Assembly: GCA_030280995.1 (NCBI GenBank)
Contig: JASXTE010000021.1
Span: 558,001 to 622,000 of the forward strand
DNA from: Hemileia vastatrix
Taxonomy: Eukaryota > Basidiomycota > Pucciniomycetes > Pucciniales > Zaghouaniaceae
Direction of reading: 5' to 3'
DNA: 64,000 bases
Shown in pieces: positions 1 to 64,000 of this stretch (positions are counted from its first letter, which is position 1; every line of letters begins with the position of its first letter). A program made the translations under genes and the position numbers. Under the pieces are notes generated by a model. The model made no database searches. It saw only the letters and a program-made list of their open reading frames with translations, and had not been told where the DNA came from.

Positions 1-1194
1 GTTGAATCTTGTGATTCCTGCCAGAAATCTAAAAGGTTGACAGATAAAAGAACAGGGTTATTACAAAATATTTAAGCACCTTATGCTCCTTGGAAAATAA
101 TTAACATGGATTTTTTCACTGGTTTTCCTGTAGCAGGTAAAGACAGTTATAACTCTTGTTGGGTAATAGTGGATACATTCACAAAAATGTGCAAGTTTAT
201 TCCCACCCACAAAGATGCATCCACAAAGGAATAAGCTCTCTTATGGTGGTCTTAAATGTTTAATATTACTGGATTTCCAAAAGCCATCATCTCTGATAGA
301 GATCCAAAATTTGCTTCTGAAATTTGGACCGATTTGATGGATATTTGTGGCTGTGAGTTAAAGTTGTTTACAGCTCACCATCCTCAGACTGATGGTCTAG
401 CTGAAAGAATGATTCAAACTCTGGAAGATATGATTAGAAGTTATTGTTCCTTTGGTTTAGAATATAAATACAATGACAGATTTACTCATGACTGGGTCAC
501 TCTATTTCCTGGTCTTGAATTTGCAAATAATAGCACTGTTTATTCTGTCACTGAAAAAAAGCCTTTTGAGCTTTGGTTAGGTTATGTCCCAAACACTCCT
601 GCTCAAACTCTCAATAATAAATTAACTAAGTTGGAACTACAGCCTGGTTTAAAATCTTTTATGCAAGTGCAACAGTTATGCAGAAAACATTCTCAAAGCT
701 GTATTGATAAAGCATTTGATTATGAAAAAAAGAAATGGGATTAATCCCATAAAGAATACACATTTAACAAGGGTGATAAGGTGTTGATATCTACTGTCCA
801 TTTCAATCTACATGGTAACAACAAATTAAAAGATCCTTTTGTAGGACCATTTGTTGTTAAAAGAATGGTTGGAGATAATGCAGTTGAAGTTGTATTGTAT
901 TCTCCATATGATAGGTAACATCCTGTTTCTCCCATTTATTTTCCCAAGCCTTATACTTACATTAGTGACTTATTTCCCAAAAGAAGGGGAAGACCTAAGA
1001 AAAACCATCAGGAAGTCACTGAAACCGCAGAAATTGATAAAATTCTCAATTATAGAATTATCACTTCTGAAAGAGGTACTGAATATTTATTGAGATATAA
1101 GAACAAATCATCTGAACATGATGCATGGATACCTGGCAAGGAGATTTCAAATCTTCTTACTCTGTTAAAAAAGTACAAAAAGAAAAAATCTTAG
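1..1194 (+). pseudogene. A1 pol remnant: integrase core, GPF module and chromodomain
   Basis: This is the C-terminal part of a Gypsy Pol protein. In order it holds the integrase zinc-finger end (CDSCQKSKRL at the very start), the first catalytic Asp (MDFFTGFP near 107-130), the second (ISDRDPKF near 289-310), the HPQTDGLAERMIQ segment with the catalytic Glu (near 382-415), the GPF module (near 843) and a chromodomain (about 1030-1190) that would bind histone-tail marks to steer insertion. The longest open piece is 256-744. Stops interrupt the frame near 75, 231, 254, 742 and 916, so it cannot make a working integrase. It aligns closely by eye with the intact frame at 25451-28111. Confidence 0.85.
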
Positions 1195-1226
1195 CATTTT
1201 TTTATTGTTTTTTTAGAGTGAGGGAG

Positions 1227-2503
1227 TGTCAGCCAGCCTATACCAGGAGCCCAGTAAATTTTATGAAAAATTACTGGAACTAAAAGAGGACATAAAAATA
1301 TGCTTATGATGTATATAAATTAATCTAATATTGCATAATGAAATGATTTAATTATTTTATTAAATATATATAATAAGTATTATATTAATTTTTTTATTAT
1401 ATAAATTATTTATACATTTAAATTAAGCTTGATATATATTCTATAAATTATGGCACATTTTCATGTATTTAATAAATAAAAATTAATAATAAATTAATTA
1501 CAAACATATATTATAAATTATAAATGAAAATTTAACTCATAATGTAATTAAATTAATTAATTAAAGTTATATATTAAATAAGGCCATACATATCTTATTA
1601 AACAATAATATTGGGAGTTTTTTTGACCCTTAATTGTGTCAGTAAAATTTTTAATTAAATTATAACACTTATTTAATAAAATGGTATTAATATTCTCACT
1701 TTAAAGTAGAGATCGTATTAAATTAATTATTTGTTTCAATTAAACTAGTTATTGAATTAATTAAATAGTTAAAATAATTAATTAAAATTGCTTTATACTG
1801 GATTGAATTAATTACATGGAATTTTGCATGAAAATAATTCTATTTGATTTAATTAAACCCTTTACATCTCACTGTGATATCTGTTTTGGGTTATTTTACT
1901 CACTGTTCTTATGTTTCAGACTTACTTAGTTACTAGTTATTTTAACTTATTGTTTTGGGAATTTATGGTGGGAAAATTGGTTACTTACTCACGGGTTTAG
2001 TTTATTGTTTCATGTTTTTCTCTCAATCTCTATGTTTTAATTCTATTCTTTAATATTCTTGTTTCATTTTATTACTATTTTGTAATTACTCATTTGTGGC
2101 GCTTCAGAGGGTCCTTTGCCTATAAAAGGCTTTGGATAATCCCCTGTAGCTGCATCACTTATTATACACTCAACTCAAATACAATTTTAAATATATTACA
2201 TTTATTTTATTTTTATTAGCATTATAAGTCTAAATTTAAAATTAAATAAATTATCTAAGGTTTCTAAAAGTCTATTAATAATTATAATTGTGTACTGTGC
2301 ACTTCTATATAACTTACAATATTTAAATATTATAAATTGAACCTCACTGTTGTGTCACTGCTCAAATCTTGTTGTAGCATTTATTTATTTTTCTCTCTTA
2401 CTTTCTTAAGCTATCACTTATTATAAAAATATATTTAATAATTTTTCTTTAGTTCCTTTTAGTTCCTTCTCCCCTTCTCCTTTTTCTAGACAACTGGCCA
2501 ATA
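1227..2503 (+). repeat. 3' LTR of A1 (family A LTR, diverged)
   Basis: It starts TGTCAGCC straight after the purine tract and ends at a mutated form of the family terminus CTAGACGACTGACCGACA. It has a TATA box (TATAAAAGG at 2121-2129) in the same context as the other A LTRs (between the motif CCTTTGCC and a run leading to the transcript start). At about 1,277 bp it is longer than the 1,124-1,139 bp copies, mostly because of AT-rich expansions. Confidence 0.85.
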
Positions 2504-3289
2504 ACTTCCATCATCATTAATTTTTTTGATATTTTGAATTTTGATTGAAATGAAGTTGAATTTGAAAATGATGATAAAAATGATTAAGAGGATGATGATA
2601 GAGAAGCAAGAGTTGATTCTAACAAAATAGACATTTTTTTCTTTGAAACAAAAAAAAATTGTGTCAAAAACCAAAAAAATAAAATGTCAAAAAAATAAAA
2701 CTCACAAAATTTAGTTTGTTTATTCAACCTTGAGAATTTTATTGATAAAAAATAATCCAAAAAATTGTTTTTTGAAAAGAAATAAATTACTAAAAATGTC
2801 CTTGAAAAAAAAAGCAAAAAAAAAGAAATAAAATAAAAACAAACATCAGTAAAAAAAATGAAATTTAAAGTTATTTGGTGTTTGATATACCACCTAAAGT
2901 CCTTGAAAAAATATGATAAAAAAATATACTCAAAAATTAAAAAAAAAATATTTGAATAAGAAAAATTATTCCTAAAAATAAAAACTTAAAAATAAAAACA
3001 CACCAAATTTATTTTTTAATTAGGTTGAACCATAAAAAAATTTTTTTATAATATTCTGTAAAAAAAACAAAAAATAATACAAAATAATGATATTCTGTAA
3101 AAAAACAAAAAAATAAAAAGTATTGTTAATATAAATAATAAAAGTTATATTTTACAAACTTTCATATGGCCCCTCCTTTTCTGCCTTATTTCCCTCTTTT
3201 TGGTGTCCTCAACTCCCCTACCCCTTATTGATCTCCTCGAAATCCCCTTACCCCCCTTTTTCACCAGTTTGTCCTCAATTCCCCCCCTT
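2504..3289. other. AT-rich spacer, nothing recognised
   Basis: Runs of A and T with short tandem patterns; there is no convincing gene. The small open frames on the minus strand (2486-2817) are rich in Phe, Ile and Lys, as expected from composition alone. From about 3165 the top strand turns C-rich and leads into the inverted repeat. Confidence 0.5.
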
Positions 3290-3660
3290 GAGGCGCCTTT
3301 TGTCCCCTTCAGTCCCCTCTTTTCCCCCCTTTAAGCCGCCTCACCCCTTTCCCCCCCCTCATCCCCCTCTCCCCTCTACCACCACCCCCATGATCCCCCT
3401 CTTCCCCCTCTCCCTCCCCCCTTTCCTTCCCTCCTCCCCCCTTTAATCCCTAAAATATTGGTACAGCTCCAATCATTTATTACTAAATGAATTGCTTAGT
3501 GATTTGTTTAGGGATAAAAGGGGGGGAGGGGGGAAAAGGATAAGGGGGGAGTGGGGAGAGGGTTGAAAGAAATAAGGGGGTAGGGGGATGAGGGGGGGGG
3601 GAGAGGGGTGAGGAGGCCTAAAGAGGGAATAGGGGGGCTAAAGGAAGGAAAAAGAGCGCC
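3290..3660. repeat. Large inverted repeat with poly-C arm and poly-G arm
   Basis: The left arm (about 3290-3460) is C-rich and the right arm (about 3512-3660) is G-rich. Read in reverse complement, the right arm follows the left in order: GGCGC, then C runs, GCC-CCTCACCCCT, CCCTCATCCCCCT, ending CCCTAAA beside the loop. The roughly 50-bp loop has its own small hairpins (ATTGG/CCAAT and CATTTA/TAAATG). The right arm abuts the end of LTR B at 3661. No coding capacity. Confidence 0.75.
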
Positions 3661-5164
3661 TTTAAGGCTGAGGTCAAGTACAGAGATGTGAACTAGCTTG
3701 AATGGTAAGTTCTCTAGAAGATTTTAATGGTCCTATATGAATACTGTAGTACAAATCCAATAAGTATTAAAATATAATCCAAAATAAAGGTCTCAGTAAT
3801 ATAATTCTCACTAATTTTATATATGGCTTACAATCTTCTTAGTTGATAGAAAAATAGATTTTAATTATTCAAATACTATTCAAGAGACTCTATAAGTGCT
3901 AATTGATATGTATTGTAATTGGTTTGGTTATATGGTTTAAATTGTAATGATAATGAATGTAGAAAACAAGACCCCAAACCTCCTCCTTTTATACACATTG
4001 AGTTCCCCAATGAATGCCTTGATTAACCAGTTCAATACACAGTTAATGACCCCTCCATCCAGCTAATAGACATTTCCATCAACATCCCTAGGGACCCATA
4101 GCATAATTAGAAGAGTAACTACTGTCAAAATCCTTGAATAATAGGGAAAATCCATCAAAATTAAAGAATAAGTAAAAAAGAGAGTATATGCATATTATAC
4201 ATCAATATAAAAAACTTAAGAGGTAAAATTAAGGTTAGAAAGAGCTTAATAATAAGGGGAATTCACTGTAGAAATTATGGGGCTAGTCCTGACATTATAC
4301 TACATGAAATTCCCATTCAAAAATGACCAAAAATGACTGAGAAACCACCTAGAAACCCAAAAAAGGGCGTGAGATGTGGGGTAACTACATGCAGTCCGTG
4401 GAAGGTGCTTGCACAGGTAAATACTTGACTAATTTTAGGAGAATTTAAGCGTGGCAGTGAAATAAGGTGCCAAGAGTGAGGTTATTAATGAAATTAGTGC
4501 ATATAAAGAGGGTCAATGCATTATTAATAAAGCTAGGACACTTAATAAGCGCCTGTCACCTATTTTAGTGTGTTTCCCCACAGTGGGCGTAGAATGTGGG
4601 GTAATTATAGTGTGAAAAAAGATAACTTTGCTAAAAATGAAGCTATTCACATGGGAAAAATGCAGGCAGTATGTGGCCAGTACACAGAAGCCATTTCTGA
4701 CATAAAAAACACCAAATTTGAAAAGTGTTATTTTTATACATTTAAGTAGCCAAATAAATAGTCCTAAATGAGAAAAATTGAACTGTCAAAGAGTATTTTT
4801 ATTATTCTTAAATTTATAGCGCATATAAACAACTTTTAAGTGAAATATAGCGCATTTCCTGTTTTTTGCATAAAACAATGAAAATAACAGCTTTAAGTAT
4901 ACTTAAAAATTATGTAGCCTTATAATTAAGGTTTTTAAGGTTACCCTAACATATTCCAACTTAATATTAAGTACATAAGTCTTATAACAGGTGGATATAT
5001 GCGTGTATATAAGGTGTTGTAATGGCATTTTTTGTGTATTATCATAATTTTACTTATGTATACTGTTTGTGTACTCTCATTTATTGCTCCCATGTATAGT
5101 TCATGTGTTTAAAATAACTTATAAGTACTTTTTACTCAGTCCTGGGGATATATATAGGCTGACA
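3661..5164 (-). repeat. 3' LTR of element B
   Basis: On the minus strand it begins TGTCAGCCTATATATATCCC (from 5164 leftward) after a purine-rich tract (GGGTTGGCAAG). It ends at CTTGACCTCAGCC near 3661, where the last bases are mutated from the GACA seen in the 5' copy at 13025. A TATA box (TATAAAAG read on the minus strand, 3986-3993) matches that at 13350-13357. Its sequence from 3661 to about 4415 matches 13025-13777 closely; the rest has no partner in the window because element C cut the other copy. Confidence 0.85.
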
Positions 5165-5345
5165 CTTGCCAACCCAAAAAAAACAATAAAAAAAATGATA
5201 AGTTATACATTTTCTTTATTTATTTGTAATTTTTCAGGTATTTAGATTAATTCTGTAGCATTAAAGATTATTCTTTAAAGAAATAAAACATAATTAAATA
5301 TTATGAGTACTGGTTTTTTGATCCCTCAGCTGATTGAACAGAAAT

Positions 5346-6977
5346 TTATTTCTGTATAAATTTTTTAAGTAGAGAGGATAAATGTAAAATTTCTTTTTCA
5401 GGTATCCATTTATCAAATTCATTTGATTTCCCCTTAAATTTTAATAAAAACTCGGTTCCTTTTTCCTTAGTAAGGATTCTTTTCTTGAGTATTTTTTCAA
5501 TCTCTTCTTTTTCCACAATTTCTTCAGGTTTCTTTTTTGGCCTTCCCCTTCTTTTTGGAAATAAGTCAGGATCATTTTCATGGTAAGTGTCAGCCAGGCT
5601 ATTCTAGGAGTCCCGTAAATGATATATAAATTATAAAACCTTAAAGAGTGGTTAAGACTTGTATTTAATGAATATAACTTAATATTTTATTGCATAATGA
5701 AATTATATAAGAATTTTATTATATACAAGTGTTACATTAAATTTATTGGTTATATATATTTTTATATACAATTAAATTGAGCATAATATAATATATTCTA
5801 CAAATAATGGCGCATTTTTATGTATTTAATAATTATAAATTTATATTTAATTAATTGAAAAACATATATTATAATTACAAGTGTAAAATTGATTTATAAT
5901 ATATTTAAATTAATTACTTAAATTTATACATTAAATAATACCTCTCATATGATACTAAACAATAATTAATGACGCTTCTTTTGACCCTTAATTGTGTTAG
6001 AAAAAACAAATAAATTAATTTGGACTAAATTGAGATTAATTGTTTGTTTTGTTGCGTCAAATTATTTTTTGTTTCACTTAAAATGTCCTTTAATCAGAAT
6101 GTACCATCTGTTTGGAATTATATTTCTCATAGTTCCTATGTTTCCAATCTTGTTTAGTTATTCACTATTGTCACTTACTGATTTGGGAATTAATGGCGGG
6201 GAAATTGGATTCTTAATTGGGGTTTTAATTATTTGTTTCATGTTTTTCTCTATATTGTTATGTTTCATTTACTCTTTTGAAATATTTGTTTTATTCCATT
6301 CTAATCATTGTATTTACAAAGATAGTAGCGCTTCAGAGGACCCATTACCTATAAAAGGGCCTTTGATAATCCCCTGTAGCATCATCACTTATTACACACT
6401 CAACAAATTAAATAACCAATTTATTACGTTTATATTTTTTTTATTAGTAATACAAATCTAATTTAAATTCTATACAACAAATCAAAGGTTGCTTTAAGTC
6501 TGATAGTAATTAAAATTGTTTGCCGCGCAGAACCCTTACATTTAATAATATTATTGTTAATAAAATCTAAGTTTTTTTCACCTCTCAAAGTTGCTCACCG
6601 TTGTTTCCCTCTCAAATAAATTAAATATATATTTTTTTGGTTTATTTCTTTATTTTCCCTTGTCCTCCTCCTTCTCTCCTCCTTTTTCTCCTATTTTTCT
6701 TACCTCTTCTAGACGACTGACCGACAGTAAGGTTTTAATAATGAGATAGAGAAAACTGGATGTTTCCTATCATATGGGCATATAATATGAATTCCACTGC
6801 ATTATTACCAACAATTTTACTTACTACAAAAGGGCCTACAAAGGGATCTTTTCATTTAACATTACCTTGTAAGTTAAAATGTAGTGTTAAAATTAGGACT
6901 TCATCTTATTTTTTGAATTCAAATTCTTTATGAGACTTATCCCACCTTTTCTTCTAATATTCAAATGCTTTTTGAAT
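5346..6977 (-). pseudogene. B pol C-terminus: integrase tail and chromodomain, split by a solo LTR
   Basis: Reading on the minus strand from 6977, the integrase C-terminal/GPF region (to 6732) runs into YDRKHPVFSISLLKPY. It is interrupted by the solo A LTR and resumes at 5587 with a basic linker (KRRGRPKKKPEE) and a chromodomain (EIEKILKKR, then FLLKFKGKSNEFDKWIPEKE) ending at a TAA at 5346-5348. The reading frame joins cleanly across the duplicated GTAAG. There are stops in the 6732-6977 part, including a TGA near 6976. The chromodomain stretch itself is open. Confidence 0.82.
5588..6726 (+). repeat. Solo LTR of family A with 5-bp target duplication
   Basis: It runs from TGTCAGCCAGGCTATTCT to CTAGACGACTGACCGACA, 1,139 bp, and is flanked by GTAAG at 5583-5587 and 6727-6731. 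No internal element sequence remains, so it arose by recombination between two LTRs. It carries a TATA box (TATAAAAGG at 6350-6358). It is closest to the LTRs of A3 (shared TCATATGAGAGGTATT and AACACAATTAAGGGTC). Its sense strand holds a 155-codon open frame (5994-6461, GTG start, hydrophobic), which I do not regard as a proven gene. Confidence 0.92.
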
Positions 6978-7862
6978 TCATTCTTCTGCATGTTTTCTAC
7001 ACATTTTTTGCATATGAATAAAGAATTTAGTACCAGGGTGTATATCTAAACTTGGTAATTTATTTAAATGATTTACTGGGGTATTTGGTATGTATCCCAG
7101 CCAGAGTTCAAATGGTTTCTTCTCTTTTACAGAATGAGTTGTGCTGTTATAAGCAAATTCAAGTCCAGGAATTAATGTTACCCAGTCATGTGTGAAATTT
7201 TCATTGTCTTTGTATTCTAATCCAAAGGCGCAATATCTTCTGATCATATCTTCAAGAGTTTGTATCATTCTTTCAGCTAAGCCATCAGTTTGTGGATGGT
7301 GTGCTGTAGACAATTTCAATTGACAACCATATACTTCCATCAAAGATGTCCAGAACTCTGAAGTAAATTTAGGGTCTCTGTCAGAGATTATGGCTTTGGG
7401 TAACCCAGAAGTATTCATCATTTGAGTCCACCATAGTAATTCCAAGTCTTTTGCACATACCTCTTTATGGGTAGGAATAAATTTACACATTTTGGTTAAT
7501 CTATCCACAATCACCCATCATGAATTGAAACTTTATTTTCCTGCTAATGGCAAGCCAGTGAAAAAATCCATGTTTATAATTTCCTATGGAGCTTTTGGCT
7601 TCTCTATTTGTTGTAACAACCCAGCTCTCTTCCCAGTTAATCTTTTATATTTCTGACAAGAATCACATGTTTCAATGTATTTTTGTACATCTTCCTTCAT
7701 GTTTGTCCACCAGGCTGTATTTTTAACTCTGTTTAACGTTTTGTTAAAATCAAAATGACCAGCTAAGTTGTCATCATGAAAATTACTCAACATTAACTCT
7801 TTCACAGAAGGTGGTATTACTATTACATTATTTATCTTTTTCCTGTAATATATATATCCATC
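6978..7862 (-). pseudogene. B pol: integrase zinc finger and catalytic core
   Basis: Integrase inserts the cDNA into the chromosome. The HHCC finger lies in 7584-7805 (HDDNLAGHFDFNKTL ... CDSCQKYKRLTGKRAG). The core is in 6978-7514: WVIVDRLTKMCKFIPTHK, then ISDRDPKFTSEFW with the second catalytic Asp, then HPQTDGLAERMIQTLED with the catalytic Glu. A TGA replaces the codon before WVIVDR (near 7517), and further stops lie near 7583 and 7863, so the protein is broken between finger and core. It is closely related to the A and D integrases by eye. Confidence 0.85.
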
Positions 7863-9583
7863 TTAAATTGAAAGTTTACCTTTTTCCAACACATTTCTAT
7901 ACTTTGGAGGTAAGTTTTTAATTAATGCACTTATGGAGGAATTAGTTGGATCATTTAGAATGGTAGATAGTTTAGTCAAATCTTTATCAGATGAATAATT
8001 TTCCAATATGTTTTGCATAAACTCCTTCTCTAAATCCACTATATAAATCCCAAATATATGTATAACTTCATTTTCAGGTACATAAGCTGGGTTGTCAGTA
8101 TCAGTTGGCAAAGGACTTCTGGATAATAAATCCACATTAGGATGCAATGTTCCTGCTCTATGCATGTTTTCATTCTTCCTCTGTACTCTTGTACATCTAG
8201 TTGACATCTAAACATGTGCCTATTAGGTGTTTTCATGTTTAGCAATGATTTTACTGCACTGCAATCAGTTATTAGTTCAAACTTCTGGTCTTCCAGATAG
8301 TAATGAAGTTTCTCCAAGGCCCACATCACGGCTAAACATTCTAGCTGTGTGGCAACATACCTTAGTTCTGTCTTTCTTAAGGTTCTGGATATATAACAGA
8401 TAACTATTTCAGATAATTTTCCATTTATTACCTGTTTTTGCTGTAAAGCAGCACCTAATCCTATGAAGCTTGCATCAGGGTACCAGATAAAAGGTAGGGT
8501 GAAACCTACAAGTCCCAATATTGGAGATGACATTAAACATTCCTTTAATCTATTAAAGGCATGTTTTCTTTCATTATTCCAAATGAGAGCCTTATTTTTC
8601 CTGGTTAATGTTGTTAAAGGAGCTTCAATGGATTGGTAGTTTTTAATATACTGTCTATAATATCTACACATACCCAAAAAACTTTGAACATATTTTACAT
8701 TCTTTGGTATACCAATGTTTTTAATTGCTGCCACCTTATTCTGGTCAACACAAATTTGTAATCCAGATACAACATGATCAAGTACTTTCAAGGATTGAAA
8801 TCTAAACTTACATTTCTTTAATGCAATCGTCATATTATTTTCATCCATCTTTTGAAATACTCCTTTCAGGTGATTTAAATGTTCATCATATGTCTTTGAA
8901 AACATTATGATGTTATCAATATACACCAACAGCCATCCTTCAACCATTACCTGATGAAAAACACTATCCATCAATTTTTGGAAGACTGTAGGCGCATTCT
9001 TTGGGCCAAATGGAATTCTCACATACTTATAAATTCACATATGTGTGGTTATTAATAAGTAATTCTGAGAATTCTTTTCTACAGGAATCTGGTGGTAACC
9101 TTTGTTTCCATCCAGACAGGAAATATATTTTGCTCCTTGTAAGGTAGCATGGATAGAAGCTATCCTTGGGAGAGGGTAAATATCATCTACAGTGTATGTA
9201 TTCAGAGCTCTATAATCACCACATAATCTTACCTTATCTTTTTCATAAGAGATTAATACTGGTGAAATAACACAATACTTAGGTGTTTTGTCTACTTTCT
9301 CAACAATACCAATTTCCAACAGCATTTTTATATTGTCTTCAATATCTTTCCTTTTTGCAGGAGATGCTGGGTAAGGTTTCTTTTTCAAGCTGCCAGGAAT
9401 ATTATACAAGTCACAACTGAAAGAGATTTTCATCTCATGGTCTTTGACCAATCCTAGTTCATTTGAACCATGAGCAAATGCCATAGGATAAGATTTTATT
9501 AATCTAAAAATATTGTTTTCTTCAATTTTTGAGAGTTGAGGACTGAAAGAGGCCTTTTGGATTTCATTTTCCAATTCTACCAC
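7863..9583 (-). pseudogene. B pol: reverse transcriptase and RNase H
   Basis: The N-terminal RT part (9035-9583) has KKKPYPASPAKRKDIEDNI, VRLCGDYRALNTYTVDDIYP and SCLDGNKGYHQIPVEKNSQ. The rest (8039-9022) has VRIPFGPKNAPTVFQ and then VYIDNIIMFSK, so the catalytic YIDD has become YIDN. RNase H follows (YPDASFIGLGAAL, QLECLAVMWALEKLHYYLEDQKFELITD). A stop separates THM from IYKYVR near 9030. A frameshift near 8160 moves the tail into the overlapping frame 7863-8207 (GTLHPNVDLLSRSPLP). The changed active site alone would abolish polymerase activity. Confidence 0.86.
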
Positions 9584-9589
9584 TTCAGT

Positions 9590-10138
9590 GGTGGTTCTTC
9601 CACCCTGAAGTTGTTCCTCTCAAGGATAAATGGAATACACTGAATTTTCAGAACATATCTTGAATTTTCTCTTACCATTCACGCCTATGGTGAAGCAACT
9701 GTTTGCAGGATCTAGTTTAATGTCAAATTTTGTCAATAAGTCATTGCCAATAATAAACCAATCACTGCAATTATTATTATCCATTACAACAAATTCACAC
9801 ACTGCTCTTACATATCCATTACTATACTTAAAGAATGCAGCAGTTTTGTATTTGTCAATTGGATTTAAAACTGAACCAAAACATCTCCAGTTCTTTTTCT
9901 GTACAGGTTCTAGTTTTTCCTTATACTTACTGTCAAGTCTCTTTAATGTATTAATAGAAACTACACTACCTGTAGCCCCAGTTTCAAGAATGGCATTCAT
10001 TTCTCTTCCACATATAATAGCAGGTGCTCTGATAGGTGTTATTTTGTTAGTATAATGAGATACATCTTTGATAATTTCAGCTTCTTCAATGAAAGTTAAA
10101 GATGTATCTGTATAAGGTATAGCATCATTCAGGAACAT
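9590..10138 (-). pseudogene. B pol: aspartic protease domain
   Basis: A retroviral-type protease, expected to cut Gag-Pol into its parts. The frame 9620-10138 contains RAPAIICGREMNAILETGATGSVVS, where the catalytic D-[ST]-G is E-T-G (LETGATG) instead of the LDSGAGG or LDTGAAG seen in A and D. The second half has SDWFIIGNDLLTKFDIKLDP, the usual fold-closing segment. The flanking basic TIGVNGKRKFKI is shared with A and D. A stop after SIYP (9620) precedes GGRTTTEVVELENEI at the start of the RT part. The Asp-to-Glu change probably inactivates it. Confidence 0.82.
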
Positions 10139-10149
10139 AATATCCTGTT

Positions 10150-12403
10150 CTAATACAAATATCTCATGTTCATCATCACTGTAAGAAATTTAACTTTTAC
10201 AATCCTCACTGGATTCCATGTTCTCATCTTCATGATTACTTGGTTCAGAATTTTGTGAGGTTTCAATAACATTAATTCTTTTCTTACACGTGTGACCCTT
10301 AACCCAAGGTTCATTACATTTATAACAAGTGTTATTTTCATGTCTTTTAGGGACAAGGGGAGCTGAAGGTTTTTTCTTCTCCACTGGTAACTTACTTGTA
10401 GTAGGTTTTACTACATCAACACTTTGTTTGTAATTATTATACTTGGTTTCATATTTGTGGTTTAATAATATTTAATTGCATATATTAATGAACCCAGAGG
10501 TATCTCTGATGGTTTAAGTTCTAGCTAAAATAATGTCTCTAACTGATATAGGAAACTTTTATATTATTTTCTCTTTCCAACCATCATAATCCATTTTTGG
10601 ATCCATAGCTTTCATGATTTTTATTAAATTCATTAAAAAGAACATGGCTTTTTCTAGAGCATTTGGATTATATCTGGCACTTCATACAATCTTGGTTGAG
10701 TGATTCTGAATTTTGGGCCACCAAATTGCCTTTCAATTAGTGCCTTCCATTCATTCAAGAGTAGTTATTTCCCTCACTCAATACAGATTCAAACCATAAT
10801 AAGGCCACATCTGTAAATAGAGATATTAATTTTGATGTAATATATTCATCAGGTAATTTGTATGAAAAATTAAAGTTATCAATTCTTTGAATGAATTTTT
10901 GCCAATCAGATTTTGAATCCCCGTCAAAAGAAGGGTACTGATCTAACTTAGGCCAGTTCTTTTGGCTAGTTTTTGCTTCCCTAACCTGAGGAATATTAAG
11001 TAATCCACTTACTTTAGAAAGATTATCATTAATTTCATCTTTTACTGATTTTAAGTTCTCAGATCCCATGACACTATGTTCATGTTCAATCATTTGTTTA
11101 TCAGCTGAGTGTTTCATGAAAACTGGTACTCTTTTCACATAAGAGGTATTATCTTCTACTTTATCAGTATTTTTAAAAGTGTTTGCTAATTCAATTTCTA
11201 CTCTTTGTAACCTATCTTTTATTACAGGTACATGAGTAAAGGTATCATTTATATTTGAAAAATACAATTTTACACGTCCCGCTATGGTAGCCATAATATC
11301 CTGAGAGTGTTCTAATTTACTTTCTAAATTTCTAATCTCAGAGTTCAATCTTTTATTTTCATTGGTTAATTCATTATTTGAATTCTCAATAATTTTCAGC
11401 CTATTGGCTGTTGTACTCAATGATTGTGTGAGTGATAATAATACACTTTCTGTATTATTGTTTGACTCTTTAGAGAACTCTTCCAATTTTTCAATTCTCA
11501 ATAATAATTTACTTATTATCTTTGATTACATTGGATTTTCTTTTAAAAATATCTAATTTTTTCCGTTTCTAACTCAGAAGACTCATCATCAGGTTCAAGA
11601 TTTAATTCATTTGGTTCCAATTTTATATTAATAGCATTATCCTGGTGATCAATAAAACTATTTACATTGTCCTCATTTAAATACAAGTTAAACATATTAT
11701 TATCAAATGAGTAATTCTTTAGATCCTCATCAATTATATCTAACAATTCCTTATCAATCTCATTACCTATAAGTAATTCATTTTTAGGATGATACAATTG
11801 ATCATGAGAAGATGGAAGACTTACCAAGGTCTTATCCCATTTCCCCTGCCTCTCCTTGCCTTTCCACTGTAAGGGTGACTTCTGGAGCCCTGCTGTTGAG
11901 AAGGGTTGTTGTAATTTTGGGCATACCAATCCCACTTCCATTTGCTGACTGTAATTATTTGGTCCTCCTCTTGGACTGGAGGTGTTGCTATGGAATTGTT
12001 TGGTGCCACTTTTTGTGGTTGAGCCTTTATATCCACTAGAGCCTGATTGACTTCTATGAAACCCTGTGCTTCCCTTTTCTCCAGATTGTTTATCTGGTCT
12101 AAAATGTTGTTGACTCTTATGGTGAGGGTATTCAGTAGGGTGGAGAGGGAGTGAATTTGCTCTTGTAATGTGTTTTTGGTTTTCTTTATTGATGCTTGTT
12201 TTAAGAGTCTTTCCCTTTCTTCCAAAGACATTGGTGGGGTGCTGTTTATGATGAGAGATTCCTGTCCCCCCATTTGAATGTCCTGAAACAGGTCTTTCAG
12301 ATCTAGGTCTTAAGTTATAAGGTTTTGCCTTATTACTTAAAATGCCATTGTTGTCACACATATTGTACGTGGAACTTATTTTAAAAAATTGAAATTTAGA
12401 CAT
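10150..12403 (-). pseudogene. B gag: YNLRP N-terminus, coiled coil, capsid, zinc knuckle
   Basis: The start is the ATG at 12403 (MSKFQFFK), 607 bases after the 5' LTR. The 286-codon first part (11543-12403) has KPYNLRPRSERPVSG near residue 30 and an acidic end. The second part (10755-11501) has a long coiled coil and the capsid segment KNWPKLDQYPSFDGDSKSDW ... YKLPDEYITSKLISLF. The zinc knuckle CYKCNEPWVKGHTC lies at about 10270-10325. Stops near 11540, 10752, 10500 and 10385 break it. Gag packages the RNA in a cytoplasmic particle; in the A family the same domains run straight into protease and RT in one frame. Confidence 0.82.
11821..12273 (-). CDS. B overlapping ORF2: coiled coil plus WKWDW motif (150 aa)
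   Basis: An open frame starting ATGGGGGGACAG at 12273, wholly inside the first part of gag but in another frame. It has MSLEERERLLKQASIKKT, a coiled coil (about residues 35-70), VNQALVDIKAQPQ, then SKWKWDWYAQNYNN and a basic end (HPYSGKARRGRGNGIRPW). The same order appears in the second frames of D (15748-16164) and A (47464-48036, 30942-31514). The amino acids match much better in this frame than in the gag frame, so I think it is translated. Function unknown; it could be an RNA-binding partner of Gag or a frameshift-fused Gag domain. Confidence 0.6.
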   Translation of the reverse strand: MGGQESLIINSTPPMSLEERERLLKQASIKKTKNTLQEQIHSLSTLLNTLTIRVNNILDQINNLEKREAQGFIEVNQALVDIKAQPQKVAPNNSIATPPVQEEDQIITVSKWKWDWYAQNYNNPSQQQGSRSHPYSGKARRGRGNGIRPW

Positions 12404-13024
12404 GAAACTTCAATGAAGGATATTTATCAGTATTTATCAATACCTGAAGACAATTATATTGCTTACTTATAGGTATGAAGTGAATTTCTAAGTTCCAAAA
12501 ATCAAATATGCTTTTATGTGGTCACTGGATTTAACTGGTCTACAATATGTAGCCGTGTTTTTATATTTAAAAAAGCAAATTTTTCAGTAATATTCTTTCT
12601 AAATATTAAATGAGTTTTACAAAGGGGATTAAGAGTCCTGTTAAAAGAAAAAAATTAATCAGTTTAATTAGTTTATCATCTGCAAAGATCACAAATTTAA
12701 TTGGTCTATTGACAGACTCCCACTAATAACAATTTTATGTTAAATTAGCGGTAAAAATTTTTATCTGAAAAGATCACAAATTTAATTGGTCTATTGACAG
12801 ACCCACTAATAACAATTATATGTTAAATTTGTGGTAAAATTGTTGATTAAATATCAAAATTCTATTATATAACAGGGCTTCTTTTTCTGAAATCACTATA
12901 TAAGTGACCCCAACCTGTTGTAATTATCAAAATATTTATATAAGGATTTTATTTACTTGTAGCCTTTTTTGAATTTTTACTTACTGGAAGATAACCAACA
13001 GAATTCCGAGGAAAGGTCCCCAAT
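12404..13024 (-). other. B leader with primer-binding site and tandem repeat
   Basis: This is the untranslated stretch between the 5' LTR and gag. Two bases from the LTR end lies TGGGGACCTTTCC (minus strand, 13010-13022), the likely tRNA primer site, identical to that of A3 (48827-48839). An 85-bp unit is repeated in tandem (from about 12681 and 12766). I see no gene here. Confidence 0.75.
12681..12850. repeat. 85-bp tandem duplication in the B leader
   Basis: Two adjacent copies of AAAGATCACAAATTTAATTG...ACTAATAACAATT..ATGTTAAATT, offset by 85 bases (12687 against 12772), with a few differences. Confidence 0.85.
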
Positions 13025-13780
13025 TGTCAGGCTGAGGTCAAGTACAGAGACATGAACTAGATTGAATGTTAAATTGTCTAGAAGATTTTAAAGGTCCTAT
13101 ATGAATACTGTAGTACAAATCCAATAAGTATTAAAATATAATCCAAAATAAAGGTCTCAGTAATATAATTCTCACTAATTTTATATATGTCTTAGAATAT
13201 TCTTAGTTGGTAGAAAAATAGATTTTAATTATTCAAATACTATTCAAAAGACTCTATAAGTGCTAATTGATATGTATTGTAATTGGTTTTATTATATGTT
13301 TTAAATTGTAATGATAAAGAATGTAGAAAACAAGACTCCAAACCTCCTTCTTTTATACACATTGTGTTCCCCAATGAATCCCTTGATTTACCAGTCCAAT
13401 ACACAGTTAATGACACCTCTATCCAACTAATAGATATTTCCATCAACATCCCTAGTGACCCATAGCATAATTAGAAGAGTAACTACCACCAAAATCCTTG
13501 AATAATATGGAAAATCCATCAAAATTGAAGAATAAGTAAAAAAGAGAGTATATGCATATTATACATCAATATAAAAGACTTAAGAGGGAAAATTAAGTTT
13601 AATAAGAGCTTAATAATAAGGGGGATTCACTTTAGAAATTATGGGGTTAATCTTAACATTATACTACGTAAAATTCCCATTCAAAAATGACCAAAAATGA
13701 CTGAGAAACCACCTAGAAACCCAAAAAAGGGTGTGAGATGTGTGGTAACTACATGCAGTCCTTAGCAGGCGCTTGCATGG
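13025..13780 (-). repeat. 5' LTR of element B, interrupted
   Basis: On the plus strand it starts TGTCAGGCTGAGGTCAAGTA and matches 3661-4415 until GCTTGCA at 13771-13777, where element C begins (13781). The TATA box lies at 13350-13357, minus strand. Roughly half of the LTR is present; the other half should flank the far end of C outside the window. Confidence 0.85.
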
Positions 13781-13992
13781 TGTGGTCTTCCAACATTGGA
13801 AGGTTCCTTTTTTGTGTGTTTTGGCGCTGTTTGTGCATGTCTTAATTGACATCTGTTGAAGAATTGGGTATTTTTCTGGTTTTATTCCGTGGATATTGGG
13901 TCTGTGGGTATGTGGGTACTATCATTGGATAGCCCTGGTTTTTCTATATATTTCATGTCTTGATAATAATTTTCATATTCTAAGTTTTAAGG
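13781..13992 (+). repeat. 5' LTR of element C, first part
   Basis: It starts TGTGGTCTTCCAACATTGG and matches 63143-63356 closely up to TTTTAAGG, where D is inserted (duplication TAAGG at 13988-13992 and 51523-51527). The preceding GCATGG belongs to LTR B and should include the duplicated target. Confidence 0.88.
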
Positions 13993-15151
13993 TGTCAGCC
14001 TAGATATCCCTAGTACTGAGTATTTCTTTTTTTAAAAATAAGATAACCTTAAGAACATTAAGCTTATATCTTAAAAATAAGGTTAAAACAATTATATATA
14101 CATAATTATTACACTATTATATAACTTATAGTAGTTTAAATAGCTTATCCATAGCCTAAGAATACTTATTAAAGTGTTAATGGAGTCATAATATACTTAT
14201 CTTAAGTGATATGAAGTAATTATTGACATACATAAGCTTATATGTATACTTAAATCTCATATTTGGTGAAATATGCAGTATATTATGTATATTTAGGTAT
14301 ATAAGTGGGTTTTAGCTCCTTAATAGCCTATAACCTTTGTTTTTCTGCTTATTTTAGGTCACATGGACGTATCCAGTGGACTCATAACGCCTACAGAAGC
14401 ATAAACATCTATTTCAGGCGCATACACTCAGTCTGGACAACTTAATCTGCTTCCTTGGATGAATATTCACGGATTTATGGGTTGGGAGGTCATTGCTAGG
14501 TTAATATGGATGCTTGGGGATGTTATTGGGGGCTTGGAAATTTCAATTGTTTCCTTTATATGCTTTGGGTTTCATTAAATATCTTTTTGATTGCTAATTT
14601 TACCTGTTTCTTTATGGTATCCGCTTTTATCTGGATTTTCTATTTGTGGTATAGATCTGTGTTATCATTAATTGTGATGGAGGGTCCTTACTGGAAGTCT
14701 GGGTGTTGAATCTGCTTGAAGTGAACGCCATGGGGAGGTGATGGGCCCTCACAGTGCTGTAATTGCTGGGGATAGCAGTGATATCATCTGGATTGAAGGT
14801 CTGTGCACTCCAGGGGATTTGGGTATAAGTAAGGAGGGATTTTGATGGTTATTTATCATCAATTACTTGCTAAAATTCAATAAAACACTTCAATACAATT
14901 ATTAAAATTTAGAAAAATATTATAAAGCCTTTTAAAAGTTGATATTATCATTATATAAGCTATAACTATATTCTATTTATCTATCTTCCACCACTAGCAC
15001 GCATTTAAATCCAAGTATTGTGAGTTTTATTTGAGTATAACTATTTTATTAGTCTTCCCCTGAGGTTTAATCACTAAATCATTTATTAATAAGTAGTAGG
15101 AACATAAATAAATACTTTTATATCATACTTATATACTAGACTATACTGACA
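13993..15151 (+). repeat. 5' LTR of element D
   Basis: It starts TGTCAGCCTAGATATCCC and ends CTAGACTATACTGACA, matching 50345-51522 along its whole length with scattered substitutions. It holds an ORF-like stretch at 14506-14709 that I treat as chance. No clear TATAAAAG box; TTTGGGTATAAGTAAGG near 14820 is a possible one. Confidence 0.92.
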
Positions 15152-15662
15152 ATTAGGGGTCTTTCCTTATTTTTTACTTATTATTTAGTATAAGCCTTGG
15201 GACATGATTTTTACTTTAGTATAGCTCAAAATAACCAAATATTTGGGCCTTCTGCATATTAGTGGGTCATCATAACTCAGTGATTGCAGAAATAAACCCT
15301 TATAATAATTTTACTAACTTTTTATAATAAAAATTAGGTATTTACAATAGTAACTGTATCCAATATAAACCCAATTTCACTTGGTATTTGGTCACCAATA
15401 TAAAACCCAATTAAACTGGTATTTGGTTAAAGCTTGGTAAGCTATTTATTCACCCTTATAAAGGTCTAGTTAAACTTATTGTTTTATTTTTAACAGATTT
15501 TTTTCGAATTTTTCTTATATTTTATATAAATAAATAAAGATATAAATTCAGGGTAAGCTCCAGTGCTTTTTTATTAGTAATAACATTGCTAATAACTTTT
15601 GTCTACTAATTCCATAGAGTTTTTCCTTTCTGTAGACATGATATATTGTCATTATTAACAAT
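15152..15662 (+). other. D leader with decayed primer-binding site
   Basis: Two bases after the LTR lies TAGGGGTCTTTCC (15154-15166), two substitutions away from the TGGGGACCTTTCC of B and A3, so the same tRNA primer is likely. The rest is AT-rich and has a short repeated stretch (CCAATATAAAACCCAATT...GGTATTTGGT, 15359-15426). No gene seen. Confidence 0.7.
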
Positions 15663-15747
15663 ATGAGTGCTCCTCAGGACAGTGTAAGTGACAAGCCTGC
15701 TTATAATACCAGGTCTAAAGCTAACAAAAACTATCCAGGACATAACC

Positions 15748-16164
15748 ATGGAGGGTCAGCAATACCCCCAGGCAGAGAACATGAGCATAGAGGAAAAAGA
15801 CGCCCTTTTAAAAAATATAACCATAAAAAAGACGTCTCCTCCTCTTCAGGATCAACTATCCCACTTGGCCAAACAGGTTTTGAAGTTGGAAGAATCCAAG
15901 GCACTCATGTTCAAAGAGGTAGAGCAATTACAGAACAATTGCAAGGTAGGGTTTCAACAAATGAATCAGACACTGGCAGAGCTAAAGGGAGGCCAGCCAA
16001 GTCAACCAAGTCAGAAACCCCCTATCCCAGGAGAAAATCCTGGTAGAAAAATGGAAGTGGGACTGGTTCCATCAACAATGGACCAGCCAAAGCTGAAACA
16101 GGAATCCACCACCTCATCAGACTTCCTCAGTTCACCCTTACAAAGGAAAAAATGCCAAAAATAA
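15748..16164 (+). CDS. D overlapping ORF2: coiled-coil protein, frameshifted before WKWDW
   Basis: The start ATGGAGGGTCAG at 15748 mirrors the B start ATGGGGGGACAG. The frame overlaps gag in another register and reads MSIEEKDALLKNITIKKT, LQDQLSHLAKQVLKLEE, GFQQMNQTLAELKGGQ, each matching B ORF2 (MSLEERERLLKQASIKKT, VNQALVDIK). At the A run near 16050 it slips into the gag frame. The continuation in the expected frame shows KWKWDWFHQQW and HPYKGK, as in A and B. So this copy is broken, but the family clearly kept the frame. Function unknown. Confidence 0.58.
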   Translation: MEGQQYPQAENMSIEEKDALLKNITIKKTSPPLQDQLSHLAKQVLKLEESKALMFKEVEQLQNNCKVGFQQMNQTLAELKGGQPSQPSQKPPIPGENPGRKMEVGLVPSTMDQPKLKQESTTSSDFLSSPLQRKKCQK

Positions 16165-16381
16165 GGACTGGCATCTATCTTATGGAAAGTATATTACCCT
16201 CTCAGATTTAACACAATACTGATAATTACTATATAGGTAATCCTATTGATGTTAAATCTGTGCAGAAAATAGAGGAGGATTTAAGAAATTTAGGTTTTAG
16301 AGTAGATACACCTGACTTGTCTTTTGTCCACAATAACAGTACTATTTATAATAATAATACAGTTAATCCTCAGTTGCCACC

Positions 16382-17193
16382 TGTCAAGGTTCACTTTTGG
16401 TCTAGAAGCTTTGGTACAGAGTTTGTATGAAGATTTGAAGGATTTATTGGACTCTCAATAATTTAGTACGTATTTCTCAATCAAAGATGATTTTTACTCA
16501 ATAATAAGAGGTAGATTTAAAATATTTATATAATTTATAGATTAGAATTACGTCCTTGTAAATACTAAAGATATAAAATATAAGAAATAAGTGTTATATT
16601 GTAGTTGTAGTAATAAGTAAGTTGGTAAAAAGAATGATTAAAAGACAACAAAAAGAGAGGCCTTTTATAGGCAAAGGAGAGACAAAGCACGGCAATCAAA
16701 TTCTAAAAACAGTAGTATGAGAGAGAGGAAAGAAAATTCCAGAAGGAGTATTTCAAATAATAAAGTTATTCTAAAAAGAAGGCCTCAAAAAGATGTATTT
16801 ACAGAGTATGTCATAAATACATCAATTTATTTAATATTTACTGTATAAGTCAATTATAAATAAGAAATTTGAATTTTTTGTATATATTTAATATTATTTG
16901 AATATTAAAATCTTATTTTATCTTAATATCTATTTTTTAATCTAAAATTTTATTTTTTCCAACCTGTCAAATGAGCACGGTGTTAGAGAAAAATATAAGG
17001 GACAATTTTATATTTTTTAATTTTAATTATTTATTTAATTTTTTAATTTTATCATTCTGTAATTAGTTAACTTATTATAACTAATTTTAATGTAACTAAA
17101 TTATAATTAAATAATAATTAAAATGATAAGGTGCGGCTTCATCCAGTAAATAATTAATTATTTCACTGGGTAAGTCTAGTAGCCTGGCTGATA
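16382..17193 (-). repeat. Solo LTR F inside D gag, with 5-bp duplication
   Basis: An 812-bp block running from TGTCAAGG to GCCTGGCTGATA on the plus strand, flanked by CCACC at 16377-16381 and 17194-17198. Removing it and one CCACC restores the gag frame. The right terminus resembles the A LTR end (GCCTGGCTGACA) and a CCTTTTATAGGC box (about 16671-16682) resembles the A TATA region, so it reads on the minus strand. The interior otherwise differs from A, B and D, hence a separate family. Confidence 0.88.
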
Positions 17194-18722
17194 CCACCAC
17201 TTACTAGTGAGATGAGAAGTTCACAGGAAAGTGAGAGAATTGAAAAGGAAGACATGGAATATTTTAACAATAATCCAACTGTCCATAGAATTGTTTCAGC
17301 ATTGTGGAATAGAGTGACTGATTCTGAGGAACAGACAGTTAAGCTCACTAGTGATACAATTTCATCCTTGACATTAAACCTTTCTCAATTAGCAACACGT
17401 AACAAAGAATTAAAGAAAAAACATTTGTCTCTAACTCTTAAATATGATTAATTGAGTAATAAATATAATGACCTTTCAAACAAATTCTGTGAGTTAGAAA
17501 AATTATATGAAACACATTTATTGAAAACTGAATCAAGAAAAAAGTTATCTTTTGCCCAGACAAATCAAAGTGTCTCTCAGTTGCTACAAAGATTAACTAA
17601 AGTTGAGATTGAAACTGCCAATCTACTAATGAACCAGGATAATCAATATAATAATAATCCTTTCATTGGAAAAAGTGCATCTCATTACTTCCCTATACCA
17701 CCACAATTAAAACCATCTGGTGGTAAAGTCAAATCTGAAAATTTAAGTCACAAATCTGTGCAGGAGGAAATACAAGACCATTTATCAAATGTGAATGAGT
17801 TGTTGAATTTACCTAAGATTAGTGAGATAAAATCCAATCAGAAAAACTGGCCTAAGATAGATCAGTACCCAACTTATGATGGGGAAGCCAGCTCTGATTG
17901 GCAACATTTTATTCAAAGAATTGACAACTTGAAATTCTCATATAAGTTACCAGATGAAGAAATAACATCAAAATTAATTTCTTTATTTAAGGATGTTGCT
18001 TTATTATGGTTTGAAGCTGTATTGAGTGAGGGTAAAGATTACTCTTTGGCTGAATGGAAAAAACTTATTGAAAAACAATTTGGAGGTTCTCAATTCAGGC
18101 TTACTCAGCAGAGACTTTATGAGAAGACTAGGTACAATCCGTTGAATGGTGACAAACCTATGTTATTTTTAATGAATTTAAATAAAGTATTAAAAGCCAT
18201 TGAGCCTCATATGGATTTTAACTTATGGATAGATAAGATAATATATAAATTACCTATATCTGTCAGAGACATTGTTGTAGCTAGAACATTAAATGTTACT
18301 GAATATTCTGACTTTATTAATATTTGCAATGAAATATTATTAAACCATAAGTATTAATCAAGGTATTCCACTTATAAACAAAATGTTGAACCTGTAAAAA
18401 ATCAGAATTCAAAAACACTTCAGGAGAAGCAGAAAAAACCTACTGCACCAGTAGTACCTAAAAAGTATGAAACAAATACTTGTTATAAGTGTAACAAACA
18501 TTGGGTAAAAGGTCACAAATGTGAGAAAAATATAAATATTTTTGAAAATCAACATGAATCTGAAACTGAAACTGAAAAAAGTAAAGAATCAAGTGATTAT
18601 GAAAGCAACATCTCATATAGTGATGAAAATGAGGTCTGTATGTTGGAAGATGATTTGTCCATCTTTGAAAATCCAATATTAAATATGGACTCAAATGAAT
18701 CTTTAATGAATTTTGAGGATGC

Positions 18723-19531
18723 TGTCACCGGACGACCTATGCACAAGGTCGAGGGTGTTCCTGGAAGTGAGATGAGGATAGGAGTTTAGAAACTTTGTCA
18801 AGGCACAGAGAAATGTTCAAGGAAGTGATTTGAATATGACTCAAAGGAAGAGCTACTGCTTCGAGATATGTTCGAGGAGAAATCTACTATAAGTTAAAGG
18901 TAATAATAAAATTCTTAGAATCTCACAAAGGGTTGGAAACTCACTAATCAAAGATTTTAGGATTTAGAGATGATTACTTAGAAAAAAAAGAAAGATATAA
19001 TAATAATGATTTAACTAAATTTCTACCACTATTAACTATATATACATTCTATAATTTAATTCTAAAGAATGTCGAACCAGAAACCCAACCCCTTTTATAT
19101 CCTTTACTCCTCCTTGCATTGACCTCATACCCATCCACTATTCCGCACACCACAGATCATTAAAATACACCTGTTACAACTTGACCCTCCTCACTAACAT
19201 CCATTAACCCCTTAATCTTCCACTAACGATTCCGTCCATTCTCACTACCCCTTTTTAATAATTCACAGACATTAAATAAACCTTTTAGTGTACTATTACA
19301 TTGACTATTGCGCTGTGCGTTGCTTATTGAGGAAGAGACTGAGACACACTATTGAGAGATTGACTAATTTAGATTTAGAGTTTTAGGCTAGTGCGGTTGA
19401 ATAGTGAGTACACAAAGGAAAGTTGCAGTTGCTATGGAGAATTGCTTTCTGCGCTTTGAGTGTGGATTTAGACCTCTGTATTATTGATTTAATGAGCTGA
19501 TTTTGCCTCGAGTGTCACGTGGCGCGTGACA
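18723..19531 (-). repeat. 3' LTR of element E
   Basis: 809 bp; on the minus strand it starts TGTCACGCGCCACGTGACA and ends GTCCGGTGACA. A TATA-like CCTTTTATAT lies at 19091-19100 (minus strand ATATAAAAGG). It differs from the partner LTR (36664-37453) mostly at CpG sites. The outer end is a perfect palindrome (TGTCACG-CGCCA-CGTGACA). Confidence 0.92.
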
Positions 19532-19540
19532 GATGCCCGG

Positions 19541-19550
19541 GTATAAAAAC
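19541..19550 (+). promoter_or_regulatory. TATA box of the antisense gene in E
   Basis: GTATAAAAAC, ten bases inside the 3' LTR edge and about 80 bases before the ATG at 19629. With the LTR-end palindrome containing CACGTG (about 19516-19521) just upstream, it looks like a compact RNA polymerase II promoter firing away from the LTR. Confidence 0.55.
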
Positions 19551-19628
19551 ACGAGCTCCATTGAGCGTGAGACATACTTCCCACACTATTTTCCCTTTCC
19601 TTCTATTTTAATTACTTTATATTTTACT

Positions 19629-20557
19629 ATGATGGATTGTCCTACCCCAACTCTCACACCTCCACACCCTAAAGCAGATGGGGGAATTGTTACCCGGAAA
19701 GATTCCCAAGCATGTACAGCTTGTGATTCCATGGAATAATTCTGTGTGGAAAGCACAGCTACTCAAGGTCCTCGCCAGAAATGCAAGTTTTGCCAGTGTA
19801 GACGGGTGGTGTGCGATGCGTTAGCAAAAAATTTGGATATCGAATGAAGGTTTACCAAGACTAAATATTGGGTAATACTGAAGAGAAAGGAAGTGGTTGA
19901 AGACATATGGGATGTTTAAATTGGGGATGACCAATCAGAAGCAGCTGAGGAGGAAGTCGAGGATAGTATGACGTCCTAGGTAACTTGAGCCATGGGTAAA
20001 CGAAGGGTAGAAGAGGAGGTGGATGAGTTCGTGGAGGAAGATGAGGAGGAAGTTCTTATTCTAAGACGGACACCAAAAAAACAACGGGTGGTCATCGAGG
20101 ATGAAGAAGAGGAAAAAGAAGTGGTGGTGGAGGTTGCTCCAAAATTATTCTTAGAGACTGACCCCATATTTGAAGTAAGTCCATTCTTCTGTTGTTTCTT
20201 AGAAAGTGTGTTACTGATGATCTTATTTAGAATCCAGATATCATCGCAGAAGTTCCAAATGTGGAAACTGCGCTGTTGCCACCAGTCGAGGCAAATCAAC
20301 CAGTGGTTGATTTGAGGGAGAATATCGAAGAGACTCTCGACCAGGTATGGTCAAAGAAACCTTGACAAAGTCAACGGACCAGCTTTATTGAAGATTTAAG
20401 CGGTGAAGTTGATAAGATTGTCGATGCCGCTTCTTTCGACGTGGCTGAAGAACTACTGGAAATTGGGGAAGTGGTACCGGTAGGAGAGGAAGAGGTTTTT
20501 GAAAAATGTAGGAAGGAGATAAGGGTGATTTTGGAGAAGATGAAGGGATTGGTTTGA
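19629..20557 (+). pseudogene. Antisense zinc-cluster gene of element E, one intron
   Basis: The reading frame starts at tandem ATGs (19629, 19632) and stays in one register to 20174; it then has a GT-AG intron (GTAAGT...TTATTTAG, 20175-20230, 56 bp, phase 0) and continues to a TGA at 20555. It predicts about 290 residues: a Cys-rich part (ACTACDSME ... KCKFCQCRRVVCD, a C-x2-C-x6-C cluster near residues 52-58), an acidic/basic part (LILRRTPKKQRVV flanked by Glu runs) and a helical end. Stops at 19737, 19845, 19917, 19977, 19986 and 20364 are each one C-to-T change from CAA, CAG or CGA. It is reminiscent of fungal Zn(2)-C6-like nuclear proteins; DNA binding is inference. Confidence 0.62.
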
Positions 20558-21518
20558 GAGAAAATAAAGGAAAAAAATTAAAATGGAAGGAGAAGGAAAA
20601 GAAAGAAAAAGAAAATTAGAAACAATTTGTATTTATTTATTTTATTTTGTTGTTTTAATTTTACAATTTTAAAATTTTATTTTATAAGATTTTTGAGAGA
20701 AAAAAGAAAAGAAAAAAAATTAAATAAGATTTTGTTTTAAATTTTGAAATAAGAATTTTTAATGAAAGAAGAAAAGAAAGATATTTTAATTGAAAGAGTT
20801 TTAGTTTGAAATTTTGAAAGAAAAAATTATGGAAAAAGAAATAGTTGATTGAAATAATTTTATTGGGAACATAAATTTAATGAAAGAAAAATTAGTCATT
20901 TATGAAAGTTTATTGATCAAAGTTTTAAGGAATTTTAATTATTTTTTTAAAAAAAGAAAGAAAGAAAAGAAGAGAAGAAATAAATTTTAAAAGAATTTAA
21001 AAGAAAGAAGTAATTGTTTGAAGAAAATTTTTTTTAAAAAAAAAAAGATATTTAGAGGTTGAAGTGAAATTTGAGAAAGATTTTCGTGTTGCGTTTGTGG
21101 AAAATTTTGATAGTTTGAGGAAAATGATTTTTTTTTTTTTGAAGAAAGAATGTAGGTAGAAAATTTGAAAAGAAAAGAAAAGAAAATTTAAAGAAATTTT
21201 AGAAGGTTTTATGAATTTTTTATTTATTTTTTTTTAATTTTTAATTTAATTTTATTTTACTTTAATTTATTTAATTTATTTATTTTATTTTATTTTAATT
21301 CTATTTATTTTAATTTAATTTAATTTATTTATTATTATTATAATTTTTTTTAAAAAAATTTAATTTAATTTTATTTTAAAGAAGGTTGAGAAACTTTTGG
21401 AAGAAAAAAAAGAAGAAAGAAGAAAAGAAAACAAAGAATACGGAAATTTTAGAGATAGAGATGTTTTAGACTTTAAAGAGAAGAAGGAAAAAAAGAAAGA
21501 AAAGAAAAAAAAAGAGTT
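20558..21518. other. 960-bp purine-rich spacer in E
   Basis: The top strand is almost all A, G and T, with very few C: runs such as GAAAAGAAAGAAAAAGAAAA alternate with AT-rich stretches. It separates the convergent ends of pol (21519) and the antisense gene (20557). I see no gene. It could serve as a shared 3' region or polypurine tract. Confidence 0.6.
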
Positions 21519-23006
21519 TTAAGGTTTTGGTTTTAAAGGATATTTAAGATGAAAAGATTTTAGAAGTTCAGGGGCGTTAGAAACATTGATGGCTGGTTCC
21601 CAGGATGTTTTGTCTGAATCATCGAGGAAGCCTTCCAATTCCACAAGGTATTGAAGTTTTTCCTTGCGTATTCTTGAATCAAGGATACGGCTTACTTCCC
21701 ACTCTTGATGGTCTTCTACTTTGACCAGTTCTGGAGGAGGTTGGTTCTTGCCGGGGTATGTTTCTCGAGCCAGTTCCAGGAGAGATACGTGGAAAACAGG
21801 GGGAATAGCCTGCCATTTAGGAGGTAGCTTGAGTCAAAATGCAGTTTTAGAGACTTCAGAGTCGATTTCAAATGGTCCCTAGCGTTTTTCAGCCAGTTTC
21901 TTTGATGGTTGAGTTGTTTGAATGTTTTGTGCGTCGAGCCATACTTTGTCGCCTGGTTTAAAAGAAGGAGCAGATTGTTGATGTTTGTGGGCCTGTTCCT
22001 TGTATCTTCGAATTGCTAATTACAAATTTGATTTAATTTCCTCTTGGAGTTGTGATATGGTTCAAAGATAATGTTTGGCAGGATGATTATTTCCTACATG
22101 GATTGAGTTGAATTGAGGATGTCTTCCATAAACAGTTTCGAAAGGAGATTTTTGTGTCAAAGAATGAGTTGAGTTATTATAAGAAAATTCGGCCAATGGT
22201 AACCATGTGGTCCAATCGTCTTGTTGGTAACTGACATACATTCAAAGGTATTGTTTGAGGATTTGGTTGACCCTTTCTGTTTGCCCATTGGTTTCAGGGT
22301 GATAGGCCGTGGAGAGATTCCTCGTGATATTGAGTTGTTGACACAGTTGAGTCCAGAATGTGGATACAAACAATGAACCTCTATCCGAAATAATATCATT
22401 AGGTAAGCCATGTTTGGAAAATACATGTTCTAGAAAATATTTTGACAAATCTTCTGCTGTAGCAGTAGTAGTAGTTTTAATAAAAAAAGACATCTTTGAA
22501 AATCTATCTACTATTACTAATATAGCATCAAAATTTGTAGAAAGAGGAAGTTGAGAAATAAAATCCATCGATAAAGATTCCCAAGGTTTAGAGGGAATAG
22601 GAAGCAGTTGAAGCAACCCATTCTTCCGGTGATGGGGAGCCTTATTCCTATTACATTCATAAAAAGATCTTATATAGGCCTTGATTTCTCTGGTCATTCC
22701 TGGCCAGAAGAAATCCCTTGCTATTAACTGGTAGGTTTTATCAACTCCAATATGACCAGCCAATGGAGAATCATGTTGACTATTGAAAATCCATAATTTT
22801 ATTTCATTGTTGTCAGGTATGACTACTCTACCTTCGAAAACTAATAGACCTGATTCAATACTAAATCTTTTGGCCCCTTCCTTCGAGAGTATTTTGTCTT
22901 TTAACCCTAAATAATAATTGTCCTTCAACTGAGATTCGAGGATGTTGGATAGTGGATTTTGAAAAGATTGAATTGTCATCAAATTAAGTTGATGAGTCAT
23001 TAACAT
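21519..23006 (-). pseudogene. E pol: integrase and chromodomain
   Basis: The frame 22242-23006 holds the zinc finger (HDSPLAGHIGVDKTYQLI ... FYECNRNK) and the core (SMDFISQLP, ISDRGSLFVSTFW, HPETNGQTERVNQILKQ) with all three catalytic acidic residues. The first finger cysteine is Phe (SFYEC rather than SCxxC). The C-terminal part (21519-22241) has many stops but ends in a clear chromodomain: EVSRILDSRIRKEKLQYLVE, then DKTSWEPAINV, finishing at the TAA at 21519-21521. Chromodomains direct such integrases to marked chromatin. Confidence 0.86.
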
Positions 23007-23026
23007 TGATTTGTTGAAAATTTATT

Positions 23027-23746
23027 TCACATTTGCTGGGTTCTTGTCAGCAAATGTGTCCCCCCGCTGTGGGTAAATGTCATCCCAACGTGACAAGATA
23101 TCTGGGACAATGCAGTGGTTACCTGGGCAATAGGAAATAGAAAAGGAAATTCAGACAGAAATTCAGCCCACCTGGCTTGATGCCTTGTTAACACTTTTGA
23201 AGACATGAAGTATTTCAAAGCATTATGGTCTGTTAAAATTTGAAAAGGACTATCTAGGCTGAGAAGAAAAGATCGCCATTTTTTAAGACAATGAATAATA
23301 GGTAAAAGCTCTTTGTCATGAATTTCAAAATTTAATTCTTCTGCAATGAGTTTGCATGACTCAAAAGCAACAGGATGAAACAATTTTGTTTCAGGATTTA
23401 ATTGAGAAATGACCCCTGCAATAGCATAATCGCTTGCATCTGTCTTGACAATTGTTGAAGCAGAAGGATCAAAGTGTCGAAGAATTAGAGCTGTGGTAAA
23501 TGCAGTCTTCAATGCTTCAATTTCCTTTTGTGCTGTAGAAGTAAAAACAAAAGGAATATCTTTTCTAAGAAGAGAAGTAAGATTGGAAATAGTTTTAGAG
23601 TAATCTTTAATAAATCTTCTATAGAAATTTGCAAAACCCAAAAATCCTTGGAGGGATTTAACAGTTTTGGGTTCAGGCCATTCCAGGACTTTTTGGACCT
23701 TTTTGTCCTCCATGACTAAACCATCAGTGGACAATGTAAAACCCAA
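23027..23746 (-). pseudogene. E pol: RT thumb and RNase H
   Basis: The frame begins with GFTLSTDGLVMEDKKVQKVL (end of RT), continues with KSLQGFLGFANFYRRFIKDY and then RNase H: IVKTDASDYAIAGVISQ, IHDKELLPIIHCLKKW, QILTDHNALKYFM, all with their acidic active-site residues. A frameshift near 23120 takes the tail out of register, where the expected (YRPGKENTLPD)-like segment is only partly readable. RNase H removes the RNA strand after cDNA synthesis. Confidence 0.86.
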
Positions 23747-23806
23747 AAAATCAATTGATTTAAGATGGAATTTGCATTTATTGTGCTTGGCCTAGAGACC
23801 GTGATC

Positions 23807-24234
23807 TCAAAGTTGATTTAGAACCTGTCGAACATGATGAATATGTTCATCCAGCGTCTTCGAGAAAATTAAAATATCATCTAAGTAGACGACAAAAAAT
23901 TGTTTGACAACATCTTGGAAGATGTCATTAACAAAAGTTTGAAAAGTTGATGGTGCGTTACACAATCCAAAAGGCTTGACTAAATATTCAAATCTACCAA
24001 ATCTAGTGGGCATTGCAGTCAGTGGTTCATGACCTTCCTCAAAACAAATAAGATTATAAGCGCCTCTAGGATCAATTTTAGAAAAGAAATTAGCACCATT
24101 AAAAAGGGTAAGAAGCAATGACATAGGAGGAACAGGATATGCATTCTTCTTAGTGACTGTGTTGAGCTTTCTATAGTCAACACACAACCTAAGACTATCA
24201 TCCTTCTTCTTTACAAAAAGAACAGGGGAGCCGG
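23807..24234 (-). pseudogene. E pol: reverse transcriptase core, cut by solo LTR C
   Basis: From the insertion point at 24234 it reads SPVLFVKKKDDSLRLCVDY, RKLNTVTKKNAYPVPPM, then GAYNLICFEEGHEPLTAMPT and FFVVYLDDILIFSKTLDEH: the YLDD active site is intact. A TGA follows LNQL at 23807. The N-terminal piece is across the insertion (ASKSPTG, about 34474-34540). The frame joins as SPTG-SPVLF once the LTR and one CCGG are removed. Confidence 0.86.
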
Positions 24235-24291
24235 TGTGGTCTTGCAACATTGGCAAGGGCCTTTGTTGCGTGATTTGGTGTGGTTTTTGCA

Positions 24292-25415
24292 TGTCGGTCA
24301 GTCATCTAGAAGAGATAAGAGAAGAGGGAAGAAAAGAGAGGAGGACAAGAAGGAAATAGTAATTTAGAAATAAAAGAAATAAAAACAAATGAAATTATTT
24401 AATTTATTTTAGAGAAAGCAACGACGTGTGATTTGAGAGGTGACACTAAATTGGTTTTATTAATATTAATATTATTTAAGTAAGAGTTCTGCGCGGCAAA
24501 CACCATTATTACTATCAGACTGAAGGAAACCTTTAAATTGTTATTTAGAATTTTTAATTAGAATTTAATACTAATAAAAATAATAATAAGTGTAATAAAA
24601 TTATCTTTAAATTGTTGAGTGTGTAATAAGTGATGAGGCTACAGGGGATTATCCAAGGCCCTTTTATAGGCAATGGGTCCTCTGAAGCGCCACTATATTT
24701 GTAAATACAATAATTATAATAGGATAAAACAAGTATATCAAAGAGTAAGTGAAACATAACAATGTAGAACAAAATATGAAACAAATAATTAAAAACCCCA
24801 ATTAAGAATCCAATTTTCCCGCCATTAATTCCTAAATCATTAAGTAAAAATAGTGAATAATTAAACAAGCCTGGAACATAAGAACTATGAGAAAAATCAT
24901 TCAAAACAGATGGTACAGTCTGATTTAAGGATTTTTAAGTGAAACAAAAATATTCTGATGCAACAAATATGTAATTTATTTCAATTCAGTATTAATTAGT
25001 TTTTCCTGACACAATTATAGGTCAAAAGAAGCGTCATTATTTATTGTTTAATATTATAAAAAATGATATTTAATATATAAATATAAATAATTAATTTAAT
25101 TATAGTATAAGTAAATTTTACACTTATAATTATAATATATGTTTTAAATTAATTCAATATAAATTTATAGTTATTAAATACATAAAAAATGCGCCATTAT
25201 TTTTAGAATATAATATATTGTGTTAAATTTAAATGTATAAAAAATTTATATAACCAATAAAATTAATATAACACTTATATGTAATAAAATACTTATATAA
25301 ATTTTTTATGCAATAAAATATTAATTTATATACATTAAATAAAATTCTTACCCCCTCTTTCAGGTCTTATAAGTTGCATATCATTTACTGGACTCCTGGA
25401 ATAGCCTGGCTTACA
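24292..25415 (-). repeat. 3' LTR of A2
   Basis: Begins on the minus strand after the purine tract GAGTGAGGGAG (25416-25426). Outer end TGTCGGTCAGTCATC, inner end GGCTTACA (mutated from GGCTGACA). TATA box at 24661-24668, minus strand. Equal in length to the 5' LTR, with a few per cent of differences by eye. Confidence 0.93.
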
Positions 25416-25450
25416 CTCCCTCACTCTAAAAAAAACAATAAAAAAAAATG

Positions 25451-28192
25451 CTAAGATTTTTTCTTTTTGTACTTTTTCAACAGAGTAGGCAGATTTCAAA
25501 TCTCCTTACCAGGTATCCATGCATCATGTTCAGATGATTTGTTCTTATATCTCAATAAATATTCAGTACCTCTTTCAGAAGTGATAATTCTATCATTGAG
25601 AATTTTATCAATTTCTGCTGTTTCTGTGACTTCCTGAGGGTTTTTCTTAGGTCTTCCCCTTCTTTTGGGAAATAAGTCACTGTTGGAAGTATAAGGCTTA
25701 AGCAAAGAAATGGTAAAAACAGGATGTTTCCTATCATATGGAGAATACAATACAACTTCTACTGCATTATCACCAACCATTCTTTTAACAACAAATGGTC
25801 CTACAAAAGGATCTTTTAATTTGTGGTTACCTTGTAAATTGAAATGGACAGTACAGATCAACACTTCATCACCCTTGTTAAATGTGTATTCTTTATGGGA
25901 TTTATCCCATCTTTTCTTTTCATATTCAAATCCTTTATCAATACAGCTCTGAGCATGTTTTCTGCATAGCTGTTGCATTTGCATAAAAGATTTTACACCA
26001 GGGTATAGTTCCAACTTAGGTAATTTATTATTGAGAATCTGAGCAGGAGTGTTTGGGACATAACCTAACGAAAGCTCAAAAGGATTTTTCTCAGTGACAG
26101 AATGAACAGTGCTATTATATGCAAATTCAAGACCAGGAAAAAGAGTGACCCAATCATGAGTAAATCTGTCATTGTCTTTATATTCTAAACCAAAGGCACA
26201 ATACCTTCTAATCATATCTTCCAGAGTTTGAATCATTCTCTCAGCTAGACCATCAGTCTGAGGATGGTGAGCTGTAGACAATTTTAACTCACAGCCACAA
26301 ATATCCATCAAGGAGGTCCAAAACTCAGAAGTGAATTTTGGATCCCTATCAGAGATAATGGCTTTTGGAAAACCAATAATATTAAACATGTAAGACCACC
26401 ATAAGAAAGCTAATTCTTTGGTGGATACATCTTTGTGGGTTGGAATAAATTTACACATTTTTGTGAATCTATCCACTATTACCCAACAAGAGTTAAAGCT
26501 GTCTTTACCTGCAACAGGAAGACCAGTGACAAAATCCATATTAATGATTTTCCAGGGAGCACTAGGTGCTTCAAAATGTTGTAATAACCCTGCTCTCTTA
26601 CCTGTTAACCTTTTAGATTCTTGGCAGGAATCACAAGATTCAACATATAATTTTGTGTCTTCAGACATATTAGCCCACCATGCAGTGTTTTTGATTCTAA
26701 TCAATGTTTTTTCAAGATCAAAATGTCCAGCTAATATGTCATCATGACAAAGTTTGAGGATAGTTTCTTTCATTGAAGGAGGAATTACAATTACATTAGT
26801 AAGCTTCCTTCTATAATATATATAACCATCTTCAATAGAGAACTTTCCTTTATTTAAAGCATTTTGATACTTTGCAGGAAGAGTTTTTATTAATGCTTGA
26901 ATTGAAGCATTCTTAGGATCATTTAAGATAGTAACCAATTTATTTAAATCAGAATCCTTATCATATGAATCCAGTATTAATTGTAATAACTCCTCTTCCA
27001 TATCAACTATAAATATACCATGGATATGAACAGTATCATCTTCAGGTACATAAGCAGGATTTGAGTCATTATTTGGCAGAGGCAATCTGGAGAGAATATC
27101 AACATTGGAGTGAACATTTTCAGCTCTATGGATAATTTTCATCCGTCCTCTGTCCTCTTGAACAGCAAGTTGCCACCTGAACATATGTCTGTTAGGTGTC
27201 TTTAGGTTTAAGAGGGACTTCACAGCACTACAGTCAGTTACCAACTCAAATTTTTGGTCATCCAAATAGTAATGAAGTTTCTCAAGAGCCCAAACAGCTG
27301 CTAAGCACACCAATTGAGTGGCACCATATTTCAATTCACTATTTCTTAAGGTTCTTGAAATATAACAAATTACAACCTCTGAGGATTTATCATTAATAAT
27401 TTGCTTCTGGTGAAGGGAAGCACCCAGACCAATAAAGCTAGCATCTGTATATAGGACAAATGGCTTGTTAAAATCTGGAAGAGCCAATATAGGGGCTGTC
27501 ATTAAGCAACTTTTTAATGTATCAAAAGCTTTTTGACAGTCATTATTCCAGAGAAAAGCAACATCTTTTCTGGTCAGTTTTGTAAGAGGCAAGGCTATGA
27601 CCTGATAATTTTTAATATATTTTCTATAATAGCCACACATACCCAAAAAACTTTGGATTTCTCTTACAGAAGTTGGTGCTTTCACATTTTGAATGGTAGC
27701 AACTTTGTTATGGTCTACACAAATTTGTAAGCATGACACAACATGGCCATGGACTTTCAAAGATTGAAAACCAAATTTACACTTTTTTAAAGATAAGGTC
27801 ATATTGATTTCATCCATTTTTTGGAAAACTCTATTCAAGTGAATCATATGTTCATCAAAAGTTTTAGAAAAAACAATAATATCATCAATATAAACCATGA
27901 GCCAACCTTCAATAATTTCTTGATGGAAAGTGTTATCCATAACTTTCTGGAAAACTGAAGGAGCATTTTTAGGGCCAAATGGCATCCTAACATACTTATA
28001 TATTCCCATATGAGTAGCAATAAGCAAAAATTTTTGAGAATTTTTCTCAACTGGAACTTGATGATAACCTTTATTACCATCCAGACAACTAATAAATTTT
28101 GCACCTTGCAAGGTAACATGTATTGTATTAATTCTGGGTAAAGGATAAATATCATCAACAGTATAAGTATTTAAAGCTCTGTAATCTCCACA
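25451..28192 (-). CDS. A2 pol: RT, RNase H, integrase, chromodomain (871-codon ORF)
   Basis: The open frame is 25496-28111. RT: SCLDGNKGYHQVPVEKNSQ, VRMPFGPKNAPSVFQ and MVYIDDIIVFSKTF (YIDD near residue 74). RNase H: LYTDASFIGLGASLHQ (near 219) and FELVTDCSAVKSLL. Integrase finger HDDILAGHFDLEKTL ... CDSCQESKRL (near 490), catalytic residues in MDFVTGLP, ISDRDPKF (near 585) and GLAERMIQ (near 624). GPF module DPFVGPFVVKR (near 770), basic linker KRRGRPKKNPQE and chromodomain EIDKILNDR ... YLLRYKNKSSEHDAW. A TGA at 25496 removes the last 14 residues present in A3, whose stop is equivalent to 25451. A TAA at 28193 cuts it from the upstream part. Confidence 0.9.
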
Positions 28193-29128
28193 TTATCTAG
28201 ATTTATCTTTTTCATAAGAAATCAAGACTGGGGAGATGACACTATATTTGGGGGTGACATCCACTTTCTCAATGATATTCATTTTCAATAATGTTTCAAT
28301 ATTATCTTCAATATCCTTTCTTTTTGTTGGAGAAGCAGGATATGGTTTTTTCTTAAAACTAGGAGGAATATAACTCAAGCTAGATGATAAGGTAATTTTC
28401 ATCTCTTCCTGAACAATTCCCAAGAAATGAGAACCATGAGCAAAAGCCATAGGGAAAGAGGTAATAGAGGCAAAAATAGAATCTTTTTGTTCACTAGTCA
28501 ACTGATCACCAAAAGAAGCAGTATTTATTTCATGTAATAAATCATCCATTTCAGTTGTTGTTCTACCTTTACACTGGATCAGTGAGTTACAAGATTTCAA
28601 CAAATGCCCAGAATTTTTAGGAGAGGAAATTTTGAATTTCCTTTTTCCATTCATTCCTAAGGTAAAGCAATTATTTTCTGGGTCCAGTTTCACACCAAAC
28701 ATGCTTAAAATATCATTTCCCATAATAAACCAATTGCTCAAATTATCATTTTTCATGACAACAAACTCACAAATAGCTCTGACAAAACCACCATTATATT
28801 TGAAGAATACAGAGGTTTTGTATTTGCCAATAGGAAATAAGGTAGAACCATACCCTCTCCATTTTTCAGAAGTTATAGGTAATAATTTACTCAAATATTC
28901 TTTATCCACTAAAGCTAAAGCTTTTTCAGACACTACACTTCCTCCAGCACCAGAATCAAGAACTACATCAACATTTTTACCATTAATGATAACAGGTGCC
29001 TTTAAATGGGATATAGGAATAGAATTGTTAGTAATATCTTTAATTATCTCAGCATTTTCTACTGAAGATAAATCTAATACACATTTTTCAGATATATTAT
29101 TTAAGTAATGGACATCTTGTTCCAACAT
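28193..29128 (-). pseudogene. A2 protease and start of RT
   Basis: A 311-codon frame. Protease: APVIINGKNVDVVLDSGAGG (catalytic DSG near residue 57) and NWFIMGNDILSMFGVKLDP. The linker GRTTTEMDDLLHEI leads into the RT start KKKPYPASPTKRKDIEDNIE and YSVISPVLISYEKDKSR. The frame stops at a TAA where A3 has RLCGDYRALN, so one base change splits RT. Otherwise it aligns with A3 residue for residue by eye. Confidence 0.87.
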
Positions 29129-31623
29129 TAAAACATCTTTAACTGATTCATTGCAATAGGAGATATTATTTTCACAGTCACTGGAAGAATTATTGACATC
29201 AAGTTCAACTTCATCAGTGTCTTCATTTTGTTCAACAAGATGATTTTCTTTTCACAAACATGACCCTTCTGCCATGGTTTGCTACATTTATAACAAGTAT
29301 ATGTTGTGTATTTTTTAGGAGCAACTGGGAAAGAGGATTTACTAGATTTCTCTGGGAGCTTTGTAGAAGGTTTATTCTGATCATTATAAGATTTACCAAG
29401 GTAATTCTTTGGTTCATATCTATGGTTGAGAAGTACTTCATTACAGATATTAATGAAAGAAGAATTTTCCCTTACATGCTCAGTTCTAGCCACAATCAAA
29501 TCCCTAAGAGAATTTGGTAATTCATACAAGATTTTATCTCTCCAAATATCATAATCCATCTTTGGATCAATTGCTTTAAGGATTTTTGTTATTTTCATCA
29601 GAAAAACAATGGGCTTTTCAACAGAGGAGGATATATATCTAGTATTCTCATACAGTCTCTGTTGAGCTAACCTGAATTTTGAACCACCAAACTGATTCTC
29701 AATCAAGGATTATCAATCATTCCATGTATAATGATTGTTATCTAAAGGAACAGATTCATACCACATCAAGGCTACATTGGAAAATAAAGAAATTAGCTTA
29801 GAAACAATTTCCTCATCAGGTAGTTTATAAGATCTCTTTAAATTGTCAATTCTCTGGATAAAGTGTTGCCAATCAGAGGAAGAATCACCATCAAAGGTAG
29901 GATATTGGTCTAACTTAGGCCAATTTTTCTGACTACTGGGATGGTCCACTTTTTGGTTTGAATTATTCATTATTAATAATTCCTGAAGTTTAGCCAGGTG
30001 TTCAGAAATTTCATTATTTACAGAAACAGCTGGTGCATGACCATCACAAGATTTTTTGCTAGTAGCAAAAGATTTTACAGACTCATTGTCAGTTTGTTTA
30101 ATGGTTGAAATATGAGGAAAAAAGGATGAACTTTGTTCAGGTTTTTTTCCTTTATTTTTATGCAGCTTATTGACAGCAATCTCATTTAATTCATTATTGA
30201 TGGTTAAGGTTGAGAACTTTTCCTGCAGGTCAGACACATACTTTCTTATTCTTGGAATTTCAGACATCTGGTCATTTACTTTTGCAAGAGATAGAACATT
30301 TCTGTCTTCAGAAACTTAGTGTTTGGTACTTAGTGCATGGAAATCATTTATTAGCTTTTTAAACTCATTTTTCAGAGATTTTATTTCATTTTTGAATGAA
30401 TAATTTTCTTCAATAAGGGGTTTCAATTCACTCAAGGTCTTATGTAGACTGATATTTCTATCTGAGATAGCTCTATGGTCACTTCTTATTTGTTTTTGTT
30501 GACTAAGAACAATATTCAAGGTTTCTTTGATTTTTAAATAAGCTGTATCTTGTACAGAAGAACTCACTTTACATTGCACGTGTAAACTATTTAATCTATC
30601 ATTTTCATGGATTAACACATCTCTCACATGTTTGTCTTTCACAACATTAAAATCAAGGGTATCTTTCAATATTTCCTCAGAAGTTCTTTCAATTAAGGTA
30701 TAGATTTCAGGGGGAACAGAATCATTTTTAATTGCAAGAGAAGGATTAATTATAGAAGTAGAAGTAGAGACTTAATTGAAAGGTTCATCAAATGACACTT
30801 TGCTAATTACATCAATAGGGCTACTAGTTACAGGAAACTGTCTTTTAACAGGTTTTACTGTTCTTTCACCATGTTCAATAATATTACCTGCAGAAGAATT
30901 TTTATTAGAAAACATACCCAAGTGACTATCAACCAAATTACTTACCATGGCAGAGGAGGAAACTTTCCCTGAGACTGGGTTTGGGATTGTGCTTGGGCCT
31001 TCTTTCTCCTGCGTTGTTGGTAGGGATGAGGAGGTGGATGGAAATTGGGTGTTCTGGATGGGCCAGGCTGATGATGAGGAGGGTGTTTCACATTCTGTTG
31101 GTAGTGACTCAGTAGATAATCCCATTTCCATTGCTCTACTTCCATAGTATTTGGATTTTGGATGGTTGAGATGGGTGGCTGTGAAGGTTGAGCCTGAAAC
31201 TGAGGCTGATTGGGAGGCAACTGAGGAGGGGCCTGGGCCTGAATCTGGTTCCTGAGTTCTTCAACCTGATCCCACAAGGTGTCTAATTTTGCTTTGTACG
31301 TCATATTTTCTGTCTTCAACTCTTTTATATGACTGGACAGGTTGCTGATTTGTTGTGGCAGAGGAAGCTTTTTTATTTTGAATCCTTTTGGAAGACCTTC
31401 TTGAGGTACTAGAGGCTTTACTTCCTTCTGTTGTGCTGGGGGAAGGGGGTTTGGTTTTTTTACTTCTCCTGTCATTTCCACATCCTGAAGTATGTGAATT
31501 CTTTGTGTTAGCATAAGATTTTTTATGTCTAACTTTAGAAGAACTCACAGTATCAGCATCATAGTCAATTTCAATTTCATCCACTTGCATAATATCCATT
31601 TTTTCACCCAAATTGTTGGACAT
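29128..31623 (-). pseudogene. A2 gag: N-terminus, coiled coil, capsid, zinc knuckle
   Basis: Starts at ATG 31623 (MSNNLGEKMDIMQVDEIEID). Open pieces: 31261-31623, 30772-31131, 30316-30669 (coiled coil), 29713-30267 (KNWPKLDQYPTFDGDSSSDW capsid segment) and 29128-29706 (FGGSKFRLAQQRLYENTRY and the knuckle CYKCSKPWQKGHVC). Stops near 31261, 30770, 30316 and a double TGA/TAA near 29708 break it; A3 keeps sense codons at most of these places. Unlike in A3, the frame passes from SSSAMVSNLVDSHLGMF into SNKNSSAGNIIEHG without a shift, which shows the original register. Confidence 0.87.
30942..31514 (-). CDS. A2 overlapping ORF2: Pro/Gln-rich coiled-coil WKWD protein (190 aa)
   Basis: An uninterrupted frame from ATG 31514 (MLTQRIHILQDVEMTG), inside gag but in another register, while gag itself has acquired a stop at 31261. 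It has FKIKKLPLPQQISNLSSHIK, a coiled coil (LDTLWDQVEELRNQIQ, near residues 60-80), a Pro/Gln-rich stretch, MEVEQWKWDYLLSHYQQN, HPYQQRRRKKAQAQSQ and an end in PPLPW-stop. It matches A3 (47464-48036) and, in order of motifs, B and D. Function unknown. Confidence 0.62.
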   Translation of the reverse strand: MLTQRIHILQDVEMTGEVKKPNPLPPAQQKEVKPLVPQEGLPKGFKIKKLPLPQQISNLSSHIKELKTENMTYKAKLDTLWDQVEELRNQIQAQAPPQLPPNQPQFQAQPSQPPISTIQNPNTMEVEQWKWDYLLSHYQQNVKHPPHHQPGPSRTPNFHPPPHPYQQRRRKKAQAQSQTQSQGKFPPLPW

Positions 31624-32304
31624 AATAGTGGGAAGATTAATTAACTTTTTTTAAAAAAAATAATAAAAGTTAGTTAATAATTGCTCCAAAAATAAATAAA
31701 AAAATTTATTAATTAAATTATAAAAAAAAAATTTTTTTTAATATAAAGTAATAATCATAAAAAATTAATTAATAAAATGGATTGCAAGGTTAAATTGGGA
31801 ATAAACAATCAAGTTAATTCAACCAATTAATTACCAATATTAAATATGGCAATATATTTGGTACTAAGCACAAAGTGCTTTTAAGTCAACCAAAATTAAC
31901 AATAATTAATAATAATAAAAAATTAATTTAATAATTCAATTTGTATTAATAATAATGTCAATTCTTCTAGGACTAAGAGGATTTAACACTCTATAATGGT
32001 CAACTAGGAAATTTTTTTTTTTAATAATTGAACACTTACACTCAGTTAATCAGCAATTAAGCCACAATCACTGTTATTGCAGTAAAAATATAGTAATATG
32101 AGTCAGAGATGCAAAGGTGAACTTACTATAGTGATCAAAAAATCACTTCAAAATAATATATGAATTAATATAATATAAACCTAAGAAATCGAACCCAAGT
32201 TCGAAACACGGTCGTGACAAAAGTTTTGTTTTTGCTAGGTGGTCCGTGAGTTTGTTGTTTGTTGCCAGGCTCGATCGTCGTCGTCGTTTGGAAAGGCCCT
32301 CAGT
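31624..32304 (-). other. A2 leader with decayed primer-binding site
   Basis: About 680 bp of AT-rich untranslated DNA, matching 48146-48841 of A3. The primer site at 32290-32302 reads TGAGGGCCTTTCC on the minus strand, two changes from TGGGGACCTTTCC. A GACGACGACGA repeat follows. No gene seen. Confidence 0.7.
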
Positions 32305-33428
32305 TGTCGGTCAGTCGTCTAGAAGAGATAAGAGAAGAGGGAAGAAAAGAGAGGAGGACAAGAAGGAAATAGTAATTTAGAAATAAAAGAAATAAAAACA
32401 AATGAAATTATTTAATTTATTTTAGAGAAAGCAACGACGTGTGATTTGAGAGGTGACACCAAATTGGTTTTATTAATATTAATATTATTTAAGTAAGAGT
32501 TCTGCACGGCAAACACTATGATTACTATCAGATTTAAGGCAACCTTTAAATTGTTATTTAGAATTTTTAATTAGAATTTAATACTAATAAAAATAATAAT
32601 AAGCATAATAAAATTATCTTTAAATTGTTGAGTGTGTGATAAGTGATGAGGCTACAGGGGATTATCCAAGGCCCTTTTATAGGCAATGGGTCCTCTGAAG
32701 CGCCACTATATTTGTAAATACAATAATTATAATAGGATAAAACAAGTATATCAAAGAGTAAGTGAAACATAACAATGTAGAGAAAAATATGAAACAAATA
32801 ATTAAAAACCCCAATTAAGAATCCAATTTTCCCGCCATTAATTCCCAAATCAGTAAGTAAAAATATTGAATAACTAAACAAGCCTGGAACATAGGAACTA
32901 TGAGAAAAATCATTCAAAACAGATGGTACAGTCTGATTTAAGGATTTTTAATTGAAACAAAAATATTCTGATGCAACAAATATGTAATTTATTTCAATTC
33001 AGTATTAATTAGTTTTTCCTGACACAAATATAGGTCAAAAGAAGCGTCATTATTTATTGTTTAATATTATAAAAAATGATATTTAATATATAAATATAAA
33101 TAATTAATTTAATTATATTATAAGTAAATTTTACACTTATAATTATAATATATGTTTTTAATTAATTCAATATAAATTTATAATTATTAAATACATAAAA
33201 AATGTGCCATTATTTGTAGAATATAATATATTATGTTAAATTTAAATGTATAAAAAATTTATATAACCAATAAAATTAATATAACACTTATATGTAATAA
33301 AATACTTATAAAATTTTTTTATGCAATAAAATATTAATTTATATACATTAAATACAATTCTTACCTCCTCTTTCAGGTCTTATAAGTTACATATCATTTA
33401 CTGGACTCCTGGAATAGCCTGGCTGACA
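32305..33428 (-). repeat. 5' LTR of A2
   Basis: From TGTCGGTCAGTCGTCTAG to GGCTGACA on the plus strand, 1,124 bp. TATA box at 32674-32681, minus strand. As the 5' LTR it would drive transcription of A2 leftward. Confidence 0.93.
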
Positions 33429-34473
33429 GTGCATGTCTTAATTGACATCTGTTAAAGAATTGGGTATTTTTCTGGTTTTATTCCGTGGATATTAGGTCTG
33501 CGGGTATGTGGGTACTATCATTGGATAGCCCCAGTGTTTCTCTATATTTTATGTCTTGAAGACATTTTTCATATTCTTAATTTTAAGGGGTCATTTCCTC
33601 ATTTTTCATTTATAAAAGAGAGCTGTTTAATTTTGTTTTTCGTGTTTTACGGGCTAACCTTAAGTCTTAGGGTTAAGTGCTTAGTACCATTGGATATAGC
33701 TAATTTTTCTCTATATTTTATATCCCAATGTTGTTATAGTGAAATTCCGTGTTTTAAAGGTTTTAGTAGTTGTAGCTAATTTTTCTAAGTAGATTAGTTG
33801 TTTTCATTGGTTTTCTGGCTTCAGGGAGGCCGGGCCGCTTCAGGCGGCACCTCAAATGTTGGGCGCCCGCCCGCCTCTCTTTTAGAAGGTTGGGGAGCGC
33901 TTCAGGAGGGTTTTTTATTCAATTTGGCGGGTACAGGCGCCAGATTGGTGGGTGTGCATGGGCTCTTAGATAGTGGTCTGTGTGTACATAGTGAAGAAGA
34001 CAGTTTGGGGCAACCTTAATTATCATACAACCATCCGGAGGTGATATCCTTGTTCCTCATTCAGTTTTCACTGTTTTCTGGCAGCCATTTGGCTGTGTTT
34101 GTTGCAAGTGAGTTCTTCATTTAACTTAACTTTGGCAACTGTTTTCTCTGTTATAGTATTGCAAGCTATACCAAGTATTATTGCTGTCTCTGGTGTGTAT
34201 TTGCAGCCTGCATCAAGTATCTTTGCTGTCTCTGGTGTGGACATTGTTCTACGTTTCAGTTCTTTGGTCTGGTAGTCTATCTGGGGACTACTTTCTTGGC
34301 TCATCAAGCAGTCAAGTGTGTTGATAAGGGGCTTTAGCAAAACATGAACCAACTTACTTTAGCAAGTAAATCTCACTCTATTTTTCTAAAGGGACAGGGG
34401 ATTTTCTCTCTGGTTTTTCTCCAACTCCCTTGGTCAAGGCCTATAGCTAGTACTATAGTATTGTCTACACCGG

Positions 34474-35400
34474 TTGGAGATTTACTGGCTCTTATAATAC
34501 CTTTGGCTACATTCTCTGCAATGTAGTCTCGAAGAACTTGAGATTCGTCCTTCGACAAAGAATAGACAGGACCTGCCAGAGGTACTGGACCTATTAACTC
34601 TATTGGGTGGTTGTAGGGTCAATGAGTTGGTAACTTATCGGCCTTGCAGATTGAGAAGACATCGAGGAAATCATGATAGATTTCCGGTAGAGTTGATTTA
34701 ATGGCTTCAACGTTGATTTGGTCGTCCTCATCATCTTAAAGAGAATCTGTCAAGGGAAGACCAGAATTGAGAGAGCAGAATTCGATTACTTTGAGGCAAT
34801 TTAAATCCTCTTCAAGTGAAGTCATCGAGCTAGAAGGGTTAGCCAATTGCTCATTTAGAGAAATATCAGATGCTTGCAAGTCATCTGGTAGAGATTCGTC
34901 CTCTAGCAGGACATTGTCAGGCGGGTTGTTTAACTCCCTATTGACCTGCATTTAAGAATTAGAAATATACTTAGTACGTGGGGTGATCAATCCCCATGAC
35001 CAATCAATTTCAGGATTCCAATGCGTTAAAAAGTCATGGCCATGAATGGTATCCTCCATCCTTGGGGCGTCCAAGACTGATAATTCCCACTCGAAGGGGG
35101 GAAAGTTCGGAAGGTTGAAAACCCATAAAACTTTCTTACTGACCCAATATTTGGGCTCCTCTGATTTGACCAAGAAAATTGGAGTTCAATCGATATCTGT
35201 AAATGTCAGTTGTAACTTCTCGGCAAAAGATAAACTGACAAAAGAAATTGAACCTTTAGAGTCTATAAGACAACTGAAGGGGGTATCCTCCTTGAAAAGA
35301 ATGAATCTCAAGTGATTTAAGGCAACTCCAGTCCTTAAGACATTGAAGTTCTGTGCACTGGGAGAGATAAGATAGTTTGCTTTGCACACAAGTAAACTAT
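34474..35400 (-). pseudogene. E pol N-terminus: protease-like domain, linker and start of RT
   Basis: Minus-strand pieces 35186-35389, 34952-35173, 34736-34951 and 34373-34558 follow one another. The first has FSCLIDSKGSISFVSLSFAEKL, in the place of a protease active site but with DSKG instead of D-[ST]-G-A. Then come PPFEWELSVLDAP and GHDFLTHWNPEIDW, the second half of such proteases, an acidic linker and the RT start (SKDESQVLRDYIAENVAKGI, IRASKSPTG). At least three stops separate the pieces. A protease assignment is likely from position and pattern. Confidence 0.72.
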
Positions 35401-35419
35401 CTACTAGTTTTTTGACTTC

Positions 35420-36632
35420 AAACTAGTACCTTCTCTTTCCTTCAATTTTACACAATCTTCCAGCTTGTCTTACCCCCACAATACATACATAACCCATTAT
35501 CTGCTCTTCTCTTCCTCTCAGCTTCTTTAAGTTCCCCTTTTGGATCAAGTATTTTGCTGATATTGCCTGGGGTCAAGTTTTTAGGTCAAGGCTTATCCTT
35601 TCCCTTATTGGGTTTGGATTGAGTCAAGGAGGATTGAGTTGTTTGTGGGTGTGAAGAAGGTCCCAATTTAAAATTTAGGCCTTGAGATTTGTTGAAATAT
35701 CAAATATGTTGAAGTCGTCCTTGGTAAACACCGTCAAGTTCAAGGGTTCGATCCATTAAAGCCGTTAAAGTAGTCATTTTCTGACCGTGAAGATTTAACT
35801 GATCCAGAATCCTCAAAGGAAGTCCTTTTTTGAAATGATACTTAAGGGCAGCATCATTCCAACCTACTCGAGTTTGAAGTGCTCTGAAGTTTGAGATATA
35901 TTCAGAGGCTTTACCATTATTACTCATGCGAAGAAAATCAAGTTCAATTTCTGCGTTGTCAGTTTCATTAGGGTCACCGAACAACGTGAAGAGTTGGTCC
36001 TCAAACTTTTCCCAGTTATTAATAAGTAAGTGGGTTTCTGTTGAAGAGAGCATGAGAAGATAAGGTTCGAACCATCTTGCTGCTTTTCTGGCTAGGAATG
36101 AAGAAGCGTAGACAACCTTTCATCGGTCGTTATTGAAGGTTCGAGGGTCATTATGGAATAGGAGCTTGCAGGTTTGAAAGAAGGGCCGCAATCTGTCTGG
36201 ATGTTCTCCATCGAATTTATCAGGAGATTTCATGAAATGATTTTTGAATTAAGATGCCTCTGAAGATGTTGAATTTGAAAGGGTCTTCATGAAAAGTCTC
36301 ATGAAATATTCCAGAGAATTAGATGGTCCAGGTTCTGAAGGTTGACCAGAAGGGTGATTAGCAGGGGCAGATGGTGCCTCGTGCATTGTATCCTCTTCTT
36401 CATCATCATCACTAGAGTCATCAAAATCTTGTGGAATGTCTTCTAAAGATTGGACTGAATGTTTCCGTTCGAATAGGTCAAGTGGTTCCAAGGTGAGTGC
36501 GGGAAACAGGCCGTGTTGCTGTTGGCCTGCCTCTGGCGCGAGCTCTAGTAGTAGCGCCCGTAGGAGGAGTGCGTTGAACAGGAGCCATTTTAAGAATTCG
36601 GAAAACACCTGAAAAGGGACGTAGTAGTACAA
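35420..36632 (-). pseudogene. E gag with capsid and decayed zinc knuckle
   Basis: Begins at ATG 36632 (MYYYVPFQVFSEFLKW), 31 bases from the LTR, with a hydrophobic start, then an acidic Pro-rich part (DDSSDDDEEEDTMHEA). After a TAA (36249, one change from CAA) come KSPDKFDGEHPDRLRPFF, QTCKLLFHNDPRTF, ARKAARWFEPYL and FEDQLFTLFGDPNE ... LRMSNNGKASEYI, a retrotransposon Gag fold. The knuckle reads LCMYCGGKT and then decays (about 35490). This arrangement is what I recall from rust-fungus Gypsy Gags. At least four stops. Confidence 0.8.
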
Positions 36633-36663
36633 AGAATGAGAACTACGGAGAATTAAATTATAC

Positions 36664-37453
36664 TGTCACCGGAAGACCTATGCACAAGGTCAAGGGTGTT
36701 CCTGGAAGTGAGATGGAGAGAGGAGTTTAGAAACTTTGTTGAGGCACAGAGGAAATGTTTGAGGAAGTGATTTGAAGATGACTCAAGGAAGAGCTACTGC
36801 TTCAAGATATGTTCGAGGAGAATTCTAATATAAGTCAAAGGTAATAATAAAATTCTTAGAATCTCACAAAGGGTTGGAAACTCAATAATCAAAGATTTTA
36901 GGATTTAGAGATGATTACTGAGAAAATAAGGAAAGATATAATAATAATGATTTAACTAAAGTTTTACCACTATTAACTATATATACGTTCTATAATTTAA
37001 TTCTAAAGAACGTCGAACCAAAAACCCAACCCCTTTTATATCCTTTACTCCTCCTCGCATTGACCTCATACCCATCCACTATTCCGCACACCATAGATCA
37101 TTAAAATACACCTGTTACACCTGGAAACTCCTCACTAACATCCATTAACCATTCCGTCAATTCTCACTACCCCTTTTTAATAATTCACAGACATTAAATA
37201 AACCTTTTAGTGTACTATTACATTGACTATTTCACTGTGCATTGCTTATTGAGAAAGAGACTGAGACACACTTTTGAGAGATTGACTAATTTATATTTAG
37301 AGTTTTAGGCTAGCGCGGTTGAATAGTGAGTACACAAAGGAAAGTTGCAGTTGCTATGGAGAATTTCTTTCTGCGCTTCGAGTATAGATTTAGACCTCTG
37401 TATTATTGATTTAATGAGCTGCCTTTGCCTCGAGTGTCATGTGGCACATGACA
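36664..37453 (-). repeat. 5' LTR of element E
   Basis: 790 bp, partner of 18723-19531. TATA-like CCTTTTATAT near 37032-37041 (minus strand ATATAAAAGG). Outer end palindrome TGTCATG-TGCCA-CATGACA, the CpG-depleted form of the one at 19513-19531. It lacks about 19 bp relative to the other copy, near CCCCTTAATCTTCC. Confidence 0.92.
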
Positions 37454-40400
37454 GATGCTAAACTCATTAAAGATATACAAGCTGATAACTTTAGAATGAC
37501 ACCTATCATGGTTCCAGCTATCATTTCTGGTGAAAATGTTAATATAGTATTGGACACAGGAGCTGCTGGATCTGTTTTTTCTACTAATACATTACAGAAA
37601 ATTGATAGTGAATATAAATCTAAGCTTGAACCACTTCAGAGTAAAAATTGGAGAGGTTTCGGATCAGTACTACATCCCATTGGTAGATACAAAGCTTCTG
37701 TTTTCTTTAAACACCAACATGGTTATGTAAGAATAACTTGTGACTTTGTAGTAATGGATAATACTAACTGTAGTAACTGTTTTATCATTGGAAATGATAT
37801 TCTGACTAAGTTTGGTGTGAAATTTGACCCTGCTAATAACAATTTTACAATTGGCATGAATGGTAAAAGGAAATTTAAAATAAATTCTTTTAACACAGTC
37901 TTACACATTGAGTCAGTAACAAATTCTCCGTGTAAAGGAAGAGAATCCAATGAGATGGAACTTCTGGAAACAGAAATTTCAAAAGCATCATTTGGCACTC
38001 AGATAAGTAAAGCTGAGAAAACTAATATTATGGACTTAATTAAGACATTTCCAATGGCTTTTTCACATGGTAAAAATGAACTTAGCCTTGTGAAAGATCA
38101 TGAAATGAAGATTAGTTTAACCTGTGATATGGATAATATTCCTGCTAGTCTGAAGAAGAAACCATACCCTGCTTCACCAATGAAGAGGAAAGACATAGAG
38201 GATAATATTAAGATGTTATTAAAAATGAACATTCTTGAAAAGGTTGAAACTACACCAAAGTATTGTGTAATATCACCAGTGCTAATTTCTTATGAACAAT
38301 ATAAAGTAAGACTGTGCGGTGATTATAGAGCATTAAATACATTTACAGTAGATGATATTTATCCTTTGCCAAGGATTGCCTCTATACATGCTACCCTCAA
38401 AGGTGCTAAGTATATAAGTTGCCTAGATGGAAATAAAGGGTACCATCAAACTCCTGTTGAAAAGAATTCACAGAACTTTTTGTTGATAACAACACACATG
38501 GGAATTTATAAATATGTCAGGATGCCATTTGGACCAAAAAATGCTCCATCAGTATTTCTGAAGTTAATGGATATAACATTCCATAATGAAATGATTGAAG
38601 GATGGTTAATGGTATACATTGATGACATCATAGTGTTCTCTAAAACTTATAATGAACACTTAATCAATTTAAAGAAGGTATTTCAAAAAATGGATGAAAT
38701 AAAAATGACCCTTGCATTGAAAAAATGTAAATTTGGGTTTGAATCTTTAAAAGTGCTTGGTCATATTGTATCTGGCTCACAAATATGTGTAGACCAAAAT
38801 AAAGTGGCTGAAATAAAGAATATTGGCATTCCTCAAAATGTAAAGGATGTACAATCTTTTCTTGGTATGTGTGGTTATTATAGACAATATATAAAAAACT
38901 ACCAATTAATTGCTGCACCATTGACCTCACTGATAAAGAAATCAGAAGCTTTCATTTGGAATAATTAAAGACAACAGGCTTTTGATAAGTTAAAAGAATG
39001 TTTAATGACAGCTCCTATCTTGGGATTACCAGATTTCCAATTGCCTTTTGTATTATATACAGATGCAAGTTTTATTGGTCTGGGTGCTGCTTTGCATAAA
39101 AAACAACTTATTGAAGGAAAAATGTCAGAAGTAGTTATTTGCTATATTTCACATACTCTAAGAAGTAGTGAATTGAAATATGGTGCTACTCAACTTGAAT
39201 GTTTGGAAGTAGTATGGGCTCTTGAGAAGCTACATTATTACCTTGAAGACCAAAAATTTGAGTTAATAACTTACTGTAGTGCAGTTAGGTCACTTTTAAA
39301 CATGAAAACTCCTAATAGACACATGTTTAGATGGCAATTAGCTGTACAAGAATACAGAGGACGGATGAATATTACACATAGAGAAGGATCCTTACACTCT
39401 AATGTAGATCTGTTATCTAGAGTACCTCTGCCTAATAATGATGATAATCCTGCTTATGTTCCTGAATCAGAGATTATTAACATTTATGGCATTTATATTG
39501 TAGATCTTGAGGATGAATTTATGCAATCAATTCTTGATATGTATGCTTCAGATCCTGACTTGAGTAAACTCACTACAATAGTAAATGATCGATCTAATGC
39601 TTCAGTGAATGTTTTAATAAAAACATTACCAAATAAGTATAAAGAGGCATTAGAAAAAGAAAAGATTTTCATTGAGGATGGTTTTATATATTACAAAAAA
39701 AAATTAAGCAATTTAATTGTAATTCCCCCTTCAATGAAGGAGTTAATGTTAAGTATATGTCATGATGATATATTGGCAGGTCATTTTGAGTACCATAAAA
39801 CATTAACCAGAGTAAAAAACACAGCTTGGTGGACTAACATGTCTGAGGATGTTCAGAAATATGTTGAGACATGTGATTCTTGTCAAAAATCTAAAAGATT
39901 AACAGGAAAAAGAGCTGGTTTATTACAACAAATTGAGAAACCAAAAGCTCCATGGGAAATTATTAACATGGACTTTGTAACAGGCTTTCCAATAGCAGGG
40001 CATAAGAGTTATAACTCCTGCTGGGTAATTGTAGATAGATTTACAAAGATGTGTAAATTTATTCCTACCCACAAAGAAGTTTCTGCAAAGGACTTAGCTT
40101 TTTTATGGTGGACAAAAATTTTAAATATAGCAGGTTTCCCCAAAGCAATAGTTTCTTACAGAGATCCTAAATTTACTTCTGAGCTCTGGACATCACTTAT
40201 GGATGTTTCAGGGTGTCAATTAAAACTTTCTACAGCACACCATCCACAAACAGATGGGCTAGCAGAAAGAATGATAAAAACTTTAGAAGATATGATAAGA
40301 AGATATTGTGATTTTTGTCTTAAATTTAAAGACAATGACAAATTCATGCATGATTGGGTAACCCTTATCCCAGGATTAGAATTTGCATACAATAGTACAG

Positions 40401-40808
40401 TACATTCTGTCACTGGCAAAAAGCCATTTGAGTTAAGGTTGGGTTATATACCTTATACCCCTGCTAAAACTCTTAATAAGTTACCTAGATTGGATATCCA
40501 TCCAGGTACTAAATCATTTCTTCAGATGCAAGAATTATTCAGAAAACATGCTCAAGAATGTATAAATAAGGCATTTGAGTATGAAAAGAAAAGATGTGAT
40601 AAAGCCCATAAAGAACAAATGTTCAAAGAGGGTGATGAAGTCCTTATTTTAACACTACATTTCAATTTAAATGGTAAAGTTAAATTGAAGGATCCATTCA
40701 TTGGACCATTTGTAGTTAAAAAGATGGTTGGTAATAATGCTGTTGAGGTTATTCTATATGCACCTTATGATAGAAAACATCCAGTATTTCCTATTTCTAT
40801 TATAAAAC
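37454..40808 (+). pseudogene. D pol: protease, RT, RNase H, integrase
   Basis: Continues D gag across the E insertion. First frame (to 38968): protease PAIISGENVNIVLDTGAAGS and FIIGNDILTKFGVKFDP; RT VRLCGDYRALNTFTVDDIYP, MVYIDDIIVFSKTY (YIDD intact). A TAA at 38966 precedes RNase H. Second frame (39005-40808): LYTDASFIGLGAALHKKQ, but FELITYCSAVRSLL has Tyr for the usual Asp; integrase finger CHDDILAGHFEYHKTL ... CDSCQKSKRL; core MDFVTGFP, AIVSYRDPKF with Tyr in place of the second catalytic Asp, and GLAERMIKTLED; GPF module DPFIGPFVVKK. It is cut at 40808 by A3 and resumes at 49985. Two catalytic losses and a stop: inactive. Confidence 0.9.
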
Positions 40809-41945
40809 TGTCGGTCAGTCGTCTAGAAGAGGTAAGAAAAATAGGAGAAAAAGGAGGAGAGAAGGAGGAGGACAAGGGAAAATAAAGAAATAAACCAAAA
40901 ATATATATTTAATTTATTTGAGAGGGAAACAACGGTGAGCAACTTTGAGAGGTGACAGAAACTTAGATTTTATTAACAATAATATTATTAAATGTAAGGG
41001 TTCTGCGCGGCAAACAATTTTAATTACTATCAGACTTAAAGCAACCTTTGATTTGTTGTATAGAATTTTAATTAGATTTGTATTACTAATAAAAAAATAT
41101 AAACGTAATAAAATGGTTATTTTTAATTTGTTGAGTGTGTAATAAGTGATGAGGCTACAGGGGATTATCCAAGGCCCTTTTATAGGCAATGGGTCCTCTG
41201 AAGCGCTACTATCTTTGTAAATACAATGATTAGAATGGAATAAAACAAATATATCAAAAGAGTGAATGAAACATAACAATATAGAGAAAAACATGAAACA
41301 ATTAATTAAAACCCCAATTAAGAATCCAATTTTCCCGTCATTAATTCCCAAATCAGTAAGTGAAAATAGTGAATAACTAAACAAGATTGGAACATAGGAA
41401 CTATGAGAAAAATAATTCCAAACAGATGGTACAGTCTGATTAAAGGACATTTTAAGTGAAACAAAAAATAATTTGACGCAACAAAACATGCAATTAATCT
41501 CAATTTAGTCCAAATTAATTTATTTGTTTTTTCTAACACAATTAAGGGTCAAAAGAAGCGTCATTAATTATTGTTTAGTATCATATGAGAGGTATTATTT
41601 AATATATAAATTTAAGTAATTAATTTAAATATATTATAAATCAATTTTACACTTATAATTATAATATATGTTTTTCAATTAATTAAATATAAATTTATAA
41701 TTATTAAATACATAAAAATGCGCCATTATTTGTAGAATATATTATATTATGCTCAATTTAACTGTATATAAAAATATATATAACCAATAAATTTAATGTA
41801 ACACTTGTATATAATAAAATACTTATATAATTTCATTATTCAATAAAATATTAAGTTATATTCATTAAATACAATTCTTACCCACTCTTTAAGGTTTTAT
41901 AATTTATATATCATTTACTGTACTCCTGGAATAGCTTGGATGACA
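40809..41945 (-). repeat. 3' LTR of A3
   Basis: TGTCGGTCAGTCGTCTAG to GGATGACA on the plus strand; purine tract GAGTGAGGGAG (minus strand, 41946-41956) precedes it. TATA box at 41177-41184, minus strand. The inner end has two changes from the 5' copy (GGCTGACA). Confidence 0.94.
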
Positions 41946-41978
41946 CTCCCTCACTCTAAAAAAACAATAAAAAAAATG

Positions 41979-43625
41979 CTAAGATTTTTTCTTTTTGTAT
42001 TTTTTCAACAGAGCAGGCAGATTTGAAATTTCCTTGCCAGGTATCCATGCATCATGTTCAGATGATTTGTTCTTATATCTCAATAAATATTCAGTACCTC
42101 TTTCAGAAGTGATAATTCTATCATTGAGAATTTTATCAATTTCTGCTGTTTCTGTGACTTCCTGAGGGTTCTTCTTAGGTCTTCCTCTTCTTTTTGGAAA
42201 TAAGTCACTGTTGGAAGTATAAGGTTTAAGCAAAGAAATGGGAAAGACAGGATGTTTCCTATCATTTGGAGAATACAATACAACTTCTACTGCATTATCA
42301 CCAACCATTCTTTTAACAACAAATGGTCCTACAAAAGGATCTTTTAATTTGTGGTTACCTTGTAAATTGAAATGGACAGTAGAGATCAACACTTCATCAC
42401 CCTTGTTAAATGTGTATTCTTTATGGGATTTATCCCATCTTTTCTTTTCATATTCAAATGCTTTATCAATACAACTCTGAGCATGTTTTCTGCATAGCTG
42501 TTGCATTTGCATAAAAGATTTTACACCAGGGTATAGTTCCAACTTAGGTAATTTATTATTGAGAATCTGAGCAGGAGTGTTTGGGACATAACCTAACCAA
42601 AGCTCAAAAGGCTTTTTCTCAGTGACAGAATGAACAGTGCTATTATATGCAAATTCAACACCAGGCAAAAGAGTGACCCAATCATGAGTAAATCTGTCAT
42701 TGTCTTTATATTCTAAACCAAAGGCACAATACCTTCTAATCATATCTTCCAGAGATTGAATCATTCTTTCAGCTAGACCATCAGTCTGAGGATGGTGAGC
42801 TGTAGACAATTTTAACTCACAGCCACAAATATCCATCAAAGAGGTCCAAAACTCAGAAGTGAATTTTGGATCCCTATCAGAGATAATGGCTTTTGGAAAA
42901 CCAATAATCTTAAACATGTAAGACCACCATAAGAAAGCTAATTCTTTGGTGGATACATCTTTGTGGGTTGGAATAAATTTGCACATTTTTGTGAATCTAT
43001 CAACTATTACACAACAAGAGTTAAAGCTGTCTTTACCTGCAACAGGAAGACCAGTGACAAAATCCATATTAATGATTTGCCAGGGAGCACTAGGTGCTTC
43101 AATATGTTGTAATAACCCTGCTCTCTTACCTGTTAACCTTTTAGATTTTTGGCAGGAATCACAAGATTCAACATATAATTTTGTGTCTTCAGACATATTA
43201 GCCCACCATGCAGTGTTTTTGATTCTAATCAATGTTTTTTCAAGATCAAAATGTCCAGCTAATATGTCATCATGACAAAGTTTGAGGATAGTTTCTTTCA
43301 TTGAAGGAGGAATAACAATTACATTGGTAAGCTTCCTTCTATAATATATATAACCATCTTCAATAGAAAACTTTCCTTTATTTAAAGCATTTTGGTACTT
43401 TGCAGGAAGAGTTTTTATTAATGCTTGAATTGAAGCATTCTTAGGATCATTCAAAATAGTAACTAATTTATTTAAGTCAGAATCTTTATCATATGAATCC
43501 AGTATTAACTGTAATAACTCTTCTTCCATATCGACTATAAATATACCATGTATATGAACAGTATCATCTTCAGGTACATAAGCAGGATTGGAGTCATTAT
43601 TTGGCAGAGGCAATCTGGAGAGCAT
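41979..43625 (-). CDS. A3 pol: integrase and chromodomain (548-codon ORF)
   Basis: Begins within LSRLPLPNNDSNPAYVPEDD after a frame break near 43634. Integrase finger CHDDILAGHFDLEKTL ... CDSCQKSKRLTGKRAGLLQH (near residues 115-165), core MDFVTGLPVAGKDSF, ISDRDPKFTSEFW, HPQTDGLAERMIQSLED with the full D-D-E set. GPF module KDPFVGPFVVKRM, linker KRRGRPKKNPQEVTE and chromodomain EIDKILNDR ... YLLRYKNKSSEHDAWIPGKE, ending LLKKYKKKKS at TAG 41979-41981. It looks fully capable of folding; only its junction with RNase H is broken. Confidence 0.92.
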   Translation of the reverse strand: MLSRLPLPNNDSNPAYVPEDDTVHIHGIFIVDMEEELLQLILDSYDKDSDLNKLVTILNDPKNASIQALIKTLPAKYQNALNKGKFSIEDGYIYYRRKLTNVIVIPPSMKETILKLCHDDILAGHFDLEKTLIRIKNTAWWANMSEDTKLYVESCDSCQKSKRLTGKRAGLLQHIEAPSAPWQIINMDFVTGLPVAGKDSFNSCCVIVDRFTKMCKFIPTHKDVSTKELAFLWWSYMFKIIGFPKAIISDRDPKFTSEFWTSLMDICGCELKLSTAHHPQTDGLAERMIQSLEDMIRRYCAFGLEYKDNDRFTHDWVTLLPGVEFAYNSTVHSVTEKKPFELWLGYVPNTPAQILNNKLPKLELYPGVKSFMQMQQLCRKHAQSCIDKAFEYEKKRWDKSHKEYTFNKGDEVLISTVHFNLQGNHKLKDPFVGPFVVKRMVGDNAVEVVLYSPNDRKHPVFPISLLKPYTSNSDLFPKRRGRPKKNPQEVTETAEIDKILNDRIITSERGTEYLLRYKNKSSEHDAWIPGKEISNLPALLKKYKKKKS

Positions 43626-43861
43626 ATCAACATTGAGTGAACATTTCCAGCTCTATGTATAATAGTCATCCTTCCTCTGTATTCCTGAACAGCAAGTTGC
43701 CACCTGAACATATGTCTGTTAGGTGTTTTGAGGTTTAAGAGAGATTTCACAGCACTACAGTCAGTTACCAACTCAAATTTTTGGTCATCCAAGTAGTAAT
43801 GAAGTTTCTCAAGAGCCCAAACAACTGCTAAGCACTCCAATTGAGTGGCACCATATTTCAA
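43535..43861 (-). pseudogene. A3 RNase H C-terminal part, shifted frame
   Basis: Reads KYGATQLECLAVVWALEKLH and FELVTDCSAVKSLLNLKTPN, which continue the RNase H of the frame 43897-47454 after a one-base deletion near 43933 (CACC-AAAG, where A2 has CACCAGAAG). A second one-base deletion near 43634 (ACTC-AATG, where A2 has ACTCCAATG) passes it to the integrase frame. All RNase H residues are present. Confidence 0.85.
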
Positions 43862-43896
43862 TTCACTATTTCTTAAGGTTCTTGAAATATAACAAA

Positions 43897-46800
43897 TTAC
43901 AACCTCTGAGGATTTATCATTAATAATTTGCTTTGGTGAAGGGCAGCACCCAGACCAATAAAGCTAGCATCTGTATAAAGTACAAATGGCTTGTTAAAAT
44001 CTGGAAGAGCCAATATAGGGGCTGTCATTAAGCAACTTTTCAATGTATTAAAAGCTTTCTGACAGTCATTATTCCAGAGAAAAGCAACATCTTTTCTGGT
44101 TAGTTTTGTAAGAGGCAAGGCTATGACCTGATAATTTTTAATATATTGTCTATAATAGCCACACATACCCAAAAAACTTTGGATTTCTCTTACAGAAGTT
44201 GGTGCTTTCACATTTTGAATGGCAGCAACTTTATTATGGTCTACACAAATTTGTAAGCCTGACACAACATGGCCAAGGACTTTCAAAGATTGAAAACCAA
44301 ATTTACACTTTTTTAAAGATAAGGTCATATTGATTTCATCCATTTTTTGGAAAACTCTATTCAAGTGAATCATATGTTCATCAAAAGTTTTAGAAAAAAC
44401 AATAATATCATCAATATAAACCATGAGCCAACCTTCAATAATTTCTTGATGGAAAGTGTTATCCATAACTTTCTGGAAAACTGAAGGAGCATTTTTAGGG
44501 CCAAATGGCATTCTAACATACTTATATATTCCCATATGAGTAGCAATTAACAAAAAATTTTGAGAATTTTTCTTAACTGGAACTTGATGATAACCTTTAT
44601 TACCATCCAGAAAACTAATAAATTTTTCACCTTGCAAGGTAGCATGTATTGAATTAATTCTGGGTAAAGGATAAATATCATCAACAGTATAAGTATTTAA
44701 AGCTCTGTAATCTCCACATAATCTAGCTTTATCTTTTTCATCTGAAATCAAGACTGGGGAGATGACACAATATTTGGGGGTGACATCCACTTTCTCAATG
44801 ATATTCATTTTCAATAATGTTTCAATATTATCTTCAATATCTTTTCTTTTTGATGGAGAAGCAGGATATGGTTTTTTCTTAAGGGAAGGAGGAATATCAC
44901 TCAAATTACAGGATAAGATAATTTTCATCTCTTCCTGAACAATTCCCAAGAAATGAGAACCATGAGCAAAAGCCATAGGGAAAGAGGTAATAGAGGCAAC
45001 AATAGAATCCTTTTGTTCACTAGTCAACTGATCACCAAAAGAAGCGGTATTTATTTCATGTAATAAATCATCCATTTCAGTTGTTGTTCTACCTTTACAT
45101 TGGGTCAGTGAGTTACAAGATTTCAACAAATGCCCAGAAGGTCTAGGAGAAGAAATTTTGAATTTTCTTTTCCCATTCATTCCTAAGGTAAAGCAATTAT
45201 TTGCTGGATCCAGTTTCACACCAAACATGGTTAAAATATCATTTCCCATAATAAACCAATTGCTCAAATTATCATTTTTCATGACAACAAACTCACAAAT
45301 ATCTCTGACAAAACCACCATTATATTTGAAGAATACAGAGGTTTTGTATTTGCCAATAGGAAATAAGGTAGAACCATACCCTCTCCATTTTTCAGAAGTT
45401 ATAGGCAATAATTTACTCAAATATTCCTTATCCACTGAAGCCAAAGCTTTTTCAGATACTACACTTCCTCCAGCACCAGAATCAAGAACTACATCAACAT
45501 TTTTACCATTAATGATAACAGGTGCCTTTAAAGGGGATATAGGAATAGAATTGTTAGTAATATCTTTAATTATCTCAGCATTTTCTACTGAAGATAAATT
45601 CAATACACAATCTTCAGATATATTATTTAAATAATGGACATCATGTTCCAACATTAAAACATCTTTAACAGATTCATTTTCATAGGAGATATTACTTTCA
45701 CAGTCACTGGAAGAATTATTGACATCAAGTTCAACTTCATCAGTGTCTTCATTTTGTTCAACAAGATGAATTTTCTTGTCACAAACATGACCCTTCTGCC
45801 ACGGTTTGTGACATTTATAACAAGTATTTGTTGCATATTTTTTAGGTGCAACTAGGGCAGAGGGTTTACCAGATTTTTCTGGGAGCTTTTTAGAAGGTTT
45901 ATTCTGATCATTATATGATTTACTAAGGTAATTCTTTGGTTCATATCTATGGTTGAGTAGTACTTCATTACAGATATTAATGAAAGAAGAATTTTCCCTT
46001 ACATGCTCAGTTCTAGCAACAATCAAATCCCTAAAAGAATTTGGTAATTTATACAAGATTTTATCTCTCCATATATCATAATCCATCTTTGGATCAATTG
46101 CTCTAAGGATTTTAGTTATTTTCGTCAGAAAAAAAATGGGCTTTTCAACAGAGGAGGATACATATCTAGTATTCTCATACAGTCTCTGCTGAGCTAACCT
46201 GAATTTTGAACCACCAAACTGATTCTCAATCAAGGATTTCCAATCATTCCATGTATAATGATTGTTATCTAAGAGGACAGATTCATACCACATCAAGGCT
46301 ACATTGGAAAATAAAGAAATTAGCTTAGAAACAATTTCCTCATCAGGTAGTTTATAAGATCTCTTTAAATTATCAATTCTCTGGATAAAGTGTTGCCAAT
46401 CAGAGGAAGAATCACCATCAAAGGTAGGATATTGGTCTAACTTAGGCCAATTTTTCTGACTACTGGGATGGTCCACTTTCTGGTTTGAATTATTCATTAG
46501 TAATAATTCCTGAAGTTTAGCCAGGTGTTCAGAAATTTCATTATTTACAGAAACAGCTGGTGCATGACCATCACAAGATTTTTTGCTAGTAGCAAAAGAT
46601 TTTACAGACTCATTGTCAGTTTTTTTAATGGTTGAAATATGAGGAAGAAAGGATGAACTTTGTTCAGGTTTTTTCCCTTTATTTTTATGCAGCTTATTTG
46701 CAGAAATCTCATTTAATTCATTATTGATGGTTAAGGTTGAGAAATTTTCCTGTAGGTCAGACACATAGTTTCTTATTCTTGGAATTTCAGACATCTGGTC

Positions 46801-47454
46801 GTTTACTTTTGCAAGAGATAGAACATTTCTGTCCTCAGAAACTGAGTGTTTGGTACTTAGTGCATGGAAATCATTTTTTAGCTTCTTAAACTCATTTTGC
46901 AGAGATTTTATTTCATTCTTGAATGAATAATTTTCCTCAATAAGGGGTTTCAATTCACTCAAGGTCTTATGTAGACTGATATTTCTATCTGAGATAGCTC
47001 TATGGTCACTTCTTATTTGTTTTTGTTGACTAAGAACAATATTCAAGGTTTCTTTTATTTTTAAATAAGCTGTATCTTGTACAGAAGAACTCACTTTACA
47101 TTGCAAGTGTAAATTATTTAATCTATCATTTTCATGGATTAACACATCTCTCACATGTTTGTCTTTCACAATATTAAAATCAAGGGTATCTTTCAATATT
47201 TCCTCAGAAGTTTTTTCAATTAAGGTATAGATTTCAGGGGGAACAGAATCATTTTTAATTGCAAGAGAAGGATTAATTAAAGATGTAGAGGTTAAATGTA
47301 AAGGTTCATCAAATGACAATTTGCTAATTACATCAATAGGGCTACTAGTTACAGGAAGCTGTCTTTTAACAGGTTTAACTGTTCTTTCACCATGTTCAAT
47401 AATATTACCTGCAGAAGAAGATTTATTAGAAAAACATACCCAAGTGACTATCAA
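43897..47454 (-). CDS. A3 gag-pol: coiled coil, capsid, zinc knuckle, protease, RT (1,185 codons)
   Basis: One long frame, so Gag and Pol are made without a stop or frameshift between them. In order: coiled coil (residues about 130-260), capsid segment KNWPKLDQYPTFDGDSSSDW, FGGSKFRLAQQRLYENTRY, knuckle CYKCHKPWQKGHVC (near 545), protease VVLDSGAGGS (near 656) and WFIMGNDILTMFG, RT start KKKPYPASPSKRKDIEDNIE, RLCGDYRALNTYTVDDIYP (near 910), MVYIDDIIVFSKTF (near 1013) and the RNase H start LYTDASFIGLGAAL (near 1158). Its first residues (MIVTWVCFSNK) are an artefact of the frame break near 47430; the true start is ATG 48145. Confidence 0.92.
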   Translation of the reverse strand: MIVTWVCFSNKSSSAGNIIEHGERTVKPVKRQLPVTSSPIDVISKLSFDEPLHLTSTSLINPSLAIKNDSVPPEIYTLIEKTSEEILKDTLDFNIVKDKHVRDVLIHENDRLNNLHLQCKVSSSVQDTAYLKIKETLNIVLSQQKQIRSDHRAISDRNISLHKTLSELKPLIEENYSFKNEIKSLQNEFKKLKNDFHALSTKHSVSEDRNVLSLAKVNDQMSEIPRIRNYVSDLQENFSTLTINNELNEISANKLHKNKGKKPEQSSSFLPHISTIKKTDNESVKSFATSKKSCDGHAPAVSVNNEISEHLAKLQELLLMNNSNQKVDHPSSQKNWPKLDQYPTFDGDSSSDWQHFIQRIDNLKRSYKLPDEEIVSKLISLFSNVALMWYESVLLDNNHYTWNDWKSLIENQFGGSKFRLAQQRLYENTRYVSSSVEKPIFFLTKITKILRAIDPKMDYDIWRDKILYKLPNSFRDLIVARTEHVRENSSFINICNEVLLNHRYEPKNYLSKSYNDQNKPSKKLPEKSGKPSALVAPKKYATNTCYKCHKPWQKGHVCDKKIHLVEQNEDTDEVELDVNNSSSDCESNISYENESVKDVLMLEHDVHYLNNISEDCVLNLSSVENAEIIKDITNNSIPISPLKAPVIINGKNVDVVLDSGAGGSVVSEKALASVDKEYLSKLLPITSEKWRGYGSTLFPIGKYKTSVFFKYNGGFVRDICEFVVMKNDNLSNWFIMGNDILTMFGVKLDPANNCFTLGMNGKRKFKISSPRPSGHLLKSCNSLTQCKGRTTTEMDDLLHEINTASFGDQLTSEQKDSIVASITSFPMAFAHGSHFLGIVQEEMKIILSCNLSDIPPSLKKKPYPASPSKRKDIEDNIETLLKMNIIEKVDVTPKYCVISPVLISDEKDKARLCGDYRALNTYTVDDIYPLPRINSIHATLQGEKFISFLDGNKGYHQVPVKKNSQNFLLIATHMGIYKYVRMPFGPKNAPSVFQKVMDNTFHQEIIEGWLMVYIDDIIVFSKTFDEHMIHLNRVFQKMDEINMTLSLKKCKFGFQSLKVLGHVVSGLQICVDHNKVAAIQNVKAPTSVREIQSFLGMCGYYRQYIKNYQVIALPLTKLTRKDVAFLWNNDCQKAFNTLKSCLMTAPILALPDFNKPFVLYTDASFIGLGAALHQSKLLMINPQRL

Positions 47455-48145
47455 CCAAATTACTTACCATGGCAGAGGAGGAAACTTCCCCTGGGACTGG
47501 GTTTGGGATTGTGCTTGGGCCTTCTTTCTCCTGCCTTGTTGGTAGGGATGAGGAGGTGGATGGAAATTGGGTGTTCTGGATGGGCCAGGCTGATGATGAG
47601 GAGGGTGTTGCACATTCTGTTGGTAGTGACTCATTAGATAATCCCATTTCCATTGCTCTACTTCCATAGTATTTGGATTTTGGATGGTTGAGCTGGGTGG
47701 CTGTGAAGGTTGAGCCTGAAACTGAGGCTGATTGGGAGGCAACTGAGGAGGGGCCTGGGCCTGAATCTGGTTCCTGAGTTCTTGGACCTGATCCCACAAT
47801 GTGTCTACCTTTGCTTTGTACGTCATATTTTCTGTCTTCAACTCTTTTATATGACTGGATAGGTTGCTGATTTGTTGTGGCAGAGGAAGCTTTTTTATTT
47901 TGAAGCCTTTTGGAAGACCTTCTTGAGGCACTAGAGGCTTTACTTCCTTCTGTGGTACTGGGGGAAGGGGGTTTGGTTTGTTTGCATTTCCAGTCATTTC
48001 CACATCCTGCAGTATGTGAATTCTTTGTGTTAGCATAAGATTTTTTATGACCAACTTTAGAAGAACTTACAGTGTCAGCATCATAGTCAATTTCTATCTC
48101 ATCCACTTGCATGTTATCCATTTTTTCTGCCAAATTGTTGGACAT
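47426..48145 (-). CDS. A3 gag N-terminal frame (239 codons)
   Basis: Start ATG 48145 (MSNNLAEKMDNMQVDEIEID), the same as A2 (31623). A Ser/Pro/Thr-rich, probably disordered region with SSKRLQNKKASSATTNQQ near residue 75. In A2 this frame runs on into SNKNSSAGNIIEHGERTVK. Here one extra T in a T run near 47430 ends it at MFF-stop, so this copy needs a frame change to join the 1,185-codon frame. The low-complexity sequence may be a compromise with the overlapping frame 47464-48036. Confidence 0.8.
   Translation of the reverse strand: MSNNLAEKMDNMQVDEIEIDYDADTVSSSKVGHKKSYANTKNSHTAGCGNDWKCKQTKPPSPSTTEGSKASSASRRSSKRLQNKKASSATTNQQPIQSYKRVEDRKYDVQSKGRHIVGSGPRTQEPDSGPGPSSVASQSASVSGSTFTATQLNHPKSKYYGSRAMEMGLSNESLPTECATPSSSSAWPIQNTQFPSTSSSLPTRQEKEGPSTIPNPVPGEVSSSAMVSNLVDSHLGMFF
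47464..48036 (-). CDS. A3 overlapping ORF2: Pro/Gln-rich coiled-coil WKWD protein (190 aa)
   Basis: First ATG of the frame is 48036 (MLTQRIHILQDVEMTG), within the gag N-terminus and in another register. Contains FKIKKLPLPQQISNLSSHIK, coiled coil KVDTLWDQVQELRNQIQ, a Pro/Gln-rich stretch, MEVEQWKWDYLMSHYQQN, HPYQQGRRKKAQAQSQ and GKFPPLPW-stop. It is fully open in both A2 and A3, and B and D have the same motif order. Could be made by leaky scanning from the second AUG. Role unknown; RNA or nucleic-acid binding would fit the basic tail. Confidence 0.63.
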   Translation of the reverse strand: MLTQRIHILQDVEMTGNANKPNPLPPVPQKEVKPLVPQEGLPKGFKIKKLPLPQQISNLSSHIKELKTENMTYKAKVDTLWDQVQELRNQIQAQAPPQLPPNQPQFQAQPSQPPSSTIQNPNTMEVEQWKWDYLMSHYQQNVQHPPHHQPGPSRTPNFHPPPHPYQQGRRKKAQAQSQTQSQGKFPPLPW

Positions 48146-48841
48146 ACTAGTGGGAAGATTTATAATTTACTTTTTACTTTATAAAAAAAATAATAAAAGT
48201 TAGTCAATAATTGCTCCAAATAATAAAAAAAAATATTTAATTAATTAAATTATAGAAAAAATAATTTTCAATATAAAGTAATAATTAAAAAATTAATTTT
48301 TTTTTTTAAAAAAATGGATTGCAAGGTTAAATTGGGAATAACAAGTAAGTTAATTTAACCAATTAATTACCAATATTAAATATGGCAATATATTTGTGAC
48401 TAAGCACAATTTACTTTTAAGTCAACCAAAATTAACAATAATTAATAATAAAAAAAAATTAAATTAATAATTCAATTTGTATTAATAAAAAAATGTCAAT
48501 TCTTCTAGGACTAAGAGGATTTAACACTCTATAATGGTCAACTAGGAAAAAAAAATTTTAAAAATTGAACACTTACACTCAGTGAATCAGCAATTAAGCC
48601 ACAATCACTGTTATTGCAATAAAAATATAGTAATATGAGTGAGAGGCGCAAAGGTGAACTTACAATAGTGGCGAAAAATCACTTCAAAATAATATAAAAA
48701 TTAATATTATATAAACCTAAGATGTCGAACCCAAGTTCGAAACACAGTCGCGGCAAAAGTTTCGTTTTGCTAGGTGGTCCGTGCGTTTTGTCGTTCGTCG
48801 CCAGGCTTGATCGTCGTCGTCGTTTTGGAAAGGTCCCCAGT
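48146..48841 (-). other. A3 leader
   Basis: About 700 bp of AT-rich DNA between the 5' LTR and gag, with a GC-richer part next to the LTR (GACGACGACGATCAAGCC, minus strand). It corresponds to 31624-32304 of A2. No ORF of note. Confidence 0.75.
48827..48839 (-). other. A3 primer-binding site
   Basis: TGGGGACCTTTCC on the minus strand, two bases from the 5' LTR end (spacer AC). It begins TGG, as expected for pairing with the CCA end of a tRNA; the same 13 bases occur in B (13010-13022) and mutated forms in D and A2. Confidence 0.75.
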
Positions 48842-49979
48842 TGTCGGTCAGTCGTCTAGAAGAGGTAAGAAAAATAGGAGAAAAAGGAGGATAGAAGGAG
48901 GAGGACAAGGGAAAATAAAGAAATAAACCAAAAATATATATTTAATTTATTTGAGAGGGAAACAACAATGAGCAACTTTGAGAGGTGACAAAAACTTAGA
49001 TTTTATTAACAATAATATTATTAAATGTAAGGGTTCTGCGCGGCAACCAATTTTAATTACTATCAGACTTAAAGCAACCTTTGATTTGTTGTATAGAATT
49101 TTAATTAGATTTGTATTACTAATAAAAAAAATATAAACGTAATAAAATGGTTATTTTTAATTTGTTGAGTGTGTAATAAGTGATGAGGCTACAGGGGATT
49201 ATCCAAGGCCCTTTTATAGGCAATGGGTCCTCTGAAGCGCTACTATCTTTGTAAATACAATGATTAGAATGGAATAAAACAAATATATCAAAAGAGTAAA
49301 TGAAACATAACAATATAGAGAAAAACATGAAACAATTAATTAAAACCCCAATTAAGAATCCAATTTTCCCGTCATTAATTCCCAAATCAGTAAGTGAAAA
49401 TAGTGAATAACTAAACAAGATTGGAACATAAGAACTATGAGAAAAATAATTCCAAACAGATGGTACAGTCTGATTAAAGGACATTTTAAGTGAAACAAAA
49501 AATAATTTGACGCAACAAAACAAACAATTAATCTCAATTTAGTCCAAATTAATTTATTTGTTTTTTCTAACACAATTAAGGGTCAAAAGAAGCGTCATTA
49601 ATTATTGTTTAGTATCATATGAGAGGTATTATTTAATATATAAATTTAAGTAATTAATTTAAATATATTATAAATCAATTTTACACTTATAATTATAATA
49701 TATGTTTTTCAATTAATTAAATATAAATTTATAATTATTAAATACATAAAAATGCGCCATTATTTGTAGAATATATTATATTATGCTCAATTTAACTGTA
49801 TATAAAAATATATATAACAAATAAATTTAATGTAACACTTGTATATAATAAAATACTTATATAATTTCATTATGCAATAAAATATTAAGTTATATTCATT
49901 AAATACAATTCTTACCCACTCTTTAAGGTTTTATAATTTATATATCATTTACTGGACTCCTGGAATAGCCTGGCTGACA
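48842..49979 (-). repeat. 5' LTR of A3
   Basis: 1,138 bp, TGTCGGTCAGTCGTC to GGCTGACA. TATA box TATAAAAG on the minus strand (49211-49218) in the context GGCCCTTTTATAGGCAATGG. It would drive A3 transcription leftward. Confidence 0.95.
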
Positions 49980-49984
49980 AAAAC

Positions 49985-50226
49985 CATACCATTATAATGA
50001 TACTGCCCTATTTCCAAGAAGATCAGGAAGGCATAAACAGCAACCTGAAGAAATAGTTGAAAAGGCAGAAATTGAAAAGATACTTAAAAAGAGACACCTT
50101 ACTAAAGAAAAGAGATTTAAGTATCTATTAAGATTTAAAAATAAATCAAGTGAATATGACCAGTGGATTCCAGAAAATGAAATCTCTGATCTTAAAAATC
50201 TCTTGAAAAAATTTAAATCAAAATAA
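49985..50226 (+). CDS. D pol C-terminus: linker and chromodomain
   Basis: Continues D integrase after the A3 insertion (IIK-PYHYNDTALFPRRSGRHK). Chromodomain EIEKILKKRHLTKEKRFKYL, LRFKNKSSEYDQWIPENEI, ends LLKKFKSK at TAA 50224-50226. Open throughout. A 118-bp untranslated stretch with a T run and the purine tract GGGTGAGGGAG leads to the 3' LTR. Confidence 0.88.
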
Positions 50227-50344
50227 TACTGTTTATTCAGAATATAAATTATAGAAAATTTAAAAAATTATTTTTCTATTTCACTCCTTACTTTTAAATT
50301 AAAATGTCTTAACATTTTTTTATTGTTTTTTTTGGGTGAGGGAG

Positions 50345-51522
50345 TGTCAGCCTAGATATCCCTAGGACTGAGTATTTCTTATGCTAAAAATAAGATAACC
50401 TTAAGTACATTATGCTCTTATCTTAAAAATAAGTTTAAAACAATTATATATATGATTATAATACATATATATATAATTATTACAATATTATATAACTTAT
50501 AGTAGTTTAAATAGCTTATCCATAGCCTAAGAATACTTATTAAGGTGTTAATGTAGTCATAATATACTTATCTTAAGTGATATGAAGTAATTATTGACAT
50601 ACATAAGCTTATATGTATACATAAATCTCATATTCAGTGAAATATACAGTATATTATGTATATTTAGGTATATAAGTGGGTTTTAGCTCCTTAATAGCCT
50701 ATAAACTTTGTTTTTATGCTTATTTTAGGTCATATGGACGTATCAAATGGACTCACAACGCCTACAGAAGCATAAACGTCTATTTCAGGCGCATACACTC
50801 AGTCTGGACAACTTAATCTGCTTCCTTGGATGAACATTCACAGATTTACGGGTTGGGAGGTCATTGCTAGGTTAATATGGATGCTGGGGGATGATATTGG
50901 GGGCTTTGAAATTTCAATTTTTTCATTTATATGCTTTGGGTTTCATTAAATCTCTTTTTGATTGCTTATTTTACCTGTTTCTTTATTGTATCCGCTTTTA
51001 TCTGGATTTTTTACTTGTGGTATAGATCTGTGTTATCATTAATTGTGATGGAGGGTCCTTACTGGAGGTCTGGATGTTGAATCTACTTGAAGTGGAAGCC
51101 GTGAAGAGGTGATGGGCCCTCAAAGTGCTTTAATTTCTGGGGATAGAAGTGACATCATCTGTATTAAAGGTCTGTGCACTCCAGGGAATTTGGGTATAAG
51201 TAAGGAGGGATTTTGACGGTTATTTATCATCAATTACTTACTAAAATTCAATAAAACACTTCAATAAAATTATAAACATTTATAAATATATTATAAAGCC
51301 TTTTATAAGTTGATATTATCATTATATAATCTATAACTATATTCTATTTATCTATTTTCCACCACTAGCACGCATTTAAATCTAAGTAATGTGAGTTTTA
51401 TTTGAGTATAACTATTTTATTAGTCTTCCCCTGAGGTTTAATCACTAAATCATTTATTAATAAGTAGAAGGACCATAAATAAATACTTTTATATCATACT
51501 TATATACTAGACTATACTGACA
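50345..51522 (+). repeat. 3' LTR of element D
   Basis: 1,178 bp, TGTCAGCCTAGATATCCC to CTATACTGACA, then the duplicated TAAGG (51523-51527). Pairs with 13993-15151. Confidence 0.93.
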
Positions 51523-51527
51523 TAAGG

Positions 51528-52386
51528 GGTCATTTCCTCATTTTTTAGTTACAAAAGATAGCTGTTTAATTTTGTTTTTCATGTTTTACGGGCTAACCTT
51601 AAGTCTTAGGGTTAAGTACTTAGTACCATTACATAGGGCTAATTTAGCTCTAAATTTCATGTCTCAATGTTGTTATAGTGAAATTCCGTGTTTTAAAGGT
51701 TTTAGTAGTTGTAGCTAATTTTTCTAAGTAGATTAGGTGTTTTTATTGGTTTTCTGGCTTCAGGGAGGCCAGGCCGCTTCAGGCGGCACGCCCGCCTCTG
51801 TTTTAGAAGGTTGGGGAGCGCTTCTGGAGGGTTTTCATTCAATTTGGCTGGTACAGGCACCAAATTTGTTGGTGTGCATGGGCTCTTAGATAGTGGTCTG
51901 TGTGTACATAGTGAATAAGACAGTTTGGGGCAACTTTAATTATCATACAACCATCCAGAGGTGATATCCTTGTTCCTCACTCAGTTTTCACTGTTTTTGG
52001 CCACAATTGGCTGTGTTTGTTTCAAGGCTAGTTCTTCATTTAACTCAACTTTAGCAACAGGTTCTATGGTATAGTCTTGCAAGCTTTACCAAGTATTATT
52101 GCTGTCTCTGGTGTGGATTTGCAGCCCACATCAAGTATCTTTTCTTTCTCTGGTGTTGACATTGGTCTAAATTTCAATTCTTTGGTCTGGTAGTCTGTCT
52201 GGGGACTACTTTCTTGGCTCATCAAGCAGTCAGGTGTGTTGAAAAAGGGGTTTAGCAAACAGGAACCAACTTACTTTAGCAAGTAAATCTCACTCTATTT
52301 TTCTAAAGGGACAGGGTATTTTCTCTCTGTTTTTTCTCCAACTCCTTTGGTCAAGGCCTATAGCTAGTACTATAGGATTGTCTACA
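51528..52386 (+). repeat. 5' LTR of element C, second part
   Basis: Continues 13781-13992 after D (GGTCATTTCCTCATTTTTTAG) and ends ATTGTCTACA at 52386. It matches 63357-64000 and 33600-34469. It has a GC-rich stretch (GGCCAGGCCGCTTCAGGCGG near 51765-51790), partly self-complementary. Reassembled length about 1,071 bp. Confidence 0.9.
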
Positions 52387-52406
52387 TTTCTAGCGCCCAT
52401 TGTGGG
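52387..52406 (+). other. Primer-binding region of element C
   Basis: TTTCTAGCGCCCATTGTGGG directly after the LTR. With one G-to-A reversal it would read CTGGCGCCCA, a common LTR-element primer-site pattern. It is clearly different from the A/B/D primer site. Confidence 0.5.
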
Positions 52407-52477
52407 TAAGAACTTTCTAGTTCTTTGGAATCTCTGTTTTCTTTGGTTGGCTCTTTTTGGTGTTTTGGTCTGGAGGA

Positions 52478-53412
52478 ATGGCTTCTGGTTCCTCTATTCA
52501 TGTGGTAACTGTCAGTGGGGGAGATGGTCCTCCTGCTGTGATGGTCAAGGAGTGTGTTAGGATTAAAACTTGGGATGGTACCAAGTCTCATGGGGAGGAT
52601 GTCAAGTGGTTTCTGGAGAAGTATGAAACTGCTTCTGGAGTGGATGGTTCTTCTTACCTGGACATGGTGAAGCAGATTATCTTCTTCATTGGTGATAGGG
52701 CAGTGGAGAAGGAGATTGTGGCCATGTGTGGCTACAAGAAGAGGGATTGGAAGTTATTGTGTAGGGAGATGGTAGATAGAGAGGGTTTCAGGTTCACTAT
52801 GGTGGATCTGAACAACATTGTCAGTGAATGGCAATCTTATGGTGGTGTTGGTAACTTGCACAGTTACAGAAAGTTTCCGCAACAGTTTGATCCTGTGGTG
52901 GAATACTTGGTGGAAGTGGAGGAGCTGGCACATGAAAATGCTGCCAAGGATGTTTTTTGGTCTGCCCTGGCTAGAGATGTAAGGATGGATGTGTTGAAGG
53001 AGCTGTCAAGGAATGACTTGATGAAGACTCTTTCTAATGGGGATCAGAAGTTGCCTGCCTTTGACAAGGTTAAGGAGGCTGTTGAGGCCCATTTGAAGTT
53101 ATTGTCTGTGAAAAACTATCAGGAAGGGTGTTCCAAATATGTCAGCAAAGTCAGTGAGGCTTTGGCTGAAGAGGAAGTTAGGGAGAAGAAGGAGGAGAAG
53201 AATATGGTGCAGGTTCCCAAACAGGAGAGGGACCCAGTGGTGGAGTAGTTGGCTGATCTCACAAAGCAGCTGAATATTTTGTTCAGGAGGCTAAGAAGGT
53301 CAATAAGGCACCTTCTCAGCCTAGAGATTTTTATAGGAGGGCTGGTAGGAGTGATCCTTGGGTCTGCTCTTATTGCAGCAGGAGGGGGAACAGGTCCAAT
53401 TATTGTTGGGAA
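52478..53412 (+). pseudogene. C gag
   Basis: I prefer the ATG at 52478 (MASGSSIHVVTVSGG) to the upstream ATG at 52457. The protein is a fungal Gypsy Gag type: IKTWDGTKSHGEDVKWFLEK, GDRAVEKEIVAMCGYKKRDW, Lys/Glu-rich end. A TAG at 53246 (one change from CAG) and a one-base loss near 53286 separate it from the zinc-knuckle segment CSYCSRRGNRSNYC (53367-53408), where Asn stands in the place of the usual His. The C element codons are GC-richer than those of A, B and D. Confidence 0.8.
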
Positions 53413-54857
53413 TTGAACAGGGATGTGTCTGAAGGAAAGGTGGAATTCTATGGCAGGGTTTTCAAGTTCCCTGAAGGTTCATTTGTGAAGCCCAGTGAGG
53501 GGCAGGCTTCTGTTGACTTGGTCAGGAGAAGGGGTGGTCTCAATCAAAGGAGGTCAAGGTTTGAGGAGATTCCTGATCAGGGGAAGTCTTCTGGTAAGGA
53601 GAATGATGACATAAAGGGAAAGGGAAAGGAGGTCAATAAGGTCTCTTTTTCTACTTCCTTTGGTTGTTTGGAGTTGTATTCTTGTGGTGGACAGTCAAGT
53701 GGGGAATGCTTGGCTGGTGTTTATGATGTTGAAGCAGGGAAGGTGGGAAGGCCTAAGAGCAGCTCTCAGGCCCAACCAAAGCCAAATTCTTTGAAGGCGG
53801 ATCCTAAGCTGAGTGCAGCTAGGAAGAGTTACAGCAAAGAGGAGCTGTACAAGATGCAGAAGGGTATGGCTGACATGGGCCCCCCTAGTTTTGGTGCATT
53901 GGACATGAATGGTGAGCCAATGCCAATGGAGGTTGATTCTGACTCTGAGGAGGATGTCCCTTTGGCTTCATTTCCAAAGCCTGCCAGAGTTAGAGGTTCT
54001 GGGGAGGGATCTGGTTTGGTCCCTGTTAATGGTAAATCTGTTGGTGGTGCTGGTCCTCAAGAAGCTTCTAGGACCAAGGTAGTGAAGCAAAGAGCTCACT
54101 TTGAGAGGCCAGTAGTTTCTGGTCAAGTTAATGTTATGGACTCTGTCCTGGAAAGGATGAATCAGGGTCTAGTTTCCTTTTATTATGGGGAATTGTATGC
54201 TATCAGTCCGGGGTTGGCTGATAGACTGAAAAAGCTGTTGACCAGAAGAAGACTTTCTTCTGGGGAGGTGAAATACATCTGTAATTCTGCGGAAAAGTTT
54301 GGTGAGGGGTTGGAAACTCATTTTTCTGCTCCTCTGGGATATTTCAATGTCACTCTGAATGGCAGGGAGGCAAGGGCATTGGTGGATTCAGGTTCTCAGA
54401 TAAACCTCATTTCTTTGTTTGAGGCAACTCATTTGGGCCTCCCCATCAAAACTGGTATTGGTGGAATTTGAGAGGGATTTGTGGCCATGTCACTGAATTG
54501 GTTGGAACTTCTGAGTTTGTGAAGTTAGATGTTAGTGGAGCCTCAGGGAAGGTTCATTTTTATATTGCTAAGGGAACAGTTAAAGCTGTTTTGGGGGTGC
54601 CATTCTTAATGTATTTTCAGGCAAGAATTGGTTATCAATTTGGTTTGGGAATCAGTTTGGAGTTGACTGGTGAAGATGAAAGGAGACTTCACATGAGGTT
54701 ATCATCCCCTGGAGAGGATGGTTGGGAGACCAGGCCTGGTTTATCTTCAATGTGCCAGTGCATGGATTGTTGCACAAGAAGGAAAGAAGTGGTTGCCACC
54801 TCTGGCTTTCTGGATTGTGGCTCAGGCTCTATTGAGAGTCTGTCTTTTTTAGAGTAA
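53413..54857 (+). pseudogene. C linker and aspartic protease
   Basis: A 352-codon frame (to 54471) with a long hydrophilic linker (ELYKMQKGMADMGPPSFGAL, PMPMEVDSDSEEDVPL), then FNVTLNGREARALVDSGSQI (catalytic DSG). A one-base frame break at 54468-54471 passes it to 54468-54857: RGICGHVTELVGTSEFVKLD, GTVKAVLGVPFLMYF (the protease flap/second strand) and a Cys-rich piece CQCMDCCTRRKE. Protease is clear from DSG plus VLGVPFL. The Cys-rich end is unexplained. Confidence 0.8.
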
Positions 54858-55097
54858 TGAGGGCTGATCACCCTAGTGCTACAGCCTCTCCCCAAGATGA
54901 GGAAATCCCAGGTTGTAGTAGGTCAGCTCCCTTGGAGATATACCAAGTGCATTTTCAACTTTCTCTTTTTAATGTTTCTCTTCGCTGCAAGTATTTATCA
55001 AGTTTTTTATCAAGTCTCTGTTCTCTCTCAAGATTCTTAATTATTTTTAATTCAAGCTCAAGGAAGAAGATTGTTTATATATTTTTATTGAAAGATA

Positions 55098-55745
55098 TGC
55101 AGAAAAGTTTTGGTGGTGAGATTGGGGTATAAAAGTAAGTCCTCCCAATTGTGCACTGCTAGGGTTTCTTCTACACCTTTCAAAAACATTACCTGGGCCA
55201 CACATGTGAGCATTGGGGAAACCCCTGGTTATTTTGGTAGTTCAGAAAAAAACTCAATAGAAGAAGATAAAAATTTCAAGATAATTCAAGAAAATCAATA
55301 AAAAAATCTGAAGATAATGAAGAAAGAAGATTCAAAATATTTTTGTGAAGATCTTCAAGATCAATTTTTGGGCCTCCAGAATGAGGTTAAACTGCAGAAA
55401 ATTATGAAGAAAGAAGATCATCAAGATCAATTTTTGGGCCTCCAGAATGAGGTTAAACTGCAGAAAATTATGAAGAAAGAAGATCATCAAGATCAATTTT
55501 TTGGCCTCCAGCATGAGGATAAACTGCACAATTTTAAAAGAGTTGATTCTGATGATGAATCAAGAATTGAAGATTTGGAAGACGGAAGTGAGGATAAAGA
55601 TTTGGAATTGCGGAAAAGTTTTGGAGTGGTGAGATTGGGGTCTAAAAGTAAGTCTTTTCCAATTGTGCACCGCTAGGGTTTCTTCTACACCTTTCAAAAA
55701 CATTACCTTGGCCACACATGTGAGAAATGGGGAAACCCTTGGTTT
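55098..55745 (+). repeat. Coding duplication with internal 66-bp tandem repeats in C pol
   Basis: Two copies of a 130-140-bp block (55098-55240 and 55611-55745, sharing CACTGCTAGGG/CACCGCTAGGG, TTTCTTCTACACCTTTCAAA and GGCCACACATGTGAG) flank a spacer holding a 66-bp unit repeated two and a half times (55359-55424, 55425-55490, from 55491). The unit reads QDQFLGLQNEVKLQKIMKKE. It lies between protease and RT, where this element type has a variable linker. Confidence 0.85.
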
Positions 55746-56819
55746 TTGTTCCAGGTCTGGTGGTGAAGATTTCCTGAAGATCCCTCAAGTTGAAGGTGGA
55801 GCGGCAAAGTATAAGAAGGTAACGCAGAAGATTAGGCCTGTCAATGAGCCTATGCCTGTGGATTTGAATCCACCCTTGAAGAGACCTCATTTGTCAAGAG
55901 ATCCGTACTTTACTCCTTTGGTGAAGAATCCTCCAGAATTTGTAGAGACGGCTAGGGTGACTGTCAAAAGGTTGAAAGTTGTTAATTTTGGTCCTGATGG
56001 GTGGTTGTATGAAGAAGAAAAGAAGTTGTTGTTGCACGTTATTGTGCTAAGGGAAAAAGCTGTGGCTTTTGTTGAGAAGGAAAGGGGTGTGTTGTAGCAC
56101 TCTTATGGGGAACCTTACTTGATTTCTGTGGTTTGCCATGAACCTTGGCAAATCAAACCTATTCCGACTCCAGCTGCTATCAAAGAGGATTTTGTGGAGA
56201 TTGTTAGGGAAAGAGTCAGGACTGGGTTATATGAACAATCGACATACAGTTACTCAAGTCCAGTTTTCTGTGTAAAGAAGAATAATGGAAAATTGAGGGT
56301 TGTTCATGATCTAAGAGCCTTGAATAGAGTCACTATCAAGGATGCTATTCTGCCACCAAGTGCAGAGGATTTTGTTGAAGCTTTTGCTGGAAGGGTGTGT
56401 TATGGTTTGGGTGATATTATGGGGGGTTATGATGAGAGGGAACTTCATACGGATTCAAGGCCTCTCAAAACTTTTGAGACTCCTTTGGGAAGATTTCAGC
56501 TCACTAGGTTGCCTCAAGGAGCAACTAATTCTATGGCAGCATATCAAGCATAGATGGCTTGGATTTTGCAGGATGAGGTTCCTACTCATGCTGGAATTTT
56601 TTTTGATGATGGTGGAATTAAAGGACCATCCACTGATTATGGTAATGAGGTGCTAGTGGAGAAGCCTGGCATAAGGAGATTTGTTTGGGTATATGCAATA
56701 ACTCTAGAGAGAGTGTTGTTTAGGATTGAAGAGGCTGGTTTGACCATTTCAATGTCAAAGTTCTGTTGTTGTGTTCCTGCTTTGGAAATTCTGGATGTAA
56801 AGAAGGAAGGATTATGAAA
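55746..56819 (+). pseudogene. C reverse transcriptase
   Basis: The lead-in (KKVTQKIRPVNEPMPVDL, PPLKRPHLSRDPYFTPL) is followed after a TAG at 56096 by KPIPTPAAIKEDFVEIVRE, YSSPVFCVKKNNGKLRVVHD, LRALNRVTIKDAILPPSAED, FQLTRLPQGATNSMAAYQA; a TAG at 56551 precedes MAWILQDEVPTHAGIFFDDG and IKGPSTDYGNE. The DD pair of the active site is kept (FFDD), and the IKGP and PGIRRFVWVYA motifs mark the basidiomycete Gypsy lineage without chromodomain. It ends at TGA 56815. Confidence 0.86.
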
Positions 56820-56869
56820 AAGAAAAAGATTAATAAAATTCAGTCATGGCCAAGGCCTAAAAATACTAC

Positions 56870-57660
56870 TGAAGTCAGGGGATTTTTGTGTGTGTGTGTA
56901 TATCAGGATTTTTATTAAGGATTTTTATTTGTTGGCTTCACCTTTAAGGAAGTTGACCAGGAAAGATGCAGATTGGGAATGGACTGGAGAGTGTGAAGAG
57001 GCTTTTCAGAAGTTGAAAAAGGTTGTTGGGGAAGATATTGTTCTTCACAAGTTGGATTATGGTGTTGGTGCTGGAAAAATTTATCTGGAAGTGGACTCAA
57101 GCTATATTGCTGCTGGTGCTGTTTTGTCTCAGGAGGATAAAACTGGGAGGGTCAGGCCATTATGATATAATTCTGTGGTGTTTAATGAGGTGGAATCTAG
57201 GTATTATCAACCTAAGTTGGAATTGTGTGGTGTAGCAAAAATTTTAAAGAAGCTACAGACTGTTTTGTGGGAGCAGCATTTTGAGCTGCAGGTGGATGAA
57301 AAATCTTTGGTTCAGATGATCAATACACCTAGTCTTCCAAATGCTCCAATGACTAGGTGGGTGGCATTTATTCAACATTTTTCTTTTGACCTGGTACACA
57401 AACCAGACAAAACTTTTACAATGCCTGATGGATTATCAAGGAGGCCACCTACAGATGAAGATTCTGAGGCTGAAGAGTTTAATGAAGATGTTCCAGTGGT
57501 TAGGGCCAGCACAAAGGGTGCTGAAGATTTTTCTGACCTCCCCCAAGAGGCTAAACTGGCTGGATCTGATCTTGATTCTGGTGATTGGGATGTTTTTGTT
57601 GATGAAGATGGAGTTGTTGTTTGGGACAGCTCAAATTTGAAAAAAGGGTGTTTTTGTTAG
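56870..57660 (+). pseudogene. C RNase H
   Basis: Pieces 56890-57165 and 57175-57660 are joined by a stop (TGA 57163). IFIKDFYLLASPLRKLTRKD, WTGECEEAFQKLKKVVGED, then IYLEVDSSYIAAGAVLSQED (first Asp), NEVESRYYQPKLELCGV (Glu), FELQVDEKSLVQMINTP (Asp), TRWVAFIQHFSFDLVHKPDK, MPDGLSRRPP. All key acidic residues are present. A TG repeat (56889-56900) disrupts the junction with RT. Confidence 0.86.
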
Positions 57661-59095
57661 TGAACTGGATTCTCACAAGTTTCAGTGGAAAGAGAAGGAT
57701 GTGCCAAAAATTTAAGGATTGGTGTCCTGGTTGGGCTGGTCAATTGGCTCATGTTCACACTGGTGATTTTGATGACAGAGTTGTACCCTTGGATGTTGTT
57801 TTGTTGGATTTTGAAGATGAGACCTGGGGTCAGTCTGGGTTTTATTTTTTTATGGTGGAATATCTGTTGACCTTGGAGAGGCCAGATAGTTGTGATGATG
57901 ATACTTGGTTGGCAATTAAGAAGAATAGTCCTGGATTTTATGTGTCAGGAAGAAGGTTGATGAGGAGAAGGCATCCTAATCCTCAAGTTGTGGTGACTCA
58001 GAAGAAGGGTCAAGAAGTTGTGCTGAAGGCTTTGCATGAAGACCTTGGTCATAGAGGCTTTGGGGAGACTTATAGAAGAGTAGATGACATATTTTGGTGG
58101 CCAGGTATGAAGTTGGCTGTGCAGGGTTGGGTTCAATCCTGTGAAGAATGTCAAAGAAGAAGTCACTTGAAACCTAAAGAGTTCAGCCGTGCTACTGGTG
58201 AATCAACTGTTTTTGGAAGAGTCAGTCTGGACGCTGTCCATATTAAAGAGGACAGGTATAAATACTTAATTGTTTCCAGGGATGATTTGTCTGGTTGGTT
58301 TGAGGCAGCACCTCTGCTTAACTTTACTTCCAAGAATGTGGCAGAGATTTTGAAGAAGGAGTGGATCTATAGGTATGGGTTGATTAAGTTGGTGACTGTT
58401 GATGGTGGGCCAGAGTTTGGTGCCGAATTTAAAGAAGCTGTGGCTAGTGATGGTTTTAAAGTTAGAGTGGCTACACTTATTATCCTGAAGCTGAAGACAT
58501 GGTTGAAAGATTCCATCAAGTTATCAAGAATGCTTTGGTAAAGATGTGTGGGGATAGTGCTGAAAAGTGGAGGCATTATTTACCCTTAGTATTATTTGCT
58601 GATGGGGTCACTGTGGAGAGGACAACTAGCTATTCTCCTTATGAGTTAATGTTTGGTCAAAAAGCTGTTCTACCAGTGGACTTGGAAGCTCTCTCTTATG
58701 TTGGAATTGATTGGGATGATGTGCACTCAACAGAAGAATTGCTCTGTGCCAGGATGCAACAGTTGGAATGTAGAGAGGAATGTCAAGAGAAGGCATACTC
58801 TAGAATGATGAGGATTAGGAATCAATCAGTCAGATACTGGGACAAGAAGTTGGCTCATAGACTCAGGAATCCCTTGAAACCTGGTTGTTTGGTTTTGGTG
58901 TATAATAGAAGTTTGGAGAGTCAGTGGGGAAAAATGTTTGCCAACAGATGGAACGGACCTTACAGAGTCGGATCTCAGGTGTCTCAAGGTTCTTATGTTT
59001 TGGAAGAGTTGGATGGTGCAGTCTTGAAGAAGAGAGTGGCTGAAGACCAGGTGAAGAGGTTCTATCCCAGAGGCACTAGACATGAAGAAGATTGA
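57661..59095 (+). pseudogene. C integrase, no chromodomain
   Basis: Frame 57621-58541: zinc finger HEDLGHRGFGETYRRV ... SCEECQRRSH, core SLDAVHIKEDRYKYLIVSRD and TVDGGPEFGAEFKEAV. A one-base break near 58480 passes it to 58499-59095: EDMVERFHQVIKNALVKM with the catalytic Glu, SYSPYELMFGQKAVLPVDLE, GPY module FANRWNGPYRVGSQV and a basic end RFYPRGTRHEED-stop. The protein stops soon after the GPY module; no chromodomain follows. Confidence 0.88.
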
Positions 59096-59492
59096 CTCCG
59101 CAATGAGGATAAACTATGGAAAGTTCTTTAAATTTTGGAATTTTTGATGTTGCAGAGCAACTTTTGTGTTGGAAACTTTTTGTTAGAAGGTACCCATGGG
59201 TGGGGCTTCTAGATTTTATCTTGTCAAGTGTAGGGGTAACTAATGGGCTGGCTGCTCTGTAGAACAATAACCCCAGATTGTCTGTTTCCAACCCTTTCTC
59301 TTAATTTGGTTTAAACCTAGTATTGGTTTATTTTCACAGGTTTTAGTCCTCTATGACTTTAAACTGGAATTCCCTTTGGTTTTCATGTGCTGGAATCTTC
59401 ACTCTTATTGTTTTTGGTTTATTGTGTTGGATGTTGTGTTTTTTTTAGAAGGTACCCAGGGGGGGCTTCTAGTTTTTATTTTGGCAAGTGTG

Positions 59493-59534
59493 GGGGTAAC
59501 TGATGAGCTGGCTGCTCTGTAGAACAGTTACCCC
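59493..59534 (+). repeat. Hairpin repeat type 1 (three copies: here, 59233-59274 and 62233-62273)
   Basis: The stem GGGGTAACTG/CAGTTACCCC (10 bp) closes a 22-base loop with an inner GAGC/GCTC stem. The copy at 62233-62273 has GGGGTAATTG/CAATTACCCC with the inner GGGC/GCTC; the changed base pair is compensated. The copy at 59233-59274 has three mismatches. All sit in a wider shared block (GGCAAGT...GGGCTGG...CTCT...ACCCCAGA). Confidence 0.75.
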
Positions 59535-59960
59535 AGAATTTCTGTCTCAAGTGTTTTGCTTTTCCTAGTTGAATTCTAGTTCTGTTGTTTATTATTCAGG
59601 TTTCAAGTCCACTATGACTTTAAACTGGTTTGGGACTGGCTTCTATATCTTTGGTTTTTTTTGTTTTTTTTGGGTTGGTGGTGGATCACTGGTGGTCTCC
59701 CATCATTTTTACATATTGGAGGGAGCCCACCAAGTGATCATTACTATGGACTGGACCTTCTCTTACTGGACCTTCTCTTAATCTGGACCATCCATGGAGC
59801 TGGACTTTCTTTGATTTTTAAGTTATGATTTTGCTAGATAGTAGTTTCAGATTATTTTCTTTTTTCTCTTCTCTTCTTTTAATTTTTTATAGGGGTTGTT
59901 AAAATTATAAAATTAAAAAAATAGGTTGTTACCGCATCAAGGCCACCTGGATGTGGGCAA

Positions 59961-60195
59961 GCATTGGTGGGGAAAGGCTCATCAATTGGCCGGGCAATGC
60001 TATTTTATCATTTTAGTTTATTTTATTTTTATTTTCTATAATTTCATTTTTTATTTATTTTATTCTCATTATTACCCTTAATTTGTTTTTCTTATTTCAA
60101 ATCATTTAAATTATTTAAGGTGTATCCACATCAAGGTGCACTTGGATGTGGGCAAGGTATCAGGAGATCAGCTCATCAATTGGCTGGGGGATACC
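59961..60195 (+). repeat. Hairpin repeat type 2 (two copies: 59961-60000 and 60156-60195)
   Basis: Copy one has the stem GCATTG/CAATGC, copy two GGTATC/GATACC; both close a loop of exactly 28 bases sharing GCTCATCAATTGGC. Four of six pairs differ between the copies, yet pairing is kept. Each is preceded by GGATGTGGGCAAG. The loop in reverse complement (ATTGATGAGCTG) resembles the type 1 loop, so the two types may be one family in opposite orientation. Confidence 0.75.
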
Positions 60196-60366
60196 ATTTG
60201 TATTATTTTTTATCTTTTATTTTATTTCATTTATTTTTTATTTTATTTATAAATTTTTAATTTTAGTATGTTAGTAGAGTCACTCAAAAAAAATAATTAG
60301 AATTTATAGTTATTAATTGTTTTTATTATTTATTTATTATCATGTTTTTAATCTTTTTTCAGGAGC

Positions 60367-61914
60367 TCATTGTCTGGATGATGAAGTTTCTGGAGGCTGG
60401 TCCGGATTATGATGTCCTTTTTGTTTTTTGTAGGGGTTTTGGGAAGCACTGTGTTCTTTGAAGTGCATCCTGCTGGAGAGATTATATGGATTATAATGGG
60501 CAGGAATGGGTTTGGATGGAAGTTCAGAAGAGGAAGAAGAAGAGTCAGGAATGGATTGTTGGAAGGTGTGCTTAATGATCCTAGACATCTTCCAGTGGTC
60601 ATCCAATAGTTGCTTCCTCAAGGTTTTCTCAAAGTCATTTAATGGTCCATGGAGGGCAAAGGCTTTCAGCATGTTTGAACACATGGTGCTGAGGTGTTGT
60701 TTCATCTCTCCATAATCCAGGGTCAAAGAAGTTTCTAGAGGTTGGCCAACTCCAATAGTAGATTCAGGAGGAGGGGTGCCAACTAGACAAGAAGAATTGG
60801 ATCAGTAATTATTTTTGTTGAATAAATTGGATGAATTAATGTGGTACTTACAGATTGGAAGCTCATAAAATTTGTGAGCGGCTGGAATTTGGACTTCTGA
60901 AGATTTTGGAATGGTGATAGTAGGTGGATCAATCAGGGAAAGATACAGATTCTCTTGGTCTTCCTCTGAAAGGTTTTGAGAAGGTGAACTAGGAGACTGA
61001 TGTTCCTGGGGCCTAGTTGGAGCAGCAGGTCTGCTGTTGCTGTTGTTAATATTTCTGCTTGGTTCAGTTGGATGAAGTGCTGTTGATGGAGTACCACGGT
61101 TGTTATAAGATGGAGCAGGAGAGGGTGATTTGGAAGCGGATTGATCTCTTCTGGATGGAGCTTTTGAAGGAATGGAACTGTCAGAAGAATAGTTGGCTGA
61201 CATAGGAGAGGTGTAGTTTCTTTGCTTTAACTGGGGATGAAGTTGTTGCTTTGGTGCAGTGTTGGGTGCTTTGGTTTCTTCCTGGGGTCCTCTAGCAGGT
61301 CTCCTAGAATTTTGTGAAATTTTGGAGTTTTTGGACCTTGGAAGGGTTGGCTGCATTGCTCTGGGAGCAGTGGGAGGTAATTGCGTGGAGTTGTTTTTTT
61401 GATTGGAGGAATTTGGCTGTTTTCTGGTTGTTCTGGAGGTTTTGAGCCTGATTTTTACTGTCTAGTGAGGCTGGCAGGCCACCTGGACACAGTCTAGAAG
61501 CCTAGAAGCTGATTTGGAAGCTTTTGGAGCTGATTTAGCAGATATAAAAGCTGTTTCTTGGGAAGTTATAGCAGGAATTTTTGGGAGAGTTCTGGAAACT
61601 GAATTCCGGGATCTTTTGGATGGTGCTGAGGATAAATATGAAGAGGCTGGACCAAGCTCTGGGGATCTGGTAGGGGATCTGGAGAGTTATTTATGAGAAG
61701 GTGAAGGAGAAGGAATATGGTAGTTGACATCTCTATCACATTTCTTCTTTTTGGAGTAGCAAGAATCACAGGCCCTGTTGTAGAATTTGGCTTTAGGAGT
61801 TGGAAGAGTGAATGTGAAAGGTCTGCACATGTGGATGCACTGTTTTCAGGCATAGTCCTTGGGAGCAGTGAAGCAAGGAAGAGTAGAGGGGTCAAAATCA
61901 GGGGATCTTGCCAT
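60367..61914 (-). pseudogene. Antisense zinc-cluster gene 1 of element C, one intron
   Basis: Start ATG 61914 (MARSPDFDPSTLPCF). One register runs to 60852; then comes an intron 60851-60783 (GTAAGT...TTGTCTAG, 69 bp, phase 1), and exon 2 (60782-60367) continues FGTPPPESTIGVGQPLE ... SLTLDYGEMKQHLSTM to the stop. About 492 residues: a Cys cluster ACDSCYSKKKKCDR near residue 55, preceded by KQCIHMC; a long Ser/Pro-rich part; a C-terminal helical domain (FEKTLRKQLLDDHWKMSRII). Three internal stops (TGA, TAA, TAG) are each one C-to-T change from CGA, CAA, CAG. The pattern C-x2-C-x6-C fits fungal Zn(2)-C6-like proteins; a regulatory role is inference. A TATA-like CATAAAATAG lies at about 62045-62055 (minus strand). 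Confidence 0.66.
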
Positions 61915-62454
61915 GATCTGTGGTGAGAAAAGATTATGGAAAGAGATAAGAAGGAAATTTTTGTTAGTGATGGGAAGATGATGAAGTGAAGGTGGAAGTT
62001 CAGCAGTTTTGTTGTAGGTGTGTTCTGTATGAAATTGGCTGTGTCTATTTTATGCCGAATTCCAGTAGTCCATTAAGACTTTAAACTGAACACTGTGTTA
62101 GTCCGCCAAGACTTTAAAGTGAGAATTGTTTGATGGTGTAGTCCCCCAATACTATAAACTGAGGAATGGGTTTGGAAGATTGGCAGAGGGTATCCACATG
62201 GGGAGCCTCTGAATTTAGCAAAGGCAAGTTTGGGGGTAATTGATGGGCTGGAAGCTCTATTCACAATTACCCCAGAATGTTACTTTTTTCTCTGTGTCTT
62301 AATGTGGTTGATCTCTGGTTCTGCGTTTATGATTTAGGTTTTTGAGTCCCCCAAGACTATTAAATGAGGATGGTCCCCCAAGACTTAAAACTGAGGGTTG
62401 TTTTTGGTTATATCCTATAGAGGGTGTGGTCAACTTTTCTTCTCTGAATCAAGC
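61915..62454. other. Spacer between the antisense genes of C, with short repeats
   Basis: Holds five copies of the motif GTCC-x2-x4-GACTxTAAACTGA (62068, 62101, 62141, 62346, 62373), one type 1 hairpin (62233-62273) and the likely promoter of gene 1. No ORF I can support. Confidence 0.65.
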
Positions 62455-63094
62455 TCAAGTACTAGTGGAATTACAGAGGGAATCAAGAGATGAAATGAAG
62501 TGTTCAGAATTAGCCTTTAACTGGTGAATGAGTTGTCTTCTGTTCTCAATGTTCTGTGGATCTCTAGCAGGAGTGGATTGGAAGTAGTTTAGCAGAAGGT
62601 GTTTCTGTTGAGACATGTCTTTTTGGAACTTGGCCTTAATGGTGGGCAAGTGGTTTGGTGTTTTTGGTTCAATGGATCCTACATTGTTATCATCACTTTC
62701 AGAAGATGGAGGAACTGAGAAGTTGTCAGTTTTATAAAGTGGAAAGAAGAAATGGAAGGTTTTACCATCAGATGGACCAGGGATGGTAGAACTTGTTGCT
62801 TTAGTGGTTTTGGAACTCTTCTGGGAAGGGTGTAGCTTTTTGATTATCTGGGAATCAATATGGATGGCCTAGATCTTTTGGTGCTGGTAGAAGATGGACC
62901 AGGTTGAGGTGGAGGTGAAGCTTTTGCAGAAGATAATGGACCAGGTCTGTAGCAGGACTTCTTTCTGGAGTGGCAGACATCACAGGACATTCTGTATGGG
63001 TGGACAGGAGGTGTGATGGTGCAGATTAAATTATTGTTGATGCAGTATTGGAAGAACCCATTTCAGAGGCAGATTTGGGAAGAAGGTTGAACAT
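62455..63094 (-). pseudogene. Antisense zinc-cluster gene 2 of element C, paralogue of gene 1
   Basis: The Cys cluster SCDVCHSRKKSCYR (about 62948-62989) is preceded by FQYCINNNLICTITPP, matching the order CIHMC ... TFTLPTP of gene 1. After a frame break near 62870 it continues HPSQKSSKTTKATSST, PGPSDGKTFHFFFPLYK and a helical end IKAKFQKDMSQQKHLLLNYF ... NRRQLIHQLKANSEHFISSL to TGA 62455. The N-terminal start is uncertain: ATG 63094 is in a different register and a TGA precedes the cluster. I could not find a clean intron. A decayed copy of the same gene type. Confidence 0.55.
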
Positions 63095-63130
63095 GGTGGT
63101 TTGATGAAGAAAGAATGTGGAAATTCTTAA

Positions 63131-63142
63131 TTAGAGGGGTGA
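63131..63142 (+). other. Polypurine tract of element C
   Basis: TTAGAGGGGTGA directly before the 3' LTR start TGTGGTC at 63143; the expected primer for second-strand synthesis. Confidence 0.65.
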
Positions 63143-64000
63143 TGTGGTCTTCCAACATTGGCAGGGGCCTTTGATGTGTGTTTTGGTGCTGTTTGTGCAT
63201 GTCTTAATTGACATCTGTTGTAGAATTGGGTGTTTTTCTGGTTATATTCTGTGGATATTGGGTCTGCGGGTATGTGGGTACTATCATTGGATAGCCCCAG
63301 TGTTTCTATATATTTCATGTCTTGATAATATTTTTCATATTCTAAGTTTTAAGGGGTCATTTCTTCATCTTTTAGTTACAAAAGATAGCTGTTTAATTTT
63401 GTTTTTCGTGTTTTACGGGCTAAGCTTAAGTCTTAGGGTTAAGTACTTAGTACCATTGGATAGGGCTTACTTAGCTCTATATTTCATGTCACAATGTTTT
63501 TATAGTGAAATTCCGTGTTTTAAAGGTTTTAGTAGTTGTAGCTAATTTTTTTAAGTAGATTAGGTGTTTTTATTGGTTTTCTGGCTTCAGGGAGGCCGGG
63601 CCGCTTCAGGCGGCACCACCGACATTGGGCAGCCTGCCCACCTCTGATTTAGAAGGTTGGGGAGCGCTTCTGGAGGGTTTTTATTCAATTTGGCTGGTAC
63701 AGGCGCCAAATTTGTTGGTGTGCATGGGCTCTTAGATAGTGGTCTGTGTGTACATAGTGAATAAGACAGTTTGGGGCAACTTTAATTATCATACAACCAT
63801 CCGGAGGTGATATCCTTGTTCCTCACTCAGTTTTCACTGTTTTTGGCCACAATTGGCTGTGTTTGTTGCAAGGTTAGTTCTTCATTTAACTCAACTTTAG
63901 CAACAGGTTCTCTGGTATAGTCTTGCAAGCTATACCAAGTATTATTGCTGTCTCTGGTGTGGATTTGCAGCCCGCATCAAGTATCTTTGCTTTCTCTGGT
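63143..64000 (+). repeat. 3' LTR of element C, cut by the window end
   Basis: Starts TGTGGTCTTCCAACATTGG and follows the 5' LTR (13781-13992 and 51528-52386) base by base with scattered changes. About 210 bp of its end should lie beyond the window. The window ends at the equivalent of about 52153. Confidence 0.92.

What the first reader, a model, noticed from the sequence alone, without database searches (positions are those of the whole stretch)
19629..63094. Antisense, spliced zinc-cluster genes in two unrelated Gypsy families
Element E (19629-20557) and element C (60367-61914, 62455-63094) are different lineages (chromodomain and not), yet both carry, between pol and the 3' LTR and in the opposite orientation, a gene with C-x2-C-x6-C (KCKFCQCRRVVCD; ACDSCYSKKKKCDR; SCDVCHSRKKSCYR) preceded by further cysteines, then low-complexity and helical parts. 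Two have clean GT-AG introns in register. Extra antisense ORFs are known in some plant Gypsy elements; a zinc-cluster gene shared this way would be a host-like regulator carried as cargo. Sequence and introns are seen; function is inference.
Basis: partly seen in the sequence, partly recalled or inferred. Interest (0 to 1): 0.87.

Follow-up and report, generated by a model that had tools for sequence, protein, structure and literature searches.

The report
Antisense zinc-cluster genes in retrotransposons
Two different families of fungal jumping genes each carry extra, backwards-facing genes whose copies keep a six-cysteine zinc-binding pattern, which suggests that these elements may make DNA-binding regulators of their own.

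Summary
The finding holds, and copies elsewhere in the same 748 Mb genome strengthen it. [quoted passage not shown] The window copies are broken. In E, exon 1 between diverged sublineages has dN/dS 0.14 against 0.96 and 1.43 in wrong frames, and the intron keeps its signals while its length varies from 54 to 77 nt. For C the evidence is weaker: C2 has no stop in 18 of 29 other copies, but pN/pS is only 0.6-0.8. Copies show that each protein has two C-x2-C-x6-C units with a linker of 12 (E, C2) or 15 (C1). C2 and C1 match Pfam Zn_clus below its cut-off, with the halves apparently swapped; E does not match. E and C proteins show no detectable homology. Antisense extra ORFs are known in plant Gypsy elements and in fungal Boty; I found no zinc-cluster case in nine literature searches. 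A regulatory role is inference; no expression data were available.

The parts
18723..19531 (-). 3' LTR of element E, flanked by GATGC target duplication (18718-18722 and 37454-37458)
   Evidence: 91.7% to the 5' LTR
19542..19549 (+). TATA-type box just inside the 3' LTR, about 85 nt before the antisense ATG
   Evidence: sequence; TATAAAA at this place in 18 of 21 copies, TATAGAA in two more
19629..20174 (+). E antisense gene, exon 1 (broken copy)
   Evidence: selection in copies
19713..19814 (+). C-x2-C-x6-C-x12-C-x2-C-x6-C head of E
20175..20230 (+). E intron, GTAAGT...CTGAT...TAG
20231..20557 (+). E antisense gene, exon 2 (broken copy), helix-like tail
21519..21833 (-). E chromodomain
   Evidence: Pfam PF00385 1.4e-10
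22242..24234 (-). E pol pieces: integrase, RNase H, part of reverse transcriptase
   Evidence: junction with a C-type LTR near 24235
35700..36119 (-). E gag piece
   Evidence: PF03732 1.4e-9
36664..37453 (-). 5' LTR of element E
57621..59095 (+). C integrase region; no chromodomain found in 58499-59095
59351..59628 (+). two copies of the CCAAGACTTTAAACTGA-like motif after pol
60367..60782 (-). C1 exon 2
60783..60851 (-). C1 intron, GTAAGT...CTGAT...TAG, 69 nt
60852..61914 (-). C1 exon 1 (broken copy)
61738..61770 (-). second C-x2-C-x6-C unit of C1
62073..62394 (+). five copies of the CCAAGACTTTAAACTGA-like motif between C1 and C2, candidate operator array
   Evidence: 3-14 per fetched stretch in copies
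62455..63094 (-). C2 antisense gene (broken copy), next to the 3' LTR
62952..62984 (-). second C-x2-C-x6-C unit of C2
63143..64000 (+). 3' LTR of element C, cut by the window end

Best explanation
These are accessory genes of the retrotransposons. Shown: position, orientation, reading frame, splice signals (E, C1), the six-cysteine pattern, recurrence in other copies, and purifying selection (strong for E, weak for C1 and C2). Inferred: an antisense mRNA starts at the inner edge of the 3' LTR (TATA box in E; LTR or spacer in C), is spliced where there is an intron, and is translated into a small protein with a zinc-cluster DNA-binding head, a disordered middle and a helical tail. The protein would bind sites in the element (in C the repeated motif beside C1 is the candidate) and tune transcription of the sense genome, as antisense-encoded nuclear proteins of some retroviruses and plant Gypsy elements are thought to do.
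For: E exon 1 between diverged sublineages: synonymous difference 0.52, pN/pS 0.22 (0.17-0.28), dN/dS 0.14, wrong frames 0.96 and 1.43. pN/pS among nearer copies: E 0.39 and 0.40, C2 0.70, C1 0.78 and 0.61, C integrase 0.33. E intron: GT kept in 19 of 21 copies, CTGAT in 20, final TAG in 21, length 54-57, 75-77 in two diverged copies. Gene present antisense in 4 of 4 stretches chosen by the chromodomain; pol part and gene on opposite strands in 18 of 18 co-located pairs, 6 of them the window and its allele. Two-unit cysteine head in all three proteins; Zn_clus matches for C2 and C1. Motif array 7 copies against 0 of 100 shuffles. Parallels in PMC7264820 (sections 3 and 5 and passages read) and PMC11963269 (passages read).
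Against: No transcript, protein or binding data. Zn_clus stays below its gathering score (at best 18.9 against 21 bits) and E has no Zn_clus match. Selection on C is weak: the C2 interval reaches 1.01 and the third-position excess is not significant for C2, C1 exon 1 or C1 exon 2 (p 0.16, 0.17, 0.08). Structure models were of low confidence. The array motif was chosen after seeing the repeats and no binding is shown. The copies are mostly broken in this window.
Confidence: 0.5

Rival explanations
1. The protein is an RNA-binding accessory factor (nucleocapsid-like, export or packaging) rather than a transcription regulator; the cysteine head binds the element's RNA.
For: Cysteine clusters with basic residues also serve RNA binding (general knowledge); Zn_clus membership is not met.
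Against: The spacing C-x2-C-x6-C twice is that of fungal DNA-binding clusters, and Zn_clus is the only cysteine-cluster family that matched above chance level for C1 and C2.
Confidence: 0.2
2. The gene was captured from the host or another element and is carried as cargo with a role in the host or none for the element.
For: Zinc-cluster genes are a large class in fungi (general knowledge); an intron is common in host genes.
Against: It recurs at the same place in the copies examined, diverged sublineages keep it under selection, and no outside relative was found, though the database is thin.
Confidence: 0.12
3. The antisense RNA itself is the working product (double-stranded RNA, copy-number control); the coding capacity is incidental.
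For: Antisense transcripts acting as RNA are described for retrotransposons (PMC7264820, passages).
Against: Frame-specific constraint on E and low indel density in C1 exon 2 (0.75 per kb per copy pair against 3.64 in the LTR and 12.7 in the spacer). For C1 and C2 this rival is less well excluded.
Confidence: 0.08
4. The frames are chance or relics without function.
For: Openness of the E window copy alone is not unusual (660 of 1000 shuffles).
Against: C1 openness 0 of 1000.
Confidence: 0.02

Closest known systems
brtn, antisense gene of Boty-like Gypsy elements of Botrytis cinerea (Zhao et al. 2011; the paper itself not seen, only its title in reference lists and mentions in PMC7264820, PMC8365987 and PMC4227169)
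   Same: Fungal Gypsy element (with chromodomain, PMC4227169 passage), extra gene between pol and 3' LTR, antisense
Retand lineage antisense ORFs with TRP28 domain, plants (PMC11963269, passages)
   Same: Antisense ORFs between pol and 3' LTR with predicted DNA binding, often with repeat arrays in the same region
   Different: TRP28 domain instead of a cysteine cluster; plants; the word intron does not occur in that paper
Grande gene23 and other plant aORF-3R genes (PMC7264820, sections 3 and 5 and passages)
   Same: Antisense gene with a promoter in its upstream region and a nuclear product
   Different: Described there as without clear similarity to other proteins; no zinc cluster mentioned ('zinc' 0 times)
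HBZ of HTLV-1 (passages in PMC11963269 and PMC7264820; bZIP and splicing recalled)
   Same: Antisense nuclear regulator encoded at the 3' end of an LTR element, antisense promoter in the 3' LTR
   Different: bZIP protein, retrovirus, unrelated sequence
Fungal Zn2Cys6 transcription factors (Pfam PF00172)
   Same: Two C-x2-C-x6-C units; C1 and C2 give matches just below the cut-off
   Different: Units appear in swapped order, basic residues in the second unit, E has no match, no further known domain found

Membership tests
Antisense additional ORF between pol and 3' LTR (aORF-3R) | Lies between pol and 3' LTR | tested here: met
   Window; E 6 of 7 flanked copies, one the allele; C2 beside an LTR in 20 of 20 C2-picked stretches
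Antisense additional ORF between pol and 3' LTR (aORF-3R) | Opposite strand to pol | tested here: met
   18 of 18 co-located pairs; 17 of 17 C stretches where the integrase end was found, of 20
Antisense additional ORF between pol and 3' LTR (aORF-3R) | Present in most copies of the family, conserved like other element proteins | tested here: inconclusive
   Copies were mostly chosen by the gene itself; 4 of 4 chromodomain-chosen E stretches have it. E conserved about like C integrase, C1 and C2 less
Fungal Zn2Cys6 binuclear cluster (PF00172) | Reaches Pfam gathering score (21 bits) | tested here: not met
   C2 18.1 and 18.9, C1 16.9 and 16.5, window C2 piece 17.8, E none
Fungal Zn2Cys6 binuclear cluster (PF00172) | Six cysteines as C-x2-C-x6-C-x(5-12)-C-x2-C-x(6-8)-C (pattern recalled) | tested here: inconclusive
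   E and C2 fit with linker 12, C1 has 15
Fungal Zn2Cys6 binuclear cluster (PF00172) | Basic residues in the first unit, units in profile order | tested here: not met
   C2 first unit aligns to profile 17-35, C1 second unit to 1-16
Fungal Zn2Cys6 binuclear cluster (PF00172) | Binds two zinc ions and DNA | not testable with these tools
   needs experiment
Boty brtn family | Sequence homology to brtn | not tested
   brtn sequence and the 2011 paper were not available

The most novel reading that the evidence does not exclude
Gypsy elements of this fungus have more than once taken up a zinc-cluster protein with swapped halves, encoded antisense and spliced from a promoter at the 3' LTR, that binds a repeat array in the element and sets the element's own transcription: a fungal counterpart of HBZ built from an unrecognised zinc-cluster family and recruited separately by chromodomain and other Gypsy lineages.
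Probability: 0.3. Interest if true: 0.86.

Novelty: new variant of a known kind. Interest (0 to 1): 0.72.

Why it matters
If true, LTR elements in a genome rich in them carry their own transcription factors on the opposite strand. That would give a concrete function to antisense accessory genes, which PMC7264820 calls undetermined, add a second kind of antisense regulator beside those of deltaretroviruses, and make self-regulation of an element testable through a defined protein and a defined site array. Such genes, with thousands of first-look candidates in one genome, could also inflate counts of fungal transcription factors.

Tried and rejected
Protein database: E and C1 translations gave no hit at E <= 0.01 among 1823 and 4596 candidates. 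A C-integrase control found 15 relatives, 12 of them on contigs under 4 kb, so the database is thin for such fungi and absence means little. Viral contigs with three queries gave no relative; genome contigs gave one bacterial-MAG contig, cut off at the integrase. E against C2 profile comparison: no similarity. AlphaFold models had mean pLDDT 41 and 50, so no fold search was made. Rfam and tRNA scans were empty. Openness alone as evidence for E: rejected. A second intron in E exon 2: considered and dropped, since the frame continues apart from a stop. Literature: nine answered searches (one search failed), of which I saw the listings and starts of abstracts, showed no zinc-cluster antisense gene in a Gypsy element and no permuted Zn2Cys6; the library holds open-licence papers only.

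Limits. Copies were mostly picked by similarity to the antisense gene, which biases presence and indel counts for E and C2; C1 and integrase in the C2-picked stretches and the four chromodomain-picked E stretches are free of that bias. Left out before counts: the window copy, the allelic copies (L002, L010, L039; L010 was still counted in the stop list), and copies covering under 85% of a query (80% for LTR and post-pol stretches). numbers for the integrase and for the C1 exons used a poor reference row and are replaced. In one search the C1 exon 2 line, and its stated true frame, are in the wrong phase and not used. In one search one C1 row (L053) was taken at wrong coordinates; A5 was not used.
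Full report
Setting. The window is nested retrotransposon DNA of 26-45% GC per 2 kb. It is C790:558001-622000 of a 747.6 Mb assembly in 791 contigs. C348 near 10.60-10.64 Mb carries 99-100% copies of the same parts in the same arrangement, probably the other haplotype.

Elements. E is one minus-strand Gypsy element: 5' LTR 36664-37453, a gag piece at 35700-36119, pol pieces with RT, RNase H, integrase and chromodomain down to 21519, 3' LTR 18723-19531, GATGC on both outer sides. A C-type LTR (about 24235 to 34468) lies in its pol and is itself split by another element at 24292-33428. The E LTRs are 91.7% alike. C is a plus-strand Gypsy element: 5' LTR ending near 52386, integrase region 57621-59095, 3' LTR from 63143. 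No chromodomain was found in its last 198 residues. The best local match of the two integrase pieces is 37% over 38 residues.

Genes in the window. E: 19629-20557 plus, one 56-nt intron. C1: 61914-60367 minus, one 69-nt intron. C2: 63094-62455 minus. All three are broken here. Best-of-six-frame stop counts in dinucleotide shuffles: C1 0 of 1000 as open; E 660 of 1000; the C2 pieces 198 and 24 of 1000. Codon periodicity: E exon 1, E exon 2, C1 exon 1 each 0 of 2000 shuffles; the cysteine-bearing part of E alone 58, C1 exon 2 291, C2 pieces 83 and 68 of 2000; four neighbouring stretches 370 to 1764 of 2000. A composition model from one E exon picks the spliced frame of the other. The E six-cysteine motif is unique in the window, none in 60 shuffled windows.

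Copies. The searches score only the best 40 of 4399 (E), 4684 (C2) and 5021 (C1) first-look candidates, so the families are large but uncounted. In 20 fetched C stretches (picked by C2; one is the allele) C2 adjoins an LTR in 20, C1 is found in 18, and the integrase end is found in 17, each time on the other strand. Of 7 E copies with flanks, 6 (one the allele) show LTR, gene, then chromodomain on the opposite strand; the seventh shows neither. In four stretches fetched beside chromodomain hits the gene is antisense in 4 of 4, three at 74-75% identity over most of its length and one partial at 91%. In the 40-row lists, pol part and gene are on opposite strands in 18 of 18 co-located pairs (6 of them the window and its allele), and C1 and C2 on the same strand in 9 of 9.

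Protein constraint. C2 has no stop in 18 of 29 other copies; C1 exon 1 has at least one in each of 16 copies. pN/pS with codon bootstrap: E exon 1 0.39 (0.31-0.50), E exon 2 0.40 (0.29-0.57), C2 0.70 (0.50-1.01), C1 exon 1 0.78 (0.61-0.99), C1 exon 2 0.61 (0.46-0.84), C integrase 0.33 (0.24-0.46). In wrong frames E exon 1 gives 0.57-0.92, but E exon 2 goes as low as 0.46 in one reverse frame, and C1 exon 1 (0.78) does not stand out from its wrong frames (0.76-0.94). The third-position excess of informative columns is significant for E exon 1 (p 0.0003), E exon 2 (0.04) and integrase (5e-7), not for C2 (0.16), C1 exon 1 (0.17) or C1 exon 2 (0.08). Between diverged E sublineages (three copies against five) synonymous difference is 0.52, pN/pS 0.22 (0.17-0.28), dN/dS 0.14; the two wrong forward frames give dN/dS 0.96 and 1.43. 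The E intron is 54-57 nt in 21 copies; GT is kept in 19, CTGAT in 20 and the final TAG in 21. In the three diverged copies it is 57, 77 and 75 nt. The C1 intron was matched whole in 13 of 18 copies. Indels per kb per copy pair: C1 exon 2 0.75, integrase 0.48, C1 exon 1 2.62, C LTR 3.64, C spacer 12.7; C1 exon 1 is thus only somewhat below the LTR, and the low E and C2 values (0.4-1.65) are partly due to how those copies were chosen.

The head. In other copies each protein has two C-x2-C-x6-C units: E with linker 12 (all six cysteines in 10 of 21 copies, four of these with a stop inside the motif), C1 with linker 15 (6 of 20 stretches), C2 with linker 12 (14 of 30 loci). Basic residues lie in the second unit. 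Pfam Zn_clus matches C2 in two stretches, the best being the first unit aligned to profile positions 17-35 (18.1 and 18.9 bits, cut-off 21); the place of the second stretch is not printed, but the C2 window piece aligns its second unit to positions 2-14 (17.8 bits), and C1 aligns its second unit to 1-16 (16.9 and 16.5 bits). The halves are thus apparently swapped. As the two units resemble each other, this may be a true permutation or just the basic unit matching wherever it lies. E has no Zn_clus match. C1 and C2 are related; E and C2 are not detectably so, which leaves separate recruitment or divergence beyond recognition.

Promoter and sites. Inside the E LTR, about 85 nt before the ATG, 18 of 21 copies have TATAAAA and two more TATAGAA; the last has another element's LTR end there. 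In C the motif CCAAGACTTTAAACTGA (chosen after seeing the repeats, up to 3 mismatches) occurs 7 times in the window, only between pol and C2 and outside C1 (0 of 100 shuffles reach 7), in one orientation, and 3-14 times per fetched stretch. It is a candidate operator array, untested.

Mechanism and comparison. Most likely these are element-encoded regulators acting on the element itself. Plant Retand elements have antisense ORFs with predicted DNA binding, and about half have repeat arrays (PMC11963269, passages); Grande has an antisense nuclear protein with an upstream promoter (PMC7264820, passages and two sections); Boty has antisense brtn (same review; PMC8365987 and PMC4227169, passages). 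The class is therefore known. The zinc-cluster head with swapped halves, the intron, the tandem pair in C and the occurrence in two lineages of one genome are what I did not find in print in the nine searches named in Tried and rejected.

Noticed in passing
13992-15180 and 50344-51551: A 92% identical stretch of about 1.2 kb interrupts two C-type LTRs: a second kind of mobile insertion, not identified.
   Followed up: no
59199-59288, 59459-59548, 62199-62288: A 90-nt unit with a GGGGTAA...TTACCCC inverted repeat occurs three times in C, after pol and between C1 and C2, and recurs in C copies.
   Followed up: partly
55347-55528: A 66-nt unit repeated 2.8 times lies inside the C gag-pol region.
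   Followed up: no
P0008: A record named Xanthomonas sp. A2111 holds an integrase 76% identical to that of C over 27% of the query: probably fungal contamination of a bacterial assembly.
   Followed up: partly
L074, L076, L077: Copies with about 95% identical chromodomains carry antisense genes only 74-75% identical to the window's: the antisense part may have been exchanged between sublineages.
   Followed up: partly
L009-L038, oriented positions 1314-1500: In many copies the C2 frame stays open from inside the 3' LTR, so its true start codon may lie in the LTR.
   Followed up: no
whole window: The window contig C790 looks like an alternative haplotype of C348 near 10.6 Mb.
   Followed up: partly
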